Source of the DNA: Ulota crispa
Taxonomy: Eukaryota; Streptophyta; Bryopsida; Orthotrichales; Orthotrichaceae
Reading direction: 5' to 3'
DNA: 64,000 bases
Assembly: GCA_963920765.1 (NCBI GenBank)
Contig: OY987242.1
Location: 38,553,264-38,617,263, forward strand
The notes beneath the pieces are model-generated. The model was not told the origin of the DNA. It did not search any database and saw nothing but the letters and a program-made list of their open reading frames with translations. This document shows, in pieces, positions 1-64,000 of this stretch. Both the position numbers and the translations under genes were made by a program. Numbering within the stretch: the stretch's first letter is position 1; each line of letters begins with the position of its first letter.

Positions 1-1660
1 GGTTAGGCTCCCACTTAGTAGTATAGATGTGAATATTTTTTTTGCAATTCTAAAAGAAGATGTTTTTTACCAAGTATTTGTTGAAAACTTTAGATATATG
101 GTCTTTGCTTACAAAACTTAGGTTATGGACAAACAATGCACTTGATAAATGATATGTATAAACATGTTTTTGGTCAAGATCTATGTGACTCTTTTGTTAT
201 TACAATAACAAACTATTAGTGCTAGAAGGAAATACAACATGATTTTGTGTTGGATCATTTGTTGTACATGTTGGCACTAATTTTAAACACCGATTTTGTT
301 AAAAATGATTCCAATAGTTTGAGCTATTTGATGGCACGTGTGCACAAGAATAACAAATGACAATGAAGTAATTATAACTTCCTTCCAATCATATTCTAAG
401 GGCCATATACTAACTTGTAAGTTCAAGAATGTGGCTAACAATGATTGCACAATAACTTGAAACCTAAACACAATATTCCTCGCATAGAAGTGCATGGCAT
501 TAATTTAGTTAATATTGTTCAATCCTTGATGTAGATGCATGTATAAACTCTAATAGTTACCTTGTTATGTCCTATCAAATAATTTCAATAATTTTGGAGA
601 CAATTTCAAATAAAAAAGTGTCATAAATGCTCTCTATTAATGATGTTGCATGCGGTTGACTTTTCCTTCATGGAAAATATTCTCTTCTATCAAAACTGGA
701 TTCTTCTTTGCAAATTTTTGAACAATAACAAAATATTGCAATCTTATGATCTTATCTAATACTTGCTTTTAAAGTACACATTTTTTTTCCCAAATTCAAA
801 AACTTAATTTGATTGTCCATTCATACTTGCATTAGACAAGCAACACAAATTAGCATCTCAAAAATACTCCATAGGTGGTATTTCTACTGTGAGTCACTAA
901 TTAATAATAAAGAACCACAAAGGTGTTGAGCAAACAAACACCAACCTCATGAAGCAGTTTCTCATGGCGTTAATCAAATTATTGACTTATTTGTGAGTTG
1001 AATACTACTCGATTATCCTTTTGCACATTCTCTCGAGCTACAACAACTGTGAACTGTCTATATTTGTAAAGGTGGATTTCACCCGTCAACAATCAAGCAA
1101 GGATTACCATTTTCATAATTGGAGCCGTTAAAGTTGTGCGAACCAATTGTTTGCTTCGTACGAAGAGTGTTAATGAGCAATGTTTGAAACTCTGAAGGAT
1201 GAAAGGGAGGAAAACTGGTTGAAGAGCTCGCGAGACAAACTTGATTCTTCTCTTTGGGTAACTTAAACCCAGAAAAAGTCCGTACAATGAAAAACCCCAC
1301 TTTTTCTTAAGAAATCTACCTTGCTAGCCTTAAAAACGGTTCTCCAAACTCTTGGTATAGAAGCATATGAAAAACAGCAATGTACGAAACCCATTAAGTT
1401 TATGAAATACGGACGCTTCATCTATTCAAACAATCTGTTACTTTGAAATGTACTGTTTTCAGAAGCGTTAAGTCTTTCAAGTACGTCTTTTGTAAGTACG
1501 GTGCATCTAACACTTCAATCCTACCTAATGTGTAGTGAGGCTCAAAACAAAAGCACAAGCAGGATACCATAGTTTTGTTAGCCTAAAGGACTGCTATTTA
1601 TTATTCATGCAAAGCAAAAGTCACTCCCCAAAGATATCAGATTTCAAATAAACTTTTTTA
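1..1660. other. AT-rich intergenic DNA, nothing recognised
   Basis: No reading frame with recognisable protein similarity, no RNA gene and no clear terminal inverted repeat was seen. The open frames around 1079-1300 overlap each other on the minus strand and have no domain signature. Confidence 0.6.
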
Positions 1661-2814
1661 TATTTTTCAAGGCATTTCTGACACACTTTCTATCTTTATG
1701 CAGTCAAAGAAGGGTGCAAAGTTGTCTGACCAGGAACTGTGTAGTCCAAGGTTATCACAAAGTGCCGCACTTGCTTCCTGGTGTACGAGTGAAGACAGTC
1801 CTTGCACCACCTTTTTCTAGAGAAGCTTGTTCCAAATCGTCCAAGTAGTTGAACTAACTTAGCTCAGTTGTCGGATGTCCCGAGGGGCTTGCAAGGCAAG
1901 ATATTGCATGCCACGAGACACAACATCTGTTCTGCTTGTTGAAGTTCATTAACTTTCACAGTATTTCAATTAAAAACCTAATTATATTGCTGCACGGAGA
2001 GTTTGGTTCTAAGCTCCAGTGCAACCTCCCTACCCCCTGCACAAACCAACAATCGAAAGATAGCACGGAAATTTAGTTTGAACTCTTGACCCGGATGATT
2101 AGAATATCTCTCTAGTTTGTGGTTTCTGTGCTGGGGTGAGCATTGGTGACAAGGCACATACTTTTGACGAGATTGACCATGGCTCTTTGAAGGTACAGTC
2201 TCTCCGAAACTCCAACCTCATCCTCTTCACGGGACAAGCCATTTAAAAGCCTCTCACAAGCAAGTGACTAGAAGGGCTCAGTCCGCATGGTCAATCTCGT
2301 CAACTCAAGCTGACCGTTTGATCTTCTCCACTGGTTCACAACATGAGTCAACACCGAAGAACTTCACTCTTGTGCTCAATCAGCGTACAGATTCCGGGAA
2401 ACCCAGATTTATCTCTCCAGCTCTAGGAGGGGGGTCGCCGCACTCAAGAAGCAGGCGAAGCGATTCATGCTTGCTAGCTGCCGTTAGCATAGAAGTTTGA
2501 TAAGCAGACTGGTGCAGCAGAAATTGTTAACCTGTTGTTGCGGAGACGTGTGTTGCAGCTCTGCCTGGTGTCACGTCGGTGAGCAATTCAAGCTCGCGGG
2601 TTTTGAATTCGTTAGGTATACGAAAAGCTCGCGTTGTAGCGATATAGTTCTCGCCATGGCCGCTAAAAGAGCAGGGGCCGTGGGTGGAGGACGGACTCAT
2701 GGAAGTGAGTCTGAAGGGAAGGATTGAGGATCAGAGAGTTTGTTTCCTGAGTTTGTTTGCTGGAACTGGAGGGAGCTGCTCGGAGATCAGTGAAGCTCGT
2801 CCCTGGACTATACG
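1661..2814 (+). promoter_or_regulatory. Upstream region of the ATL gene, with a W-box inverted repeat
   Basis: The base composition rises in GC towards the ATL start, as expected for promoter plus 5' leader. A perfect 16-bp inverted repeat lies at 2166-2181 and 2286-2301. Each arm contains the WRKY-binding W-box core TTGACC (or its complement GGTCAA) and a TGACG-type core (GACGAG / CTCGTC). Further TGAC cores lie just outside the arms (2163-2168, 2310-2315). W-boxes are typical of elicitor-inducible genes, which many ATL genes are. No clear TATA box was found and the transcription start is unknown. Confidence 0.45.
2656..2727 (+). other. Possible upstream ORF in the ATL leader
   Basis: A 23-codon ORF starts in a good context (GCCATGG) and ends 87 bases before the ATL start codon. 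A second upstream ATG at 2699 opens a frame that runs past the ATL start to 2938 in another frame. If the leader includes these ATGs they would reduce translation of the main ORF. Whether they are transcribed cannot be seen from the sequence. Confidence 0.3.
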
Positions 2815-3756
2815 ATGTATAATTCAACAACGAAGAATGGATATCCGGGGTATGCGGCGTACTGGCCTGCAGGTAGGAACCCTGGAGGTATGGTGGGCAG
2901 CAACTACAGCAACGGAGATGCTGACGACAAGTACATAACGACAACGAAAATCATGGTGGTAGCGCTGGCGGTCCTCTTCGCAGTGGTGTTCTTCGTGATT
3001 TGCTTCCACATGTACGCCAAGTGGGTGTGGAGCACGACGCCAGCACGAGCTCCCGGGTTGTTCACCTTCTGGCCGCGACGGTGGCGTCGCCGCAGCAACA
3101 ACCGCGCTTCGGAAGTCATCCTCGACGCCAACGTGTTCGACATGAACTTGGTAATGGGGCTGGACAAGGCGGCGGTGGAGGCGATTCCGACGTTCAGGTA
3201 CAAGAAGGGCTTTGAAACTGGAGCTCTGGAATGCGCCATCTGTCTGGGGCAGTTCCAGGACGACGAGCTGGGTCGCACCCTGCCCAAGTGCCGCCACCAC
3301 TTCCACCAGGAGTGCATCGACATGTGGCTCTACTCGCACTCGACGTGCCCTCTCTGCCGCGCCGTCCTGGATCCGGCCGAGCCCGACTCCACATCCCTGA
3401 TCCTCGAACAGTCGCACATTCCAGTGGTTCGCACCGAAAGGCGAAGGGTACCGCCCGACCAAACCATTCTTCCGCAGCCGGACGAGCCAGCAGCAGGAGA
3501 CGAATCCGAGCAACATCCCGAGCAGGAGACAGGATACAAGAGTGCCGATTCGATTCCTGCCAACATTCTGTTCTGGGGAAACCTCCTGCAACAGGCCGGC
3601 GCAGATTCCAGGGTCGTCAACATCGCTCCGCAGCAAGCGCCGTCAGGCCCGTCACAGATCGCCATCGACATCGACATCGATATGAGCAGCACAACGGCAC
3701 CGAATCAGCACGCTCAAGACTCCAGTCCAGCTGCTGCTGCTTCTGCTCCCCTTTAG
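2815..3756 (+). CDS. RING-H2 finger E3 ubiquitin ligase, ATL family
   Basis: This intronless gene encodes 313 residues. An in-frame stop at 2791-2793, eight codons upstream, supports this start. Domains in order: a short Tyr/Gly/Asn-rich N-terminus; one hydrophobic transmembrane segment at about residues 46-68 (core MVVALAVLFAVVFFVICF); a basic stretch WPRRWRRR at about 86-93; the ATL GLD motif at about 115-117 followed by AAVEAIPTFRY; then a RING-H2 with Cys140, Cys143, Cys159, His161, His164, Cys167, Cys178 and Cys181. The spacing C-x2-C-x15-C-x-H-x2-H-x2-C-x10-C-x2-C is that of ATL proteins, and Trp171 sits where the E2-contacting Trp is expected. The C-terminal third is low-complexity (Pro/Glu/Ser/Ala) with no domain seen. 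ATL proteins are membrane-anchored ubiquitin ligases, often in defence or nutrient signalling; the substrate here is unknown. Lack of introns is typical of the family. The gene is far more GC-rich than its flanks. Confidence 0.93.
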   Translation: MYNSTTKNGYPGYAAYWPAGRNPGGMVGSNYSNGDADDKYITTTKIMVVALAVLFAVVFFVICFHMYAKWVWSTTPARAPGLFTFWPRRWRRRSNNRASEVILDANVFDMNLVMGLDKAAVEAIPTFRYKKGFETGALECAICLGQFQDDELGRTLPKCRHHFHQECIDMWLYSHSTCPLCRAVLDPAEPDSTSLILEQSHIPVVRTERRRVPPDQTILPQPDEPAAGDESEQHPEQETGYKSADSIPANILFWGNLLQQAGADSRVVNIAPQQAPSGPSQIAIDIDIDMSSTTAPNQHAQDSSPAAAASAPL

Positions 3757-4650
3757 CTCCGCTCCGACTCTACGGATCCCACAAGTTTCGTATCCCACGA
3801 GATCCATCGCCAGCTCCAGCACTACCATGAACATCGACGACATCACCGAAAGGCCATCTCCATCGCCACCTGCGACACCAGACCTAACTTAAGGTAGTCG
3901 ACATCGCTGCAAAACCAACCTCTAAGTTAGCTACAGAGGCCCCAGACATGAAGCTGCAAACTTAGTTGAACTCTGATTACTGTGAACCCTCCCTTGAAGG
4001 CCGCTTGTAAATGTACGTGTGCAATTATTGACGGCCATAGCCAGCAATCATATAGCAACTGCCCCCCTCCCAAATCCCCCACCGCTCAATCCTTGACTCT
4101 TTGTTGGAAAAAGAAGCTAAAATTAACACATTTGGGTTGTCAGCATGATCTGTTATGAATATTGGAGTAGAAAGATTGGATCTTTGCCAATTCTTGTTAG
4201 CAATCGAAAGGCATATCATGCTCATGTATTTTTTGGGATTTATTGTACAAAACTTCTAATGGTTCAGAGTATTATTTGGCTGGGCATTGTGTGAGTTTAT
4301 TATGTTAAAGCTATATACTTTGACAAAATCAATATGTATTCTTTGTGCAAGTTTGGGTGGATGGCATGACTAATTGGTTTTGGATCATCCAAAGTTCAAA
4401 ATCAATAATCTATTTGTAACAAATTGGAAGATGTAGAGACGTTTGTCCCTCAACATTGGAAAATCTCCGGGACCTTATTTTTTGTTAAAGAAATCCAAAA
4501 TAATATGAATACAGATGTGGCGTATGGATAGCAATACGCCTACTGCATCAAAGCATATGTGATCTATGGTTTATGGATATTGTACACAAAAGTTATGATG
4601 AGGTTATGATGGTTAAAAGTTCTTTGGTTTTGTGTGAGTTATGATGTTTA
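3757..4650. other. 3' flank of ATL gene and intergenic DNA
   Basis: The GC-rich composition decays over about 250 bases after the stop codon, as expected of a 3' untranslated region, and then becomes AT-rich. No gene or clear repeat was seen. Confidence 0.5.
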
Positions 4651-5025
4651 AGGTAGACATACCCATTCCCAAGGGGCTCTTAATTTTGCACCTTGTAATT
4701 GAGGTGTTTACCATATTCTCTTGAATCCAAAGTGAAAGTACATGTTTGTTGCTAAGTTGGTTTGAGAGGGTTGGGATTGGGATTGTCAAGTGCCATTATA
4801 GGAACACATCCAAGTAGTTTTAGGGTTAATCTATAGTTGCTTTTAGGGTCCTATGAGTTGTATCTTTGCGCTTTAACATAAAATACTCTACAATACTTTT
4901 TTCCACAAAAATGACATTCCATGATAGCTTATTGAAAAGCTAACCCTATGGATTTTATTCCTAGATTTTCTAAGACCTTGGGGTACCCCAAACCCTTAAA
5001 TGCTTGGGTATGGATCTACCTACCT
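4651..5025. mobile_element. TA-flanked MITE, family G/H (AGGTAG termini)
   Basis: The left end reads TTAAGGTAGACATACCCA. The right end, complemented, reads TTAAGGTAGGTAGATCCATACCCA, so the termini match with a small indel. TA flanks both ends (4649-4650 and 5026-5027). There is no coding content. TA target duplication suggests mobilisation by a Tc1/mariner-type transposase. Confidence 0.55.
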
Positions 5026-5914
5026 TAAGTTATGTACTTTCACAAAATGAGTATTTGTTCATTGTGCAAGTTGTTTTGTGTGAATAGAGATAAAAGTTGC
5101 TCTATAGTAAATTCTTGTTGATAGAAATAACTTATGAGGTTTGTGGATCTAGATGATGTCATTTCAATTGTAAACTCTCCTACTTTAATTTCTTAAAAGA
5201 ACAATTACATATAAAGTCTCAAGAAGGGCAACAATTCTAGTTGAATGCATCTTTAAAAAGTGATTTAAACCTTAATTTGACTCTTGAGTCTTTTGCTTCT
5301 CAACCAAATTAGTTAGTGTTCTATTTGAACAAGAATCCAATTTTAGATTGATGATGTAAGTTTGTAGAGTTCTTCATCAGTACAAGTGATAATGGCACAT
5401 GATTCTTTTATCTAAAAAGTAAAACTTGAAGAATTTTTTTTATTCATTGTGTGTTGCATTGGTTGAAGGTGATTTTTTATATGACATTATGCATGAATTA
5501 TCCAAATGATTTAATGATTATCCATTAGAATTGCTTTTTTCCTACTGAATTTTGAATTTTGAAATTTGAAGATTACAAGAGCAATACAAAGTAACTTATG
5601 AAGTATATATTCAACAAGGCATCTTGTTGATTTGTTTTGTTACTCTAATACATATGTAGGTACAACAAAACACAAACAATTTGGTGTCAGAATCCTATCT
5701 TTGCAAAGCTTGTTTCAAAATATTGTAGCAAATCAATTCATTAAAAACTTAAAACCTCAATAAAGATGTAATTAATTTGTTATAATGATTATAAGTTTAA
5801 AATAGAGTATACTTTCACGATAATACAAGCAAGCAATCAAGGAGAAACCAAAAGAAAAAACAAATAAAAAGAAGTGAAGTGACTTACTTTGTTGCCAATG
5901 CCAAACTAATCAAC
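5026..5914. other. AT-rich intergenic DNA, nothing recognised
   Basis: No open frame of note, no inverted repeat and no RNA gene was seen. Confidence 0.5.
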
Positions 5915-7394
5915 TTAACCCCTAAGCGCTCAATTGACCATTTTTTGGTTGTTGCCCTTTTTTGTGGGCTACCTCAAATGCAAAAAAATGTATTTAAAAA
6001 CTTTTAAAAAAAAACTGGCAAATAGTAAAGCAAGTCTACTCTCCAATCCAGTTTGAATCATGTCAACTCAAGTTAAGCTCCATCAAGGAGAATTTTTCAA
6101 ATACAAACATTTCAACATTTGATAGTGTTATAAGATTTACTATTTTGGGAAACTAATGATGTCCTCTCTTTTGAAAATATTTCTTTTTTGAATTTTAAAA
6201 TATAATGTTTTTTAAACTAGTCATACCAAAATTTAATTTCTATGAATAAAATTTATGACTTCAAAAAATATCAAATGATAAATACTTCAAAATTCATCAA
6301 ATAAGAGTCCAAAACATTTTTTGAATGTCTAAGTGCATGGATAATTACTAAACATAACAATTTATGTTTTCTCTTTTAACCCCTAAAGGACCATTGTCCA
6401 TGCAAGGGAGAGGTTGGACTTTGGGCATGTACTTATGGCTAAACTACTTTGTGTGATATTCCAAAACTTTTATTGAAGGTGGGAATTCAAAGATCTAAGT
6501 GGGCATCTAATTTTTTCTTCACTCCGACGTTTGACAAAGAAGTTATGCATGAATTTTAGAAAATTTGGAGAGGACTGCCCATTCAGGCAGCCCAAAAACT
6601 TCTTTAAAAATTACTTTTTAAAAAAACTCAAATTTGAAATTGATTCTTTAGATTTTTTTTCATTCATGAAAGCTTTGAATCATTCAATCTCAATCAATGA
6701 CATGAAAGTTATGAGGAGTCTTTGTTTGTGGGTAGTTATGGAATCTCTACTCTAAAATAAACTTTGAAGTCCTTTATTTTACTCAATTTTCAATATTTTG
6801 AAAAAATAAATAAACGAAAGGAAGTAGATTGTTTATCACAACATTATTACCGTAGAGATTTGCGTTTTTCATTTCCATAATTAAATTATTAACAATTTAG
6901 TGTTTTGACTCATTCTCTACTTCTTTTTATTTACTATTTTTTCCCGCGTGTTGTATAGTTCCAATTGATTTGAAAATTCTCCCACACTTACCTAACTTGA
7001 TCTCCTATATGGAAAAAAAAAGCGCACCTTTGGATAGAGCAATTTTTTTGTTATAAGAGTGGTCAAAGGCTTTTGAAATTTTTGGGCCGCATGGAAAAAA
7101 CTTTTTTTTTCACTTTAGATGTAAATATCTCACTCCTCTCCATTTGGAATGAGCTGATTTTTTTCCCATCAGTACCTCTTCCAATCTAGGAAGATCCTAC
7201 GATTGGATTCCCCAAAAACAAAACATAAAATCTCATGTTTCTAAACCTCCTAGAAGTGGCAGTTTTTAGTGATTTTGGCAAAAAGAAGGGCTTGGTCCTT
7301 TAGGGGTTAAAGCAAACTTTGTCAATGTTATAAAAGTGTCATTTTAAAACATATTTATGTTTTACCCTTATCTGCTTGGGCATTTAGGGGTTAT
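5915..7394. mobile_element. TTAA-flanked MITE (B-like) carrying a nested element
   Basis: The left terminus TTAACCCCTAAGCGCTCAA is matched at the right by the complement of a terminus reading ATAACCCCTAAATGCCCAAG. The inner part is occupied by another TTAA-flanked element (6376-7310). Without it the outer element would be about 550 bp. The right TTAA has decayed to TTAT. Confidence 0.5.
6376..7310. mobile_element. TTAA-flanked MITE, family A, about 935 bp (A1)
   Basis: The element begins TTAACCCCTAAAGGACCA and ends with the complement, GGTCCTTTAGGGGTTAA. The interior is AT-rich without a protein-coding gene. Its closest relative here is 53460-54375: both share the segment around an AT-rich core with the words TTTATTTTACTCAAT and CTCTACTTCTTTTTA. 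The element at 46684-47610 has the same core in the opposite orientation. It lies inside another TTAA-flanked element. Confidence 0.72.
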
Positions 7395-7887
7395 AGTATG
7401 TTCAAATCATCTATGCTTTAAATGCATCTCTTACACTAGTAAAAAAACATATCCTAAATGATTAAGTGATAACAACTAAACCATGCGTGCAATGACTATA
7501 CAACAATTACAAAATGACTCAATTTCACTTGTACAATCATGATTTAATCATTGTCACTTAGTCATTTAAGATCTGTTTTTTAATTAGTGTTAAACAAATT
7601 TACGTTATTAGATGACATTCAAAATCTGAACATCTTGACGATGATTATCGAAAACGTCAAAATATTGTATAGCCTTGTTTTAGACCAAAATTTTAACCTC
7701 ATAAATTAATAAATAATCTCACGGGAATTAAAAAGAAAACAAGGCCAGGCAAATAAAAGACAGCCTCAAATTATTCTTCAAGGTGCATTCACTAGGTTTA
7801 TGTATTGAAAAGCCTAGTTGGCTCACTCACACATCCCCAGAGAAATTCATTTCTCCCGAAAGAAAGGAGCATTATTAAAACTCCACT

Positions 7888-8400
7888 TTAACCCCTAAAC
7901 GCCTAAGCCCATTTTTTTTTGAAAAAACATTGAAAATTATCCTTTTCAGTTGTTTGATTCTAAGAACAATTTTTTTTGTTTTTTTATAGAAATTCAATCA
8001 TAGGATCTTGCATAAGACATATGTAAGAAGTTACGGTAAGATTTTAACCCTTAAACAACCATAAGGCATAGTATATACCATGACGTATAATTGTCATTTG
8101 TTACCAATAAGACATTTTAATTTGGGATCTCAAATAGCTCACTAGAACCGCATTGATTTATTCTCCAACTTCTTTGTTGGTCTTAAATGTAGTAGAGATG
8201 TGGATCCACTCCAAATACAAGAAAAATATGCCGTATTGTACTGGTCGCAAAGGGCTTTTTAGTCGTTTAAGGGTTAATGAAGCTTGACTGTACAAATAAA
8301 AAGATATGAGCATTTGGAGTTGGTAAAAATAGTTTTTTGAACTCTGCCACAAATTTTCAGGTCCCTTTGACTATATATTGCAAACAATTTTTGCACTATG
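7888..8400. mobile_element. Family A element, incomplete, interrupted by a B element
   Basis: The left end TTAACCCCTAAACGCC starts at 7888. The sequence up to 8043 resembles the left parts of the elements at 42057, 45258 and 46684 (shared words such as GAAAA..ACTGCC and GGATCTTG). After the insertion at 8044-8277 the resemblance resumes at about 8280-8395, matching bases around 42205-42330. I could not find the right terminus, so the end is approximate. Confidence 0.45.
8044..8277. mobile_element. Short TTAA-flanked MITE, family B, 234 bp (copy B1)
   Basis: The terminus TTAACCCTTAAACAACC at the left pairs with GTCGTTTAAGGGTTAA at the right. Very similar 234-bp elements lie at 35189-35422 (opposite orientation), 51873-52106 and 52509-52742. 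All share the interior words TAATTTGGGATCTCA (or a close variant), CTCCAACTTCTTTGTT and CCAAATACAAGAAAAATA. It appears inserted at a TTAA inside a family A element. Confidence 0.75.
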
Positions 8401-8512
8401 AATGCAGGGGAGATTTGCCCAACACGCTCTAAATTACGTTAGGCATATTTCCATATATTTTCATGGCCAACAAAGGCTTGGAACACTCCATTCATGGGCA
8501 TGCCATTGTAAA

Positions 8513-8779
8513 CATATAACACAATATTCATTAAAAGAGGTAAAACATGTGTACCATTTTGTATTTCACCTTAATCCAAAATAGCCACCTTAAACCAGAT
8601 TTGAAGGTATCAAATTTAGTTTGAGCCACTAAGATTTTTTCCCTCGCAAATTCCTCCTCTCAAGTGAGGCCACATGCACCCAAAAAAATGCTAGAGCTCA
8701 GATTCAGGTGACCACCTTAATCCTTCAAAAGTCCCACTTTGTAAGCGTTTTCCCCTTTTTATGAATATTGTGTTATATG
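8513..8779. repeat. Inverted repeat pair with 19-bp perfect arms
   Basis: CATATAACACAATATTCAT at 8513-8531 is perfectly complementary to 8761-8779, with about 230 bases between. This may be the core of a small decayed MITE. Target duplications were not identified. Confidence 0.5.
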
Positions 8780-9291
8780 CTTGAAAATCTCACTACACTA
8801 AAGTTTTTTGTACACCAAATTTCCAGTGGTTTTTTTTGCAAGAATTAAAAGTCCCAACTAAGGATTAGAAGGTTTCAACTTTATTATCAAACACTAAAAA
8901 AAATCAAATCTCTCATAGCTATTACAATTCAAAAGTTAGTATATTTATCAATTACAAAAATGAGTTTATCTAGTACACTAATGCTTTTGGTATATTCTAG
9001 TGAAGGTCATGCCTTCAATGGTGATCCATTAGAGAAGTCAACAAAATTTGGCATGCCCAGCCCGCCTCTTCAGCTAAAAAAAAGCACATAAAAACACCAA
9101 TAACTTCTAAACTATGGATTAGATTTCAATAAAAGTTGTAGTCGTGCGTAGCCTTTGCAATACTCTATTTTAGAAATAAACTTCACTTATAATGATGAAA
9201 AATCCCAATAGAAAACGAATGCCCAAAAGCCATTTCATCCTGTTTGGATACAATGGGCTTTTCGAGGTTCAATATTTGGCATTAATTCAAA

Positions 9292-9611
9292 AAGGGGAAA
9301 TGGGGCACAAAAATGAAAAATATGACAGATAGGGGCACAAGTTCAAAATAATTACAAGTAGAGACGCAGTTTCAAAAAAAATTTGAAAATACTAGTACAT
9401 TTTTTGTTTGAACATTGGGACATTTAGATACATCAAATAAAATGTTGACTAATTTATAAAAAATTAAATGCCTCTCCAAATCAAATTTAAATAAGAAAAT
9501 TTTAGTAGAAAGGTCTTGAAGTTGTACCCCTATTTGTAATTATTTTGAAACTATGCCCCTATTTGTAATATTTTTCATTCATTTTCAAGCCCCTATTTAT
9601 AATTCCCCCTT
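9292..9611. mobile_element. MITE-like inverted repeat with GGGGAAAT termini (family K)
   Basis: The left arm (AAGGGGAAAT, then several ATGGGGCAC / ATAGGGGCAC units) is complementary to the right arm ending CCCCTATTTATAATTCCCC. The phrase 'dAGGGGC' recurs in both arms. The centre (about 9395-9515) resembles one arm of the palindrome at 55838-56113 (shared words TTTAGATACATCA and GCCTCTCCAAATCAA), so one element probably landed in the other. Confidence 0.55.
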
Positions 9612-10069
9612 CAAAAAATGATGATTCAACTCTACACCATCTTTCTATAGGTGAAATCAAGTTGGTAAATTTTTCCTTTTCATGCCCCCAAGTCCTAAAC
9701 GTTCAACAAATAAACCCTCCAATCAAAATGCCCTAAAAGTTAAAGTAGCTCAACCTTTGTTGTGTAATTATCGTCAACAACCCTAAAATTTGATATTAGT
9801 GAAGTATCCCAGTCGATGAACGAAGCCGTCCATTCAATAATCTCCGTTCATCGACAAAGAGAGATCGGATGATAACCTCAAAAGCCCAGACCTTAAACCC
9901 TGAACCCTAATATGAGTCTCCGCTGCTCGTTGCACGCACGGTGTGCAAATCACGTCCTTGGAGACAGGTTCTCGAGTTTCGGGAAGATCGTCAGCATCCA
10001 ACTCTTTTCCACAGCTTCATTCGGTAGACAGTGTGGGAGAGAGATTCGGAAAGAAGGATTTGTTCAAAC
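9612..10069 (+). promoter_or_regulatory. RRP5 promoter and leader with teloboxes and a site II motif
   Basis: Teloboxes AACCCTAA occur at 9779-9786 and 9903-9910, with a partial AAACCCT at 9895-9901. AGCCCA at 9883-9888 is the complement of a site II element (TGGGCT). Telobox plus site II is the known promoter signature of plant ribosomal protein and ribosome-biogenesis genes, which fits RRP5. A perfect 11-bp inverted repeat (9812-9822 with 9845-9855) lies between the two teloboxes. An ATG at 9912 opens a frame that overlaps the RRP5 start out of frame. Confidence 0.6.
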
Positions 10070-13000
10070 ATGGCCGGGAAGAGGAAAAGCGACGATGCGA
10101 GTGGGAGTGTTGCACCTAAACGACGGCCAGCGCACCGGGACGAGGCGGAGGCGAGACCCGTGGCGAAGCGAGGCGAGGAGGAAGACTTTCCACGAGGTAC
10201 GTTTTTTTCAAACTTCCACCGAGGTCAATACAATATTGATCAATTTTAGTGAATCTGCAACAACTTCTAATTAGAAAACCTAAAACATGTTTGCTGGATA
10301 TGACGTAACTAGTGAGAAATCTGACTGTTGAACTGTTTTCCGAAGACACATGACATTATTTTGCTCCTTATTTTTTGAAGTCCGAATTTTAGAATCATCA
10401 TGCTCTGAAGTGATTCTGAAAGATTTCTTAGAGGTTTAGAAATGAGCCTTGCATGTAGTAGTGGTACTTGAAATCCTTTTTCTGCAAACAATTGTGACTA
10501 GCGCGTTTAGTTTTTATTTCCTCCAGCACATGTCTCTCCTCGCAGCACTTACTTTTGGCCTTGGAAATGCAGGTGGTGCAAGCGCCTTGACCTCTGTCGA
10601 GATCCGGGAAGCTCGTGAGGAAGCAGATGCTGAGTTTGCAAAAGAGCAAGGAAAAAAGAGCGGGACGAAGCGTAAGGATGGCAAGAAAGGAAAACGGGAT
10701 GCAGGGGACAATGATGGATTTCATGGCAGTGTTTTGTCCGCAACACTGCAGAAGTCAGCGGAGATTTTGAGATATAAAGTAAGAATGATGAACCATTGTT
10801 GTTGATGTAGAAGCCTGAATATCTCAAACATCTTCCTCAACTCTGAGTCTTGGCTGGAATGTTTTCCGGCCAACTTCCATGCTGGCCTTGGTTTTGAAAA
10901 AACCAATTCTTCTGCCCTGCACTTTGTTAAGCATTGACTAATCACTTGTTCCTTGCAGAGTCTCGTTGTGGGAATGAAAATATGGGGTGCTGTTGCGGAG
11001 ATCCACAAGAAAGACATGATTGTTAGCCTTCCTGGGGGCCTGCGGGGTTTTGTGGTAGCCGAGGAGGCTTCTTATGTATTTGAGAGCGCAGAAGCTCAAG
11101 GTAGCCAGGCGGGGAAACGCAAAAAGAGTGGAAAGACGGTAGAAGATCAAGCGGCCGATCTTGCTGATGAAGATAAGGTATACCTTTATTGGTCTTGTGT
11201 ATTGAGCTGTTTATTGCGCTTTTGATGCTTGTATGCATGTTCCATCTCCTAGCCACCGGATTGTCGTTCTCTCTTGTTTATGTTAAGCTTGTGGGAATTC
11301 CATTGAATGAAGTGGAGATAGTAATAGTTTGAGTGCTGAAGTTGGAAGCATGTTGTTACAGGATCTCCCTCTCCTTTCCGATCTGTTTAGTATTGGGCAA
11401 TTGGTAGCTTGCACTGTGCGGAAGCTTGAGGTAGTTCAAGAGAAGAAACGTCGTGGAAAATCAGAGAAGGTGGAGAAAACTGAGAGGAAAAGTCGTCGTA
11501 TTGAGCTGTCTTTGAAACTCAAGTATCTCTATGATGGACTTTCAGTTGATGCTGTGCATGAAGACCAGGTACTGTAATACTAAATCGACACATGCACATT
11601 ATCTTTCCCAAATCCAGATAATTCTTACTCCAGCTTTTTGTTTGTGATGCAATGATTTTCTTGTTTGTACAAATCTAGTTTGAATCAATTAGGTTATTTA
11701 CTGACCTTGGTTTAGGGTTGTAGAGTAATGATGCTTCCCTTGTACGTAATGGCAACCTTTCATAATTGCTCACATTTAACGTTTGCAACTTAGTAAGATT
11801 AAGTTTACGCAACTCCGCTGTCAAGCTTCACATGTCACATCTCGTGAAATGTTGGGCTTTGATCTATTTTGCAGGCCTTGTCTGCTGTTGTGACGAGCAT
11901 TGAAGACCACGGCTATTTGCTTTCATTCGGAGTTCCTGCTTTATCGGGTTTCTTGTTGCACAAGAATTATAACGATAGTATGTGAACAGTGCTTTGTAGT
12001 TGTGTGTTGAGCCTATGCAGGCTATTGCAAGATGCTAACTGAATATCAAGTATACGTTTTACATTCCATATGAGGATTGTGGTGTCACATGCCTTCATGT
12101 TGTAGTATTTTTGCATTGATTACCTACGCTTACTGAAACTGAGTATACAGTTTTCCTTAACTTCTTGGCAACTGAAACTTGTACGAGGCTTCCATTACTA
12201 ATTTTAGTTTTGTGAAAATTCTGAGTTCTAATGCAAGTTTGCTTGAATAGGTATGTTTCTATCAACATGTCTTTTGTCATTAAACTGGAGTTGGTCATGT
12301 ATCTGTATCAGGAACAGAGACATCTAAGTTGCACAAAGGCCAACTTGTGCAAGGTGTGGTAATTTCAGTGGATAAGAAACGAGGCACTGTTGGTTTGAAG
12401 GCTAGCTCTAATCTGGTTGCTAGTAACACGGTAATTGGTCAACTCATGTTTTTCCTCCTTTGTTGTTTGACTTGTGGCTAGCCGGTAATGCTTAAGCTAT
12501 GTGCACTCATATACTCCTCTTGTCAATTTCTTGGTATATGTCGCAAATTTATTTGATCAAGGTTTCAGTTCTGCCCTTAGTTTGAGTATGCTTATCTTCT
12601 ACTTCAGTTGTTTATTCTAGTGCTATTTTGGAAATCTCTCCCCTCAAACATACCTTTAGTCATAGAAAGTTTATTGACTCTTGTATGATTTTCCATTTCA
12701 GGTGAAGGAGTTTGCGGGCTTGACTGTGGAACTTCTCACCCCCGGTGCTATGGTAAATGCCCGGATACGAGCAGTTCTGAGGAATGGGCTGTTGCTATCA
12801 TTTTTGACCTACTTTACAGGAACCGTAAGTCCTCAAACAGCTTTGGCCCTATGGTGTTCTGTCTTTTTGCTCCTGGTTTCAAATTTGCTTAGCTAGTGGT
12901 CGTTGACCTTCTTGTTGACTTTGTACTGTGTAGGTGGACATATTTCATCTAGAAGATCCTTTGGCTGGTGCTGACTGGAGTAAAAAGTACAATGAAAACC

Positions 13001-14508
13001 AGCGGGTAAGAGCAGTCAGCAGTTTGGATCGGCTCTAAAGTACATGCTGCTTGTAGTTAATGTAGAACACAGACTTGCTTAGCAGTTGGATTGGCTCTAA
13101 AAAGTACATTCTGCTTGTAGTTGATGTAGTACACAGATTTGCTTATCAGGTAGTTTTTTTTGCACGGTGCCTCTGCTTTGTTGCAGTTTCCTTTCATGCG
13201 AACTTATTTTTTTGCGCCTAGATTCAGCATTGCATTATTAGGGATGTATGTCTCAAGGTTTCTTGCTTTAGTTGTGTTATTTAGAACGTAGTATCATAGA
13301 ACGAGGTTTGAATTGTCGGAAGATTCTGAAGAGATTGTGGTTGTGGCAGGTGAAAGCCCGAATACTTTATGTGGATCCTGTTGCCAAAACTGTTGGATTA
13401 ACTTTGAATCCACAGCTTCTAAACAACGTCACCCCAGCCGTGGTATTCTCACTTTCTTTACCTCCCTCCACAATGATGTTTCTATGGTCTTATCATCTTT
13501 CAAATTTGGGGTGATGGAGGGCAATGTGCAATTTGTGCTACCCGTTGTGTTCATGTTATTAGTGACGAATCTTCATCTGAGTTGAGTCATATTGTTGTTG
13601 ATTCTTTTGCAGGCAGTGGAGGTTGGCGATGTCTTTCAAAGTGCTGTTGTCCGACGAGTAGATGCAACAATTGGGATGCTTCTTGAGCTCCCGACCAAAG
13701 CGAATGCTGCAGCTGGATATGTTCATGTAAAAATTTCCTTAGAGTACTGACGTTTATTGTTTTGGACTAGGTTCATTGTTCATACTCCATAAAGTGTCCC
13801 TTTGCTTGAGTAGTGGGTTGTATTTGCTTTGGATTTTGTGGAATGGGTATACCCTCAAGGTGAGTGATTACTACATTGTGTTAGCAAATCTTAATAGTTT
13901 GACTACTATTTATGCCAACGCTTTCTATATATCCTTCTTTATGCTGACTTGATTGCACGGGGTTATTTGCTTTTGAACAGATCTCGAATGTTTCAGATGA
14001 GCATATTGCAAAGCTTGAAAAGAAGTTCAAAGTGGGAAAGAAAGTGCGTGCTCGCGTCATAGGTCATCGACTTATGGATTCTCTTGCTACAGCTTCATTG
14101 AAGGTGACCTATTCTCTAACCTCATGCATTGGTAGTGCAATCCTGGTCTCAAAATTGGCAACGATATGACCTTGGGTATTCTTGGTGCTTTCACTAATTT
14201 ACAAGTTCCATGGGGCAGCGCTTTAACAACGATTTATTTTCTATATTGTGACCACCTTATTGAGCTAGTAACTTAAGATCCGTTGTGATTTCATCGTATT
14301 TAGTTTCCATTGTGGCATGTAGGAATCTGTGGTGAAGCAACTTTTGTTAAGTATTGCGGATGTCAAACCAGCTATGAGTGTGACTGGTTCTGTTGTTAGC
14401 GTTGAATCCTATGGGGCTATTGTACAATTGGCTGAAGGCGTGAAGGCTCTTTGCAAACTTGAGCACATGTCAGAGTTTCAGCGGTCCACTGCAAGTTCTA
14501 AGTTTCAG
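10070..14508 (+). other. RRP5: RRP5 exons 1-12: basic N-terminus and S1 repeats 1-5
   Basis: Exons: 10070-10196, 10573-10778, 10959-11177, 11362-11568, 11875-11977, 12312-12430, 12702-12824, 12934-13005, 13350-13442, 13613-13726, 13981-14103, 14323-14508 (residues 1-564). Exons 1-2 are rich in Lys/Arg. S1-like segments are seen in exon 3 ([20 protein letters not shown]), exon 5 ([19 protein letters not shown]), exons 7-8 ([20 protein letters not shown]), exons 10-11 ([20 protein letters not shown]) and exon 12 ([20 protein letters not shown]). Two adjacent GT dinucleotides make the exon 9 end either 13433 or 13442. Confidence 0.88.
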
Positions 14509-17500
14509 GTTAGTGGTTTCAGCCAACAATTGTGTTTAGAATTTTTATTCTTAGGGTCATTGGTGGTTTTATGTTGTATGGTATCATGTGTTGATCATGT
14601 ACGTTTGGATGCTAAAAGGATAGATTCTCACTGCTGGGGGTTGTTGATCAATGTACTATGTAGAATTCTGAAGTACTTGTAAATATCTTGATAAACATAA
14701 GATGTCGAAATTTGTGGTCACATGAGGAAATGGTTGACCACTACAGGTTGGAGCGAAATTGAATTTCCGTGTGCTTTCCTGTGACCAAGAAACAAAGCGG
14801 ATTGAGTTGATTCATAAAAAGACGATGGTGAGTAAGAGCAAAATAGTTTGTTGATGTTGAAGTGGAGCAAGGTGCTTTATACTTAAGGAGTACATATATT
14901 TATCTATTCATAGATCCGGGAACTCATTTGCCATGGTGCTGGTTTATAAGTCAAAAATTTAATAACAAAGTACTTGTCTCAGGTTACGTCGAAGTTGAGC
15001 TTCATAACAAGCTATGAGGATGCCGTGGAAGGATTGGTGACGCATGGATTCATCACGGGTGTTGAGGACATTGGCTGCTTTGTGGGCTTCTACAACAAAG
15101 TTAGAGGGCTAGTTCACAAGTATGCCTTCATTCTTTACCTACAACTCTTGAGACCACCATAGACACAAATGCCATTCTTGGAGATGCTTCTTTGAAACAC
15201 TGTTGCATTATTGAGGCATTATTGTTCGTTGTATAATTTATTCACTTCAATAGGTTTAGCTACTCAATAGCTCAATTTTGTATGGGAATCTATGCTTCTG
15301 ATTTGTTACTAGTAATGAAATGGTCACTACTAGAATCTGCGCCCTAGGAGGCAACACAATTGGAATATTCTGAAATTTTGTTGCTATGTGTTATGTTGTC
15401 ATCTCTTGATTCAGGTCAGCTCTTGGTATCGAGGAAGGTGTGAAAGCTGAAAGCGTTTTTCAAGTTGGCCAGAGCATCAAGTGTCGAGTTCTTCAATCAG
15501 ATCCTGTAGCTCGTCGCCTTTCCCTTAGCTTCGTCACAAATCCTTCAAGGTTCACTCCAACTCATGTTTGATATGAAAGCATCAGAGCTACAACATATTG
15601 TCTCTTTGTTTTGCTTGCAATCCACAACTTTGTTTGACTCACAGTTGCAATCTTGCTCATGTGTTGACCAAACTTGATGTTAAGAATTGTTCATGCTCTC
15701 TTCTTCCTTGTATAACTTATTTGTATACAATCATTTTACTTCTCTTGTCCATTCATATAACATTGTGTTAACCATGCAGAGACAATGCCTTGGAAGGCGG
15801 AGCTGTTGACGCCAAACCAGGGAAAATAGTTGCTGGTACGGTAGCTCATGTCAATGATAATGTTATCATAGTGGACGTTTCTACTTCAAAAGGTTCAGTG
15901 AAGGGATACCTAAATTTTCCCCACTTGTCTGACAACCTGGGTAAGAGCAAACTTATCTCTGAAATTGTGCCGCTTAGACATCTCCCTTTCATTTTTGATG
16001 GATATTTTGTGATTATATGTTGAGATGCTTTAATCCATTGTAATATCCTTTTACCGCTACCGTTGGGATATGTGATTGTAAGCTTTCATGCTATTATGTG
16101 TACTTTTGTTCATTTGTGTAGTGAGGAATTGATCTCTCACTTCTTTTTGATGCGCAGGTCATGTTGAACAGCTGAAGGCTAACATGAAAGTAGGTCTGCG
16201 GATTGACCAGCTTCTTGTTTTGGGTACGTTATTGAGGTCCTTGTGACTTGGATATGAAGATCATGTTTCTTTTGGTATAGTACACCGGTGTTTGGGTTGT
16301 GGTGTCTTACTCTCTCATTAGGGCAGACTGGGGAATGTTGCGCAAAAGGATGGGTTCAGAAAATATTGTTGTAGTTATCTGCCCTATTCCTATTTGAAGT
16401 GTTTATGGACAATAATTACTCTTATGGGCTGTGTTTTCTTATTCTTCCTCAGAAATTACAGATAAACAGAAGTTGATTGTTTCAGCGAAGCATTCCTTGT
16501 TGCAGGCTGCTTCATCTCTTCCATCAGACATATCACAACTACAACCTCACTCTGTCATTCCGGTATGGGAAGCTTTCTCTTTCGCTCTTGTGCCAGGGTG
16601 TATGAATGTATTGGCTTTTGCATTTCTTGAAGTGATCGGTCTTTGCTTTTGATTTCTCGGAACATTTTGTAACATACCTTCTGGGTATCTGGCAAGAATA
16701 CTCGTACGCGTCTTGTAATATAGTATTGTCCTTGCTCTTTTCCATTTAATCTGCTTACTCTCTCAGCAATTTTAGTCGTTACTTGTGTGGATGCCAAGCA
16801 CACTGAACTTTTGAAGTCAGATATTTTTCTCCTTGTATGTTGCTGAAATGCAAGTCAAGAATATTGTGCTAATTTGTAGTATTCTTGTGCAGGGATTCAT
16901 TGCAAATATTACGGAGAGAGGTTGCTTTGTTCGATTTTTGGGGCGTTTAACAGGGCTTGCAGGCATTCCTCAGGTACCTCGTCTTTTGTTGTCGAACTTA
17001 ATCATCTATAGTCGTCAATAAAAGTTCAGGTTAAGCAATGAAATTTGAGTGAGTAGAGCACTTAGATGAAAATTTCTCTTTCTGTACAGCCGTTATTCAC
17101 TTAAAACCTGCTTGCGGGGTATGCAGGTGGCCGATGAATTTGTAAGTGATCCCAGCAACCACTTCAAGATTGGACAATCTGTGCGAGCCCAAGTGCTTGA
17201 GGTAAATCGGAGGTTTTATATGTTTTTGTGTCGAATGTTTCTAGCGAACACGTGATAAGTTCAGGTGTCGTTCTCAAGTTGCAAGCTGGTATTTATTTGT
17301 CTTGGAATTCACACATTTTTCAGAGTTTTTTGAGAGCAGCTTTAATATTGATGGTCCTGATGTCAAAAGTATGAAGCCGCAGCACCTATACAACCGTCTT
17401 ATATAAAGACGTTTACTATCTATCTAACGATTGGCGATTGTTAATGTTTTTCTTAATGCTACAAAGTCAGGTTTTCTGTAACTTGGGAGCAACTGAGCTA

Positions 17501-20500
17501 GTCATATCTTGTTATGCATTTAATGAGATTAGCATTCGCGTGCATGTTTTAAAGTCAGACTTTGATCCTTAGCTAAAAAAATCTTATGTTCACTTGTGTT
17601 CAGGTTCATCACGATACTGGAAAATTCAGCCTTTGTTTGAAGCAGTCTGTGTGCTTCTCAACGGACGCCTCTCTTATCAATGGTTACTTTTTGGAAGAGG
17701 AACAGGTTATACGATTTGGACAGTTTCTTTTTGTGTTTAGTGTAACGTTCATTTACTGCAAGTCTGTTGTATGTCAACCTCTGTATCTTCAATTGCAAGA
17801 AGAGAATTTATAGTTTGATACTTCAGTCATTTGACTATGAGTAAGGCACTTATGTTTTATATTTTGATTTGTTCAGCTGGTGAACACAATTGGAGGTCCT
17901 AATTTAGAATGGACAGAGAGCTTGGCAATTGGAACTTGTACAACTGGGGAAGTACAGGAAATTAAGGATTATGGTGTCATTGTCAAAATTCCGAGCCATC
18001 AAAATATCGTTGGCTTTATCACACATTACCAAAGTGAGGGCTTATGACGTTTAGAACTGTGGTTTGCCTATTCTTGACATGTATAAGTTTTAACTTTACC
18101 AGTTGCTAGTTATAATTCCTTTTCTCTATCCTATCAATTTTCCTTTATCTAAAATGTCAAGTTTAGTGGAACTTACTTCTTGGTATTTTCATTGAAATAT
18201 CAACAGTGGGCGATATTGTTGAAGTGGGCAAAACGGTTCAAGCAAGAGTGCTTGATGTTGTAAAAGCAGACGAGATTGTGGACCTCACACTACGACCAGA
18301 GTTGCTTCAAGTCAGCAATCAAGAAACAACCAAGAGTACGAAGGAGAAACACAAAAAGGTGTGGCCATTACTTTGTCTTGATTTACTTTTGGATTGAACC
18401 TCCCATTTGCATGTAAAGAGCTGTGTATGCACGTTTGTTGTATACGACCTTTGAAATTGGAGAAATCATATACTTCAATGGGGTGGTCAATTCATTTGGC
18501 TATTGCTGCATCCTATTCATGAGATACTCTCTTCTTGTTGTATCCATCAACTTGAGGAAATCTAACTGATACATTTATCAATTGAGAGAACTATGAATTT
18601 CCACTTGAGGACACAACCATTTTGAATGGGTTTGTGTACTTCTTATGATCCAAAACTGTTAAACCACTGGCTGATGGCTAGCTACTCCCTTACTCTTCAA
18701 ACCAACGGTTGGGAACAAAACGTGGTCCGCATGGATCGCCATTTGCTCTAGCTTGTTGTTGAGTATGAGGATGTAATTGCCAATATATCAACGCTGTGAA
18801 CTGTGTTTGTACTCTTATACCGTCAGAACTATGCAACACTGTGAAACAAGTTTCTGAGAATCCTTCAACTTGAAGGTCCATTTTATGCTCGTATGAGGTG
18901 TAGTCAACAGGGGATGATTGAAATGAAGGCCGATCGTAATATCCACATTTTGCAACCATTCTGAATTCTTCTCCCGTTTGATTCCTAGATGTTTGTTTAT
19001 TTTGTCATTACAGAGTTTACAACTAGAGCACAATTAGATGGATTTTTTTTAATACAGTGCCTATCTAGTTTGACTAACCCCTGTTTGTTGGATTCTCTTA
19101 ATGAACAGAGGCCAAATCCAACAACCACTTTAGAGCTTCACCAAAAGGTTGCAGCTGTGGTTGAGCTTGTGAAAGATACCTATCTGGTAAAGATTTTTCA
19201 GTACCTATTATCTATTTCAAATTGGTAAAACTACGTGTATTCAACTTGGGTATTTCCTTGTTCTGAGAGAGAGTATTTATGCTGATTTTTCGTTGTCTAC
19301 TAATCAGATGTGTTATTTAATGTTTTCAAAGTAGTTTTCTCTAGCGACGATCAAATTGTCCAATTAATTATTTTCAATCTTTGTTTTCAGGTGTTGTCCC
19401 TTCCCGAGCAAGGTAATATGATTGGATTTGCTGCAGCCTGTGATTACAATTCTCGACAGCAGGATTCTCATCAGCGCTACAAACCAGGGCAGAGGTAAGC
19501 TTGGCAAGAGATAACCAAAGAATTTAATTCATGAACGGTGATTTTCATTATCATACGTAAATTTGGTGCAGTTGATACCGATGTGTGTGGTTGCGCACCA
19601 GGTTACACTAATAAATGGCCTTTGTATTTTTGGACTTCTGTGATATTGTGCTTTGATCGTTTGTGTACCGTAGTTGGCTTGAAGCAGAGGGTTGAACCTT
19701 TGTTTAGTGTTCTACTGATCATAAAACATACTTGTCCTTTTTCCTACATGGTTGTCTCCTAAACATGGTTGTCCTCTTTACTTGTTTTGAATAAAGCATG
19801 CTGGTGATGATCATTGAGCGCACTCTTCCCTCAGACCAAGGTCCACAAAATCCACAAATCATTTCTAGTAGATTATGTGATGTTTTTCTTAGCGTTGTGA
19901 TCTAATACACTCCCATGTATGACTGAACAGTGTGGTGGCAACGGTGGAAAGTCTGGGAGATAAAGCGAGTGGCCACAGGGTGCTACTCTTATTGAGCAAG
20001 GCCGGGGATTCTCTACAGGTTACCCCTAAGAGGTTAAAGCAATCTTGGAAAGAATTGAAGAAAGAAATTGGCACTATTGTTGACGCTGAGGTATGTTTTT
20101 TACTACTATATTTGAGTGAGTCAGGCTTGCGCTTCTTGACTTAGTGTGAATAATATGCACTGCAATATCTATTACTTAAAAGTTGATCTGCGACTAAGAC
20201 AAACGTGGCGCGCTTGTGCTTTCTCTGCTTCAAATGTTTATCTATGTTCCATTTTCCACTTAGCTCTTCTTATATTGACTGACGTCAACTCGGAATAATT
20301 GATTTTGTTTTATTGAACTGGACCAGGTGGTGGCTGTTGATAAGCTACAGTTAACAGTCCGCGTAGGTACCTCGATGGAGGGCCGGGTTCATGTTACTGA
20401 GGTGAGTCTCCTCATGAGATTGTTGTATATGTTTCCAATTTACTGGTGATTTACCTGTTGCTACTTGCAGCTACGTACACTGTAGATAGTATCCCCGCTT

Positions 20501-23500
20501 TGTACTGTAGTTTCAAAATCTTCCTTTACGGGTCTGGGACCGTGGCCCCTGTATATCGTCGCGAGGCCTTCAAGAAATCTTTCTTCAGCGGACATTTGTA
20601 TGTTTATAAGTATTATTGCTGACAACTCAAGCACATGGTTTTTTACTCTATTCCATATTGTAGCGGTACCCTGCTATTAGTTCACAAGTATGTCAAATAT
20701 ACACGGGTTGAAATGCCTGATCGTCTAAGTGGATTGATGTTTTTAGACCTATGTTAATTAACACGAAGGCTTTGCTTTGTTGGTTTTTTATTTTTGTATG
20801 GTCTTGCAAATTAACAAACATGTTATTGTTGTCTTCATCAGATCATGGATCAATTTGTAGAAGGAAACCCCCTCAGTTCCTTCCAAGTAGGCCAAAAAGT
20901 AAAGGGAAAAGTGTTACAGAAAGTGCGTGTTGTAAAAGCTCCCGGCAGCTCAGAGCATATGCATGTTCTGGAGCTTTCATTGCGACCCTCTCAACTCTCA
21001 GGTTCTCTTCCTTCTTTGAAAAAGATTGCCTATTTCTCCTCAGTTTTTCATGTGATTGTGAAAGGAATTTGCTTGAGGCGATTTTAGTAATTGTTAATAT
21101 TTTCACGAAGGCTTTACAAGTCTCTCAGGTTTGTAACCAGTCCTTGCATCGCATGCGATTCTTCTAGCGCATGGGGTTCTTCGAAGTTTGTATAGCAAGA
21201 ATTGGCAAATCAGTGCTCCGGCATGGATTAACTCATGCATGTTTGATGAGAGATCCAAGAGTTAAGTTGCTGAAAATTGTGTTTGGGGTTGTTATTTGTG
21301 ATTTATTGTAATTTGATGGAGATCTGTTCTTTAGTCAAATAGTTAAAGGTTGTGTTTCTATGATGCAGATGCTTCTGAGGTACCTTTAGGAAGCACTAGT
21401 TCTGGCGCTTTGCCTTCGATTAAAGAACTAGTCATTGGGCAACGCATAGCAGCCTACGTGCAAGAAGTGAAAAATGATTGGGCTTGGCTGCTGGTTGCAC
21501 CGCACGTTCGGGGCCGCTTGTTTGTTTTAGACTCCTCATCTAATCCTTCGGAGCTGGAGAATTTTACATCAAGGTTTTTGATTGGTGATGCTGTAAGCTG
21601 CTGTGTGAAGGCTGTTGACCATGAGAAACAGACTCTAGACTTAACTCTTAGAGACCCTATCCAACAACAGGAGAAATCAGAGTTTGGTGTTCCACTTATC
21701 AAAGGAGAAGCTTCGATAGTTGAGTTCCAGAAGGGTGATATCGTGGGTGGCCGAATTGCTCGAGTTAACCCTGGTGTAGGCGGGTTGAATATACAGGTTG
21801 CACCGTCTGTATATGGGAGGGTTCATGTGACTCATCTTAGTGATTCGTGGAAGGATGATCCGGTTGCAGAATTCAAAGAAGGCCAATTTGTGCGGTGTGT
21901 TGTTGTGGATGTTGGTGAAGGCAGTACTGGTAGGACTCTCTTAGATCTTTCATTGCGGAAGTCCTTGGGTGGATCGGCTCCAGACCTAGCTACTGCAAGG
22001 TGTGTGAATCTTCAACCGCTTTGCGTTTCCTTGAAATATCGGTTCCTCATCTTTGGATTTCTAGGATTTTTAAAAGTTGCAGCTCTAGCTCTGTTTGCAA
22101 TTTTGAAACTACACTTATTGCACTAGTGGCTATGTTTTTGGTAGTCTTGAAGCCTAAACTGATTTTGTGAATGCTCCATCTTTGGACAGGCCCTCAAAAG
22201 CTATTAAGGTTGACAGCATCAATGATCTCAAAATAGATCTTGAAGTCCAGGTAACATTTATTTGGTCATCCCATGTTTACATTTACCTTGTACCGCTAAG
22301 TAACCTGCAAATCTAATGATTTTGTGAAATTGCTTTGCATATTGTAGAAAAGATTTTTTGTAGCTAAGCGCTTCATGTTGATATGCATAATTTATCCTTG
22401 CTTTACCGTGACCATTGTTACTTGGCATACAGGGGTTCGTTAAGAGCGCTACTAGCAAAGGGTGCTTTGTTACTTTGGCACCAAACTTGGATGCAAGAGT
22501 TCTCATCTCAAATCTAGCGAGCACCTATGTTGAAGATCCAGCTGAAAGTTTCCCCCCTGGAAAGTTGGTCACAGGGAGGTAGGTTCTTTAATCCCATGTT
22601 CAAGTTCTTCTGGACTTGCATTGAGTATTGTTCAGTTTTCTGCAACTTCGACGTGATCTGATTGAGAGCCTTTGGATTCGTGTATCAATTTAGGAAGGTT
22701 TTCACCATTTTGTTTCTTCTCCCGTGTGAACGTCACTAAATGTTGTTTACTCTTGTTTCAAAAGGATCATGAGTTTTGAGCCCCATTCAAGAAGAGTTGA
22801 TATGAGCCTCAAGAACTCCAATAAAGCAATGAAACCTACCAGCAGTCTCTTGGGTCGTCGTTTTGGGGACTTCAAAGAGGGTGAAGTTGTTTTTGGTAAC
22901 ATAAAGCGAATTGAAACGTTTGGAATGTTTATAACTATCGAGCAGAGCAGTGTGGTAAGCTCATTATTCTCAATTGTAAACTCTAGTCATTTGGTTCATT
23001 TGCAAGATTTACTAGTTTTAGAGAGCAGGTGCGTTGTTTAATTTCAACATTTGTGGTTCTTGTTATGGTTTTGTTAAGCTCTTCACTCTACACTATTTGT
23101 TTTAGCAGAAAACGTATATGAATGGCATAAACTTGCATCATCTAGAGATTGATGAAACCACGTAGAATGACGTGGAGTGTATAGGATAATAATACCTGAT
23201 GAATAAAAGCACCTCTAGTGTTGCAAGAGTGATGAATGGTCTAGTTGCAATATTTTGTTTTGAAGATTTTCTTATCAACTGATGTTATCTTGCAACAGGT
23301 GGCTATGTGTCATGTTTCCGAAATTGCTGACCATTATGTACATAAAATTGACCAACATTACAAAGTTGGTGATCGTGTGCGTGCTCGTGTTGTGAAGGTA
23401 TGCATACTCTATTGCTTATACTACAATCCCGAGCTTAATGTTCATTTGTTGAACATTGCATGTTCCTTATAAAGGCAAAAAAGTGACTCTGTAGATCTAC

Positions 23501-26260
23501 TTGAAACTTTTTACCTTGTGGCAGCATTTAGGAATTGCTGCATTTATGGATCCAACTAAGCATTTGTATTTTTCATGTTTCATTGTATTTGAGGTTTTTC
23601 TACTTATATTTTAATTTATGTCCTACTCTTGTTTCTAGGTGGACCCTTCCAATGGGAGGATTTCACTTGGTCTGAAGGAGTCTTACTTTCTAGATGCGGA
23701 GACACATGTTGACGGTATGGAAGCCGCAAACGACGAAGAAGCAGATGTGGTTTCGGATAATGATGGTGAGGAATCTGAGGAAGATGATGATGACTATGTG
23801 GAAAAGACGGTGGAGTTACAAGGAGCTCAAAGTAATGATGGTAAGTGAATGAGCTTTTCGTTGCTGTTAGTTTAGATTTTAGTTGGAAGTTGAAGGGTGT
23901 AAACCATATTTTGTTTAGTTTTCGATCTCTTACATGCACGCTGTGGGTTTGCAGAGAGTGGAAACGAGTCAGAAGAAGAGAACGGAGTTGATTTGGATGA
24001 TTTAGAGGAGGATGACGATGATGAAGAGTCGTCTGAGGATGATACTATCAAGACAGATGTTTCTACTGTGTTAGCGCCACCTTTGGAAGTTGAGATGGAG
24101 GAGGAATCTCACCCAGGCACCGACTCTGAGGAAGAAGAGGACAACGAACCTGAAGATGCTAAGAAAACAACGAAAAGAGCCAAGAAGCGGTTGAAAGAAC
24201 AGCGGTAAGTGTCCTCCAGTTAAACCCTAAAACAATTTCTCGAAGAGCCTCCAAGTTTGAGGATTCTCCAGAGAGTGTTACTTTTATGCAGGACCCCACA
24301 ATGTTAACAAGTAGGAGATAACCAAAAGATTTTTCTGATTTTTCTTAACCGCCATCAATTGCCACCCGCAGTGAGGCAGAGATTACTGCTGCTGAAGAGA
24401 AACGATTGAAGGGTGACCAAGCTCCGGAAACTGTGGATGAATTTGAGGCACTTGTGCGAACTTCCCCAAATAGCAGTCTTGTTTGGATCAAGTACATGGC
24501 GTTCCTACTACAGCTTGCAGATGTTGCAAAAGCACGAGCTGTTGCTGAAAGGTTGAATCCCACTTTATACTTGATTGATTTGCAAGTGAAGCTGCGAGAG
24601 TTCTTATTTCTGTGGACAATCACCGTAAGATATTGACAGTGTATTGGACCATGTTCTCATGGCTGCAGGGCTTTGCAAACGATAAACTACAGGGAAGAAT
24701 CAGAGAAGATGAACGTCTGGATAGCTTATTTGAACCTTGAGAATGTTTATGGCAACCCTCCCAAGGTTTGGCTGATTTCAGTAACAACTTGTTTCTCACG
24801 TGTTGACCTCTTCATTGCAGGAAATTATATTTTAGCTTCATTTTCAGTTGCAAGAAAATGTTCTCACAGATGGAACTGTCATAATTTATGCAGGAGGCAG
24901 TTTTGACTCTTTTCAACAAAGCGTTACAGTATAATGACCCGAAGAAGCTCTACTTTGCGGTATTGGGTATTTATGAAAACCCTAGACAACCCCAAGGTCC
25001 TCAGCACGATATGGCTGATCAGTTGCTGAAGACAATGACTCGGAAGTTCAACACTTCTGCAAAGGTAGGTTTTTGATACCAGTGTTTATTGCAATCACGT
25101 ACACGTTAAAAGCTGCATAACCTTGAACAAGTAGGCCAGCTTCGATTTATGCTAAAAATTCTGTAACGATTTCTGTTTTGGATTCTGGAACACTACCTGA
25201 TTTCGCCTTCCCTCGTCATTACTTTTTCAGGTGTGGTTAAAACAAATCCAAATCCTGTTGGCAAGAAACATGGGCGATGCTGCTCACAAGGCCCTGGACC
25301 AGTCACTTCTGAGCCTGCCACGACGGAAGCACATCAAAGTCATTAGCCAAGCTGCACTGCTTGAATTTAAAACCGGTTCTGTGGAGCGAGCAAGGTCAAT
25401 TTTTGAGGGAATACTTCGCAATTATCCAAAAAGAACAGACCTGTGGAGTGTCTATCTTGATCAGGTACCCTATCCTAACTCTTAAGGACAGAGATTTCAT
25501 GGCTTTAAAATCACGAATAGTATCGATCATGTGTAAATATACTATGCAATTCTATCTCACCAGAATCAATGAATGACATTGGATGCGTTTTCATCAAAAG
25601 ATAGATTTGATTGAAGAAGTGTCAAAAAACATGACCCATACTTTAGGGCTTTCATGGCGCTTAGGTGTCTATTGTTATTTTCTCATTGATTCCAGCTGAG
25701 AAAGTCAGCCCCTTCACGTGCCTGATGGCCGAAGTATAGCTAGCAGTTTTCTTAGCTCAACCCTTTCTTGTCAGCAAATCTTTTGAAACTCTTAAAGGTT
25801 TCTAATACAAGCCTTACTTGAGCAGTTCAGTTACTTTCTGCCACTTTCTTAAGGACAGATTCTTCTATCAAGGTCTGTCCTTGCCTGTTGAACATCCTCA
25901 TCTCAAAATGAAACGCCTACTAAATGCTTTTGTTCCTGCAGGAAATCCGCGTGGGTCAAGTTCCCGTAATTCGAGCTCTTTTTGAAAGAGTGATCTGCTT
26001 AGAGCTCAAACCCCTCAAAATGAAGGTACTATTCCTGCGAATTATTTTTACAATGGTGTTGCCAACTGTGTTTGAAAGAAACCAAAGCCGTTACAAAAAC
26101 GAACATGATGCTTATTGTTTCTTACTCTCTTTCTTGTTATTCCCACGTGTAGTTCCTCTTCAAGAAGTACCTGGATTTCGAAAAGGCCCAGGGTGATGAA
26201 GAACGCATAGACCACGTAAAGAAGAAAGCCATGGAGTACGTTGATACAAAGCTTGGTTAA
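10070..26260 (+). CDS. RRP5: rRNA biogenesis protein RRP5 (S1-repeat and HAT-repeat ribosome assembly factor)
   Basis: I resolve 41 exons, all with GT-AG introns and consistent phases, totalling 5979 bases (1992 residues), close to the size of plant RRP5. RRP5 is a nucleolar factor that binds pre-rRNA and is needed for processing of both 18S and 5.8S/25S precursors; its S1 repeats contact RNA and its C-terminal HAT repeats bind the small-subunit processome. Seen here: a basic N-terminus with the family motif EDFPRGGASAL; about 15 S1-like segments from about residue 117 to 1545; an acidic Asp/Glu-rich linker at about 1570-1700; and HAT repeats from about 1703 to 1992, ending with the conserved [16 protein letters not shown]. 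The start is the first in-frame ATG after a stop at 10025-10027. Exon coordinates are given in the five part entries that follow. No intron exceeds about 750 bases and no transposon was seen inside. Individual splice sites were inferred by eye; the exon 9 end is uncertain by nine bases. Confidence 0.93.
13018..13147. repeat. 63-bp tandem duplication in RRP5 intron 8
   Basis: The unit starting AGCAGTTTGGATCGGCTCTA at 13018 is repeated from 13081 with a few differences (shared GTACAT.CTGCTTGTAGTT and ACACAGA.TTGCTTA). It lies wholly inside the intron. Confidence 0.8.
14747..20401 (+). other. RRP5: RRP5 exons 13-27: S1 repeats 6-11
   Basis: Exons: 14747-14827, 14983-15119, 15415-15549, 15780-15940, 16158-16223, 16453-16562, 16893-16973, 17127-17201, 17604-17705, 17877-18033, 18207-18358, 19109-19186, 19391-19494, 19931-20090, 20327-20401 (residues 565-1122). 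S1-like segments: exon 14 ([20 protein letters not shown]), exon 16 ([16 protein letters not shown]), exons 18-19 ([20 protein letters not shown]), exon 22 ([15 protein letters not shown]), exons 24-25 ([17 protein letters not shown]) and exons 26-27 ([18 protein letters not shown]). The 750-base intron 23 (18359-19108) is the longest in the gene. Confidence 0.87.
20842..23397 (+). other. RRP5: RRP5 exons 28-33: S1 repeats 12-15
   Basis: Exons: 20842-21001, 21369-21999, 22190-22250, 22433-22578, 22765-22954, 23299-23397 (residues 1123-1551). Exon 29 (631 bases) is by far the largest and holds two complete S1-like segments ([19 protein letters not shown] and [19 protein letters not shown]). 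Exons 30-31 carry another ([17 protein letters not shown]), and exons 32-33 the last ([18 protein letters not shown]), which is the most canonical S1 sequence. Confidence 0.87.
23639..24204 (+). other. RRP5: RRP5 exons 34-35: acidic linker
   Basis: Exons 23639-23840 and 23955-24204. After the end of the last S1 repeat ([15 protein letters not shown]) the protein becomes a long run of Asp and Glu broken by Ser, then a short Lys/Arg-rich stretch ([15 protein letters not shown]). The family has an acidic, probably disordered linker between the RNA-binding S1 half and the HAT half. Confidence 0.87.
24372..26260 (+). other. RRP5: RRP5 exons 36-41: HAT (half-a-TPR) C-terminal domain
   Basis: Exons: 24372-24551, 24669-24765, 24894-25064, 25231-25464, 25942-26025, 26153-26260 (residues about 1703-1992). 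HAT motifs are visible as repeated aromatic-plus-acidic helices: [95 protein letters not shown] and [15 protein letters not shown]. This domain mediates protein contacts in the small-subunit processome. The stop codon is 26258-26260. Confidence 0.9.
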
Positions 26261-26934
26261 GCACTGTCCGGGGACCCCCAACATGGAAAAACCACTGTCA
26301 CCTGACGTACGTTGCCATTTCCATAGTTTCTTTTGTAATGGGAATGCTGATTTTGAAGGTGGTTTTCACCTTCATTCTGATTTTTATTAAGCAATTATTA
26401 TGGTCGGCTTCTTTACAAGGGCTTGTTGTTGTTCGGTACTTGAAGCTGAGGAGTATCACAAACATGTTGGCAGTGTTGTGATGATGAGTACACCAAACTT
26501 GATTGTACACTTGAGGCAGTGGGAGTGAGTGAGTGAGTGGACTGGTGTCGTAGCTTTCATCAGTTAACCCTTTTTTTATTGTACTGGAGTTGCTGTGGGT
26601 GTTGCTGCTACTCTTGGCTCAGAGCAGCAGTAAATGGGATTGTCACTGTAGACAGTGGACTCCAGTTGGCCATGCACCGCCCCTGACTCCTCACAAGGAC
26701 CAGGAACAGGAGAGCGGAGTTTAGGACCATTATGCTTTGTCAGCGACTGTATGGAAGCGACTGGGGCTTGTCAGCTACTGGAACCATTTGCCAGTCACTA
26801 AGTCCCAACTTCAAAGGGCCGTCCTTTTCTAGAATCATCTTCGCTTGTCCTTGTGTACATTGGTTGCGGCTGCTAATGCGGTGTGTGCAGTGTCAGAGTG
26901 GGCCCAAGTGTCCTCTGCTCTCTTTTTTTCTTGC
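26261..26934. other. 3' flank of RRP5
   Basis: Moderately GC-rich sequence, compatible with a 3' untranslated region and terminator. A TGTAAT at 26334-26339 and several T-rich stretches could be polyadenylation signals, but none is decisive. No other gene was seen. Confidence 0.4.
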
Positions 26935-27564
26935 TTAACCCCTCACCGCCCATGGTATTTTTAAGTATCTCAGAATTTGCTCGAAAGTGAACAAAATGCC
27001 GATAAGTCTTATCAAATTTCTCTGAAGCGCAATCGTACAAATTCAAAGTAGACATGTTACAGATCACATAGGAAAAGAAATCACAACAATATCACTTGTG
27101 GATTGAAATATTATAATGTTTGATCATGAGGGTGTTAAAATTGCAAAAGTGATTTGAACTCTTTCAATCTTCTTTTTGCATCTCAAACCAAAAATTAAAG
27201 GTTCCAAAAAAATATAAGTATGTAAAGTATAACATGCATAACCCCAATCAATTTACAGCTTCTCAAAATCTATTCTACAATTATTTAAATTGAATTTTTA
27301 ATGTGATTTTTTCTCCAAGTTCTAATGTACTTAAGGCTCATTTCCAAGAGCCTTCAATTTATAATGGACACCTTTGCACAAAATTTTGAATAGACAAATC
27401 ACTTTAATTCATTTTCAAAATCAAACTCCTAATGCTGAAACTAGACTTCAGTAAAAATTTAAAAATAATAATAATCATTAAAAAAAATCTTAAAAAAAAA
27501 GATTGCACAACTCTGAATAAAATTCAGAGGGGCCCGATTTGGGCCCCTTGGGCGGTGAAGCTTA
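26935..27564. mobile_element. TTAA-flanked MITE just downstream of RRP5 (long B type)
   Basis: The left end TTAACCCCTCACCGCCCA is matched by the right end TGGGCGGTGAAGCTTA. The interior is AT-rich and non-coding. The right TTAA is degenerate. It starts about 675 bases after the RRP5 stop codon, so it may overlap the gene's 3' end region. Confidence 0.5.
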
Positions 27565-28226
27565 TTTGCTGGGAGTTTCTTTGTTTTTTTCAGCGTTTCT
27601 ATATGGTGGCATGTTTTAGAGCTAGTTCTGATGACGGTCCTTGGCAGATTTTTAGCGTTTATGCAACTCATGAAAAGGCAGGCTTTGTGATTTGAGTTCT
27701 GAACGTTGAACAAGGTTAACACCGAGGTGAATCTCATTTTTACATGCTTGGTAAGGATGGAGGAAAGAGTCCATCAAATATTTGGATCAGAAAAAGAGAG
27801 AATGAAAGAATTTGGATCAAATAAGGGTAAAGATAGAAGTTGTGTTTCAATTGTTCAAATACTTATAATGGAAATGAGCATATTTGGGGTTAATATGAAA
27901 ATAATGTGGGAAAAGATTTGTTTTTATATCTTCTAGTGAACAGGTATTTAGCACAACCGAGTTCCAAAAGTCTTCACTGCTGTCAAGAGCGTGTGAAATG
28001 TCTTATCTGCACAATAGGGGGTTTCAAAAATGCCGTTTAGCACCAACCAAAATTGTTCACGTGGATAAGATTTGTGAAAAATGTGGGCAAGTCACTCTGT
28101 GAACGAGCCATGATGACCTCTTGGAGGTCACCATAGCATATTCACTAGTGAACGAAAACTCATTCACAACCATTCGTTCATTAATTTTTTGAGATATATG
28201 AAACCCCCTAATGTTATAAAAATCTA
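27565..28226. other. Intergenic DNA, no gene recognised
   Basis: There are short open frames without domain signatures and a TTCACTAGTGAA word around 28143. Nothing else was recognised. Confidence 0.4.
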
Positions 28227-28740
28227 CGGAAAATTATTGAAAATGTCCTTGCATTTTTTCATAGGGGATTGATATGTCTACCACACCCTTTCAAGTATTG
28301 TACCACACCCCATGGGTAAATTTTTAGATTTCTACCATCAAGTAGTTGAATTTGAGAATTTGGAATTCAGAATTGGACTTAGAGATCGTGATTTAGATTA
28401 GAACCAGAAAAAAAAAGGTTGTAACTGAACAACACCCAATGAAAGAGCTTTGCTTGAGGGAAAAGTATTACTTTTACTTTTGTCTATAAAAAAGATAAGT
28501 TTTTTCATTGGGTGTTGTTCAATTAGAACCTTTTTATGATGCTAGACTCAACCACAGTCTCTAAGTCCAAATCTGAATTCCAAATTATCAAATTCAACTA
28601 TTGATGGTAGAAATCTAAAATTTACCCCGAGGGTGTGGTACAATACTTGAAAGGGTGTGGTAGACATATCAATCCCCTTTTTCATAATATCAAACACTCT
28701 TGTATGGTATTTGTAATTTTGAGAATATCCTTATAGTAGC
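28227..28740. mobile_element. Fragment of L-type element split by element C1
   Basis: Sequence left of C1 (from GGAAAATTATTGAAAATGTCC) and right of it (ATATCAAACACTCTTGTATGG) together resemble the left arm of the element at 56150-56729, which begins GGAAAAATATTAAAAATGCCC. C1 therefore landed in an older L-like element. The right end of the older element is unclear. Confidence 0.4.
28264..28677. mobile_element. Palindromic Mutator-like MITE, family C, with 9-bp target duplication (C1)
   Basis: The 414-bp element starts GGGGATTGATATGTCTACC and ends with its complement. The arms run almost to the centre (ACACCCAATGAA and TTCATTGGGTGT near the middle). The 9-bp target duplication TTTTTCATA is perfect (28255-28263 and 28678-28686). 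Nine-base duplications are typical of Mutator-like elements. Other copies lie at 37727-38042 and 43381-43791. Confidence 0.78.
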
Positions 28741-28856
28741 ACTTGCTACCTCATACCTAGTAGTGATTAGGTTTGACACTATCAATATATGGAAGTGTTT
28801 TTACATTCCCAAAGAATAGGAGTGTGTTTGACATCATAGTAGAGTCTTGGTGTATA

Positions 28857-28993
28857 AAGTAGGAGGCTCAAAAATTGCTATGGTTAAAATTGCGTTTACA
28901 GTCTAGGAACAAATGACATTTATCTTCAAATATCTGCTACTGTCATAGATGAGGCAAGTAGGCTTAAATGGATAGTTTATGGACCTCCTACCC
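28857..28993. mobile_element. Short TA-flanked MITE, family G (137 bp)
   Basis: The termini AAGTAGGAGGCTCAAAAATTG and the complement of ACCTCCTACCC are flanked by TA (28855-28856 and 28994-28995). This is shorter than its relatives at 49147-49679 and 51007-51333, so it is probably internally deleted. Confidence 0.5.
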
Positions 28994-28995
28994 TA

Positions 28996-31900
28996 CTGCA
29001 TAATGCTTATAACCAACAACTCTCAAATTTGAGAGGCTAGTATACTTCTTGGTTAAAAAAAGTATCAAAATTCAATATCACCAAGACAAAGCTTGGGTTT
29101 TGTTCTTCTTGTTGGTGAAATTGTCTTTGAGCTAATGAATACATATGTTGTGCTTTAACATTTCTTATTGTAGCAATAGTTGTTGGTTAAAAGTGTCATG
29201 CATTATACTTTCTTTGTTTTTCTTAATTTTTCCTAATGTTCACTTGAGATTGGTGTAAATGATCCACTTTGAATTTTTGTAATTTTTTGTACACTTTTAT
29301 CTATCCAATTTTTTAGAAATCTTTATTTGCAGTCATTACACTTGTACAATGTAGATTTGTAAACTCCATGCAAATATTCTATGAATTCGTGGATTGAGAA
29401 CTCAACATTCAAATTTTGAAGAATGGATGAATGTATGGGTTCCATGCACATTGTGTGTGTGGACTTTCTCAAGGTTGTAAGAGGTTAACTAATAAAATGA
29501 ACTAGATTGTAAATCATTTAGTTTTGACTATTAATGTGGAATGAACGTTGGTTTGAAAAACATTTAAGAAAAATTAGATATTTACAAGCATAATATTTAG
29601 GAGGGTTTCTATGAGTTTCTTGCCTTGTTTTAGAAATGAATCACTTTTGGTTTTGATGCATAAGAAATATAGAACATGTGGCTATAGTAACTTTTAAAAA
29701 TCTAGATTTGGAAAATTCAATAAAACTTGTCTACTTATAACATTATGTGTACAACCAATTTGAGATTGTGAATGTTGTGTTTGCATTATAGAATTCCATG
29801 GCAACACTTTAAGCATGAGTACTTAACAAGCCAATAACAAAATTTAAAGTTTTTGAAATAGTGAAATTTTATTATTATCTTTAAAGTATCAATTCAAAAA
29901 TAGAGACTCTTAGAATATGATAGAAGTAATAGAACTCTAACCACATGCTGGGTTTATAATCCAAATCAACTTGTTTAGAAGGTAGCACCTTACATTTGTA
30001 TTTTTATTTTTGAGTTATGTATATTTTGGGTCATATGGTTGATTCAACAAAGAAGTAGGGCATCATTTGTTTTTTTGTTTTTTGCTCAAATCTTGAATTT
30101 GAAAATTCAAACATCTATTTTCTATAAGTTGCCATATCTAAATTAAGGTTATTGGATTGCAAAAAGTGCATGGACAACAATGTTCATAAATGTTGAGCAT
30201 ATGTGTCTAGAGTTGATTAACCCCATATGTACCAAGAGTGCAGATCATAAATAATGAATGAATTCAAACATGTTATATGTAATCAAAGTTGTTAAAAGGC
30301 TTCAATCAATTCTTTTGGATAATGAGAAAATCTTCACCTAATGCTTTGTGAATCAAAATATTGGGTAGCAGTGTAGCACCATAAAATAAAATAAACAAAA
30401 ACAAGACAAAGTGTCTTAATAGTTTAACATTAAAGAAAAATAATTACATTGTCCATTCTTTTTATCCAAAAAATTTGGGTATAATTGTGTTTGCTTAAAA
30501 TAGTATATAATAGATATAATGTTGCTAAAATATTCCTAACTTGATGCTTTCATTTTAAATAATTCCAAAATTCCAAAAATCTATAAGAATTTTTCAAATT
30601 TGACCAAGTGGGTTATAAATGTGCCAAAAAAATTGGCTACTATTTCAAAGTTAGCCAACTAGTGCATTTTGAAATTACCAACAAAAAACTACTTAAAATT
30701 TACTTTAAAATTCTAAATGCAGTATGTTGCAATGCAAATTTAGAAAACATCTAACACAATCTAGCAAAATACCAATTGAATACGGAACAGTGCCGGATTT
30801 TAGCCAATGAAGTAAAAAAAAAAACCCCCCCAAAACTAGTAGGTAAGTATTTAGTGCCATTCATGACATCCACCTTTAATAAATAAAAAAACACATAGAA
30901 GCTATGTTCTATAACTCATCTTAAAGTATGTATTGATCATATTACTACTTGTATTGTATGTCATATTTTATGAATTTTAAATTTATAGAAGCTTTTACCC
31001 TATTGTTATGAATTTTTATAATCACAGTGATTTTTAATGAAAGAGCTAATAATAAAATGGATTTTTTGTTTGAAAACATCAAAAAGTACTAATTTTTAAT
31101 AAGTTTCATTTGAATGGATATATCACTATTGCCATGAAGGTTTCAATCTATCAAAGCATAATATTTTAAACTGCACTTTAAAACCAATTTTTCAAAAACA
31201 CAAATTACCATTAACCAAAACAAGTCCAATCTCTTTATAATAATGAATACACACGCTACCTAGCCAGTTCTATGCATGTTATTATAACAGAATGAAAGTT
31301 TGAATAGAAGAAATTGACCATGTTTGTTCGAACATCCGTGGTTCATTTTTTAGTCTTCTTAGTAATTTTGATTTCTTGGTAGGAATTTGACATATTTTTC
31401 TTGCAAACATTCAAGTGATTGATGGGATTTAACTTTATTTATTAGCTTTTCCCGTTTGAACATGTTTTCCTTTTAAAGCTCAAGAAGTAACGCTAATTAG
31501 TCAAACTTTATCAAGCTATATAATCATCAAGTTGTGATACATTTTTTCTTATTTATCATAACTTATATGGAGGATTTTGCAAATTCAAATTACTTTTTTT
31601 TGGGTTTAATACCAATCATTAGTTGCTTACTTACTTTTTAGAGACAACAATGACTATTGTTGAAATTTTAATTTAGTGATAATTCTCTTCTTTTTTTAAA
31701 TGCATTTTTGAACTCCATAAAACCAGGTAACATAATATTGTGACTAGAAATCATGTGCTAAAGTGCATACAAGATGTTTCAATGTGCCTTCTCATGTGTA
31801 AGAACATGGAATACACCCCATCACAATAGAAATATTCAACTGCTTCTTAAGTTATTTTTAATTGTCGTAGGATATAAGTACTTTTATGCAAGGAGATAAA

Positions 31901-33789
31901 AGGGACATATACTAACATAAAGGTAACTCCCGAGGTAACTTGATGAATTTACAAAGTGTTCAGATTGGGAAGACACATGACACTTTACACAAAAATTAAA
32001 AAACCAAAGACTGAATGTCAAGGTAACATTGTGTATTTTAAATGGCCCCTGTGCTAATTTGCTCTTTCCTTTTGTCCATTTGACAACGTCATTCATTGGA
32101 CACATCAAATCTTCTAATTCACGTTGTGTAATTTGCATGTATTAAATTTAATTTAATACACCATGATTTTTCTTTCTTCAAAACACCACCACTTTGAATA
32201 AGATTTCTGAAGATAACTCTAATCATTTCTATTTTTGCAAGCCAATTCCAACACCCCTTGATAAACTCCGGCTTGATTAGGATTGGTTTTCACCAAGTCC
32301 TAGCCAATCTTTTCATGTTTGATGTTGTTATTTGTAAGAGTTGTTGCATTTAACACTTGGTATTGTTGTATAAGTTTTAGACAAAAAAGTAAGTTTCTTC
32401 AAACATCAATGAGACCTTTTGAGTGAAAGTTGGATTAGGGTGGATAATAATGAAAAATACCATTTTGTTAATCTTTATTGATTTTCTTTACTTAAGTTCT
32501 CTTCATAATACCATGGATTCAAGGGTGGATTGCCTCAACCATGGGTATACCACTTTTCTGTTTGTTTGACAATCATGTATGAAGTCCCATTAAAGAACAT
32601 CCTTGTGTGATTTATCTCAAAAACAAGGTGTTAGTAGATTCCTTCATGAAACACTCTAGCTCCTCGAATTGATGAATTAATCTCAACCCCGGGGTATGGA
32701 TAGTTGAATACAAGAGTATATTAAAGAAGTTTTCTTTTTATCACAAAATCAAACATTAATGAATTCTTATTCAAACTAGTCTAGAATGTGGAAGGCTCAA
32801 AAATAGGTTAGAATCCCAGAAGCGTTCTCTAACATAAAAGTACATAAATCAGATTTTTTTTGTATTGATATGATATGGAATATTCAAATGTGAGGATGCT
32901 TTTCAAATCATACACCTCTCTAGCTTCAAAAGCTCATAACTAATTCTTAAGAGTTCAAAGAGTATAAATAAAAATGAATTAGATGCAACATTTATCTAAA
33001 TTTCAGATAATAATTTACAAAAAAAATTCAAAGATGTGCAAGCCTTTCAAAAAGCAAGACCAAACCTTAAATGGATGGTTTTAGCACCTCCTACTTTAGT
33101 TAAGATATGGCTACTTAAATATTGAAAAGCTAAAGAAATATCTTGAAGAAATATTTTGTAAAATCAAGCATTTTTTTAGAGAGTTGTATTTGTTGAAATT
33201 GATTATGTATCAACCATTATAAAAGCATCCACACGTTGACTTTCCAAGGGCTTAACACTTGCCAAATTTGGATGATAAGTGCTCCAAGCGCCGCAAGATA
33301 TACTCATGTCACACAATCCTAGTGTTTGAAGCAATGGCCATTGATTTTCTTGTTCACTTTAAGTTTAGTGTGCTTTATTGTAGATTTCTTGTGGTGAGTA
33401 AAAGAGTGACCACTTATAAGGCATACTTGATGAGCAAGGGTGGAAGATAAGAATTTTGAGATTAAAAAAAAAAGAAAAAGGAACTATGAGCAAATCTAAT
33501 TGAAGAACCAACGGTGTGGATTGTTTGGTATTATGCAAATATGGGTTTGTGGGGATGGTGGAAAAGCCTAGATGTTCTTGTTAAAGCAAAAATAGCCATA
33601 TTTTTTAATTGGCCAATTCTATCTCTTTCCATGACTCTAGCTCAAATTATGGTTTCTCAATGTAAAAAGGAATCTAGAATTCTCAAATCCAATTTCCTAA
33701 TGGTAAATTTCTAACTCTTGCATTTCTTGCAAGGTGAAAAAGCTAAGCTTTTCCAACATGACCCCACAAATCTATATGTACAATGTATA
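28996..33789. other. AT-rich intergenic DNA, no gene recognised
   Basis: Nearly 5 kb with no convincing gene. A possible old family G element lies at about 32790-33110: it starts with GGAAGGCTCAAAAATAGG and ends ATGGATGGTTTTAGCACCTCCTACTTTAG (given here only as an end motif). The rest shows no clear terminal repeats or coding potential. Confidence 0.45.
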
Positions 33790-34650
33790 GTGGCCTTGCT
33801 ATGTTTTTGTTCACCCTCTTTCACCGTTCCAAAACCTTCACATTTTATAGAATAAAATTAGCATTTTAGTATCTTGTATCACTAGTTATTTATTCTTACT
33901 CAATCCCAATCAAGTATATCAAACTTTGAGTTTCAAAATACCAAAATCCTACTTTTAGTGAATTATTTTACATAACATTCATGGTTTTACATGATAATTT
34001 ATTAAAAAGAATTGGCAATGAATTTTTGAGATTTGATTGCATGGATGTGTGGGTAACATCCATACGCACATCTTTCCTTCTAACAAGCATCTCCAAAAAA
34101 AATCACAATTCCTTCTATGTAGATTTTAATGTTGGAGGGTTTACAACCAAATCTTATAATGTAGATATTTCTTTATGATAATCAGATTTTTTTATTTGAC
34201 TTATACAATGTGATTGGGTTTGAATCTTTGAGCACAATAATATGGTTGTTTTGCTAAAATCTAGTTAAAAAAATACAAATATCTATTTTACAAGATTTGA
34301 TCATGATCACTCCAACATTAAAATCTACATAGAATTGTAATTTTTTTGGAGATGCTTGTTAGAAGGAAAGATGTGCGTATGGATGTTACCCACACATCCA
34401 TGCAATCAAATCTCAAAAATTCATTGCCAATTCTTTTTAATAAATTATCATGTAAAACCATGAATGTTATGTAAAACAATTCACTAAAAGTAGGATTTTG
34501 GTATTTTGAAACTCAAAGTTTGATATACTTGATTGGGATTGAGTAAGAATAAATAACTAGTGATACAAGATACTAAAATGCTAATTTTATTCTATAAAAT
34601 GTGAAGGTTGGAACAGTGAAACATGGTGAACCAAAATAGAGCCAGGCCAG
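33790..34650. mobile_element. Long hairpin MITE, about 861 bp, TA-flanked (family D)
   Basis: The two halves are nearly perfect complements over more than 300 bases, for example ATTGGCAATGAATTTTTGAG at about 34010 and its complement at about 34410. The extreme ends are more diverged (TGGCCTTGCTATG versus TGGCCTGGCTCTA). TATA flanks both ends (33786-33789 as TATA after TG, 34651-34654). A less-paired centre lies at about 34170-34270. The minus and plus frames inside are shadows of the palindrome, not genes. Confidence 0.75.
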
Positions 34651-35188
34651 TATACAAAGCTTGGTGCTCAATGAGCAGGGAAATTTTAAAAAAAAAAAAA
34701 AAAACATTTAGCCAAATGAAATGCCAGAAAAACTAGTAGAATTTTGAATCGACCAAGCAAAAACCAACTAGATTTTTTTAAAACATCTTATTATTGTATA
34801 CATATATAGGCAATATCCGATGCATACATTGAAAAAACTAGTTGATAATGAGGAATGTAAAACTTTTACCAAGGACGCTCAAAATCTCCTTGAACATTGT
34901 GCCCTAACGTCACATAAAACAAAGCATGAGGTACAAAAACCACTTTCCCTTTGAAAGCACAGGCAAGGGTCAAGGACATTTTACTCAGACATGTCTTTTC
35001 CAAGTTCAAAGTTCAAACCCCCCATCAAGATAAGCTTTGAGTAAGTTTAATGGACATTCATAGGGCCCTGAACCATATTTCTAACTAATATTTTAGAGCA
35101 CAATCTGAAGCAACCAATGAAATGGGGTGGCGTGTCCAGCCCATCCCCAATCCAGACTTACAAGGGCAATAATAGCACCCCTTCATAT
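34651..35188. other. Intergenic DNA, no gene recognised
   Basis: Contains a 17-18 base A run at about 34688-34705. Nothing else was recognised. Confidence 0.4.
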
Positions 35189-35422
35189 TTAACCCGTAAA
35201 CGTCTGAGAAGCCCCTTGCAACCAGTACAATATGGGGTATTTTTTTTGTATTTGGAGTGGATTTACACCTTTACTACATTTAAGATCAATAAAGGAGTTG
35301 GAGAATAGATCAATACGGTTCTAGTGAGCTACTTGAGATCCCAAATTCATATTTCTTATTGGTAGCAAATGACAATTATACGTCAGCGTCCATACAGTCC
35401 CCTATGGACGTTTAAGGGTTAA
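35189..35422. mobile_element. Short TTAA-flanked MITE, family B, 234 bp (copy B2, inverted)
   Basis: TTAACCCGTAAACGTC at the left pairs with GGACGTTTAAGGGTTAA at the right. The interior is the reverse complement of copies B1, B3 and B4, including TATTTGGAGTGGATT and AACAATTATACGTC-like words. TTAA occurs at both ends (35189-35192 and 35419-35422). Confidence 0.75.
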
Positions 35423-35899
35423 AGTATTAAATGATGCACTGGTTTGGAATGCAAGGCCCCCAAATCCCTTCATTAGGGGGTTTCAAACATAAACTATGGC
35501 CTTTGAACTTCTCACCTCACAGGATCTCCATTCATTAGTGAATTGTTTTCGTTCCCTTGCATGAGCAAAGTCTAAGACACCTGTGAGTTTGCGGAAGTTT
35601 CTAGAAAAGAAGTTTTGGGGTTTGGAGAAGTAGGTGAATGAGTCTCGCAAAACCACAATAGTGAGTTTCTAAAGTTCACTCCTCACGTGAATCACATTAG
35701 GAGTGAAGTCTAGAGGTGAGTCACCTCACAGTTCACTAGTGAATTCATAGACGTGACTCACAACGTGAGTCACTTGTTGTGAGTCACTTGAAAAAGTTTA
35801 AGTTTGAAGCCTCCTATTGATAGGCTGCAGTCGATCATTGTGGTACAAGTTTATTTGTCTTTGTGTTCCCCAAGCCATTTTTGGCTAGGCTCTTGCACT
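35423..35899. promoter_or_regulatory. Cluster of TGAGTCA motifs in otherwise unassigned DNA
   Basis: Four copies of TGAGTCA or its complement lie within 70 bases: 35717-35723, 35754-35760, 35766-35772 and 35780-35786, mostly within the palindrome GTGAGTCAC. TGAGTCA is the GCN4/AP-1-type bZIP site. No gene is close enough to call this a promoter, and it may simply be a repeat-rich stretch. Confidence 0.3.
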
Positions 35900-36289
35900 T
35901 TAACCCCTAAACGCCCATGAGGACGATTATTGTACTGTGGCCCTGAAAAAACATTATGTCCAACAAAAAAAAGTCGTTTCTCATCTTTCTTTTTTTCCAA
36001 AGTGACTGTAAACACATGATCTATCATAGAAGGCAAAAAACAATCTTATCAAATATGCTCATATTTTTAGGTAATCCAAATTGTGAGAAAAATCAAAATC
36101 ACGGTGTTAGGTCCCAAGTTGCCCTTATTGTAATTTTCATGAGGTTGACATGCACTATTGACTTTTAAAACTTTAGAAGCAACACAATTGGTGCCCATCA
36201 ATCAAAACATTGTTGAAGCTACAATACAAACACTGTTGAAGTTACAGTGTGGGTAGGCCACGGCCACCAAGTAGATGTTTAAGGGTTAA
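35900..36289. mobile_element. TTAA-flanked MITE, 390 bp (B type, B5)
   Basis: The left end TTAACCCCTAAACGCCCA and the right end GATGTTTAAGGGTTAA are partly matched. The right TTAA (36286-36289) is shared with the TA-flanked start of the neighbouring H1 element, so the two abut exactly. Confidence 0.55.
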
Positions 36290-37329
36290 GGTAGGAGCAT
36301 CCATAAGCGTGAGTTTAACCCCTAAAGGACCACTTGTCCCTACGGGGGACAAATAGGGTTTTGGGCATGTACTTATGGCTAAACTACTTTGTGTAATTTT
36401 TTGAAACTTTTACGGAAGATGGGGAATTCAAATATATGTGTGGGCATCTAATTTTTCCCTCATTTTGCCATTTATTGAAGAAGTCAAAAATGAATTTATG
36501 AGAATTTTTGTTTGGCGGGCTACCCAACAACTTCTTTTGAAAATTGCATTTAAAAAAAATAAAAATATGAGGTTAGTTCTTTAGACTTATGTATATATGG
36601 GAAGCTTTGAATCATTCAAAACTAATTAATGAGACTAAAGTTATGAGAAATTTTAGTTTGCGAGAGGCATAGTTTTGAGATTTTCCACACCTACCCACAA
36701 ACTAAAACTTCTCATAACTTTAATCTCATCAATTAAAATTGAATGATTCAAAGCTTCCCATATATATGTAAGTTTAAAGAACTAAACTCAAATTTTTATT
36801 TTAAAAAAACTCAATTTTTAAAGAAGTTTTTGGGCTGGCCGCCAAACAAAAATTCTCATAAATTCATTTTTGACTTCTTCAATAAATGTCAAAATGAGGG
36901 AAAAATTAGATGCCCACACATATTTTTGAATTCCCCATCTTCCATAAAAGTTTCAAAAAATTACACAAAGTAGTTTAGCCATAAGTACATGCCCAAAATC
37001 CCATTTGTCCCCCGTAGGGACAAGTGGTCCTTTAGGGGTTAAGGGTTTTGAACATGATGACTATTAGTAGACATCTAGCAAACTCTAGGATCCCATTAGC
37101 AACAAAAAAAATAATGAGTTTGCACTTTCAAATTTATTATTTGGATATTGTGAGAATAAGGTGTGAATTTTTAAAGAGCAAACTGCCATTGTACCCATAA
37201 TCACTATTAAGATTCATGTTCACATGTTGTACATCATCCTTGTCATTAAATCTATCTACCTCCACAAATTTTCCAAGATTTCAAAGCTCGTACTTATGAA
37301 GACCCTCACGAGGATAGGTGCTCCTACCT
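36289..37329. mobile_element. TA-flanked MITE, family H, split by element A2 (H1)
   Basis: The left terminus AGGTAGGAGCATCCATAAGC is matched at the right by the complement GATAGGTGCTCCTACCT. TA flanks both sides (36287-36288 and 37330-37331). A 728-bp family A palindrome sits inside at 36315-37042, leaving about 313 bp of host element. The relative at 51465-51873 has no insertion at the equivalent place. Confidence 0.68.
36315..37042. mobile_element. TTAA-flanked fold-back MITE, family A (A2)
   Basis: A near-perfect 728-bp palindrome: the left arm from TTAACCCCTAAAGGACCACT is complemented by the right arm ending AGTGGTCCTTTAGGGGTTAA, with the turn at about 36665-36690. Each arm corresponds to the left about 350 bases of the longer A1/A5 elements. 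It is inserted at the TTAA of an H element (GAGTTTAA). The right arm holds a 76-codon open frame (36743-36973) also found in the relative at 63269-63995. Confidence 0.82.
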
Positions 37330-37654
37330 TATTATTGCAATAAATCTTCTTTCATTCTTATAAAAAAAAGAAAATAGATAGCAAAAAGAAAATCAATCCT
37401 ATATTAATAATAAACGACACAAAAGATATTGTTGTGCATTAGAAATAAATATTTTTTTTGGAAATACTTCTATATTTTGCCGTATTGGGAGAAACACTCT
37501 TGTAATTTTTACGACTGCAAGAAGACCTCCATGTGAGTTTTACAAAGCAATTACAGTGCAGTGATATATTGAGCTGCACAAATGCTTAAGGCAATGCTTC
37601 CAAGTTAGATTTTGCAAAACACTTTGTTCATCAAAAGAAAAATTTCAATTGTGA

Positions 37655-37726
37655 GGATGAATATACATATACATAAATATGTGTTTATGTATATGTATAT
37701 GTATATATGTATGTCTATATATATAC
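37655..37726. repeat. TA/TATG-rich microsatellite
   Basis: A run of ATATACATA / TATGTATA words. The sequence is able to fold on itself and directly abuts the left end of element C2. Confidence 0.7.
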
Positions 37727-38042
37727 GGAACTGATATGTGTATCACATCCATTGAACTACTGTACCACACCTATTGAACTACTGTGCCATACCTCAGGGT
37801 CAATTTTAGATTTCTACCATCAAAAAGCTGAATCTGAGAATTTGGAATTCAGATTTGGACTTAGAGACCATGATTTAGTCTAGAACCATGAAAAAAGTTG
37901 CAATTCAACAACACCCAATGAAAAAGCTTATCTTTTCTTACAAACTAAAGTAAAAGTAACATTTTTTCCCTAGCTAAACTTTTTCATTGGATGTTGTTGA
38001 ATTGCAACTTTTTTTGTGATTCGAGACTAAATCATGGTCTTT
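37727..38042. mobile_element. Family C Mutator-like MITE, cut by the assembly gap (C2)
   Basis: Starts GGAACTGATATGTGTATCAC and continues with the family C interior (ACAACACCCAATGAAAAAGC, then the complementary TTTTTCATTGGATGTTGT) up to the gap. The remaining right arm is not visible. It contains a duplicated ATTGAACTACTGTRCCA.AC phrase near its start that other copies lack. Confidence 0.65.
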
Positions 38043-38242
38043 NNNNNNNNNNNNNNNNNNNNNNNNNNNNNNNNNNNNNNNNNNNNNNNNNNNNNNNNNN
38101 NNNNNNNNNNNNNNNNNNNNNNNNNNNNNNNNNNNNNNNNNNNNNNNNNNNNNNNNNNNNNNNNNNNNNNNNNNNNNNNNNNNNNNNNNNNNNNNNNNNN
38201 NNNNNNNNNNNNNNNNNNNNNNNNNNNNNNNNNNNNNNNNNN
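38043..38242. other. Assembly gap (200 N)
   Basis: Exactly 200 undetermined bases, probably a gap of nominal size. It begins inside the right arm of a palindromic element, where assembly is prone to fail. Confidence 0.99.
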
Positions 38243-38335
38243 CCTATGGAGATATATTTGCAATTTTGAAATATAAAAGGACGTTTTCCAAAACAAGACA
38301 AAATATAGGGGTATATTTTAAGTTTTCCCTAGAAA
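38243..38335. mobile_element. Right-end fragment of an L-type element
   Basis: The words ATAGGGGTATATTTTAAG and TTTTCCCTAG resemble the right end of the element at 56150-56729. The left part is lost in the gap. Confidence 0.35.
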
Positions 38336-39929
38336 AAACTCAAAAGTGGTTTTTTTTTTTTTTTTTAATTTTTTAATCTTAAATGTAGGATATGCCTTCA
38401 TCTTTACCTTGTCCATACTTTTCTTGCAAGTGGACTAGGTGAAAATTTCAAAACTTTCATGGGGACTAGAACTTAGAGATGAACCAAATTATGTCAAATT
38501 TAGGAAGCTTGAATTTAAACTTAAAGACCCCCAATTAGTCTATCACTGTTGAGTTAGATTAAAGTAAACCTTGAAATAAAAACCAACATTTATTATTAAG
38601 AAAAACAACCCTAGTGGCAATATAAATGGGGAAAAGGTTTGGGTTTAGATGAAGGCAAACCTTTTTTATCTAAAAAACACGCTTTGTAGACTGTTTCTAT
38701 TTCACGGGTAAGACCAATTAGGAAGAATTAAAAGCTAATGGATGTGAAAAATGATATTTTAACTTCATACACTTCAACAATGGCAAATTTTCAACTACAC
38801 TATATAGTCCATTTAGGTTGCCTCAACAATTAGGTTGCCTTATTATAAAAATTTACCTCATGACTCATTACTTTGTCATTTGGAGACACATAAAACTCTT
38901 CAAATATTAGGAACTCATTTGGTTTACAACCTAGACTTGGCTAGTTTGTTTTTCCTAAGGTTTATTATTGTTTTGAGGCCCTTATTTTTGTTGATTTTTT
39001 TTTTGTTAAATTGATCATTGATGAAAATTATTGACTGTATCAATAAATATTTATATATGGTAAAATGTCAAGAAAATAGTATGGAGCAATCTAAATGCTC
39101 TATTTAGTGTAGTTATCTTTGGTTTGGATGGGTTGCATTCAAATAGAACTTATCCAAGGTTTGAGTAGTGGGCTATGTGCGAACTTTTTAGATGATTTTA
39201 GAGGATTGTAGGGCTTCATGTGGTGAAGAGGCTTCATGTGATGAAATGGTGTGTTACGTTCAATTCTTGTCAAGGAAGTAATGAAAATAAATACTAGTAT
39301 TTCCTAAACCAACACTAAATTTTACAAAATTTAGTGGAATTAAAACCTGGGCAAATGTTAGTTTGAAAGTACAAGAGTTATTATAAAAATCAATTTGGAG
39401 GACAAGAAATCAAAGATACTAGACAAAAGTGTATGAAACGGTGAATGAGGAAGAACTGGTGCATTTTGGTGCGAGAAAAAAAAATAAAAAAATAAAAAAA
39501 TCTCCATAATATTGCAAATAGGCTATGGTATTTAAAAATAGCATGTTTTGAGGTTTTCATATCATTGGAAAGCCAATGAGTACTCCTTAAAAAATATAAA
39601 ATTCAAAAGTCCCAAAATGTCACTTTTTCCCAGTTTAATGAATAACTTGTTTCAACAAGGGGCATCTTTCTATGCACTGTTAATAATTATAAGTGCTTGG
39701 ATTTGTATAGGTAAAGAGACTCAATTGCTTATCCACCCACCTAGTTAGAGTATATGCACTTTTACATGCAATCACTAACGTGTCAAAGTGTTTACATCTA
39801 CTTTTGAAAAGTCCTCAAAATTCTTGACTCTCGCCCTTACTTTTCAAATGTGTCACAAAAATAGTCAATTGATCAATCATCAAATGGAGTATAGGATAAA
39901 GCTCACCAAATTTAGGATGAATAGTGATT
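38336..39929. other. AT-rich intergenic DNA, no gene recognised
   Basis: Contains a T run at about 38350-38366 and an A-rich tract at about 39476-39500. No gene or clear terminal repeat was seen. Confidence 0.45.
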
Positions 39930-40723
39930 TTAACCCTTGAGCGCCCCACATGCCAAATTCTAGCCTCCCAAGATCAGACTATGCAGGAAATGGAGTCCAA
40001 ATCATGGGCGTACTATCCTAGAATTGTACTTGGGTTTAGGGTATGGTACTACTCTCATGCCACATAGTGGGCGATGGGGATTTCACCACTTGTACAAGCA
40101 TGGATTTTGCAAGTCAAGTATGACAATAGTATGCTAAAAGTTCATTTCATGCAATTTAGGGTCTAGGTGCGAGAATACAGACCACCAGCTATGGCTGGTT
40201 TCATACTGTTAGGGGTGTTTTGGCAAGCATGGCTTAGATTGGAGAAGGGTTTTGCAGCTGTACCACCAGGAGCTGTGCCCTTGTGGAGGTCAAAGCCTTA
40301 CCCGTACCCCATCTATTGTCCACTATGTAGTGTGACCCTTGCAACTTTGGGCCTCTAAAAAGCGCCTTGCGGATGTCAAAACATCACCAAATTTGGCAGC
40401 AAGTAAGATGCTTGTAAATTGCACCCCTTGCCTAAATTTCATACAAAGAAACCTCCTCTAAGGCATGAATTTTTGCATCCATAGCCGCAAACTCCCCAAA
40501 AATTGGCCAGTACATAGTCAATTATACTTTGACTATTATCATCTCTGAAATGGTGCGGTCAAAAGTTATGTAAATTTTTGGAGGGGTGCATCAAGCACCC
40601 TTTTTGCTATTTTAGCAGTGAATCCTCCGCGATCTCAATTCCCAGCTTGGGGCGTACAATGTTTTCTAACATGGTCCCCTTGGCCTCATTTTCTCAATTT
40701 TAGTGTGGGCGCTTAGGGACTAA
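39930..40723. mobile_element. TTAA-flanked MITE, long B subfamily, 794 bp (B6)
   Basis: The left end TTAACCCTTGAGCGCCCCAC is matched by GTGGGCGCTTAGGGACTAA at the right. The left terminal 40 bases resemble those of 43797-44563. The centre is more GC-rich than most elements here and contains a 63-codon frame (40167-40358) with no recognisable domain. Confidence 0.6.
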
Positions 40724-41334
40724 GGGCCATTGCTTGATACACTTGGTTTGAGTCTCAAGGAAGCACTTTGAGGGGCCTTGAGCACTTATCATCTAAGAAT
40801 TGCATGTGTCAAACCCAAAGAGTGTAACGGTGCAAATACTCTTAGACTGTAAGTTGACCCTCAATCAAAAGTCCCTTAGAACAGCGTGTATCTCAATCTC
40901 AAGCCGTTTTGCACTACCACGGAAAGTTAAGGGGAGAGCTTGAAAACTCTCCAAACGCTGCTCTATACGTGTAGATGGTTGTTGCACAACAAATATTATC
41001 ATGAAACAAGATTAAACATACTCATGTTAAGGTGGTAGAGGCACCCAATTTACCACTCTCCAAGATGCCACTGAACCCCTTGGATGCCATGGAATCTTTC
41101 AAATGCCAAGAAGTGTTGTGGTGTAAGTAAAATGTAATGAACCAAGACATGGGACTTGGGACATAGTGTGAAGTGTTAAATACCAACTTTTGGCCCAACA
41201 ACAATGAGATTTTCAACTTCAGTGAAATCTAGGACATAGTGTCAACCACCTCTAATTCAATGGTGGTTTCTCACTATGTTATACATTCCAACTCTGCAAC
41301 TCCCAACTTTGTTCTTTGTAAAGAAGTAAAACTC

Positions 41335-41375
41335 ATTATCATTATCATTATGATTATTATTATTATTATTATTAA
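41335..41375. repeat. ATT/ATC trinucleotide microsatellite
   Basis: ATTATC repeated, then ATTATT repeated, about 13 trinucleotides in all. Confidence 0.9.
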
Positions 41376-41692
41376 AGTATTTTATGTAATTTTCTTTGTT
41401 AGGCTTGATTTCCAGTTTGAGTTTTGATTTTTGGTAAATCTAATTCTTGGAGCAAAGACCCCATTTCTTGAGTACTAAAACTTCCAAAAGATGATGACGA
41501 CATATAGACGTATTTACGATGTGAATAAGATATGAGACATGGTGAGACCTTACAAATTCCAATTTTTATTTTTTTAACCCTCGGTCAATCAGATTTTGAA
41601 CATTCAATGGGACTTGGTACTTGGAGCACACTGAGCCATAAACCCTAATTTCAACTTCTCAACTAGTGGTATTTCGAACATTCAATACAAAT

Positions 41693-41775
41693 TGAGACTT
41701 GGAACTCAGGACAACTTGAGATTTGGAACTTAGGACAACCTGAGACTTGGAACTCGGGACTTGGGACACGGAACT
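41693..41775. repeat. 24-bp minisatellite
   Basis: Units beginning TGAGACTTGGAACTCAGGAC at 41693, 41717 and 41741. The third is longer and diverged. Confidence 0.8.
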
Positions 41776-42056
41776 TGAGACAAAATGAGGTGTTATGTTT
41801 TCCTTTTTTCAACCTCTCTAACAATCACACTTTGAGTTTCAGTTGGACGTATCATACCCCACAGAAAACCACTAATTTAGGAGGAACTTAGCGAACAATT
41901 GCCCTTTTGTAGGAATTACACACTTTGAAACATTTGTTTATGGACTTCTTTGAAGTATCCATTGAACCTATGTCTACCAAAATTTTATTTCATGTTTTTG
42001 GACTTGTGTGATGTTTAGACATGAAATTTTGAAGTTGGAACGAATAACTCTTTCTT

Positions 42057-43264
42057 TTAACCTTAAAGCACCAACCCTTTTTTCTGTGAAAATCACTGAA
42101 AACTGCCATTTTTTAGGGATTGAGTATAAAGGTAAGAAATGAAGTTTTTTTGAAAACATATTTGTAGGATCTTGTTATAGACTACGGGAGGTACTTGGGG
42201 AAAAAATTAGGTCAATTCATATGGTGAGGAAAGAGATATTAACATTTGAAGTGAAGAAAAAAAGTTTTTTCCCTATTGTCCAAAAATTTCAGAAGCCTTT
42301 GACAACTATTATAGCAAATAATTGCTTTACACAAAGTTGAGGTCTACTTTATTCATGTATAAGACCAAGTTAGGTATGTGTGGGTGAATCTTCTAATGAA
42401 CTGAAGGTGTACAACATTCTCAGCATTTAATTTCTTGGCAAAATTTTGCCTAAATCTTACCTCAATGGGCGGTTGGCAATCAAGACACTAAGAAAATTTA
42501 TGAAAATTGGATGAAATTGCCAGATTCTTACCTAAGTGAAAACCTAGTTTGCCAAATTTTGGATGAAAGTAGCTTATATTAGTAGTTTTCCATATGAACT
42601 TTTGCTTGTCATTAATTCTTTCCAGTTTTAGGCAAAATTTTCTTACTTGCTTGAATTCTGGGGTGCGGGTCGCTCTACCTTGACAAAAACAAAAATTAAA
42701 CCATACGCATACTTCAAAAAATCTTTAAACCGGAAGGTCCTGAAATTTGCAAGTACACTAGGCAAAATTGGAGGATTTATGTAAAAATTCAAAACTTTGA
42801 ATTATATCAATGTGCTGGTAAGGGCTCTTACTCCACTACAATTTGAAAATAAATAAATCAAAGAACAAAAATGTAAACCGCTTAAAAAAAAATGCCAAAT
42901 TTTACAAGGGGCAAAAGGAATGTAGGGTTAGAAATCCCCCAAGATGGGCTCCTTCCACTCCACTCCCCTTTGTCCAATTGTCCAAACCTTGTGCTTGGAA
43001 GGGCTGACCCTCTTTGGAGTCAACGCCCACTTACAAAGGAGAGGCCCTGCCCAAACTGCCCCTCCTCCCCTAATTTTGATAAATCTTGACATAATTTTTT
43101 CTATAAATATCAAAATGAAAAAAAAAAAAAATAGATGCCCACGTAGATCTTTGAATTCCCCATCTTCCATAGAAGTTTCAAAAAATCATTCAAAGTAGTT
43201 TTGCTCTAGGTACATGCTCAAAATCCCATTTGTCTGTGAGGGGACAATGGTCCTTTAGGGACTA
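42057..43264. mobile_element. TTAA-flanked family A element with a probable internal insertion (A7)
   Basis: The left end TTAACCTTAAAGCACCAACC and the right end GACAATGGTCCTTTAGGGACTAA-like terminus (last bases 43242-43264) bracket 1.2 kb. The left 380 bases match the A type at 46684 and the fragment at 7888. The last 170 bases match the right arms of A2 and A6 (CACGTAGATCTTTGAATTCC). The middle includes the repeat J1, which would explain the extra length. Confidence 0.5.
42436..42675. repeat. Dispersed repeat J, copy 1
   Basis: Shares with 44690-44945 the words CATTTGGATGAAAG-like (TTTTGGATGAAAGYWRCT), TCTTACCTCAA and the end GGGGTGCGKGTCG. The boundaries are approximate and the class is unknown. 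Confidence 0.4.
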
Positions 43265-43380
43265 AAAGTGTCTAGGTTTTTATCTAAAGCTTGACAATTT
43301 CAATGTATATCTTTGTGAGCTTGTGCAAGAGCAAGTTGCTTTATGATAACAATCACACATTATAAAGACAATAACATAAG

Positions 43381-43791
43381 GGAATTGATATGTGTACCAC
43401 ACCCTTTGAACTATTGTACCACACCTATGGGGTAAAATTTAGATTTCTACCAACAAAAAGCTGAATTTGAGAATTTGGAATTGAGATTTGGACTCAGAGA
43501 CCATGATTAAGTCTAGAACCATAAAAAGGTTGCAATTCAACAACACCCAATGAAAAAGCTTATCATTTTCCTACAAATTAAAGTAAAAGTAACACTTTTC
43601 TCCCTAGTTAAACTTTTTTATTGGGTGTTGTTGAATTGCAACTTTTTTTTAGGATTCTTAACTAAATCATGGTCTCTTAGCCCAAATCTGAATTCCAAAT
43701 TCTCAAATTAAGCTTTTTGATTGTAGAAATCTAAAATTTACCCCAGGATGTGGTACATCAATTCAAAGGGCGTGGTACACATATCAATTCC
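43381..43791. mobile_element. Palindromic Mutator-like MITE, family C (C3)
   Basis: Starts GGAATTGATATGTGTACCAC and ends with the complement GTGGTACACATATCAATTCC. The interior is as in C1 (ACAACACCCAATGAAAAAGC and its complement). The flanks ATAACATAA (43371-43379) and ATAACTTAA (43792-43800) match at 8 of 9 positions, a likely decayed 9-bp target duplication. Confidence 0.75.
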
Positions 43792-43796
43792 ATAAC

Positions 43797-44563
43797 TTAA
43801 CCCATGAGCGCCCCAACGACTAGATTCTGGTTGCTCCAGATTTTAAAGCCTTGTTTTTGAGGCACTAGATCTAACTTTTTGGTCTTGCTATAAACTACAA
43901 TTATGAAGGCATTCAAGTTGTCTATGTCAATGGAGTAATGGCAAGGAAAGCCAAATTGTTGTATAAGTGCTGCAAGAGATTTGATTTGGTGAAACACCAT
44001 ACGGGGCAACGGAGGCGGTTTAGCAAGCAACGTTTTACATGCTGCAACCGGTCAATATCCCATGCAAGCTTCCTTGTGTAAGCTTTGTGGTAGCGGGAAA
44101 GTTGTTGACAAAGGTTCAAGCATGTTCTAGACCCTTATTATGGCAACTGTCACCGATTGTGCCGGTCATTGTTTTCCGTGCTTTAGCAATTTGAACCCCT
44201 AAAACTTGACATAAAAAGAAGTGCAATCTTCAATAATTTACAAGTGAGTGCATTCACATATAATCTTGTTGCTCACAAAATTTGAGATGAATCCGAGGCT
44301 TATAGAATTTTGTAAAAATCATCAAATAGCAACTACCTACCAAAAAATGAGATTTTGTCATCACATGTTGTTTGATCAAATGTTATAACCTCCTGTGGTG
44401 AATTATTCCCAAAATTTGCAGGCCATTTTCTAAGTAGGTGTTCCACTATTTTCAATGGTCATTTTTTGTGAATCATCTGATTGACCTAGATACAATGCAT
44501 CAAAGTTGTCGGTCTCCAAAAACCCTGATTTTGGTGAATACAGCCTGGGTGCTTAGGGGTTAA
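43797..44563. mobile_element. TTAA-flanked MITE, long B subfamily, 767 bp (B7)
   Basis: The left end TTAACCCATGAGCGCCCCAA is matched by GGGTGCTTAGGGGTTAA at the right. The whole element is the inverted counterpart of 57970-58730 (shared words CAAATAGCAACTACCTACCA and TTGAATGCCTTCATAAT on complementary strands). No intact gene was found; short frames inside are not recognisable. The left TTAA lies within the flanking duplication of C3. Confidence 0.7.
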
Positions 44564-44689
44564 GTAGATTTAACCCATTAGATACTTTTCCTTTCAAAAT
44601 TGAATTCCCATCCTATATAATGGATCGTTACCAATTCAATAATGGTGCATGCCTTTTTTTGGACACAATTTAACAATGATATGTTACAC

Positions 44690-44945
44690 CAGGGAAAATT
44701 TTCATCTTACCTCAAACCTCGACTAACAACCATAAATCTAAAAGAATTTGGTGAAAAAAAAGATGAAGTCGCCTAATCCCTCCCCAAATTTGCACCAAAT
44801 TTATCAATTTTGGATGAAAGCTACTAAAATTAGTATATTTATGGATGAATGCATAAATTGGATGAATGTGCATACATTGATAATTCTATCTAATTCTATC
44901 CAATTTTCTGAAAACTACTAGCATTGTGGGGTGCGTGTCGAGCAA
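44690..44945. repeat. Dispersed repeat J, copy 2
   Basis: See the copy at 42436-42675. It contains direct ATTGGATGAATG-like and TCTATCTAATTCTATCCAAT phrases and ends GGGGTGCGTGTCG. The class is unknown. Confidence 0.4.
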
Positions 44946-45257
44946 AAGTACAACAAATAAACCCTGTGTTATACTTGTTATAGGGGTACAATATTGTGTG
45001 TTGTGAGCGCTTGTTCCATTTTTCCACCCAAAATTGGGATTTCCCTCTCATCGTAGCAAATTGACTAATTAGTTTGAGGTGTGAGAGTGTCAGATGTTAG
45101 ATTTGCTTGATGGTGTTCTTGAGGTATATTCAACAAGGATTGTCCCTATTTTGAGGACTTCATACATGACCGTTGTTCAAAATAAAATAAATAATAACAT
45201 TGTATAGTGAGCAATTGTAATGGCTCCAAGGGGATCTTCAATACTCTAAAGATTAGA

Positions 45258-46189
45258 TTAACCGCTAAAGGACCACATGGCCTTTAGTTTGTCAAAAGAC
45301 ACTCAAAACTGCCACTTATATGGCAAAGTGTAAAAAAGTTTGGAAATTGGTCTTTTTGCATATTTGACCGTAGGATCTTGTACTAGATTAGTATGAAGAT
45401 GTGTCATACAAAATTCAAGAACTTTGACCGCACAAATTGGAAGATATTTGCATTCAAAGTGTAAAAAACAAGTTTTTTTGCACCTTGCATGATTAGATTA
45501 TTTAACTATGAACTATTTTAACTTATAATTTTTGCACCATAGAGTTTGGAACTTTATTTTTGTGTGGTGGGAAGTTGAATTGGGAATCTTGGGAAAATTT
45601 TCAGAACAAAAAATACATAATTTTCATTCTTTAAAAAAGCATTAGGTAGAAGAAGGTATGAGATTGAACAAAAACTCAAATTGCTAATAACCTTGCAATG
45701 GAATTGAAACTCAATAATGCCAATGGTGAGGTTGTTCTAGAAAGCAAACTTCACCCTCTTTAACAATTTTTTTTGAAAAAATGTTAAGCTTGCATTCAAA
45801 ACTAAAGTTTATAAGTTATTTTTTCAAGAAGATGCTTAAATTGCCCAAAAAACAAGATTGTCCATAACTTTCTCATAACTAGCCCAAATGGAATGAATCA
45901 AAGCTTCAGATGTAGAAAAAAAATGTAATTTATGAGAAAAAAATTTTAAAAGATACTTCAAGTTTTTGTAAAAAAAAATTTGTTGCCCAGAGTCCCCAAA
46001 TTTGTGCTTATTTGAGCATAACTTTTGCTCCCTAGCATCGACTGGAATAAAATTTAAATTCCCCAAAAACTGATGTGTTTTCCTATCTTCAAAAAAAAAT
46101 CATAAAAATCAAAACAAAAATTGAGACCATAGGTACCTACCCAAAATTCCTTTTGTTTCCCGTAGGGACAATGGTCCTTTAAGGGTTAA
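45258..46189. mobile_element. TTAA-flanked MITE, family A, 932 bp (A3)
   Basis: TTAACCGCTAAAGGACCACA at the left pairs with GGTCCTTTAAGGGTTAA at the right. The AT-rich interior resembles 46684-47610 in its left part (AAACTGCC, GTAGGATCTTG). No coding gene was recognised. Confidence 0.68.
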
Positions 46190-46683
46190 AAGAATTAATT
46201 GAGACAGTGTTTTTGATTTATCCATCCAACTTTCTATAACACATTGTGCTTTATTTCCTTGCTATGGATTCAAAAAAATAAAATTTGGAAAATTAGCATT
46301 GCTTATTGTTTTATGATTCGTTCATTAAAAATTAATGTCAGTACAAGTAAATTAACTCAAAATCCAAATGAAGATTTTTTAGATTAAATTGCATTTAGAT
46401 TTGCGAAGCTTATCAGTCTATGTATATTGAAATCAGTGTGGACTTTTTTTGGACCTAATGGGGCTCAATTAAAGTGACTCGTTATTTAAGTAGCGTAAAC
46501 ACAGAGGTGATTACTCTCCAAATGCATGATAAATTGGTCCAAATTTTTTGAATGATTTAAAATTCCTTATAGATTTCCTCAATGTGGCTATACTATTTGA
46601 TATGATACAATCGAGGATACAATGCACTACTATGACCAATGTTATTTGATGTTGTGGCTCTAAAGAGATTTTTTATTTGTCAT

Positions 46684-47610
46684 TTAACCCCTAAAGGGTT
46701 TTGACTAAGTTTTCATTAGACCGCTCCAAAACTGCCGATTCTAGTACAAGTATCACATTCTAGAAAAAAAACGTTTTTGAACACAAGTAACAGTAAAATC
46801 TTGTAGTACACTGATCTCAAAAAATGTGAAAATAAAATTCAAAAGTTTGCACTACATAGATTGTAAGATATTTGAGTTTGAATTGACAAAAAGTCATTTT
46901 TTGTCCTTGTAAAAATTAGGGAAACTATACTTCACCAGGTCACACATGTATAAACAACTTTCAAAATAGTTGTAACTTTTTGAATTCATTTTGCAATGCA
47001 AGTTGGATATATACTTGAAAAACTTCAAATCATTTGGAGGTGCAACACATGGGAAAAAAATAGAAAGTAAAAAGAAGTAGAGAATGATTTAAAACACAAA
47101 ACAATTAAGAACTTAATTATGGAAATGAAAAATGTCAATCCCAACTATTATAATTTTATGAACAATTTACATCCTTTGATTTTGTTTTTCTTCCAAAATA
47201 TTGAAAATTGAGTAAAATAAAAGACTTCAAAGTTTATTTAAGAGTAGAGAATCCACAATTGCATGCTAACTAAAACTCCTCATAACTTTCATCTCATTGA
47301 TCAAAGTGGATGATTCAAAGCTATCCACATATACATAAATCTCCTGAACCTATTTCAAAATTTTATTCCAAAAAGAATGATTTTTTCTAATGTATAGGTA
47401 CTTTGACTGCTCAACTAGGGAAAAAAGAAACATATTAGGCCATAACTTTTTACTCATTCCAAATGTGATGACATTTAGTGCATATGGAAAATATTCCTTG
47501 TCTCCACCTTTCATTAAAACTTCAGCCTAAAATATGAAATCTCCAATCACACGTACTTGCCCAAAATTATTGTGCTACCAAAACAAGCACCTTGGTCCTT
47601 TAGGAGTTAA
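46684..47610. mobile_element. TTAA-flanked MITE, family A, 927 bp (A4)
   Basis: Left end TTAACCCCTAAAGGGTTTTG, right end GGTCCTTTAGGAGTTAA. The core (AAAAAGAAGTAGAGAATG, ATTGAGTAAAATAAAAGACT) is the reverse complement of the cores of A1 and A5. It lies about 500 bases from A3. Confidence 0.7.
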
Positions 47611-48285
47611 TGAAAGACATGACGCAAATCCATCTCCAAAAATTGGAACTATTAAGTATAGAAGTTCAATTTACACCAATATATAATTATTTACATACAT
47701 ATATTTTATTTTATTTCCATTTTCATTTTTTGTTGATCGGTATTAGAGGTGAAAGTGAAATCTTAATGACTTGGCTTGATTTTATTTTTTTCAATCATTC
47801 TTTATAGAAATTGTGGAAGCTTGGAATGTGGACATAGTATGCAGCCGTAAGTCCCAATTTTCAATCTCCCAATCTATTAAATTTTGAGAATTAATTAGGT
47901 TACCCTTCCAAATCCCCAAGTCACTTAGAAACACCTACATTTTAGCATCTTTTGAAAAATCAGCACAAAAAGGATGGAACCTTTCCCAAATATATGGAGG
48001 TAGCCAAAACAAAAGACCCAACTCGGAAGTCAAGTCTTAACAATTTTGTTACAAAAACCAAACTATCCTATTTTTGATATCTAGCTCTGTTTTTATATAA
48101 TCCAACAAAGTTGGGAATTGGCATTGCATGAGAATTCTAGATCCAAGAGTGTTGGAGTTGGGATGTAAGGCATAGTGTGAACTGCACCTTGCACGGAGAG
48201 TCCTTAATGAGGTTCTTGAGGTCACATGGGCTGAATTGTTTTGGTTCAAACTTCAAGGGCCCCAAATTTTGATGGCCTCAACTTG
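47611..48285. other. Intergenic DNA, no gene recognised
   Basis: Nothing identifiable was seen. Confidence 0.4.
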
Positions 48286-48288
48286 TAA

Positions 48289-48706
48289 GGGCATCCCAAT
48301 GTAGCCGTAAAAGAGGTAGGCAAAATTTTGTGCAGTGTTTTGAATAGGACTTGAGCAAAAACATGGGCTCTAATGCAGCAGGTAAATCATACTGCATTTT
48401 TCAAAGCTCCACACATACGATCCCCTCCCCTACAAATTTTCATTATTTGGAGACTCCTGCATACCACTCCAACTCTGACATTGACATAATTTTAGGGAAT
48501 TTCAGATACTTCTGACATGAATCAGCCACACATAAGCACTTAAAAAAGACATAAACTATTAAAAACTCATGTTTAGTGAATGTCAGAGCTTGTGTGCATT
48601 GGGGCTACTGCACTAGGGAAATGCCCCTGCTCTGCATCTAAAGTAGAATCACACACGGTCTAACAAACTTTGGGAAGCTGAAATCCCGACTGGATTAGGG
48701 ATGCCC
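48289..48706. mobile_element. PIF/Harbinger-like MITE, family E, 418 bp (first of an inverted pair)
   Basis: GGGCATCCCAATG at the left, GGGATGCCC at the right, flanked by TAA (48286-48288 and 48707-48709). The right-hand neighbour 48710-49144 is the same element in the opposite orientation. Three-base TAA/TTA duplication and GGGCATC ends are hallmarks of PIF/Harbinger MITEs. Confidence 0.72.
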
Positions 48707-48709
48707 TAA

Positions 48710-49144
48710 GGGCATCCCTAATTTAGCCGGGATTTCAGCTCCCCAAAGTTTGTCAAACCGTGCTTGACGCCGGCTCTCTTACAGAGCAAGGTCATTTCCC
48801 AATCCACCACCTCCCAGTGCACATACATGATGACACTCACTAAACACAGTATTTTAATAGTTTATGTTTTTTTTTAAGTGCTTATGTGTGGCTGATTCAT
48901 GTCAGAAGTATTTGAAATTCCCTGAAATTACGTCAAATCCAGAGCTGGAGTGGTATGCAGGACTCTCCAAATAGTGAAAATTTGCAGGGGAGGGGCTCTT
49001 ATGTGGGGAGCCTTGAAAAATGCAATATGATTTACCTAGTGCATTGGAGCCCATGTTTTTGCTCAAGTCCAGTTTGCTCAAGTCCGGTTTAAAGCAGTGC
49101 ACAAGCTTTTGCTTGCCTCTCTTACGACTGCATTGGGGATGCCC
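48710..49144. mobile_element. PIF/Harbinger-like MITE, family E, 435 bp (second of an inverted pair)
   Basis: GGGCATCCCTAATTTAGCC at the left and GCATTGGGGATGCCC at the right, flanked by TAA at 48707-48709 and 49145-49147. Together with its partner it forms an 856-bp imperfect palindrome (shared words AGCCACACATAAGCACTT and its complement). Confidence 0.72.
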
Positions 49145-49146
49145 TA

Positions 49147-49679
49147 AGGTAGGTAGCTCAAAAAGCTACACTTTAAGGGTTGATCTACCTTTTCATGGGT
49201 GTTTTGAGACAAGAAGTTTTTTTGTCTAATTGTCACACAAAGAGAAATGGATGTCAAATGTAACACAATTTTTTTTTTTTGTTCTTTGAAGCATTATTGA
49301 ATTATTGATGAGTTTCCAATTTTTATTGTAGTAAGCACCTATTTGTGATTCTAAGTCTCCCCAAAAACCATTTCTGTGCAACTTGTAAAGAGATGAGGTG
49401 AAATCAAGGAGTATGATTTGCTCTTGTAATAGAATGCATCTTTTCTTCCATGACTAAAAAATCATACATTTTTTTTGTTTGCTAGATTATAGGTTTCAAC
49501 GGCAAATTTTATAATAAATGGAAGGATTGTTTGTTTGCTAGAAAAAAATGCCCTGGTACAGAGGGTCCATTCCAAAACCACCTCATATCCATTCTTAAGC
49601 TACCTATGAGATACTTTTCAAGAGTCCCTACCTATGAGACGCTTTTGAAGAGAGGGGACGCAATTTGAGCTACCTACCT
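49147..49679. mobile_element. TA-flanked MITE, family G, 533 bp
   Basis: AGGTAGGTAGCTCAAAAAGC at the left is matched by GAGCTACCTACCT at the right. TA lies at both sides (49145-49146 and 49680-49681). The left TA overlaps the TAA duplication of the preceding E element, so the two elements abut. Confidence 0.6.
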
Positions 49680-49681
49680 TA

Positions 49682-50582
49682 GCGTAAGTACGCCCCAAAA
49701 CACTAGTAATAGGACTATGCAAACCAGGATATGACAATGGGAGAGTACCCAATGGCTTATGGTACAACCCTGGCTGACAACATGGAAACCTGAGCCTCAA
49801 CACAAACATCCATGGCAAATAATGCTTGCCCTAGTACCAGCCTCTTCAGTTTTTCAATAGTCAGCAGCCGTGCGGATGGCGCCCAGAATTGTGGGGGTGC
49901 ACAACTCTATCTTGGAAGGGGGAAGAATTTCTTGGCCAAGGTCACAATAGAATTAGGGTATCCGCAGTTGTATTGCAAGAACCGCGTTAGAGGACTTTTA
50001 AACGGAAAGGGATTAATTAATACATGTATCTATTAAAATATTCTCTTTGGCAACTTAATTAATTACATATTTGTCAATGTGGGGTCAAGGTGGAAATTTT
50101 CTAGTGTTTTACTTTTCAAAGCTTAGATATTTACCATGAAGAGATTGAATTAGGGGATTTTAATCCACATTTGAATTTGAAGACCTTGATTTAGTTTAGA
50201 ATTCTGGAGAAGAATACAATTAAACAAGGCCAAAACAAGTGATTTTTTTTTTACTGTTACCCTTTCTTGTAAATTTTTTAAGATTTTCCACCTTGACCCA
50301 TATTCACGGATGTGCAATAAACCGAGCCTTCTTTGGCACGGCAAAGTTTGCAATTTCCTTGTGCACATCAACTCCTTCAAAGACCATCTTTTTTTTGCAT
50401 AATTATTAGGCTCAAATATCAATGGTGAAAAATCTATTTATTTTTACAAACAAGGAGATTTTTCATTGATTGAAAGTGGTATTTAAGTCAAATAGGTGGG
50501 ACAAAAACGTGGTCAACACTTGAAACACAAACATTATGTTTCCCAATGATGAAGTTTTTGAGGATGGGTGGAGATGCCCTTA
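49682..50582. other. Intergenic DNA, no gene recognised
   Basis: Ends in a solitary GGAGATGCCC right terminus of an E element at about 50569-50579 whose left end I could not find. Confidence 0.4.
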
Positions 50583-51003
50583 GAGCATCTCCACTGGTTT
50601 GCCCATGGGCAAACAATGAGTCCTAAGGTTCCAAGTTCTATTTCTAGCCTCCACTAGCAACACGCACACGCAAACACCCTGAGCGGCCACATTAAATATG
50701 TACCTAAGGACTCTCACCTGCTAGGACTTTGAATTCCTCTAGCAAGCCCGATTTGCACGGCATGGGCAATGTCAAGTCATGATGCGGAGCAGTGAAGCAT
50801 CAGCGTATAGCAAGCCCCACTTCATTCATATGTGACAGCCCCAAGCAATGCCCAAGCCTACAAATCCATCCTTTCCCTAGCTGGTGAGTTATTCCCCGGG
50901 ACATCAATGGACTTCCTTGACCTAGCCACGCAAAAACAATCACTTTGTGCCATCTCAACCACTTCTCTATTGTCCCATTCTCCCCAGTCCAATGGAAATG
51001 CTC
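50583..51003. mobile_element. PIF/Harbinger-like MITE, family E, 421 bp
   Basis: GAGCATCTCCACTGG at the left and CCAATGGAAATGCTC at the right, with TTA on both sides (50580-50582 and 51004-51006). It is more GC-rich than its surroundings, and its frames have no recognisable domain. Confidence 0.7.
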
Positions 51004-51006
51004 TTA

Positions 51007-51333
51007 AAGTAGGAGGCTCATAAATCGACCATCTAAGGGCTGAAATTGAATTTTGGGGAGGTGAAACTTCTTGAACTATTTTTTCAGTAAATTTTCCTTA
51101 AAAGACAAGAAGTATTGACATCTAACTCAAGTCATTTCATATCTTTTGGAGCTTTGTGGAATTAGTTATAAATTTTTGAAGTGAAAAGGCCATAGGGCTC
51201 TAAAACATTTCACCTCTTTAAATGTATTATGCTTGTACATTTTTGAAACTTATGAAAAACAACATGTACACATGTAATACATTTTAAAAGGTGGATGATT
51301 TTAGAGCCTGAGCAGAATATGAGCCTCCTACCT
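51007..51333. mobile_element. TA-flanked MITE, family G, 327 bp
   Basis: AAGTAGGAGGCTCATAAATC at the left, ATGAGCCTCCTACCT at the right, TA on both sides (51005-51006 and 51334-51335). Further pairing runs inwards (GGTGAAACTTC with its counterpart GAAATGT..CACCTC). The left TA overlaps the right TTA of the preceding E element. Confidence 0.65.
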
Positions 51334-51464
51334 TAGTTATACGGCTCAAATGGTTAGCCCAAGGCCATTCGGTATATGACACGTGCTCCTTGGCCACTGG
51401 CCCCTGTACAAAGAATTTTCAAGCGGTCAGTGGTCTTTTTTGCAACCTCGCGGAGGCCCAAGTA

Positions 51465-51873
51465 AGGTAGCAACACCCATAAGCGTGAGTTTAAGCTTTA
51501 TAGGGTATATACCTAGATTGAACAAGCTTAAAAATAATATTGCTAGATTAGAAAGAAGCAATGAAAAATATTGGCATCAATTTCAAAGTTTCAATTGCAA
51601 GCATTTGTTCACAAAGATTTTTCAAAGTCCTAAATCATTGAAATTGTAAAGTTGTGTGTAAGAGATGCTAAAAACAATGCTTATTGGTTCTTAAATAGTG
51701 AGATGAGGCACTCAAAATTATCATGTTAGTCACCCACAACCACCACTTTGTTACCCACAACCATCACTTCATCACCCACAATCATCACTATGTCACCCAT
51801 AACTATTTGATTCTATACCTGACTGTGCCAGTGACCCCCATGGAGACTGTCACAGTTAGCGGTGCTTCTACCT
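51465..51873. mobile_element. TA-flanked MITE, family H, uninterrupted copy (H2)
   Basis: AGGTAGCAACACCCATAAGC at the left, GGTGCTTCTACCT at the right, TA on both sides. At GAGTTTAAGC (51487-51496) it keeps the TTAA that in H1 is occupied by element A2. It contains the 21-bp minisatellite at 51729-51806. Confidence 0.65.
51729..51806 (+). repeat. 21-bp minisatellite encoding an open (VTHNHHF)n frame
   Basis: Three full units and a partial fourth at a 21-bp period (ACCCACAAC at 51732, 51753 and 51774; ACCCATAAC at 51795). Because the period is a multiple of three, one plus-strand frame stays open and reads a His/Asn heptapeptide. There is no evidence that it is a gene. Confidence 0.8.
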
Positions 51874-52106
51874 TAACCCTTAAACAACAAGAGGGCATTG
51901 TATATACACTGCCGTATAATAGGCATTTGCTACCAACAAAAGGTTGTAATTTGGGATCTCAAATAGCTCACTATGACCACATGGATCTATTCTCCAACTT
52001 CTTTGTTGATCTTAAATGTAATAAAGGTGTGGATGCGCTCCAAATACAAGAAAAATACATTGTATTGTATTGGTTGCAAAGGGCTGCCTTGTCCTTTAGG
52101 GGTTAA
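51873..52106. mobile_element. Short TTAA-flanked MITE, family B, 234 bp (copy B3)
   Basis: TTAACCCTTAAACAACAAGA at the left, GTCCTTTAGGGGTTAA at the right. The left TTAA is the last bases of H2 (CTACCTTAA), and the right TTAA (52103-52106) is shared with the next element. The interior matches B1 and B4. Confidence 0.75.
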
Positions 52107-52349
52107 CCCCTAAAGGATGTTGCCTACCAAAAGTGTTGTATGTATTTGTAGGAGAACCATTTAGTACTTGAAAAAAAAACTTTACAGCAAATGTCAAAAA
52201 TTCCCCAAAAAATCCTAATTGACCAATATTATATTTCTGATTTGGCTTGAAATTTACAGCTCCAATGGGATTCATGTGCTATCCAAATACCCCATCCGTA
52301 TACAACACGGAAATTTGTATACAAAACAGCAACATCCTTTAGGGGTACT
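52103..52349. mobile_element. Short TTAA-class MITE, about 247 bp
   Basis: TTAACCCCTAAAGGATGTTG at the left, matched by CAACATCCTTTAGGGG at the right. The right TTAA has become TACT. The interior differs from the B copies on either side (CCCCAAAAAATCC, CCATAGTTGG). Confidence 0.6.
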
Positions 52350-52508
52350 GCTTTCTACAGTTTCTGATTTGGTGCAATGTTTAAGGAGAATTGGACGTGT
52401 TTGGTGTCACCATAGTTGGTTGATCTTCATAAGAATAAACGTTCCAGTTTACACGGCCAAATTGGTACATAAACAAAAATCATGGAAATCAGCTCTCGTC
52501 CAAATTGT

Positions 52509-52742
52509 TTAACCCTTAAACGTACATAGGGTACCGTATGTGTGCCGACGTATAATTGTCATTTGCTACCAATAAGAAATTTGAATTTGGGATTTCATGT
52601 AGCTCACTAAAACCAAATTGATCTATTTTCCAACTTCTTTGTTAGTCTCAAATGTAGTAGAGGTGTGGATCCATTCCAAATACAAGAAAAATACCCCATA
52701 TTGTACTGGTCGCAAAGGGCTTCTCAGACGTTTAAGGGTTAA
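52509..52742. mobile_element. Short TTAA-flanked MITE, family B, 234 bp (copy B4)
   Basis: TTAACCCTTAAACGTACATA at the left, AGACGTTTAAGGGTTAA at the right; TTAA intact on both sides. The interior is close to B1, including GACGTATAATTGTCATTTGC. Confidence 0.77.
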
Positions 52743-53459
52743 GGGGTTTATATACGGTCTCCATTAGATGGATATATATTTGTAAGAAGGAATTTTGCTA
52801 TGTTAGTGCCTACTTTTTCTTCAAATATACAAAAGGTTTTTGGTTGGGTAAACATGGTACAATCCTATTTGTGAGCGTAAAATGGTGAGACAAGATTTTG
52901 TGAATGAGAAATGATTTTGAATTTAAAATTAATGGAATAACTAAAAAATTGAAAAATAATAATTCAAGAGGTGAAAATTTAAAATGCACAATTATAGGAC
53001 CTTATGTACACTATTCTATGTGAGATTTAGTATTTTGACAAAAAAAATCAAGGCTCACAACTCACAAATCCTTGCTTGTAGTATAGCATTGTTTGGTGAA
53101 CATGGCTCTAGCATGCCCCAATTGATTATGCATGGTAGATTGAACCTTCTAAAATATCAAATTTTCATGTTATATGCTAAGTTGTATTTTCATAGATCAA
53201 TACTGTTTTGGCATACAACTTTGGGTTTCCTCAAGGACATCAAAGATTTTTGGATGGGTGAAAATTCATGAGACCAATGTAGCTCTATAAACAATAATAG
53301 CTTAAACACTTAAACATCACGTTGCACTTGTAAGTACATTGCAAGCCTTTTGAACATTTGAGGCTTTAATCCTAAAATATAGTTACATTTGTTGAATGTC
53401 AATTTTGCCCCAACATACATTGTATTTGGTCAACATCGATCAATTTAACCGTGGATATG
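52743..53459. other. AT-rich intergenic DNA, no gene recognised
   Basis: A 95-codon frame at 52984-53271 has no domain signature and unremarkable composition; I do not call it a gene. Confidence 0.4.
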
Positions 53460-54375
53460 TTAACCCCGAAAGGACCAGACCCCTTTTTAGAAACATAGTA
53501 ATTTTGGGCAGGTACCTGTGATTGGAGTTTCATGATTTAGGCTGAAATTTTATTAATATGTGGGGACAAGGTTTATTTCATATGCATCAAATTTCATGAC
53601 ATTTGGAATTATGCGTAAAAATTTATGGCCTAATATGTTGTTTTTACGTCCGTCGAGCAACCTGGGCAAATTTTTAAAAACTGCTTTTTCAAAAACAATT
53701 TTTTTAAAATTGGTTAAGTAGATTTATGTGAACGTAGGAAGCTTTGAATCAATCCGTTTGATTCAACAAGATGAAAGTTATGAGAATTTTTTTGTTTGCA
53801 GGGAGTTATGGATTCTCTACTCCAAAATAAACTTTGGAGTCCTTTATTTTACTCAATCTTCAACATTTTGGGAAAAAAACAAAACCAAAGGATGAAATTT
53901 GTCTATGACAACATTGTGACCATTGAAATTGGCATTTTTCATTTCCATAATTATATTCTTAACAATTTAGTGCTTTGAATTATTCTCTACTTCTTTTTAC
54001 TTACTAATTATTTTCCATATGTTATACAACTCCAAATGCTTTGAAACTTTTTTGACATGTACTTTACTTAGGTGGAATAAAGAGTTTAGAGAAGCACCAT
54101 CCACATGGCCTTTTTTCCTTAGGAATTTCACCTTTTGAAGGGTAGCTGCCCGGTTTTTCACAAGATGTTTTTGAATATTCAAACCATTCTAACTTCCAAT
54201 CCACGTGGTGGAAAACTCTGAAATCTTTTTCACATCTTCTAAAACCATTCTTCAACAAGATCCTATGGTCACATATGCATAAAAATGTTATTTTTTTCAA
54301 ATTTGGTAGATGCTCTAAAGATGGCAGTTTTGAAGAGTTTTTGGTGAAAACTGTGCTTGGTCCTTTAGACGTTAA
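53460..54375. mobile_element. TTAA-flanked MITE, family A, 916 bp (A5)
   Basis: TTAACCCCGAAAGGACCAGA at the left, TTGGTCCTTTAGACGTTAA at the right. It aligns along its length with A1 (shared GAGTCTTTATTTTACTCAAT-type core and CTCTACTTCTTTTTACTTAC). Confidence 0.72.
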
Positions 54376-55255
54376 ACCTTGATCAATTTGGCCATGAGTA
54401 TGTTAAACCTATTTTCATTTTCATCCTATTGTATTAGATGAATCCAATAAGTTCCAATACAACTAAGAAAGAAGTAAATCTAATAGACTATGTGTGAGAG
54501 GTCAGAGGAATTTTGAGGCGGCGGGCTCGATGCCACCAAATTTGAGACGTGGGCGGTTGGAGTCGTGAAGAAGGGGATTTCAAGCTGGTTGAGCCCAAAT
54601 TTCTCTAAAAATCTAGAGAAGTTAGTTGGACGGTTAGTACTCTTTTCCACACGAACCACAATGTCATTTCCATCAAAGTATGGCAAGCAGAAGCAAAACT
54701 ATAAGAGCAGGGTGGTCCAAAATGCAGCAATAATGATAAAAAAAGGATGATTACACATGCAATCATCTTTGGGAGGATTGCTCTGTCAGGATGGACGAAC
54801 AAATGTCGGTCATCATCCACATAAAAGAAATGAATGTTCCAACCCCCTTTGTATTTGTAGACCATAAGGGGCGGTTTACATTATGTCAATGTCCCACGTC
54901 CCGGTTCATTGCTTTTTGCTTACACAATAGCATTTTTTCGAAGCTTTGGCTATAAAAATTTAAAAAAATGGACTTCACTTAAGGTTTGGGTTGATCGTTT
55001 TGTTAAATTCAACTTTAAGTGCAAGTCTCATCAATATTTTACATAAAATATTTAGAATTTTTTTAAATATTCTCTTTTATTCTTGATAACCTAACAAAGT
55101 TCAAATTGGGCATTGCAATAGGACTTCAAAAGATGGGACGTGGGACATAGTGAGAACCATCTTCAAGATGTAATTGCAGAAGTTGAAAAATGTTGTTGTA
55201 CGCTAGAAGTTATCATGATATGTTAACAAATTTGCAGGGCTGAGAGTGAGCCTTA
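54376..55255. other. Intergenic DNA with a possible gene remnant
   Basis: On the minus strand at 54480-54865 two open frames (86 and 68 codons) could be joined across an intron-like stretch with a pyrimidine-rich end and TATAG near 54718. The residues (for example MVYKYKGGWNIHFFYVDDDR) match no family I know. Composition is a little more GC-rich than the neighbours. It could be a captured or decayed host exon pair, or chance. Confidence 0.25.
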
Positions 55256-55654
55256 GAACATCCTCACTCTAGCAGGTATATGGACTCTAAAACAACACTC
55301 TCACAGTGAATACTAGCTTGAGAACTGCAAACTTGGTCCAATGCACCTACTAGTGGAACGTGATTTTAAAGGGAACCACAAAAACCTAACCCATACCTTG
55401 TAGTTTCAGCAGGCCTCAAAAGTCCTTCAAGTTGCTATGTATACTGCTATCCACACAAATGACGACTACTTTGCAAGTTAGAAATAGAGATTTTGTCAAA
55501 AAAACCTGACAAAAATCTAATAGAAACAAAGTCTCGCTACAAAAGTGCATTGGGTTAGAAGAGCTGGTGTGCTGCCTATGTCAGTCAAGGCCACTCAACA
55601 AAGCTTAATAATTGCCATTAGCCAAGCGTAATGTAGCTCTAGATTGAGGATGCC
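55256..55654. mobile_element. PIF/Harbinger-like MITE, family E, about 400 bp
   Basis: GAACATCCTCACTCTAGC at the left after TTA, and GCTCTAGATTGAGGATGCC at the right. The terminal bases are diverged and the right border is approximate. Confidence 0.5.
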
Positions 55655-55837
55655 GCTAGAGAGTTGGAACCCAGTCTTTTGGTTGCATGAATTGCATCCC
55701 TCTATCATAAATGATGTGATTACTAAGGGCATCCTCAATCCACTCAACAAACAAGCCCAATATACCAAGTTGGATCTATTAGTAGCTAGTAGACTATCAC
55801 ATAAAAATTGTTTGATTTGAAGGGCATGAAATTTTTT

Positions 55838-56113
55838 ATTATGAAATGCAATAAAATTTTGGTTTGGACATTGCGTGATTTAGATACATCACATTAAATG
55901 TTAGCTAGTTTCCAAAAAACTTAGAGGCCTCTCCAAATCAAGCCTAAATAAGAAAAAATTAGTAAAGGTGTCCATACCATTACCATCTCCTTCACTAAAA
56001 CTTCCTTATTTAGGCTTGATTTGGAGAGACCTCTAAGTTTTTTGGAAACTAGCTAACATTTAGTGTGATGTATCATGCAATGTCCAAACCAAGATTTTAT
56101 TGTGTTTCATAAT
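55838..56113. mobile_element. Palindromic MITE, family F, about 276 bp core
   Basis: The arms are nearly perfect complements (GCTAGTTTCCAAAAAACTTAG and CTCCAAATCAAGCCTAAATAA with their complements, shown as short motifs). Weaker pairing continues outward to about 55810 and 56140. A half-copy lies at about 9395-9515. The target duplication is not clear. Confidence 0.68.
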
Positions 56114-56149
56114 TAAAGACTTCACACCATTCAAACCATATAATTTTTA

Positions 56150-56729
56150 GGAAAAATATTAAAAATGCCCCTCAATTCATTCAAAACATCAAATATACCC
56201 CTATATGAAATATCAAATATACCCTTGACTTTGTGGAAATATATCAAATATACCCCCTGTATGAAATATCAAACATACCTTGACTTTGTGGAAGAATATC
56301 AAATATACCCATGCTATTTCTGAAAATTAAATAAATATCCCTTGTTTTTTGTGCCTCTCCATTGCAAATTTTTGTCCTACTGCTGTCATTTAAATGTCCC
56401 TATTATTTCACAATTTGAAATCTTGTGGGTTGCTTGAAACACCAAAAACATTCAAGTGACTAGTAGCCAGGCACATGTGTACTTCCAAAAAGAGGTGACA
56501 TATTCTATAACTAGCATTTAGTTTTTGAAAATTCCATTGTCATGGCAGTAGTACAAAAACTTGCAATGGAGAGGCACACAAAGCCAAAGGTATATATGAA
56601 AATTTCAGAATAGAAAGGGCATATTTGATATTCTTCCATAAAGTCAAGGGTATATTTGACATTTCATATAACATAGGGGTATACTTTATATATTTTTCAA
56701 GAATTGAGGGACATTATTGATATTTTCCC
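56150..56729. mobile_element. Palindromic Mutator-like MITE, family L, with 9-bp target duplication
   Basis: Starts GGAAAAATATTAAAAATGCC and ends GACATTATTGATATTTTCCC. The duplication TAATTTTTA is perfect (56141-56149 and 56730-56738). The left arm holds a direct repeat of about 60 bases (ATATCAAATATACCC and CTTGACTTTGTGGAA phrases twice). Confidence 0.75.
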
Positions 56730-56832
56730 TAATTTTTATATGATTACCTATTAGCTATTAATATACATGCTTCGTATACGGGGTATGTCTGCCTGGTGGA
56801 TTGAGAATGCTTTAAGAGGCGATTCAAATCAA

Positions 56833-57228
56833 GAGCATCCTCAATCTAGAGCATGCATTGGGCTTGCTTAACAACAATTAGCGAGCTTCATTGCGTGGCC
56901 TCATCCAAAGCAGGCGGCACACCGGCTCCTCTAACCCAACGCGCACAAAGGTAGCGAGAGTGCAAACTTCATTTTTGTCAAATTTTTGTCAAATATTTTT
57001 GACACAATTTCGATTTTTGGCTTGCAAAGTAGTCATCATTGCTCTTACAGCAATATAGAGAGGAATTTGAAGCCTCTTGAAGAATGCTAAAACTACCAAG
57101 TGTGGGCAAGATTTTGTTGTCCCTTTCAAGATCACATCCCACTTGCCAAGTGCATTGAACTAGTTGCAGTTCTCCACCATTAGAGTACCAATGCATGGGG
57201 TATTAACCCAGCTGGATTGAGGATGCTC
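56833..57228. mobile_element. PIF/Harbinger-like MITE, family E, 396 bp
   Basis: GAGCATCCTCAATCTAGAGC at the left, GCTGGATTGAGGATGCTC at the right, followed by TAA (left flank CAA). The inner sequence resembles 55256-55654 (shared GAGCTTCATTG, AGCGAGA and CAAAGTAGTC words on opposite strands). Confidence 0.65.
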
Positions 57229-57252
57229 TAAGTCCAACTTCCCATCGCATTA

Positions 57253-57506
57253 CAAGGGATTTGGACCCAAGAATGGGCCCCTTCCCCCAAAACTATGGGA
57301 ACTTTGGGAACACTTCCACAACACTTCCATATAGGCAATTTGCAGCAGTATGACATGGCATTAGGGAGACCACGTCAAACATTGTTATTTAATTATTATT
57401 TTTGGAAAAAAAATTAAGTCTTTTTTTTTTCTTTTTTCTTTTTTGACGACCAGTAGTGTCATTGGGAACATCCAAACTCATAGCCCTTTCTTGGGTCCAA
57501 ATCCCT
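57253..57506. mobile_element. Small inverted-repeat element, about 254 bp (family I)
   Basis: CAAGGGATTTGGACCCAAGAA at the left is matched by TTCTTGGGTCCAAATCCCTT at the right (shown as terminal motifs), with TA on each side. The interior has an A/T-rich tract at about 57400-57445. Confidence 0.6.
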
Positions 57507-57624
57507 TATACTGGTACAATCTCCTTTTCAACACGTTTTTTTACCTTCATTGAATTGTGAGGGCAAAAGGAGGTATCACAAGACATGCTCAAGTCCTTCA
57601 TGCAGAAAGATAGTTTGGGAGTTA

Positions 57625-57938
57625 GGGCATCTCCACCAGTGGCTCGGGCACGCTCAAAGTGGATGAAAAGTAGCTAGGCTCCTCTCAAGACCCTCTCAAA
57701 CTCTCTTATCTGGCGAGTCTAGCAAGCCACTCTTCAAGCCACTATTCATGCACTATTCACCCTAACTTTAGTGATCTTTATCCTCTACTTCCTTAGATAA
57801 GTGGTCAACTGCTTATTTATGGGGTGTCTTGGAGTGTTAGGCCACCTTTTCAAACAACATGGGTGGAGATTGAGAGACTTCAGGCCTTGCCACACCAGAT
57901 GGAAAACTTTGAGCAAGTTTGGACCAGTGGAGATGCCC
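57625..57938. mobile_element. PIF/Harbinger-like MITE, family E, 314 bp
   Basis: GGGCATCTCCACCAGTGG at the left and CCAGTGGAGATGCCC at the right, with perfect TTA duplications (57622-57624 and 57939-57941). This is the best preserved E terminus in the window. Confidence 0.78.
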
Positions 57939-57969
57939 TTAAGATTAAACAAACTAGGTAGGATCTTGG

Positions 57970-58730
57970 TTAACCCTTGAGTGCCCATGCCATTTTCACC
58001 AAAATCAAAGTTTTGAGAGATTTACAACTTTGATGTACTACATCTCATTCAATTGGAAGATCCACAAAAAGTGATCGTTGAAAATAGTGGAAAACCTACT
58101 TAGGAAACAACTTGCAAATTTTGGGAACAATTGACCGTAGAAGATGGGAGATTATAACATTTGATCAAACAACATGTGATAGCAAAATCTCATTGTTTGG
58201 TAGGTAGTTGCTATTTGATGATTTTTACAAAATTCTATAAGCCCCTAATTCATCTCAATTTTTGGGAGTAGAAAGATTAGATGTGAATGTACACATTTGT
58301 AAATTATTGAAGACTACACTCTTTGTTTTGTCAAGTTTTAGGGCTTCAATTTGCTCTTGCACAAAAAAGGATGATTGGGACAGTTGGTGAGGGTTGCCAT
58401 AATAAGGGTCTAGAACATGCTTGAACCTTGCCAACAAACTTCTTGCTACCACAAAGCACACACAAGGAAGTTTGCTAAGGATATTGACGAGTTGCAGCTT
58501 GTAAAACATTGCTTGCCACCATGCCTAGTATGGTGTTTCACCCAATCAAACCTCTTGCTACACTTGTACAACATTTGACTTTCTTCGCAATTACTCCATT
58601 GGCATGAAAAACTTGAATGCCTTCATAATTGAAGTTTATAACAAGACCAAAAAGTTAGATCCAATGCCTCAAACAAGCGTTTGAAATCATACGAGGACAC
58701 TTTTGGTCCTCTGGGGCATGCAGGGGTTAA
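57970..58730. mobile_element. TTAA-flanked MITE, long B subfamily, 761 bp (B8)
   Basis: TTAACCCTTGAGTGCCCATG at the left, GGGGCATGCAGGGGTTAA at the right, TTAA intact. It is the inverted counterpart of 43797-44563 along its whole length. Confidence 0.72.
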
Positions 58731-61444
58731 TGCAATTCTTTAAGCAGCGTCTCTTTTTATTGGTGCTCATTTTTTAATAAAAGTACTACCATGTAAACAT
58801 TCCTAAATGATTCTAAAATTTGGAAAGAATGTAAAGATAGAAGTCTGATTTTCAACCTCTCAATCAATCAGTTTTTTAGAACTATTAGGACTTGGGACAT
58901 ATGGGTCCATTTTAGTTTCTTGGTTGTGTGTCTTTTTGTGACCTTATTTCCTTTGGACATAGAAGAGTGCCCCTTAGTCACTCTTTCATTATAATGTGAA
59001 GTTCTGTCATTTTGAGTGGATAGTCATGTACTAATGTTTATATGGGAAAAACCACCGTTGACAAACCTCTTGAGCCACATCATGGTTCCTTAGCAATATC
59101 CAATCACCCCTTTCACAACTTCAACTGGCCATGCTTGGGTTTGCCCAATTTAATCTTATGTCAGTTACAATTAATCATAACTAATCCCATTTACTTTTTC
59201 AATGGTTTTGACTTCTTGGATTCACATTTCACACAATAGATCAAAGACGATAAAATGCAACGAGGTTTAGCATATATGTGACAAATTGATATTCATCCAT
59301 TCTCACTCTTTGTTGGGATTATGCTACAACTACCAACAGAGCTCCATACTATTCTCATATTTGTTTACCAAATCGAAAATTCCTCCATGTCCTTGGAAAA
59401 ATAAAAAATATTGGCTTGGACAATATTCATTCTAAATGACATGCATAATGGAGGCTTGGAAAAAATTCCCCTTTTAATGCTATTTTGATTTCCAAACTCT
59501 TCTTTTTTTACATTGTATTTTCACCTCTTCCACTTGGCCACCTTCGCAAATAATTTTCAAAAACTGACCACTTACTATATACTAAACATTGATCCTCTGG
59601 ACGTTGTGACATGCACTATATATCACGTTGGCATGTAAATTGATCTTAGAGTTTTTTCCTTATTCCAAAATCTTTAGCATATATTAGTGTTCATTAGGTA
59701 CAGAATTAAGCATTTGTGCAGAAATACATATATTCACTTCTAATTGGCTTATCCAACAAGGTATGTCCAAATTAATGTTTGTATATTGAAGGGAAACTCC
59801 ATATGAAAGCAAATATCCTTGTGCTGGTACTTTGGTAGGGCCAAGCTTGACAAACCACACCTTCATTTGATAATTGCAAAATGTTAACATTTGCTATGAA
59901 TACTCAAAATATTGAAAATGATGAGCAATAGAAAGACATCAGTAAAGTGGAGTTGAGAACTATTTTGGATGATGAACGGGATCTTCCATGATAGTATCTA
60001 GGTTTTGGCTTTGTTGAAAATATGGCTTTTGATACTGTTTTCTTCAATACAAAGCACTTTTCAAAAACCTAAAGAGGATATTTGTTGTCATTACTTAAAA
60101 CACACAATTTGAATTTAGCTTTAAAGACTCCAAAATTCTCCTATTGAGTTGATAAGTATTGTTCATCAAACACCTTACAAAACTTCCTAGAGTCCAACCT
60201 AAAAACAATGTTATTTATTCTGAAGAATACTTGAATATTTTATATTGCCTATGCTAGATACAGTTTTTATTATGAATTGGTTGTTGCTTTTTTGACAAAG
60301 GTGATAACTAATTGATCAAAATTAATTGCATTAACCTTCGAATCTTGTAAGCCATAATAATCATCCAAATAGCGTGCACCTCAAGTTGAGTTTAGACCAA
60401 TAAACACATTATTTAGAACAAATTTGCAAGACTCTTTAGTAGACAGTAAGGTTGGCAATAAATATCATAAAAGTTTGTCTAAAGACTCAGTAAAAAAAAT
60501 CATGTTGCATTTTTTAATCTTTATCATTTAACAAAATCTACAAAAAAATATTTCCTCTCAAATTGGTTTGTTTTTGTTATAAATTTTATCCATTTTTTAT
60601 TAAATTTAGGTGCAAGAACTTATTGAATGAAGACCTAGTAGAAAAGAAAAACTTGGTGTAGAACATTTAATGATTTTCTAAAGAAGGTGCGCTCTTGAAC
60701 CTTATAAGCTCTTAGTCGTCTTTCAAATTGGATTTTGCTTTGTACACGACAAGTGTCGATGACAATCCAGAAATAGAGCACTTCACAAGTTACATAGAGT
60801 TTTTTTTGTAAATGTCAAAACCATATGTCTTTTTTTCTCATGCCATTCTTTATTTTCATTGCTCCATGTGCTCTTTTATGCTCCTACTTTGTCAAGAAGT
60901 GGGTCTGGTATAAATTTTTTGATGTTCTCGCTACAATGAATTTGAGGGTTTTGGATGAATTTGAGGGTTTTGAAAGAAATGCTTTGTAATGTGGGAAGAA
61001 AAGAAAGTGGATAGATGTACAGTGCCCTCCAACAAGTTTTCAATTTTTTTGAAACTTAATTAGTCATAATTTCAACTTCATCAAACAATAACAAGTTCCA
61101 TAACTTGGGTAGCACTTTTTCTAGAAATATGATTTGTAGATATGTGGTTTGAGATTGCTAGCATATAGTGTTGTGAGATTTTTAAAATTTTGAAATGTTC
61201 AAATGCTATTTGGCACTAGTGGTTGTTGTCTAGCTGCCTTTCAAAAAACTCAAGAACTTGCTAGAGGGCAGTGTACAACTCCTTCAAAGAATAGTTTTAT
61301 AGTAAGGACTACTTGTAATGCTCCAATATTTTGTTGTAAGAGGTTTTACTTGCTCAAATAAAAGGTGGTCAATGTTGCTTGCTCATTTCAAAGTTGAGTT
61401 ATGTTGCTTGGACAATGACATGTCAAGAAATGCTTTGGTAAAAA

Positions 61445-61491
<47 letters not shown>

Positions 61492-63166
61492 TCCATATGA
61501 AGAAAATATGGTCATATTTTTCACATAGGATTTTATTATCTTGGCTTACTGCAATTTTCATTCAATTTCAATCCCTTGATTTAATCGAGGCTTTAAACTG
61601 ACACATGTCACTTCCATGGGACGATATTTAAGACCTAATATAATGTGGTACAAATATTTGATTACCCCCTTCAACTAAAATCAGCCAAAGTGGTCATAAG
61701 CAATACTGTTGCTATGACTCTATGGGGCTGGGGGGACTATGCTAAGAAGAGCTAGTTCTCAATTTCCTCAGCTTGTGCTCATGATAATACTGATTAACGT
61801 TGAAGCGCCCCCATTATCCCCTTCGTTTGTAACTGATTTGTGGATACTTAGCCGTATTCTTTCTCAAACTAGACTATTAGATATAAGAGGTTTTACTTTG
61901 AAAACTATAAATAAACTCTTCAATAGTTGAAAGGGGTATAGTGAAGCATAAAACTTAAAACATAAATATATTAGATTTTCCTTTTTAAACACTAATGTTT
62001 AAGTGAAGGAGTAAATTTTTAAAGCACAATTTTGAAAGGAGGCACTATATTTATGTTGGAAACTCAATATAAGAACATAGTAACATTACACAACAAAAAA
62101 GGGCCCTCAATCAGGTAGCCAAACTATTGTTTTTTTTCTCAATGTCAATGATTGTATATATTAAAGAGACTCCCACCTCATTGATGCTTTATCATATTGT
62201 TTGTGGAAACATGTGCAAACAATGAAATAAAATAAAATAAGTACAAACACTTGCAAGATACTTTAGTACTAGTCTTTGAGCAGTGTTGCTAAAAGTGTGA
62301 GCAATGGGCATGAAGCATTGAGCAGTGGGGAAAAAAAAAAAAAATCTGAAACATTTAATCTGCAATAATTTGTAGTTTTGTAACTTTGAAGATAGAGGAA
62401 AAATAAATGTATGTGTAAAAAAACTAAATCTCCATTTATACTCATCCATTGAAATGGATGGATGAAAAACCATAAAGGATGAAAGAAAAATATTTTGGAT
62501 GAACATAAATGAACAATATTTGATGAAATGATCCAAATGTCAGAGTAAAAGAAAATTAGAAGAAACACTTGAAGGATAACATTTAGGGAATAACTATACT
62601 AAGAAAAATTTCAGGAAAATGTTGACATGAATGGTTTAAATTCAAAAAGCCAATAAGCCTTAAATAACATGATGGGCAGATGGGCAGTTACATGGCATAA
62701 CAATTTTGAAGTGCATAAATTGAGTTAATCAAAAGAATATTGGTTTAGAATATATTGCAACCACATTGCAAACCATTGTAGTATGAAGTTGAATCTAATA
62801 ATAACATTGCAAAGCATTCTATAAAACTAAGAATGCATGTAATGAACACATCGAAAAGCCTAAAGAGGATTAAAGAGCAAAATCCGACTCTATTGCATTT
62901 GAGTAATTATAATTCAAAGAGTTGGAAGACATAGTAAGCAAATTATGCCACAAGTTGTAGATACTTTTCAATAAAAAACAGCTATGAAAACATTACTTGA
63001 TAATTTAGAACTGAAACATGTAAGTAACAACCAAGAACTAAAAGAAGTTACAAACAATTACTTTCATGGAAAGATGTGATTTTCCCCATATCTAGTAGAT
63101 TGATCATTTAGTAATGCTAAAATTGAAAGGGACTGCATATAGCTATGGAAAACACACATACATATA
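58731..63166. other. AT-rich intergenic DNA, no gene recognised
   Basis: 4.4 kb without convincing coding sequence or terminal repeats. It contains the A run at 61451-61489 and a short direct repeat (GATGAATTTGAGGGTTTTG / ATGAATTTGAGGGTTTTGAA) at about 60937-60974. Confidence 0.45.
61451..61489. repeat. Poly(A) run of 39 bases
   Basis: An uninterrupted A tract. Nothing upstream resembles a SINE or LINE body, so it may be a simple homopolymer expansion. Confidence 0.95.
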
Positions 63167-64000
63167 AGGTAGGAACATTCATAACCGTGAGTATACCCCT
63201 GGCCATGACCTATGTCTAACACAAGATGTTAGTCATTTGAAATTAATAAACTTGGTGGTTATGGGAACTTAATCCCTAAAGGACCAAGGGCCCTTTTGGG
63301 GGACTTTCGGGATTTTGGGTAGGTACCTATGGCTAAATTACTTTGTGTGATAATCTGAAACTCTTATTAAAGGTGAGGGATTCAAAAATCTACGTCGAAA
63401 TGTAGTTTTTTCTTCATTTTGACATTTATTGAAGAAGTTAAAAATGAATAACTGAAAAACAGGGAACTCCGGGCAGCCCAAAAACTTCTTTAAAAATTGT
63501 GTTTTTTTCAAATAAAAATCTGAAATAGGTTCTTTAGACTTATGTAGATATGAGTAGCTTTGAATCATTCAATTCGGATAGATGAGATGAAAGTTATGAG
63601 AAGTTTTAGTTTGCAAGTAGGTGTGATTTCGAGAGAAACCACACCTACCTGCAAACTAAAACTTCTCATAACTTTCATCTCATCTATCTGAATTGAATGA
63701 TTCAAAGCTACTCATATCTACATAAGTCTAAAGAACCTATTTCAGATTTTTATTTGAAAAAAATGCAATTTTTAAAGAAGTTTTTGGGCTGCCCGGAGTC
63801 CCTTGTTTTTCAGTTATTCATTTTTAACTTCTTCAATAAATGTCAAAATGAAGAAAAAATTACACTCCCACGTAGATCTTTGAATTCCTCACTTTCAATA
63901 AAAGTTTCAGAAAATCACGCAAAGTAGTTTAGCCATAGGTACATGCCCAAAATTCCATTTGTCCCTTAAAGGGACAATGGGCCTTTAGGGGTTAATTGAT
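63167..64000. mobile_element. TA-flanked MITE, family H, left part only, carrying element A6 (H3)
   Basis: AGGTAGGAACATTCATAACC after TA at 63165-63166 matches the left ends of H1 and H2 (including the CCATAAGCGTGAGT-type phrase, here CATAACCGTGAGT). The right end would lie beyond the window. Confidence 0.5.
63269..63995. mobile_element. TTAA-flanked fold-back MITE, family A (A6)
   Basis: A 727-bp near-perfect palindrome with the turn at about 63625-63635, TTAA at 63269-63272 and 63992-63995, and terminus TCCCTAAAGGACCAAGGG at the left against CCTTTAGGGG at the right. It is the same sub-family as A2, with the same loop words (AGGTGTG and CACACCTACC). Both arms keep a 76-codon open frame reading towards the element ends. 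Confidence 0.82.

Follow-up and report, generated by a model that had tools for sequence, protein, structure and literature searches.

The short TTAA-flanked elements in the window, by which we mean the whole stretch of 64,000 nucleotides that was analysed, are with a probability of about 0.93 MITEs of piggyBac cut-and-paste transposons that are native to this plant genome. We favor this reading because the elements have TTAA ends, because the same genome contains coding elements with the piggyBac transposase domain (PF13843) and like termini, because a long right end is shared between the two, and because the empty sites carry one 4-bp unit. piggyBac MITEs are a kind of element already known, and it is the host and the scale that are unusual.

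TTAA-flanked elements in the window and in the genome

The window contains 15 paired TTAA-flanked elements of 234 to 935 bp and one interrupted copy. The ends of the 15 listed pairs start exactly with TTAA in 28 of 30 cases, the two others being TTAG at 40723 and ATAA at 7394. The window has 15 inverted pairs of ends that are spaced by 150 to 1100 bp and match at 14 or more of 20 bases, a few of them being cross-pairs between neighboring elements; dinucleotide shuffles (50) gave 1.06 such pairs on average and never more than 9. When one mismatch was allowed, the bare 7-base core showed no excess in the window (92 forward versus a shuffle mean of 95). The preliminary description was right that TTAA-flanked elements with common termini are present here, and also in their sizes, which are 234 bp (four elements), 390 bp, 727-728 bp, 761-794 bp and 916-935 bp. 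Nine open reading frames of at least 120 amino acids were found in the window, and one of them (51723-52106) overlaps an element. The elements thus have the traits of MITEs, being short, non-coding, bounded by inverted repeats and present in high copy. Taken together, the listed stretches, of which there are 14 when 7888-8277 is taken as a whole, amount to 9,514 bp, or 14.9% of the window, so that the word "dominates" was strong.

Two of the original element calls had to be revised. The stretch 5915-7394 is an outer TTAA-type MITE of about 545 bp, with ATAA in place of its right TTAA, that is split by a 935-bp piggyBac MITE at 6376-7310 with TTAACCCCTAAAGGACCA at both ends; an uninterrupted relative of the outer MITE lies at 282-825 of locus L023. 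The stretch 7888-8277 was rejected as one 390-bp element, as a 234-bp MITE nested at 8044-8277 makes up that length. The remainder, 7888-8043, is one end (TTAACCCCTAAACGCC) of a larger piggyBac-end-like element; it matches the right end of the L011 element at 73% over 158 bp, and the homology resumes beyond 8277. Three further 234-bp MITEs are located at 35189-35422, at 51873-52106, where the last TTAA is common to another end starting at 52103, and at 52509-52742. The 390-bp MITE at 35900-36289 has a relative in the flank of L014 (88.5% over 348 bp). A fold-back MITE of 728 bp (36315-37042) has arms of 250 nt at 92%, and a near-palindromic MITE of 727 bp (63269-63995) has arms of 357 nt at 89%. 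The size class of 761-794 bp consists of a 761-bp MITE at 57970-58730, a 767-bp MITE of the TTGAGCG/TAAGC type at 43797-44563, which is 81% identical to the former over 732 bp, and a 794-bp element of the TTAACCCTTGAGCG type at 39930-40723, with the TTAG right end. Finally, there are MITEs of 932 bp (45258-46189), 927 bp (46684-47610) and 916 bp (53460-54375); one end of the first matches the right ends of L025 and L038, and one end of the last those of L011 and L038.

The genome was searched with the termini, as had been proposed. The TTAACCCYTAAA end occurs 39,919 times (19,961 + 19,958) versus 792 times (397 + 395) for a reversed-pattern control, and TTAACCCYTNANNGNCC occurs 31,318 times versus 9 for its control. 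Exactly TTAA precedes the CCCCTAAAGGACCA ends in 7,555 of 8,876 cases (85%). With 18 exact ends, the window has about twice the genome mean of 9.3 per 64 kb that the TTAACCCYTAAA count implies. The 761-bp MITE has at least 39 other copies at 83-89%, most of full length, and two partial pieces (40 of 2,134 first-look candidates scored), and the 727-bp MITE has at least 39 other copies of full or nearly full length, with best alignments at 88-92%, and one partial piece (40 of 7,803 scored). piggyBac-type ends thus number in the tens of thousands in this genome, which also has many piggyBac transposase genes in a state of decay.

piggyBac transposases and their ends

The PF13843 profile has at least 120 matches in the 275-Mb genome, the best at 1.3e-73, and this number is a lower bound because only 116 of 528 candidates were scored; there was no match in 14 control genomes. 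When L019 was aligned to piggyBat (9c0f) and T. ni piggyBac (6x67), the aspartates at 6x67 positions 268, 447 and 450, the catalytic ones in that numbering, were conserved, as was the aspartate of the DN motif. The open stretches of L083 include TVDE, TDNF and GIDVVDQ, and L082 has GGVN where other loci have GGVD; the pattern used to find the second aspartate also matches another VDN stretch. Most transposase copies carry stops, and the 29 usable domains form 13 clusters at 55% identity, a count that leaves out L036. These transposases are like those of animal piggyBac in the PF13843 domain with its conserved aspartates and in the TTAA target. They differ in that 2.0-3.3 kb of the element precede the domain on its left side and that a Cys-rich motif, C-x2-C-x8-C-x2-C, follows it in 15 of 30 loci (by regular expression; 3 of them with an internal stop). 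In piggyBac the C-terminal part has a cysteine-rich domain that binds DNA; three C-terminal pieces that were scanned here had no Pfam match above the cut-off, the B-box-like matches at 0.0042 and 0.015 being below it.

The coding elements are 5.0-6.0 kb long, with some ends tentative, compared to 2,074-3,465 bp for the intact beetle elements given in an excerpt of PMC12732532. They have short terminal inverted repeats starting with CCC(T/C), like the CCCT-type ends of beetle piggyBac in the same excerpt. Two copies, L009 and L018, align over 5,028 bp at 90.5%, the alignment beginning at the left TTAA and ending 1 bp beyond the right one; the L030/L028 alignment begins exactly at TTAA and stops within 5 bp of the right TTAA; that of L012/L022 stops within 2 bp of TTAA and that of L011/L025 1 bp past it. 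In three of seven copy pairs (L013/L027, L014/L021 and L010/L020) the homology breaks off long before the called ends are reached. Ends called from a single copy are weak, as the same end-pair score gave values of 18-23 for 22 pseudo-loci in the window, where MITE ends are plentiful, and among the ten elements scored only L012 (25) lies above this range. The end calls of L010, L013, L014 and L016 are therefore tentative, the first three also because their copy pairs did not align out to them. No convincing ends were found for L023 (best end-pair score 19) and no fitting left end for L025, and a left end of L011 at 1517 was rejected, since 1517-2442 pairs as a separate 926-bp MITE. The early suggestion to look for long elements with the same termini and a DDE transposase has thus led to elements of the piggyBac type.

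The two kinds of element are linked in the L011 clade. In all five members the right end reads TTAACCCCTAAA(G/A)G and lies 1,632-1,940 bp past the domain. Of the 10 pairwise comparisons between them, 9 show homology that stops within 5 bp of the right-end TTAA, and in 6 the homology extends 500-740 bp inward, beyond the MITE match. The last 351-371 bp of the MITE at 6376-7310 match this right end in all five, at 72-77% in four members and at 59% in L011. The right end of the 935-bp MITE and that of this transposase clade share common descent. No transposase element was found with both ends matching one MITE family, and the evidence that coding PF13843 elements are bounded by the same ends concerns the right end of the 730/920-bp group. 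For the other families the link is tentative; in the 760-790 bp family, the left 86 bp of 39930-40723 match the tentative left end of L010, called from one copy, at 70%.

We propose that the CCCYT-type terminal inverted repeats were recognized by piggyBac transposases whose genes lie at other places in the genome and that insertion would have taken place at TTAA, with duplication of the tetranucleotide. The elements would be miniature non-coding derivatives of piggyBac transposons, which may have arisen by internal deletion, been amplified and been mobilized in trans. They are probably inactive at present, as suggested by the stops in most transposase copies and by scored copies that differ by 8-17% from two MITE queries.

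Empty sites and alternative origins

Of 54 candidate pairs, the ones flanked by 40 bp or more on each side were searched for empty sites. Nine queries gave junction-spanning matches; four were discarded (three self-matches of adjacent 234-bp elements and one, in L017, unlike such a MITE) and five were left. The five paralogous empty sites have one 4-bp unit each, with exact TTAA in the relative at two, a pattern that fits a TTAA duplication and a TA duplication at TTAA targets equally. The MITE at 6376-7310 has an empty site in L023, the one at 8044-8277 in L011, and the one at 36315-37042 in L047 (TTAA exact), L053, L005 and L054.

The chances are about even that, all elements being piggyBac MITEs, each size class comes from a different piggyBac lineage and some (234 and 390 bp) were built from several ends rather than by one deletion. 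This would refine the piggyBac origin, not oppose it. It is in line with the 13 transposase clusters, with ends that differ between transposase lineages at the same positions as between MITE ends, and with the 728-bp family, which has mainly half-ends in common with the 935-bp element; against this, a tested parent is at hand for the 730/920-bp group only.

The target of Sola3 is also TTAA, and the preliminary description had named piggyBac or Sola3 as the TTAA-duplicating source, unusual for plant MITEs. That the MITEs are Sola3 and the piggyBac transposases unrelated neighbors is very improbable. An excerpt of PMC9033089 lists Sola1 of the moss Physcomitrella, but the ends that delimit piggyBac elements in our copy pairs are of the CCCYT type, and in beetle piggyBac the commonest end motif is CCCT, according to the PMC12732532 excerpt. 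The 351-371 bp shared with all right ends of one piggyBac clade largely refute Sola3 for the 730/920-bp group. It is the piggyBac branch that is supported, because of the coding elements with like termini, this right-end match and the 4-bp empty sites.

Least probable of all is that these are ordinary plant MITEs whose targets are TTAA-like by chance: Harbinger-type PF13359 (at least 150 matches, 150 of 278 candidates scored) and MULE PF10551 transposases (54 matches) are present and a TA duplication inside TTAA, as in Tc1/mariner, is compatible with the empty sites, but the five sites have a single 4-bp unit and lack the 8-9 bp repeat left by hAT (8 bp) or Mutator (9 bp), TTAA on both sides misfits the 3-bp TTA/TAA duplication of PIF/Harbinger, and the right-end matches in five of five elements, which speak for descent from piggyBac ends, contradict this reading.

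piggyBac in a land plant

Animal piggyBac MITEs, such as human MER85 and MER75, are short, non-coding and TTAA-flanked and have their ends in common with a coding piggyBac element. The elements described here are like them in all these respects, and differ in that the host is a land plant and that several size classes occur in one genome. Tourist and Stowaway are MITEs of plants. They are similar in their short inverted-repeat build and high copy number, but have another target duplication (target sites in PMC10004981) and another transposase superfamily. The 207-plant MITE survey PMC12550479 sorts plant elements mainly into five superfamilies, and neither piggyBac nor TTAA appears in its main text. 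PiggyBac is among the seven MITE superfamilies identified in angiosperms in PMC10004981 and is listed among plant DNA transposon superfamilies in PMC10794571, so that "little-described", as the family was first called, is fair but not absolute. In the introduction of PMC12732532, in excerpt, piggyBac is presented as a transposon of animals, fungi and protists that has been recorded occasionally in plants, with red algae named. Among the matches listed for open-licence papers, no title concerned piggyBac MITEs of mosses or other bryophytes; in the moss paper PMC10619864 the word "piggyBac" comes from "expression piggybacking", and the main texts of PMC6723128 and PMC10952607 contain no piggyBac.

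To judge by its light-harvesting proteins, the plant is a bryophyte and probably a moss. We tentatively suggest, at slightly less than even odds, that piggyBac, well known from animals but seldom reported from land plants, radiated in this genome into at least a dozen deeply diverged 5-6 kb lineages whose N-terminal region is uncharacterized. It may also have supplied the main MITE load of the genome, roughly estimated at 20,000-37,000 elements or 5-9% of the sequence. If true, this would point to an old, long-lived plant piggyBac clade and not to one recent horizontal transfer. This land plant has some hundred or more copies of the piggyBac transposase, and its piggyBac-type ends run into the tens of thousands. 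MITE surveys based mainly on five superfamilies could misname or miss a large fraction of the elements in such genomes, and this one offers a plant system in which the spread, silencing and loss of piggyBac may be studied.

The TTAA-flanked family in the window

The window holds 15 paired elements with ends of the TTAACCCYT... type, and an exact TTAA is present at 28 of their 30 ends. They comprise 234-bp elements (starts 8044, 35189, 51873, and 52509; 78 to 88% identity among copies), a 390-bp element (35900), elements of 727 to 728 bp (63269 and 36315; 78% identity), of 761 to 794 bp (57970, 43797, and 39930, with 81% identity over 732 aligned bp between 43797 and 57970), and of 916 to 935 bp (53460, 46684, 45258, and 6376), and an interrupted copy at 5915-7394. 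In the shuffle test, the window gave 15 end pairs, a few of them cross-pairs between neighbours, against a mean of 1.06 and a maximum of 9 in 50 shuffles. The 7-base end core with one mismatch allowed was not in excess in the window (92 forward; shuffle mean, 95), indicating that the signal lies in the longer end and in the pairing. The TTAA-flanked MITE family claimed in the preliminary description is thus real. The core CCCTAAA (for example, at 6376-6387) is also the plant telomere repeat unit, a match that is probably a coincidence. Neighbouring ends at 51873-52106 / 52103 have a single TTAA in common, as do those at 2848-3312 of L052 (L numbers denote genomic loci fetched around piggyBac transposase matches), as if one element had entered the TTAA at another's end.

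The window contains other features. An inverted repeat at 33833-34609, with 269-nt arms that are 100% complementary and separated by 239 nt, has no TTAACCC-type end within it; it may be a fold-back element of very recent origin or may reflect the assembly. The two fold-back elements at 28263-28678 and 43381-43791, with a stretch around AACAACACCCAATGAA common to their inner arms, are another family, and the long inverted repeats at 48295-49137, 55458-57040, and 56202-56670 probably belong to others. An open frame of 313 amino acids at 2815-3756 resembles, on visual inspection, a RING-H2 (ATL-type) protein.

Abundance and age in the genome

The window spans positions 38553264 to 38617263 of contig C1 in a genome of 274.8 Mb. 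Across this genome, TTAACCCYTAAA occurs 39,919 times, versus 792 for the pattern read backwards, TTAACCCYTNANNGNCC 31,318 times versus 9 for its control, and CCCCTAAAGGACCA 8,876 times versus 0, with an exact TTAA directly before 7,555 (85%) of the CCCCTAAAGGACCA ends. Forward and reverse counts are nearly equal, as expected if every element has one end per direction. Extrapolating the genome counts from the window, which has 18 exact ends for about 17 elements of about 0.7 kb each, gives a rough estimate of 20,000 to 37,000 elements, or 5 to 9% of the sequence. For the 727-bp element, with 40 of 7,803 candidates scored, 39 other copies gave best alignments of 88 to 92% over (nearly) the full length, besides one partial piece; for the 761-bp element, with 40 of 2,134 scored, there were 39 other copies at 83 to 89% and two partial pieces. 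No recent burst was seen among the scored copies of either query. Elsewhere in the genome, 14 matches to 5.8S rRNA are scattered over several contigs, and near-identical light-harvesting genes cluster at 21.39-21.77 Mb of contig C4. Among PDB chains, a light-harvesting complex II protein of this genome has its top two matches in multi-domain LHCI chains of 9vfj and its best single-domain matches in 8htu and 7xqp, and a second light-harvesting protein matches 7ksq, 7xqp, 8htu, and 6l35 best. The entries 7ksq, 7xqp, 8htu, and 6l35 are from Physcomitrium patens, so this plant is probably a bryophyte and likely a moss.

piggyBac transposases and the ends of their elements

With 116 of 528 first-look candidates scored, the genome has at least 120 matches to the piggyBac profile PF13843; 14 control genomes have none. 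Ten of the 120 are free of stops, several of these being pieces of one copy. The stretch in L019 matches the profile at 2.8e-67. It can be aligned with Trichoplusia ni piggyBac (6x67; 7.5e-20) as well as with piggyBat (2e-24), and the catalytic aspartates, those in the DN motif and at positions 268, 447, and 450 of 6x67, are conserved. The transposases are diverse, as their domains fall into 13 clusters at 55% identity (29 usable of 30 fetched). Open stretches of 281 to 539 amino acids lie upstream of the domain in L012, L013, L014, and L030; a Pfam scan of short upstream pieces of L030, L009, and L013 gave no match above the cut-off. Harbinger-type (at least 150 matches; 150 of 278 candidates scored) and MULE (54 matches) transposases are also present, so piggyBac is not the sole DNA transposon of this genome.

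The proposed search for long transposase-coding elements with such termini yielded piggyBac-type ones. Between L009 and L018 (5,027 and 5,026 bp), identity is 90.5% in an alignment that begins with the first T of the left TTAA (TTCA in L018) and runs one base beyond the right TTAA. The L030/L028 alignment starts exactly at TTAACCCC and stops no more than 5 bp from the right TTAA, that of L012/L022 starts about 50 bp inside the left TTAA and stops within 2 bp of the right one, and that of L011/L025 stops 1 bp beyond the right TTAA. L012 (5,746 bp) carries TTAACCCCTAAATGCCTAA on both ends, and its end-pair score of 25 exceeds those of all 22 window stretches scored for comparison (18 to 23). In three of seven copy pairs (L013/L027, L014/L021, and L010/L020), homology is gone well inside the called ends, which slightly lowers our confidence in the piggyBac reading and slightly raises that in Sola3. 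The end calls in these pairs and in L016 come from one copy each and are tentative; that of L014 is favoured by the distance from its left end to the start of the transposase domain, an offset of 2,526 that L009 and L018 share.

Origin of the MITEs and target duplication

A connection between the MITEs and the coding elements runs through the L011 clade (L011, L025, L026, L034, and L038), which supports the piggyBac branch of the earlier proposal. All five members have a right end, TTAACCCCTAAAGG in four and TTAACCCCTAAAAG in L025, located 1,632 to 1,940 bp beyond the transposase domain. In 9 of 10 pairwise comparisons, the break in homology lies no more than 5 bp from the right TTAA; the exception (L026/L011) falls short of it. 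Homology extends 500 to 740 bp inward in 6 of 10. The last 351 to 371 bp of the 935-bp window MITE match this right end in all five members (72 to 77% identity in four, 59% in L011), and every match breaks at MITE position 565-585. Window ends at 7888, 45258, and 53460 match it in three, two, and two of the five members, respectively. This anatomy is as expected for an internal-deletion derivative, shown on the right side only; a left end fitting the clade was looked for in L025 and not found.

From 54 candidate element pairs in 356 kb, the joined flanks served as queries wherever these were long enough, and five true empty sites were recovered. The empty site of 6376-7310 reads TAGA in a 77% relative; that of 8044-8277 reads TTTG in L011, with three more distant relatives also spanning it; that of 36315-37042 is an exact TTAA in L047 and CTAA in L053, L005, and L054; that of L052 2848-3312, two adjacent 234-bp elements, is an exact TTAA at window 4972-5030; and that of L008 1501-1742 reads TTGA in two relatives. 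The four bases align gap-free in the named relatives. Taken by themselves, the empty sites would also accommodate duplication of TA at TTAA targets instead of TTAA.

In the available portions of the published record, the main text of a 207-genome plant MITE survey mentions neither piggyBac nor TTAA (PMC12550479), and another source has Sola in its plant-element table and a text without piggyBac (PMC9033089). These portions also report 1,230 annotated PiggyBac copies in Ceratopteris, 0.00% of the assembly (PMC6890710), and one PiggyBac in Stipa (PMC8319324). Counting against novelty, they list PiggyBac as one of seven MITE superfamilies identified in angiosperms (PMC10004981) and as a plant DNA transposon superfamily (PMC10794571). 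The finding is real, and the piggyBac branch of the earlier proposal is correct; this kind of element is already known, and the new or little-described aspects are its host, how many ends there are, and how long and diverse the coding elements are.
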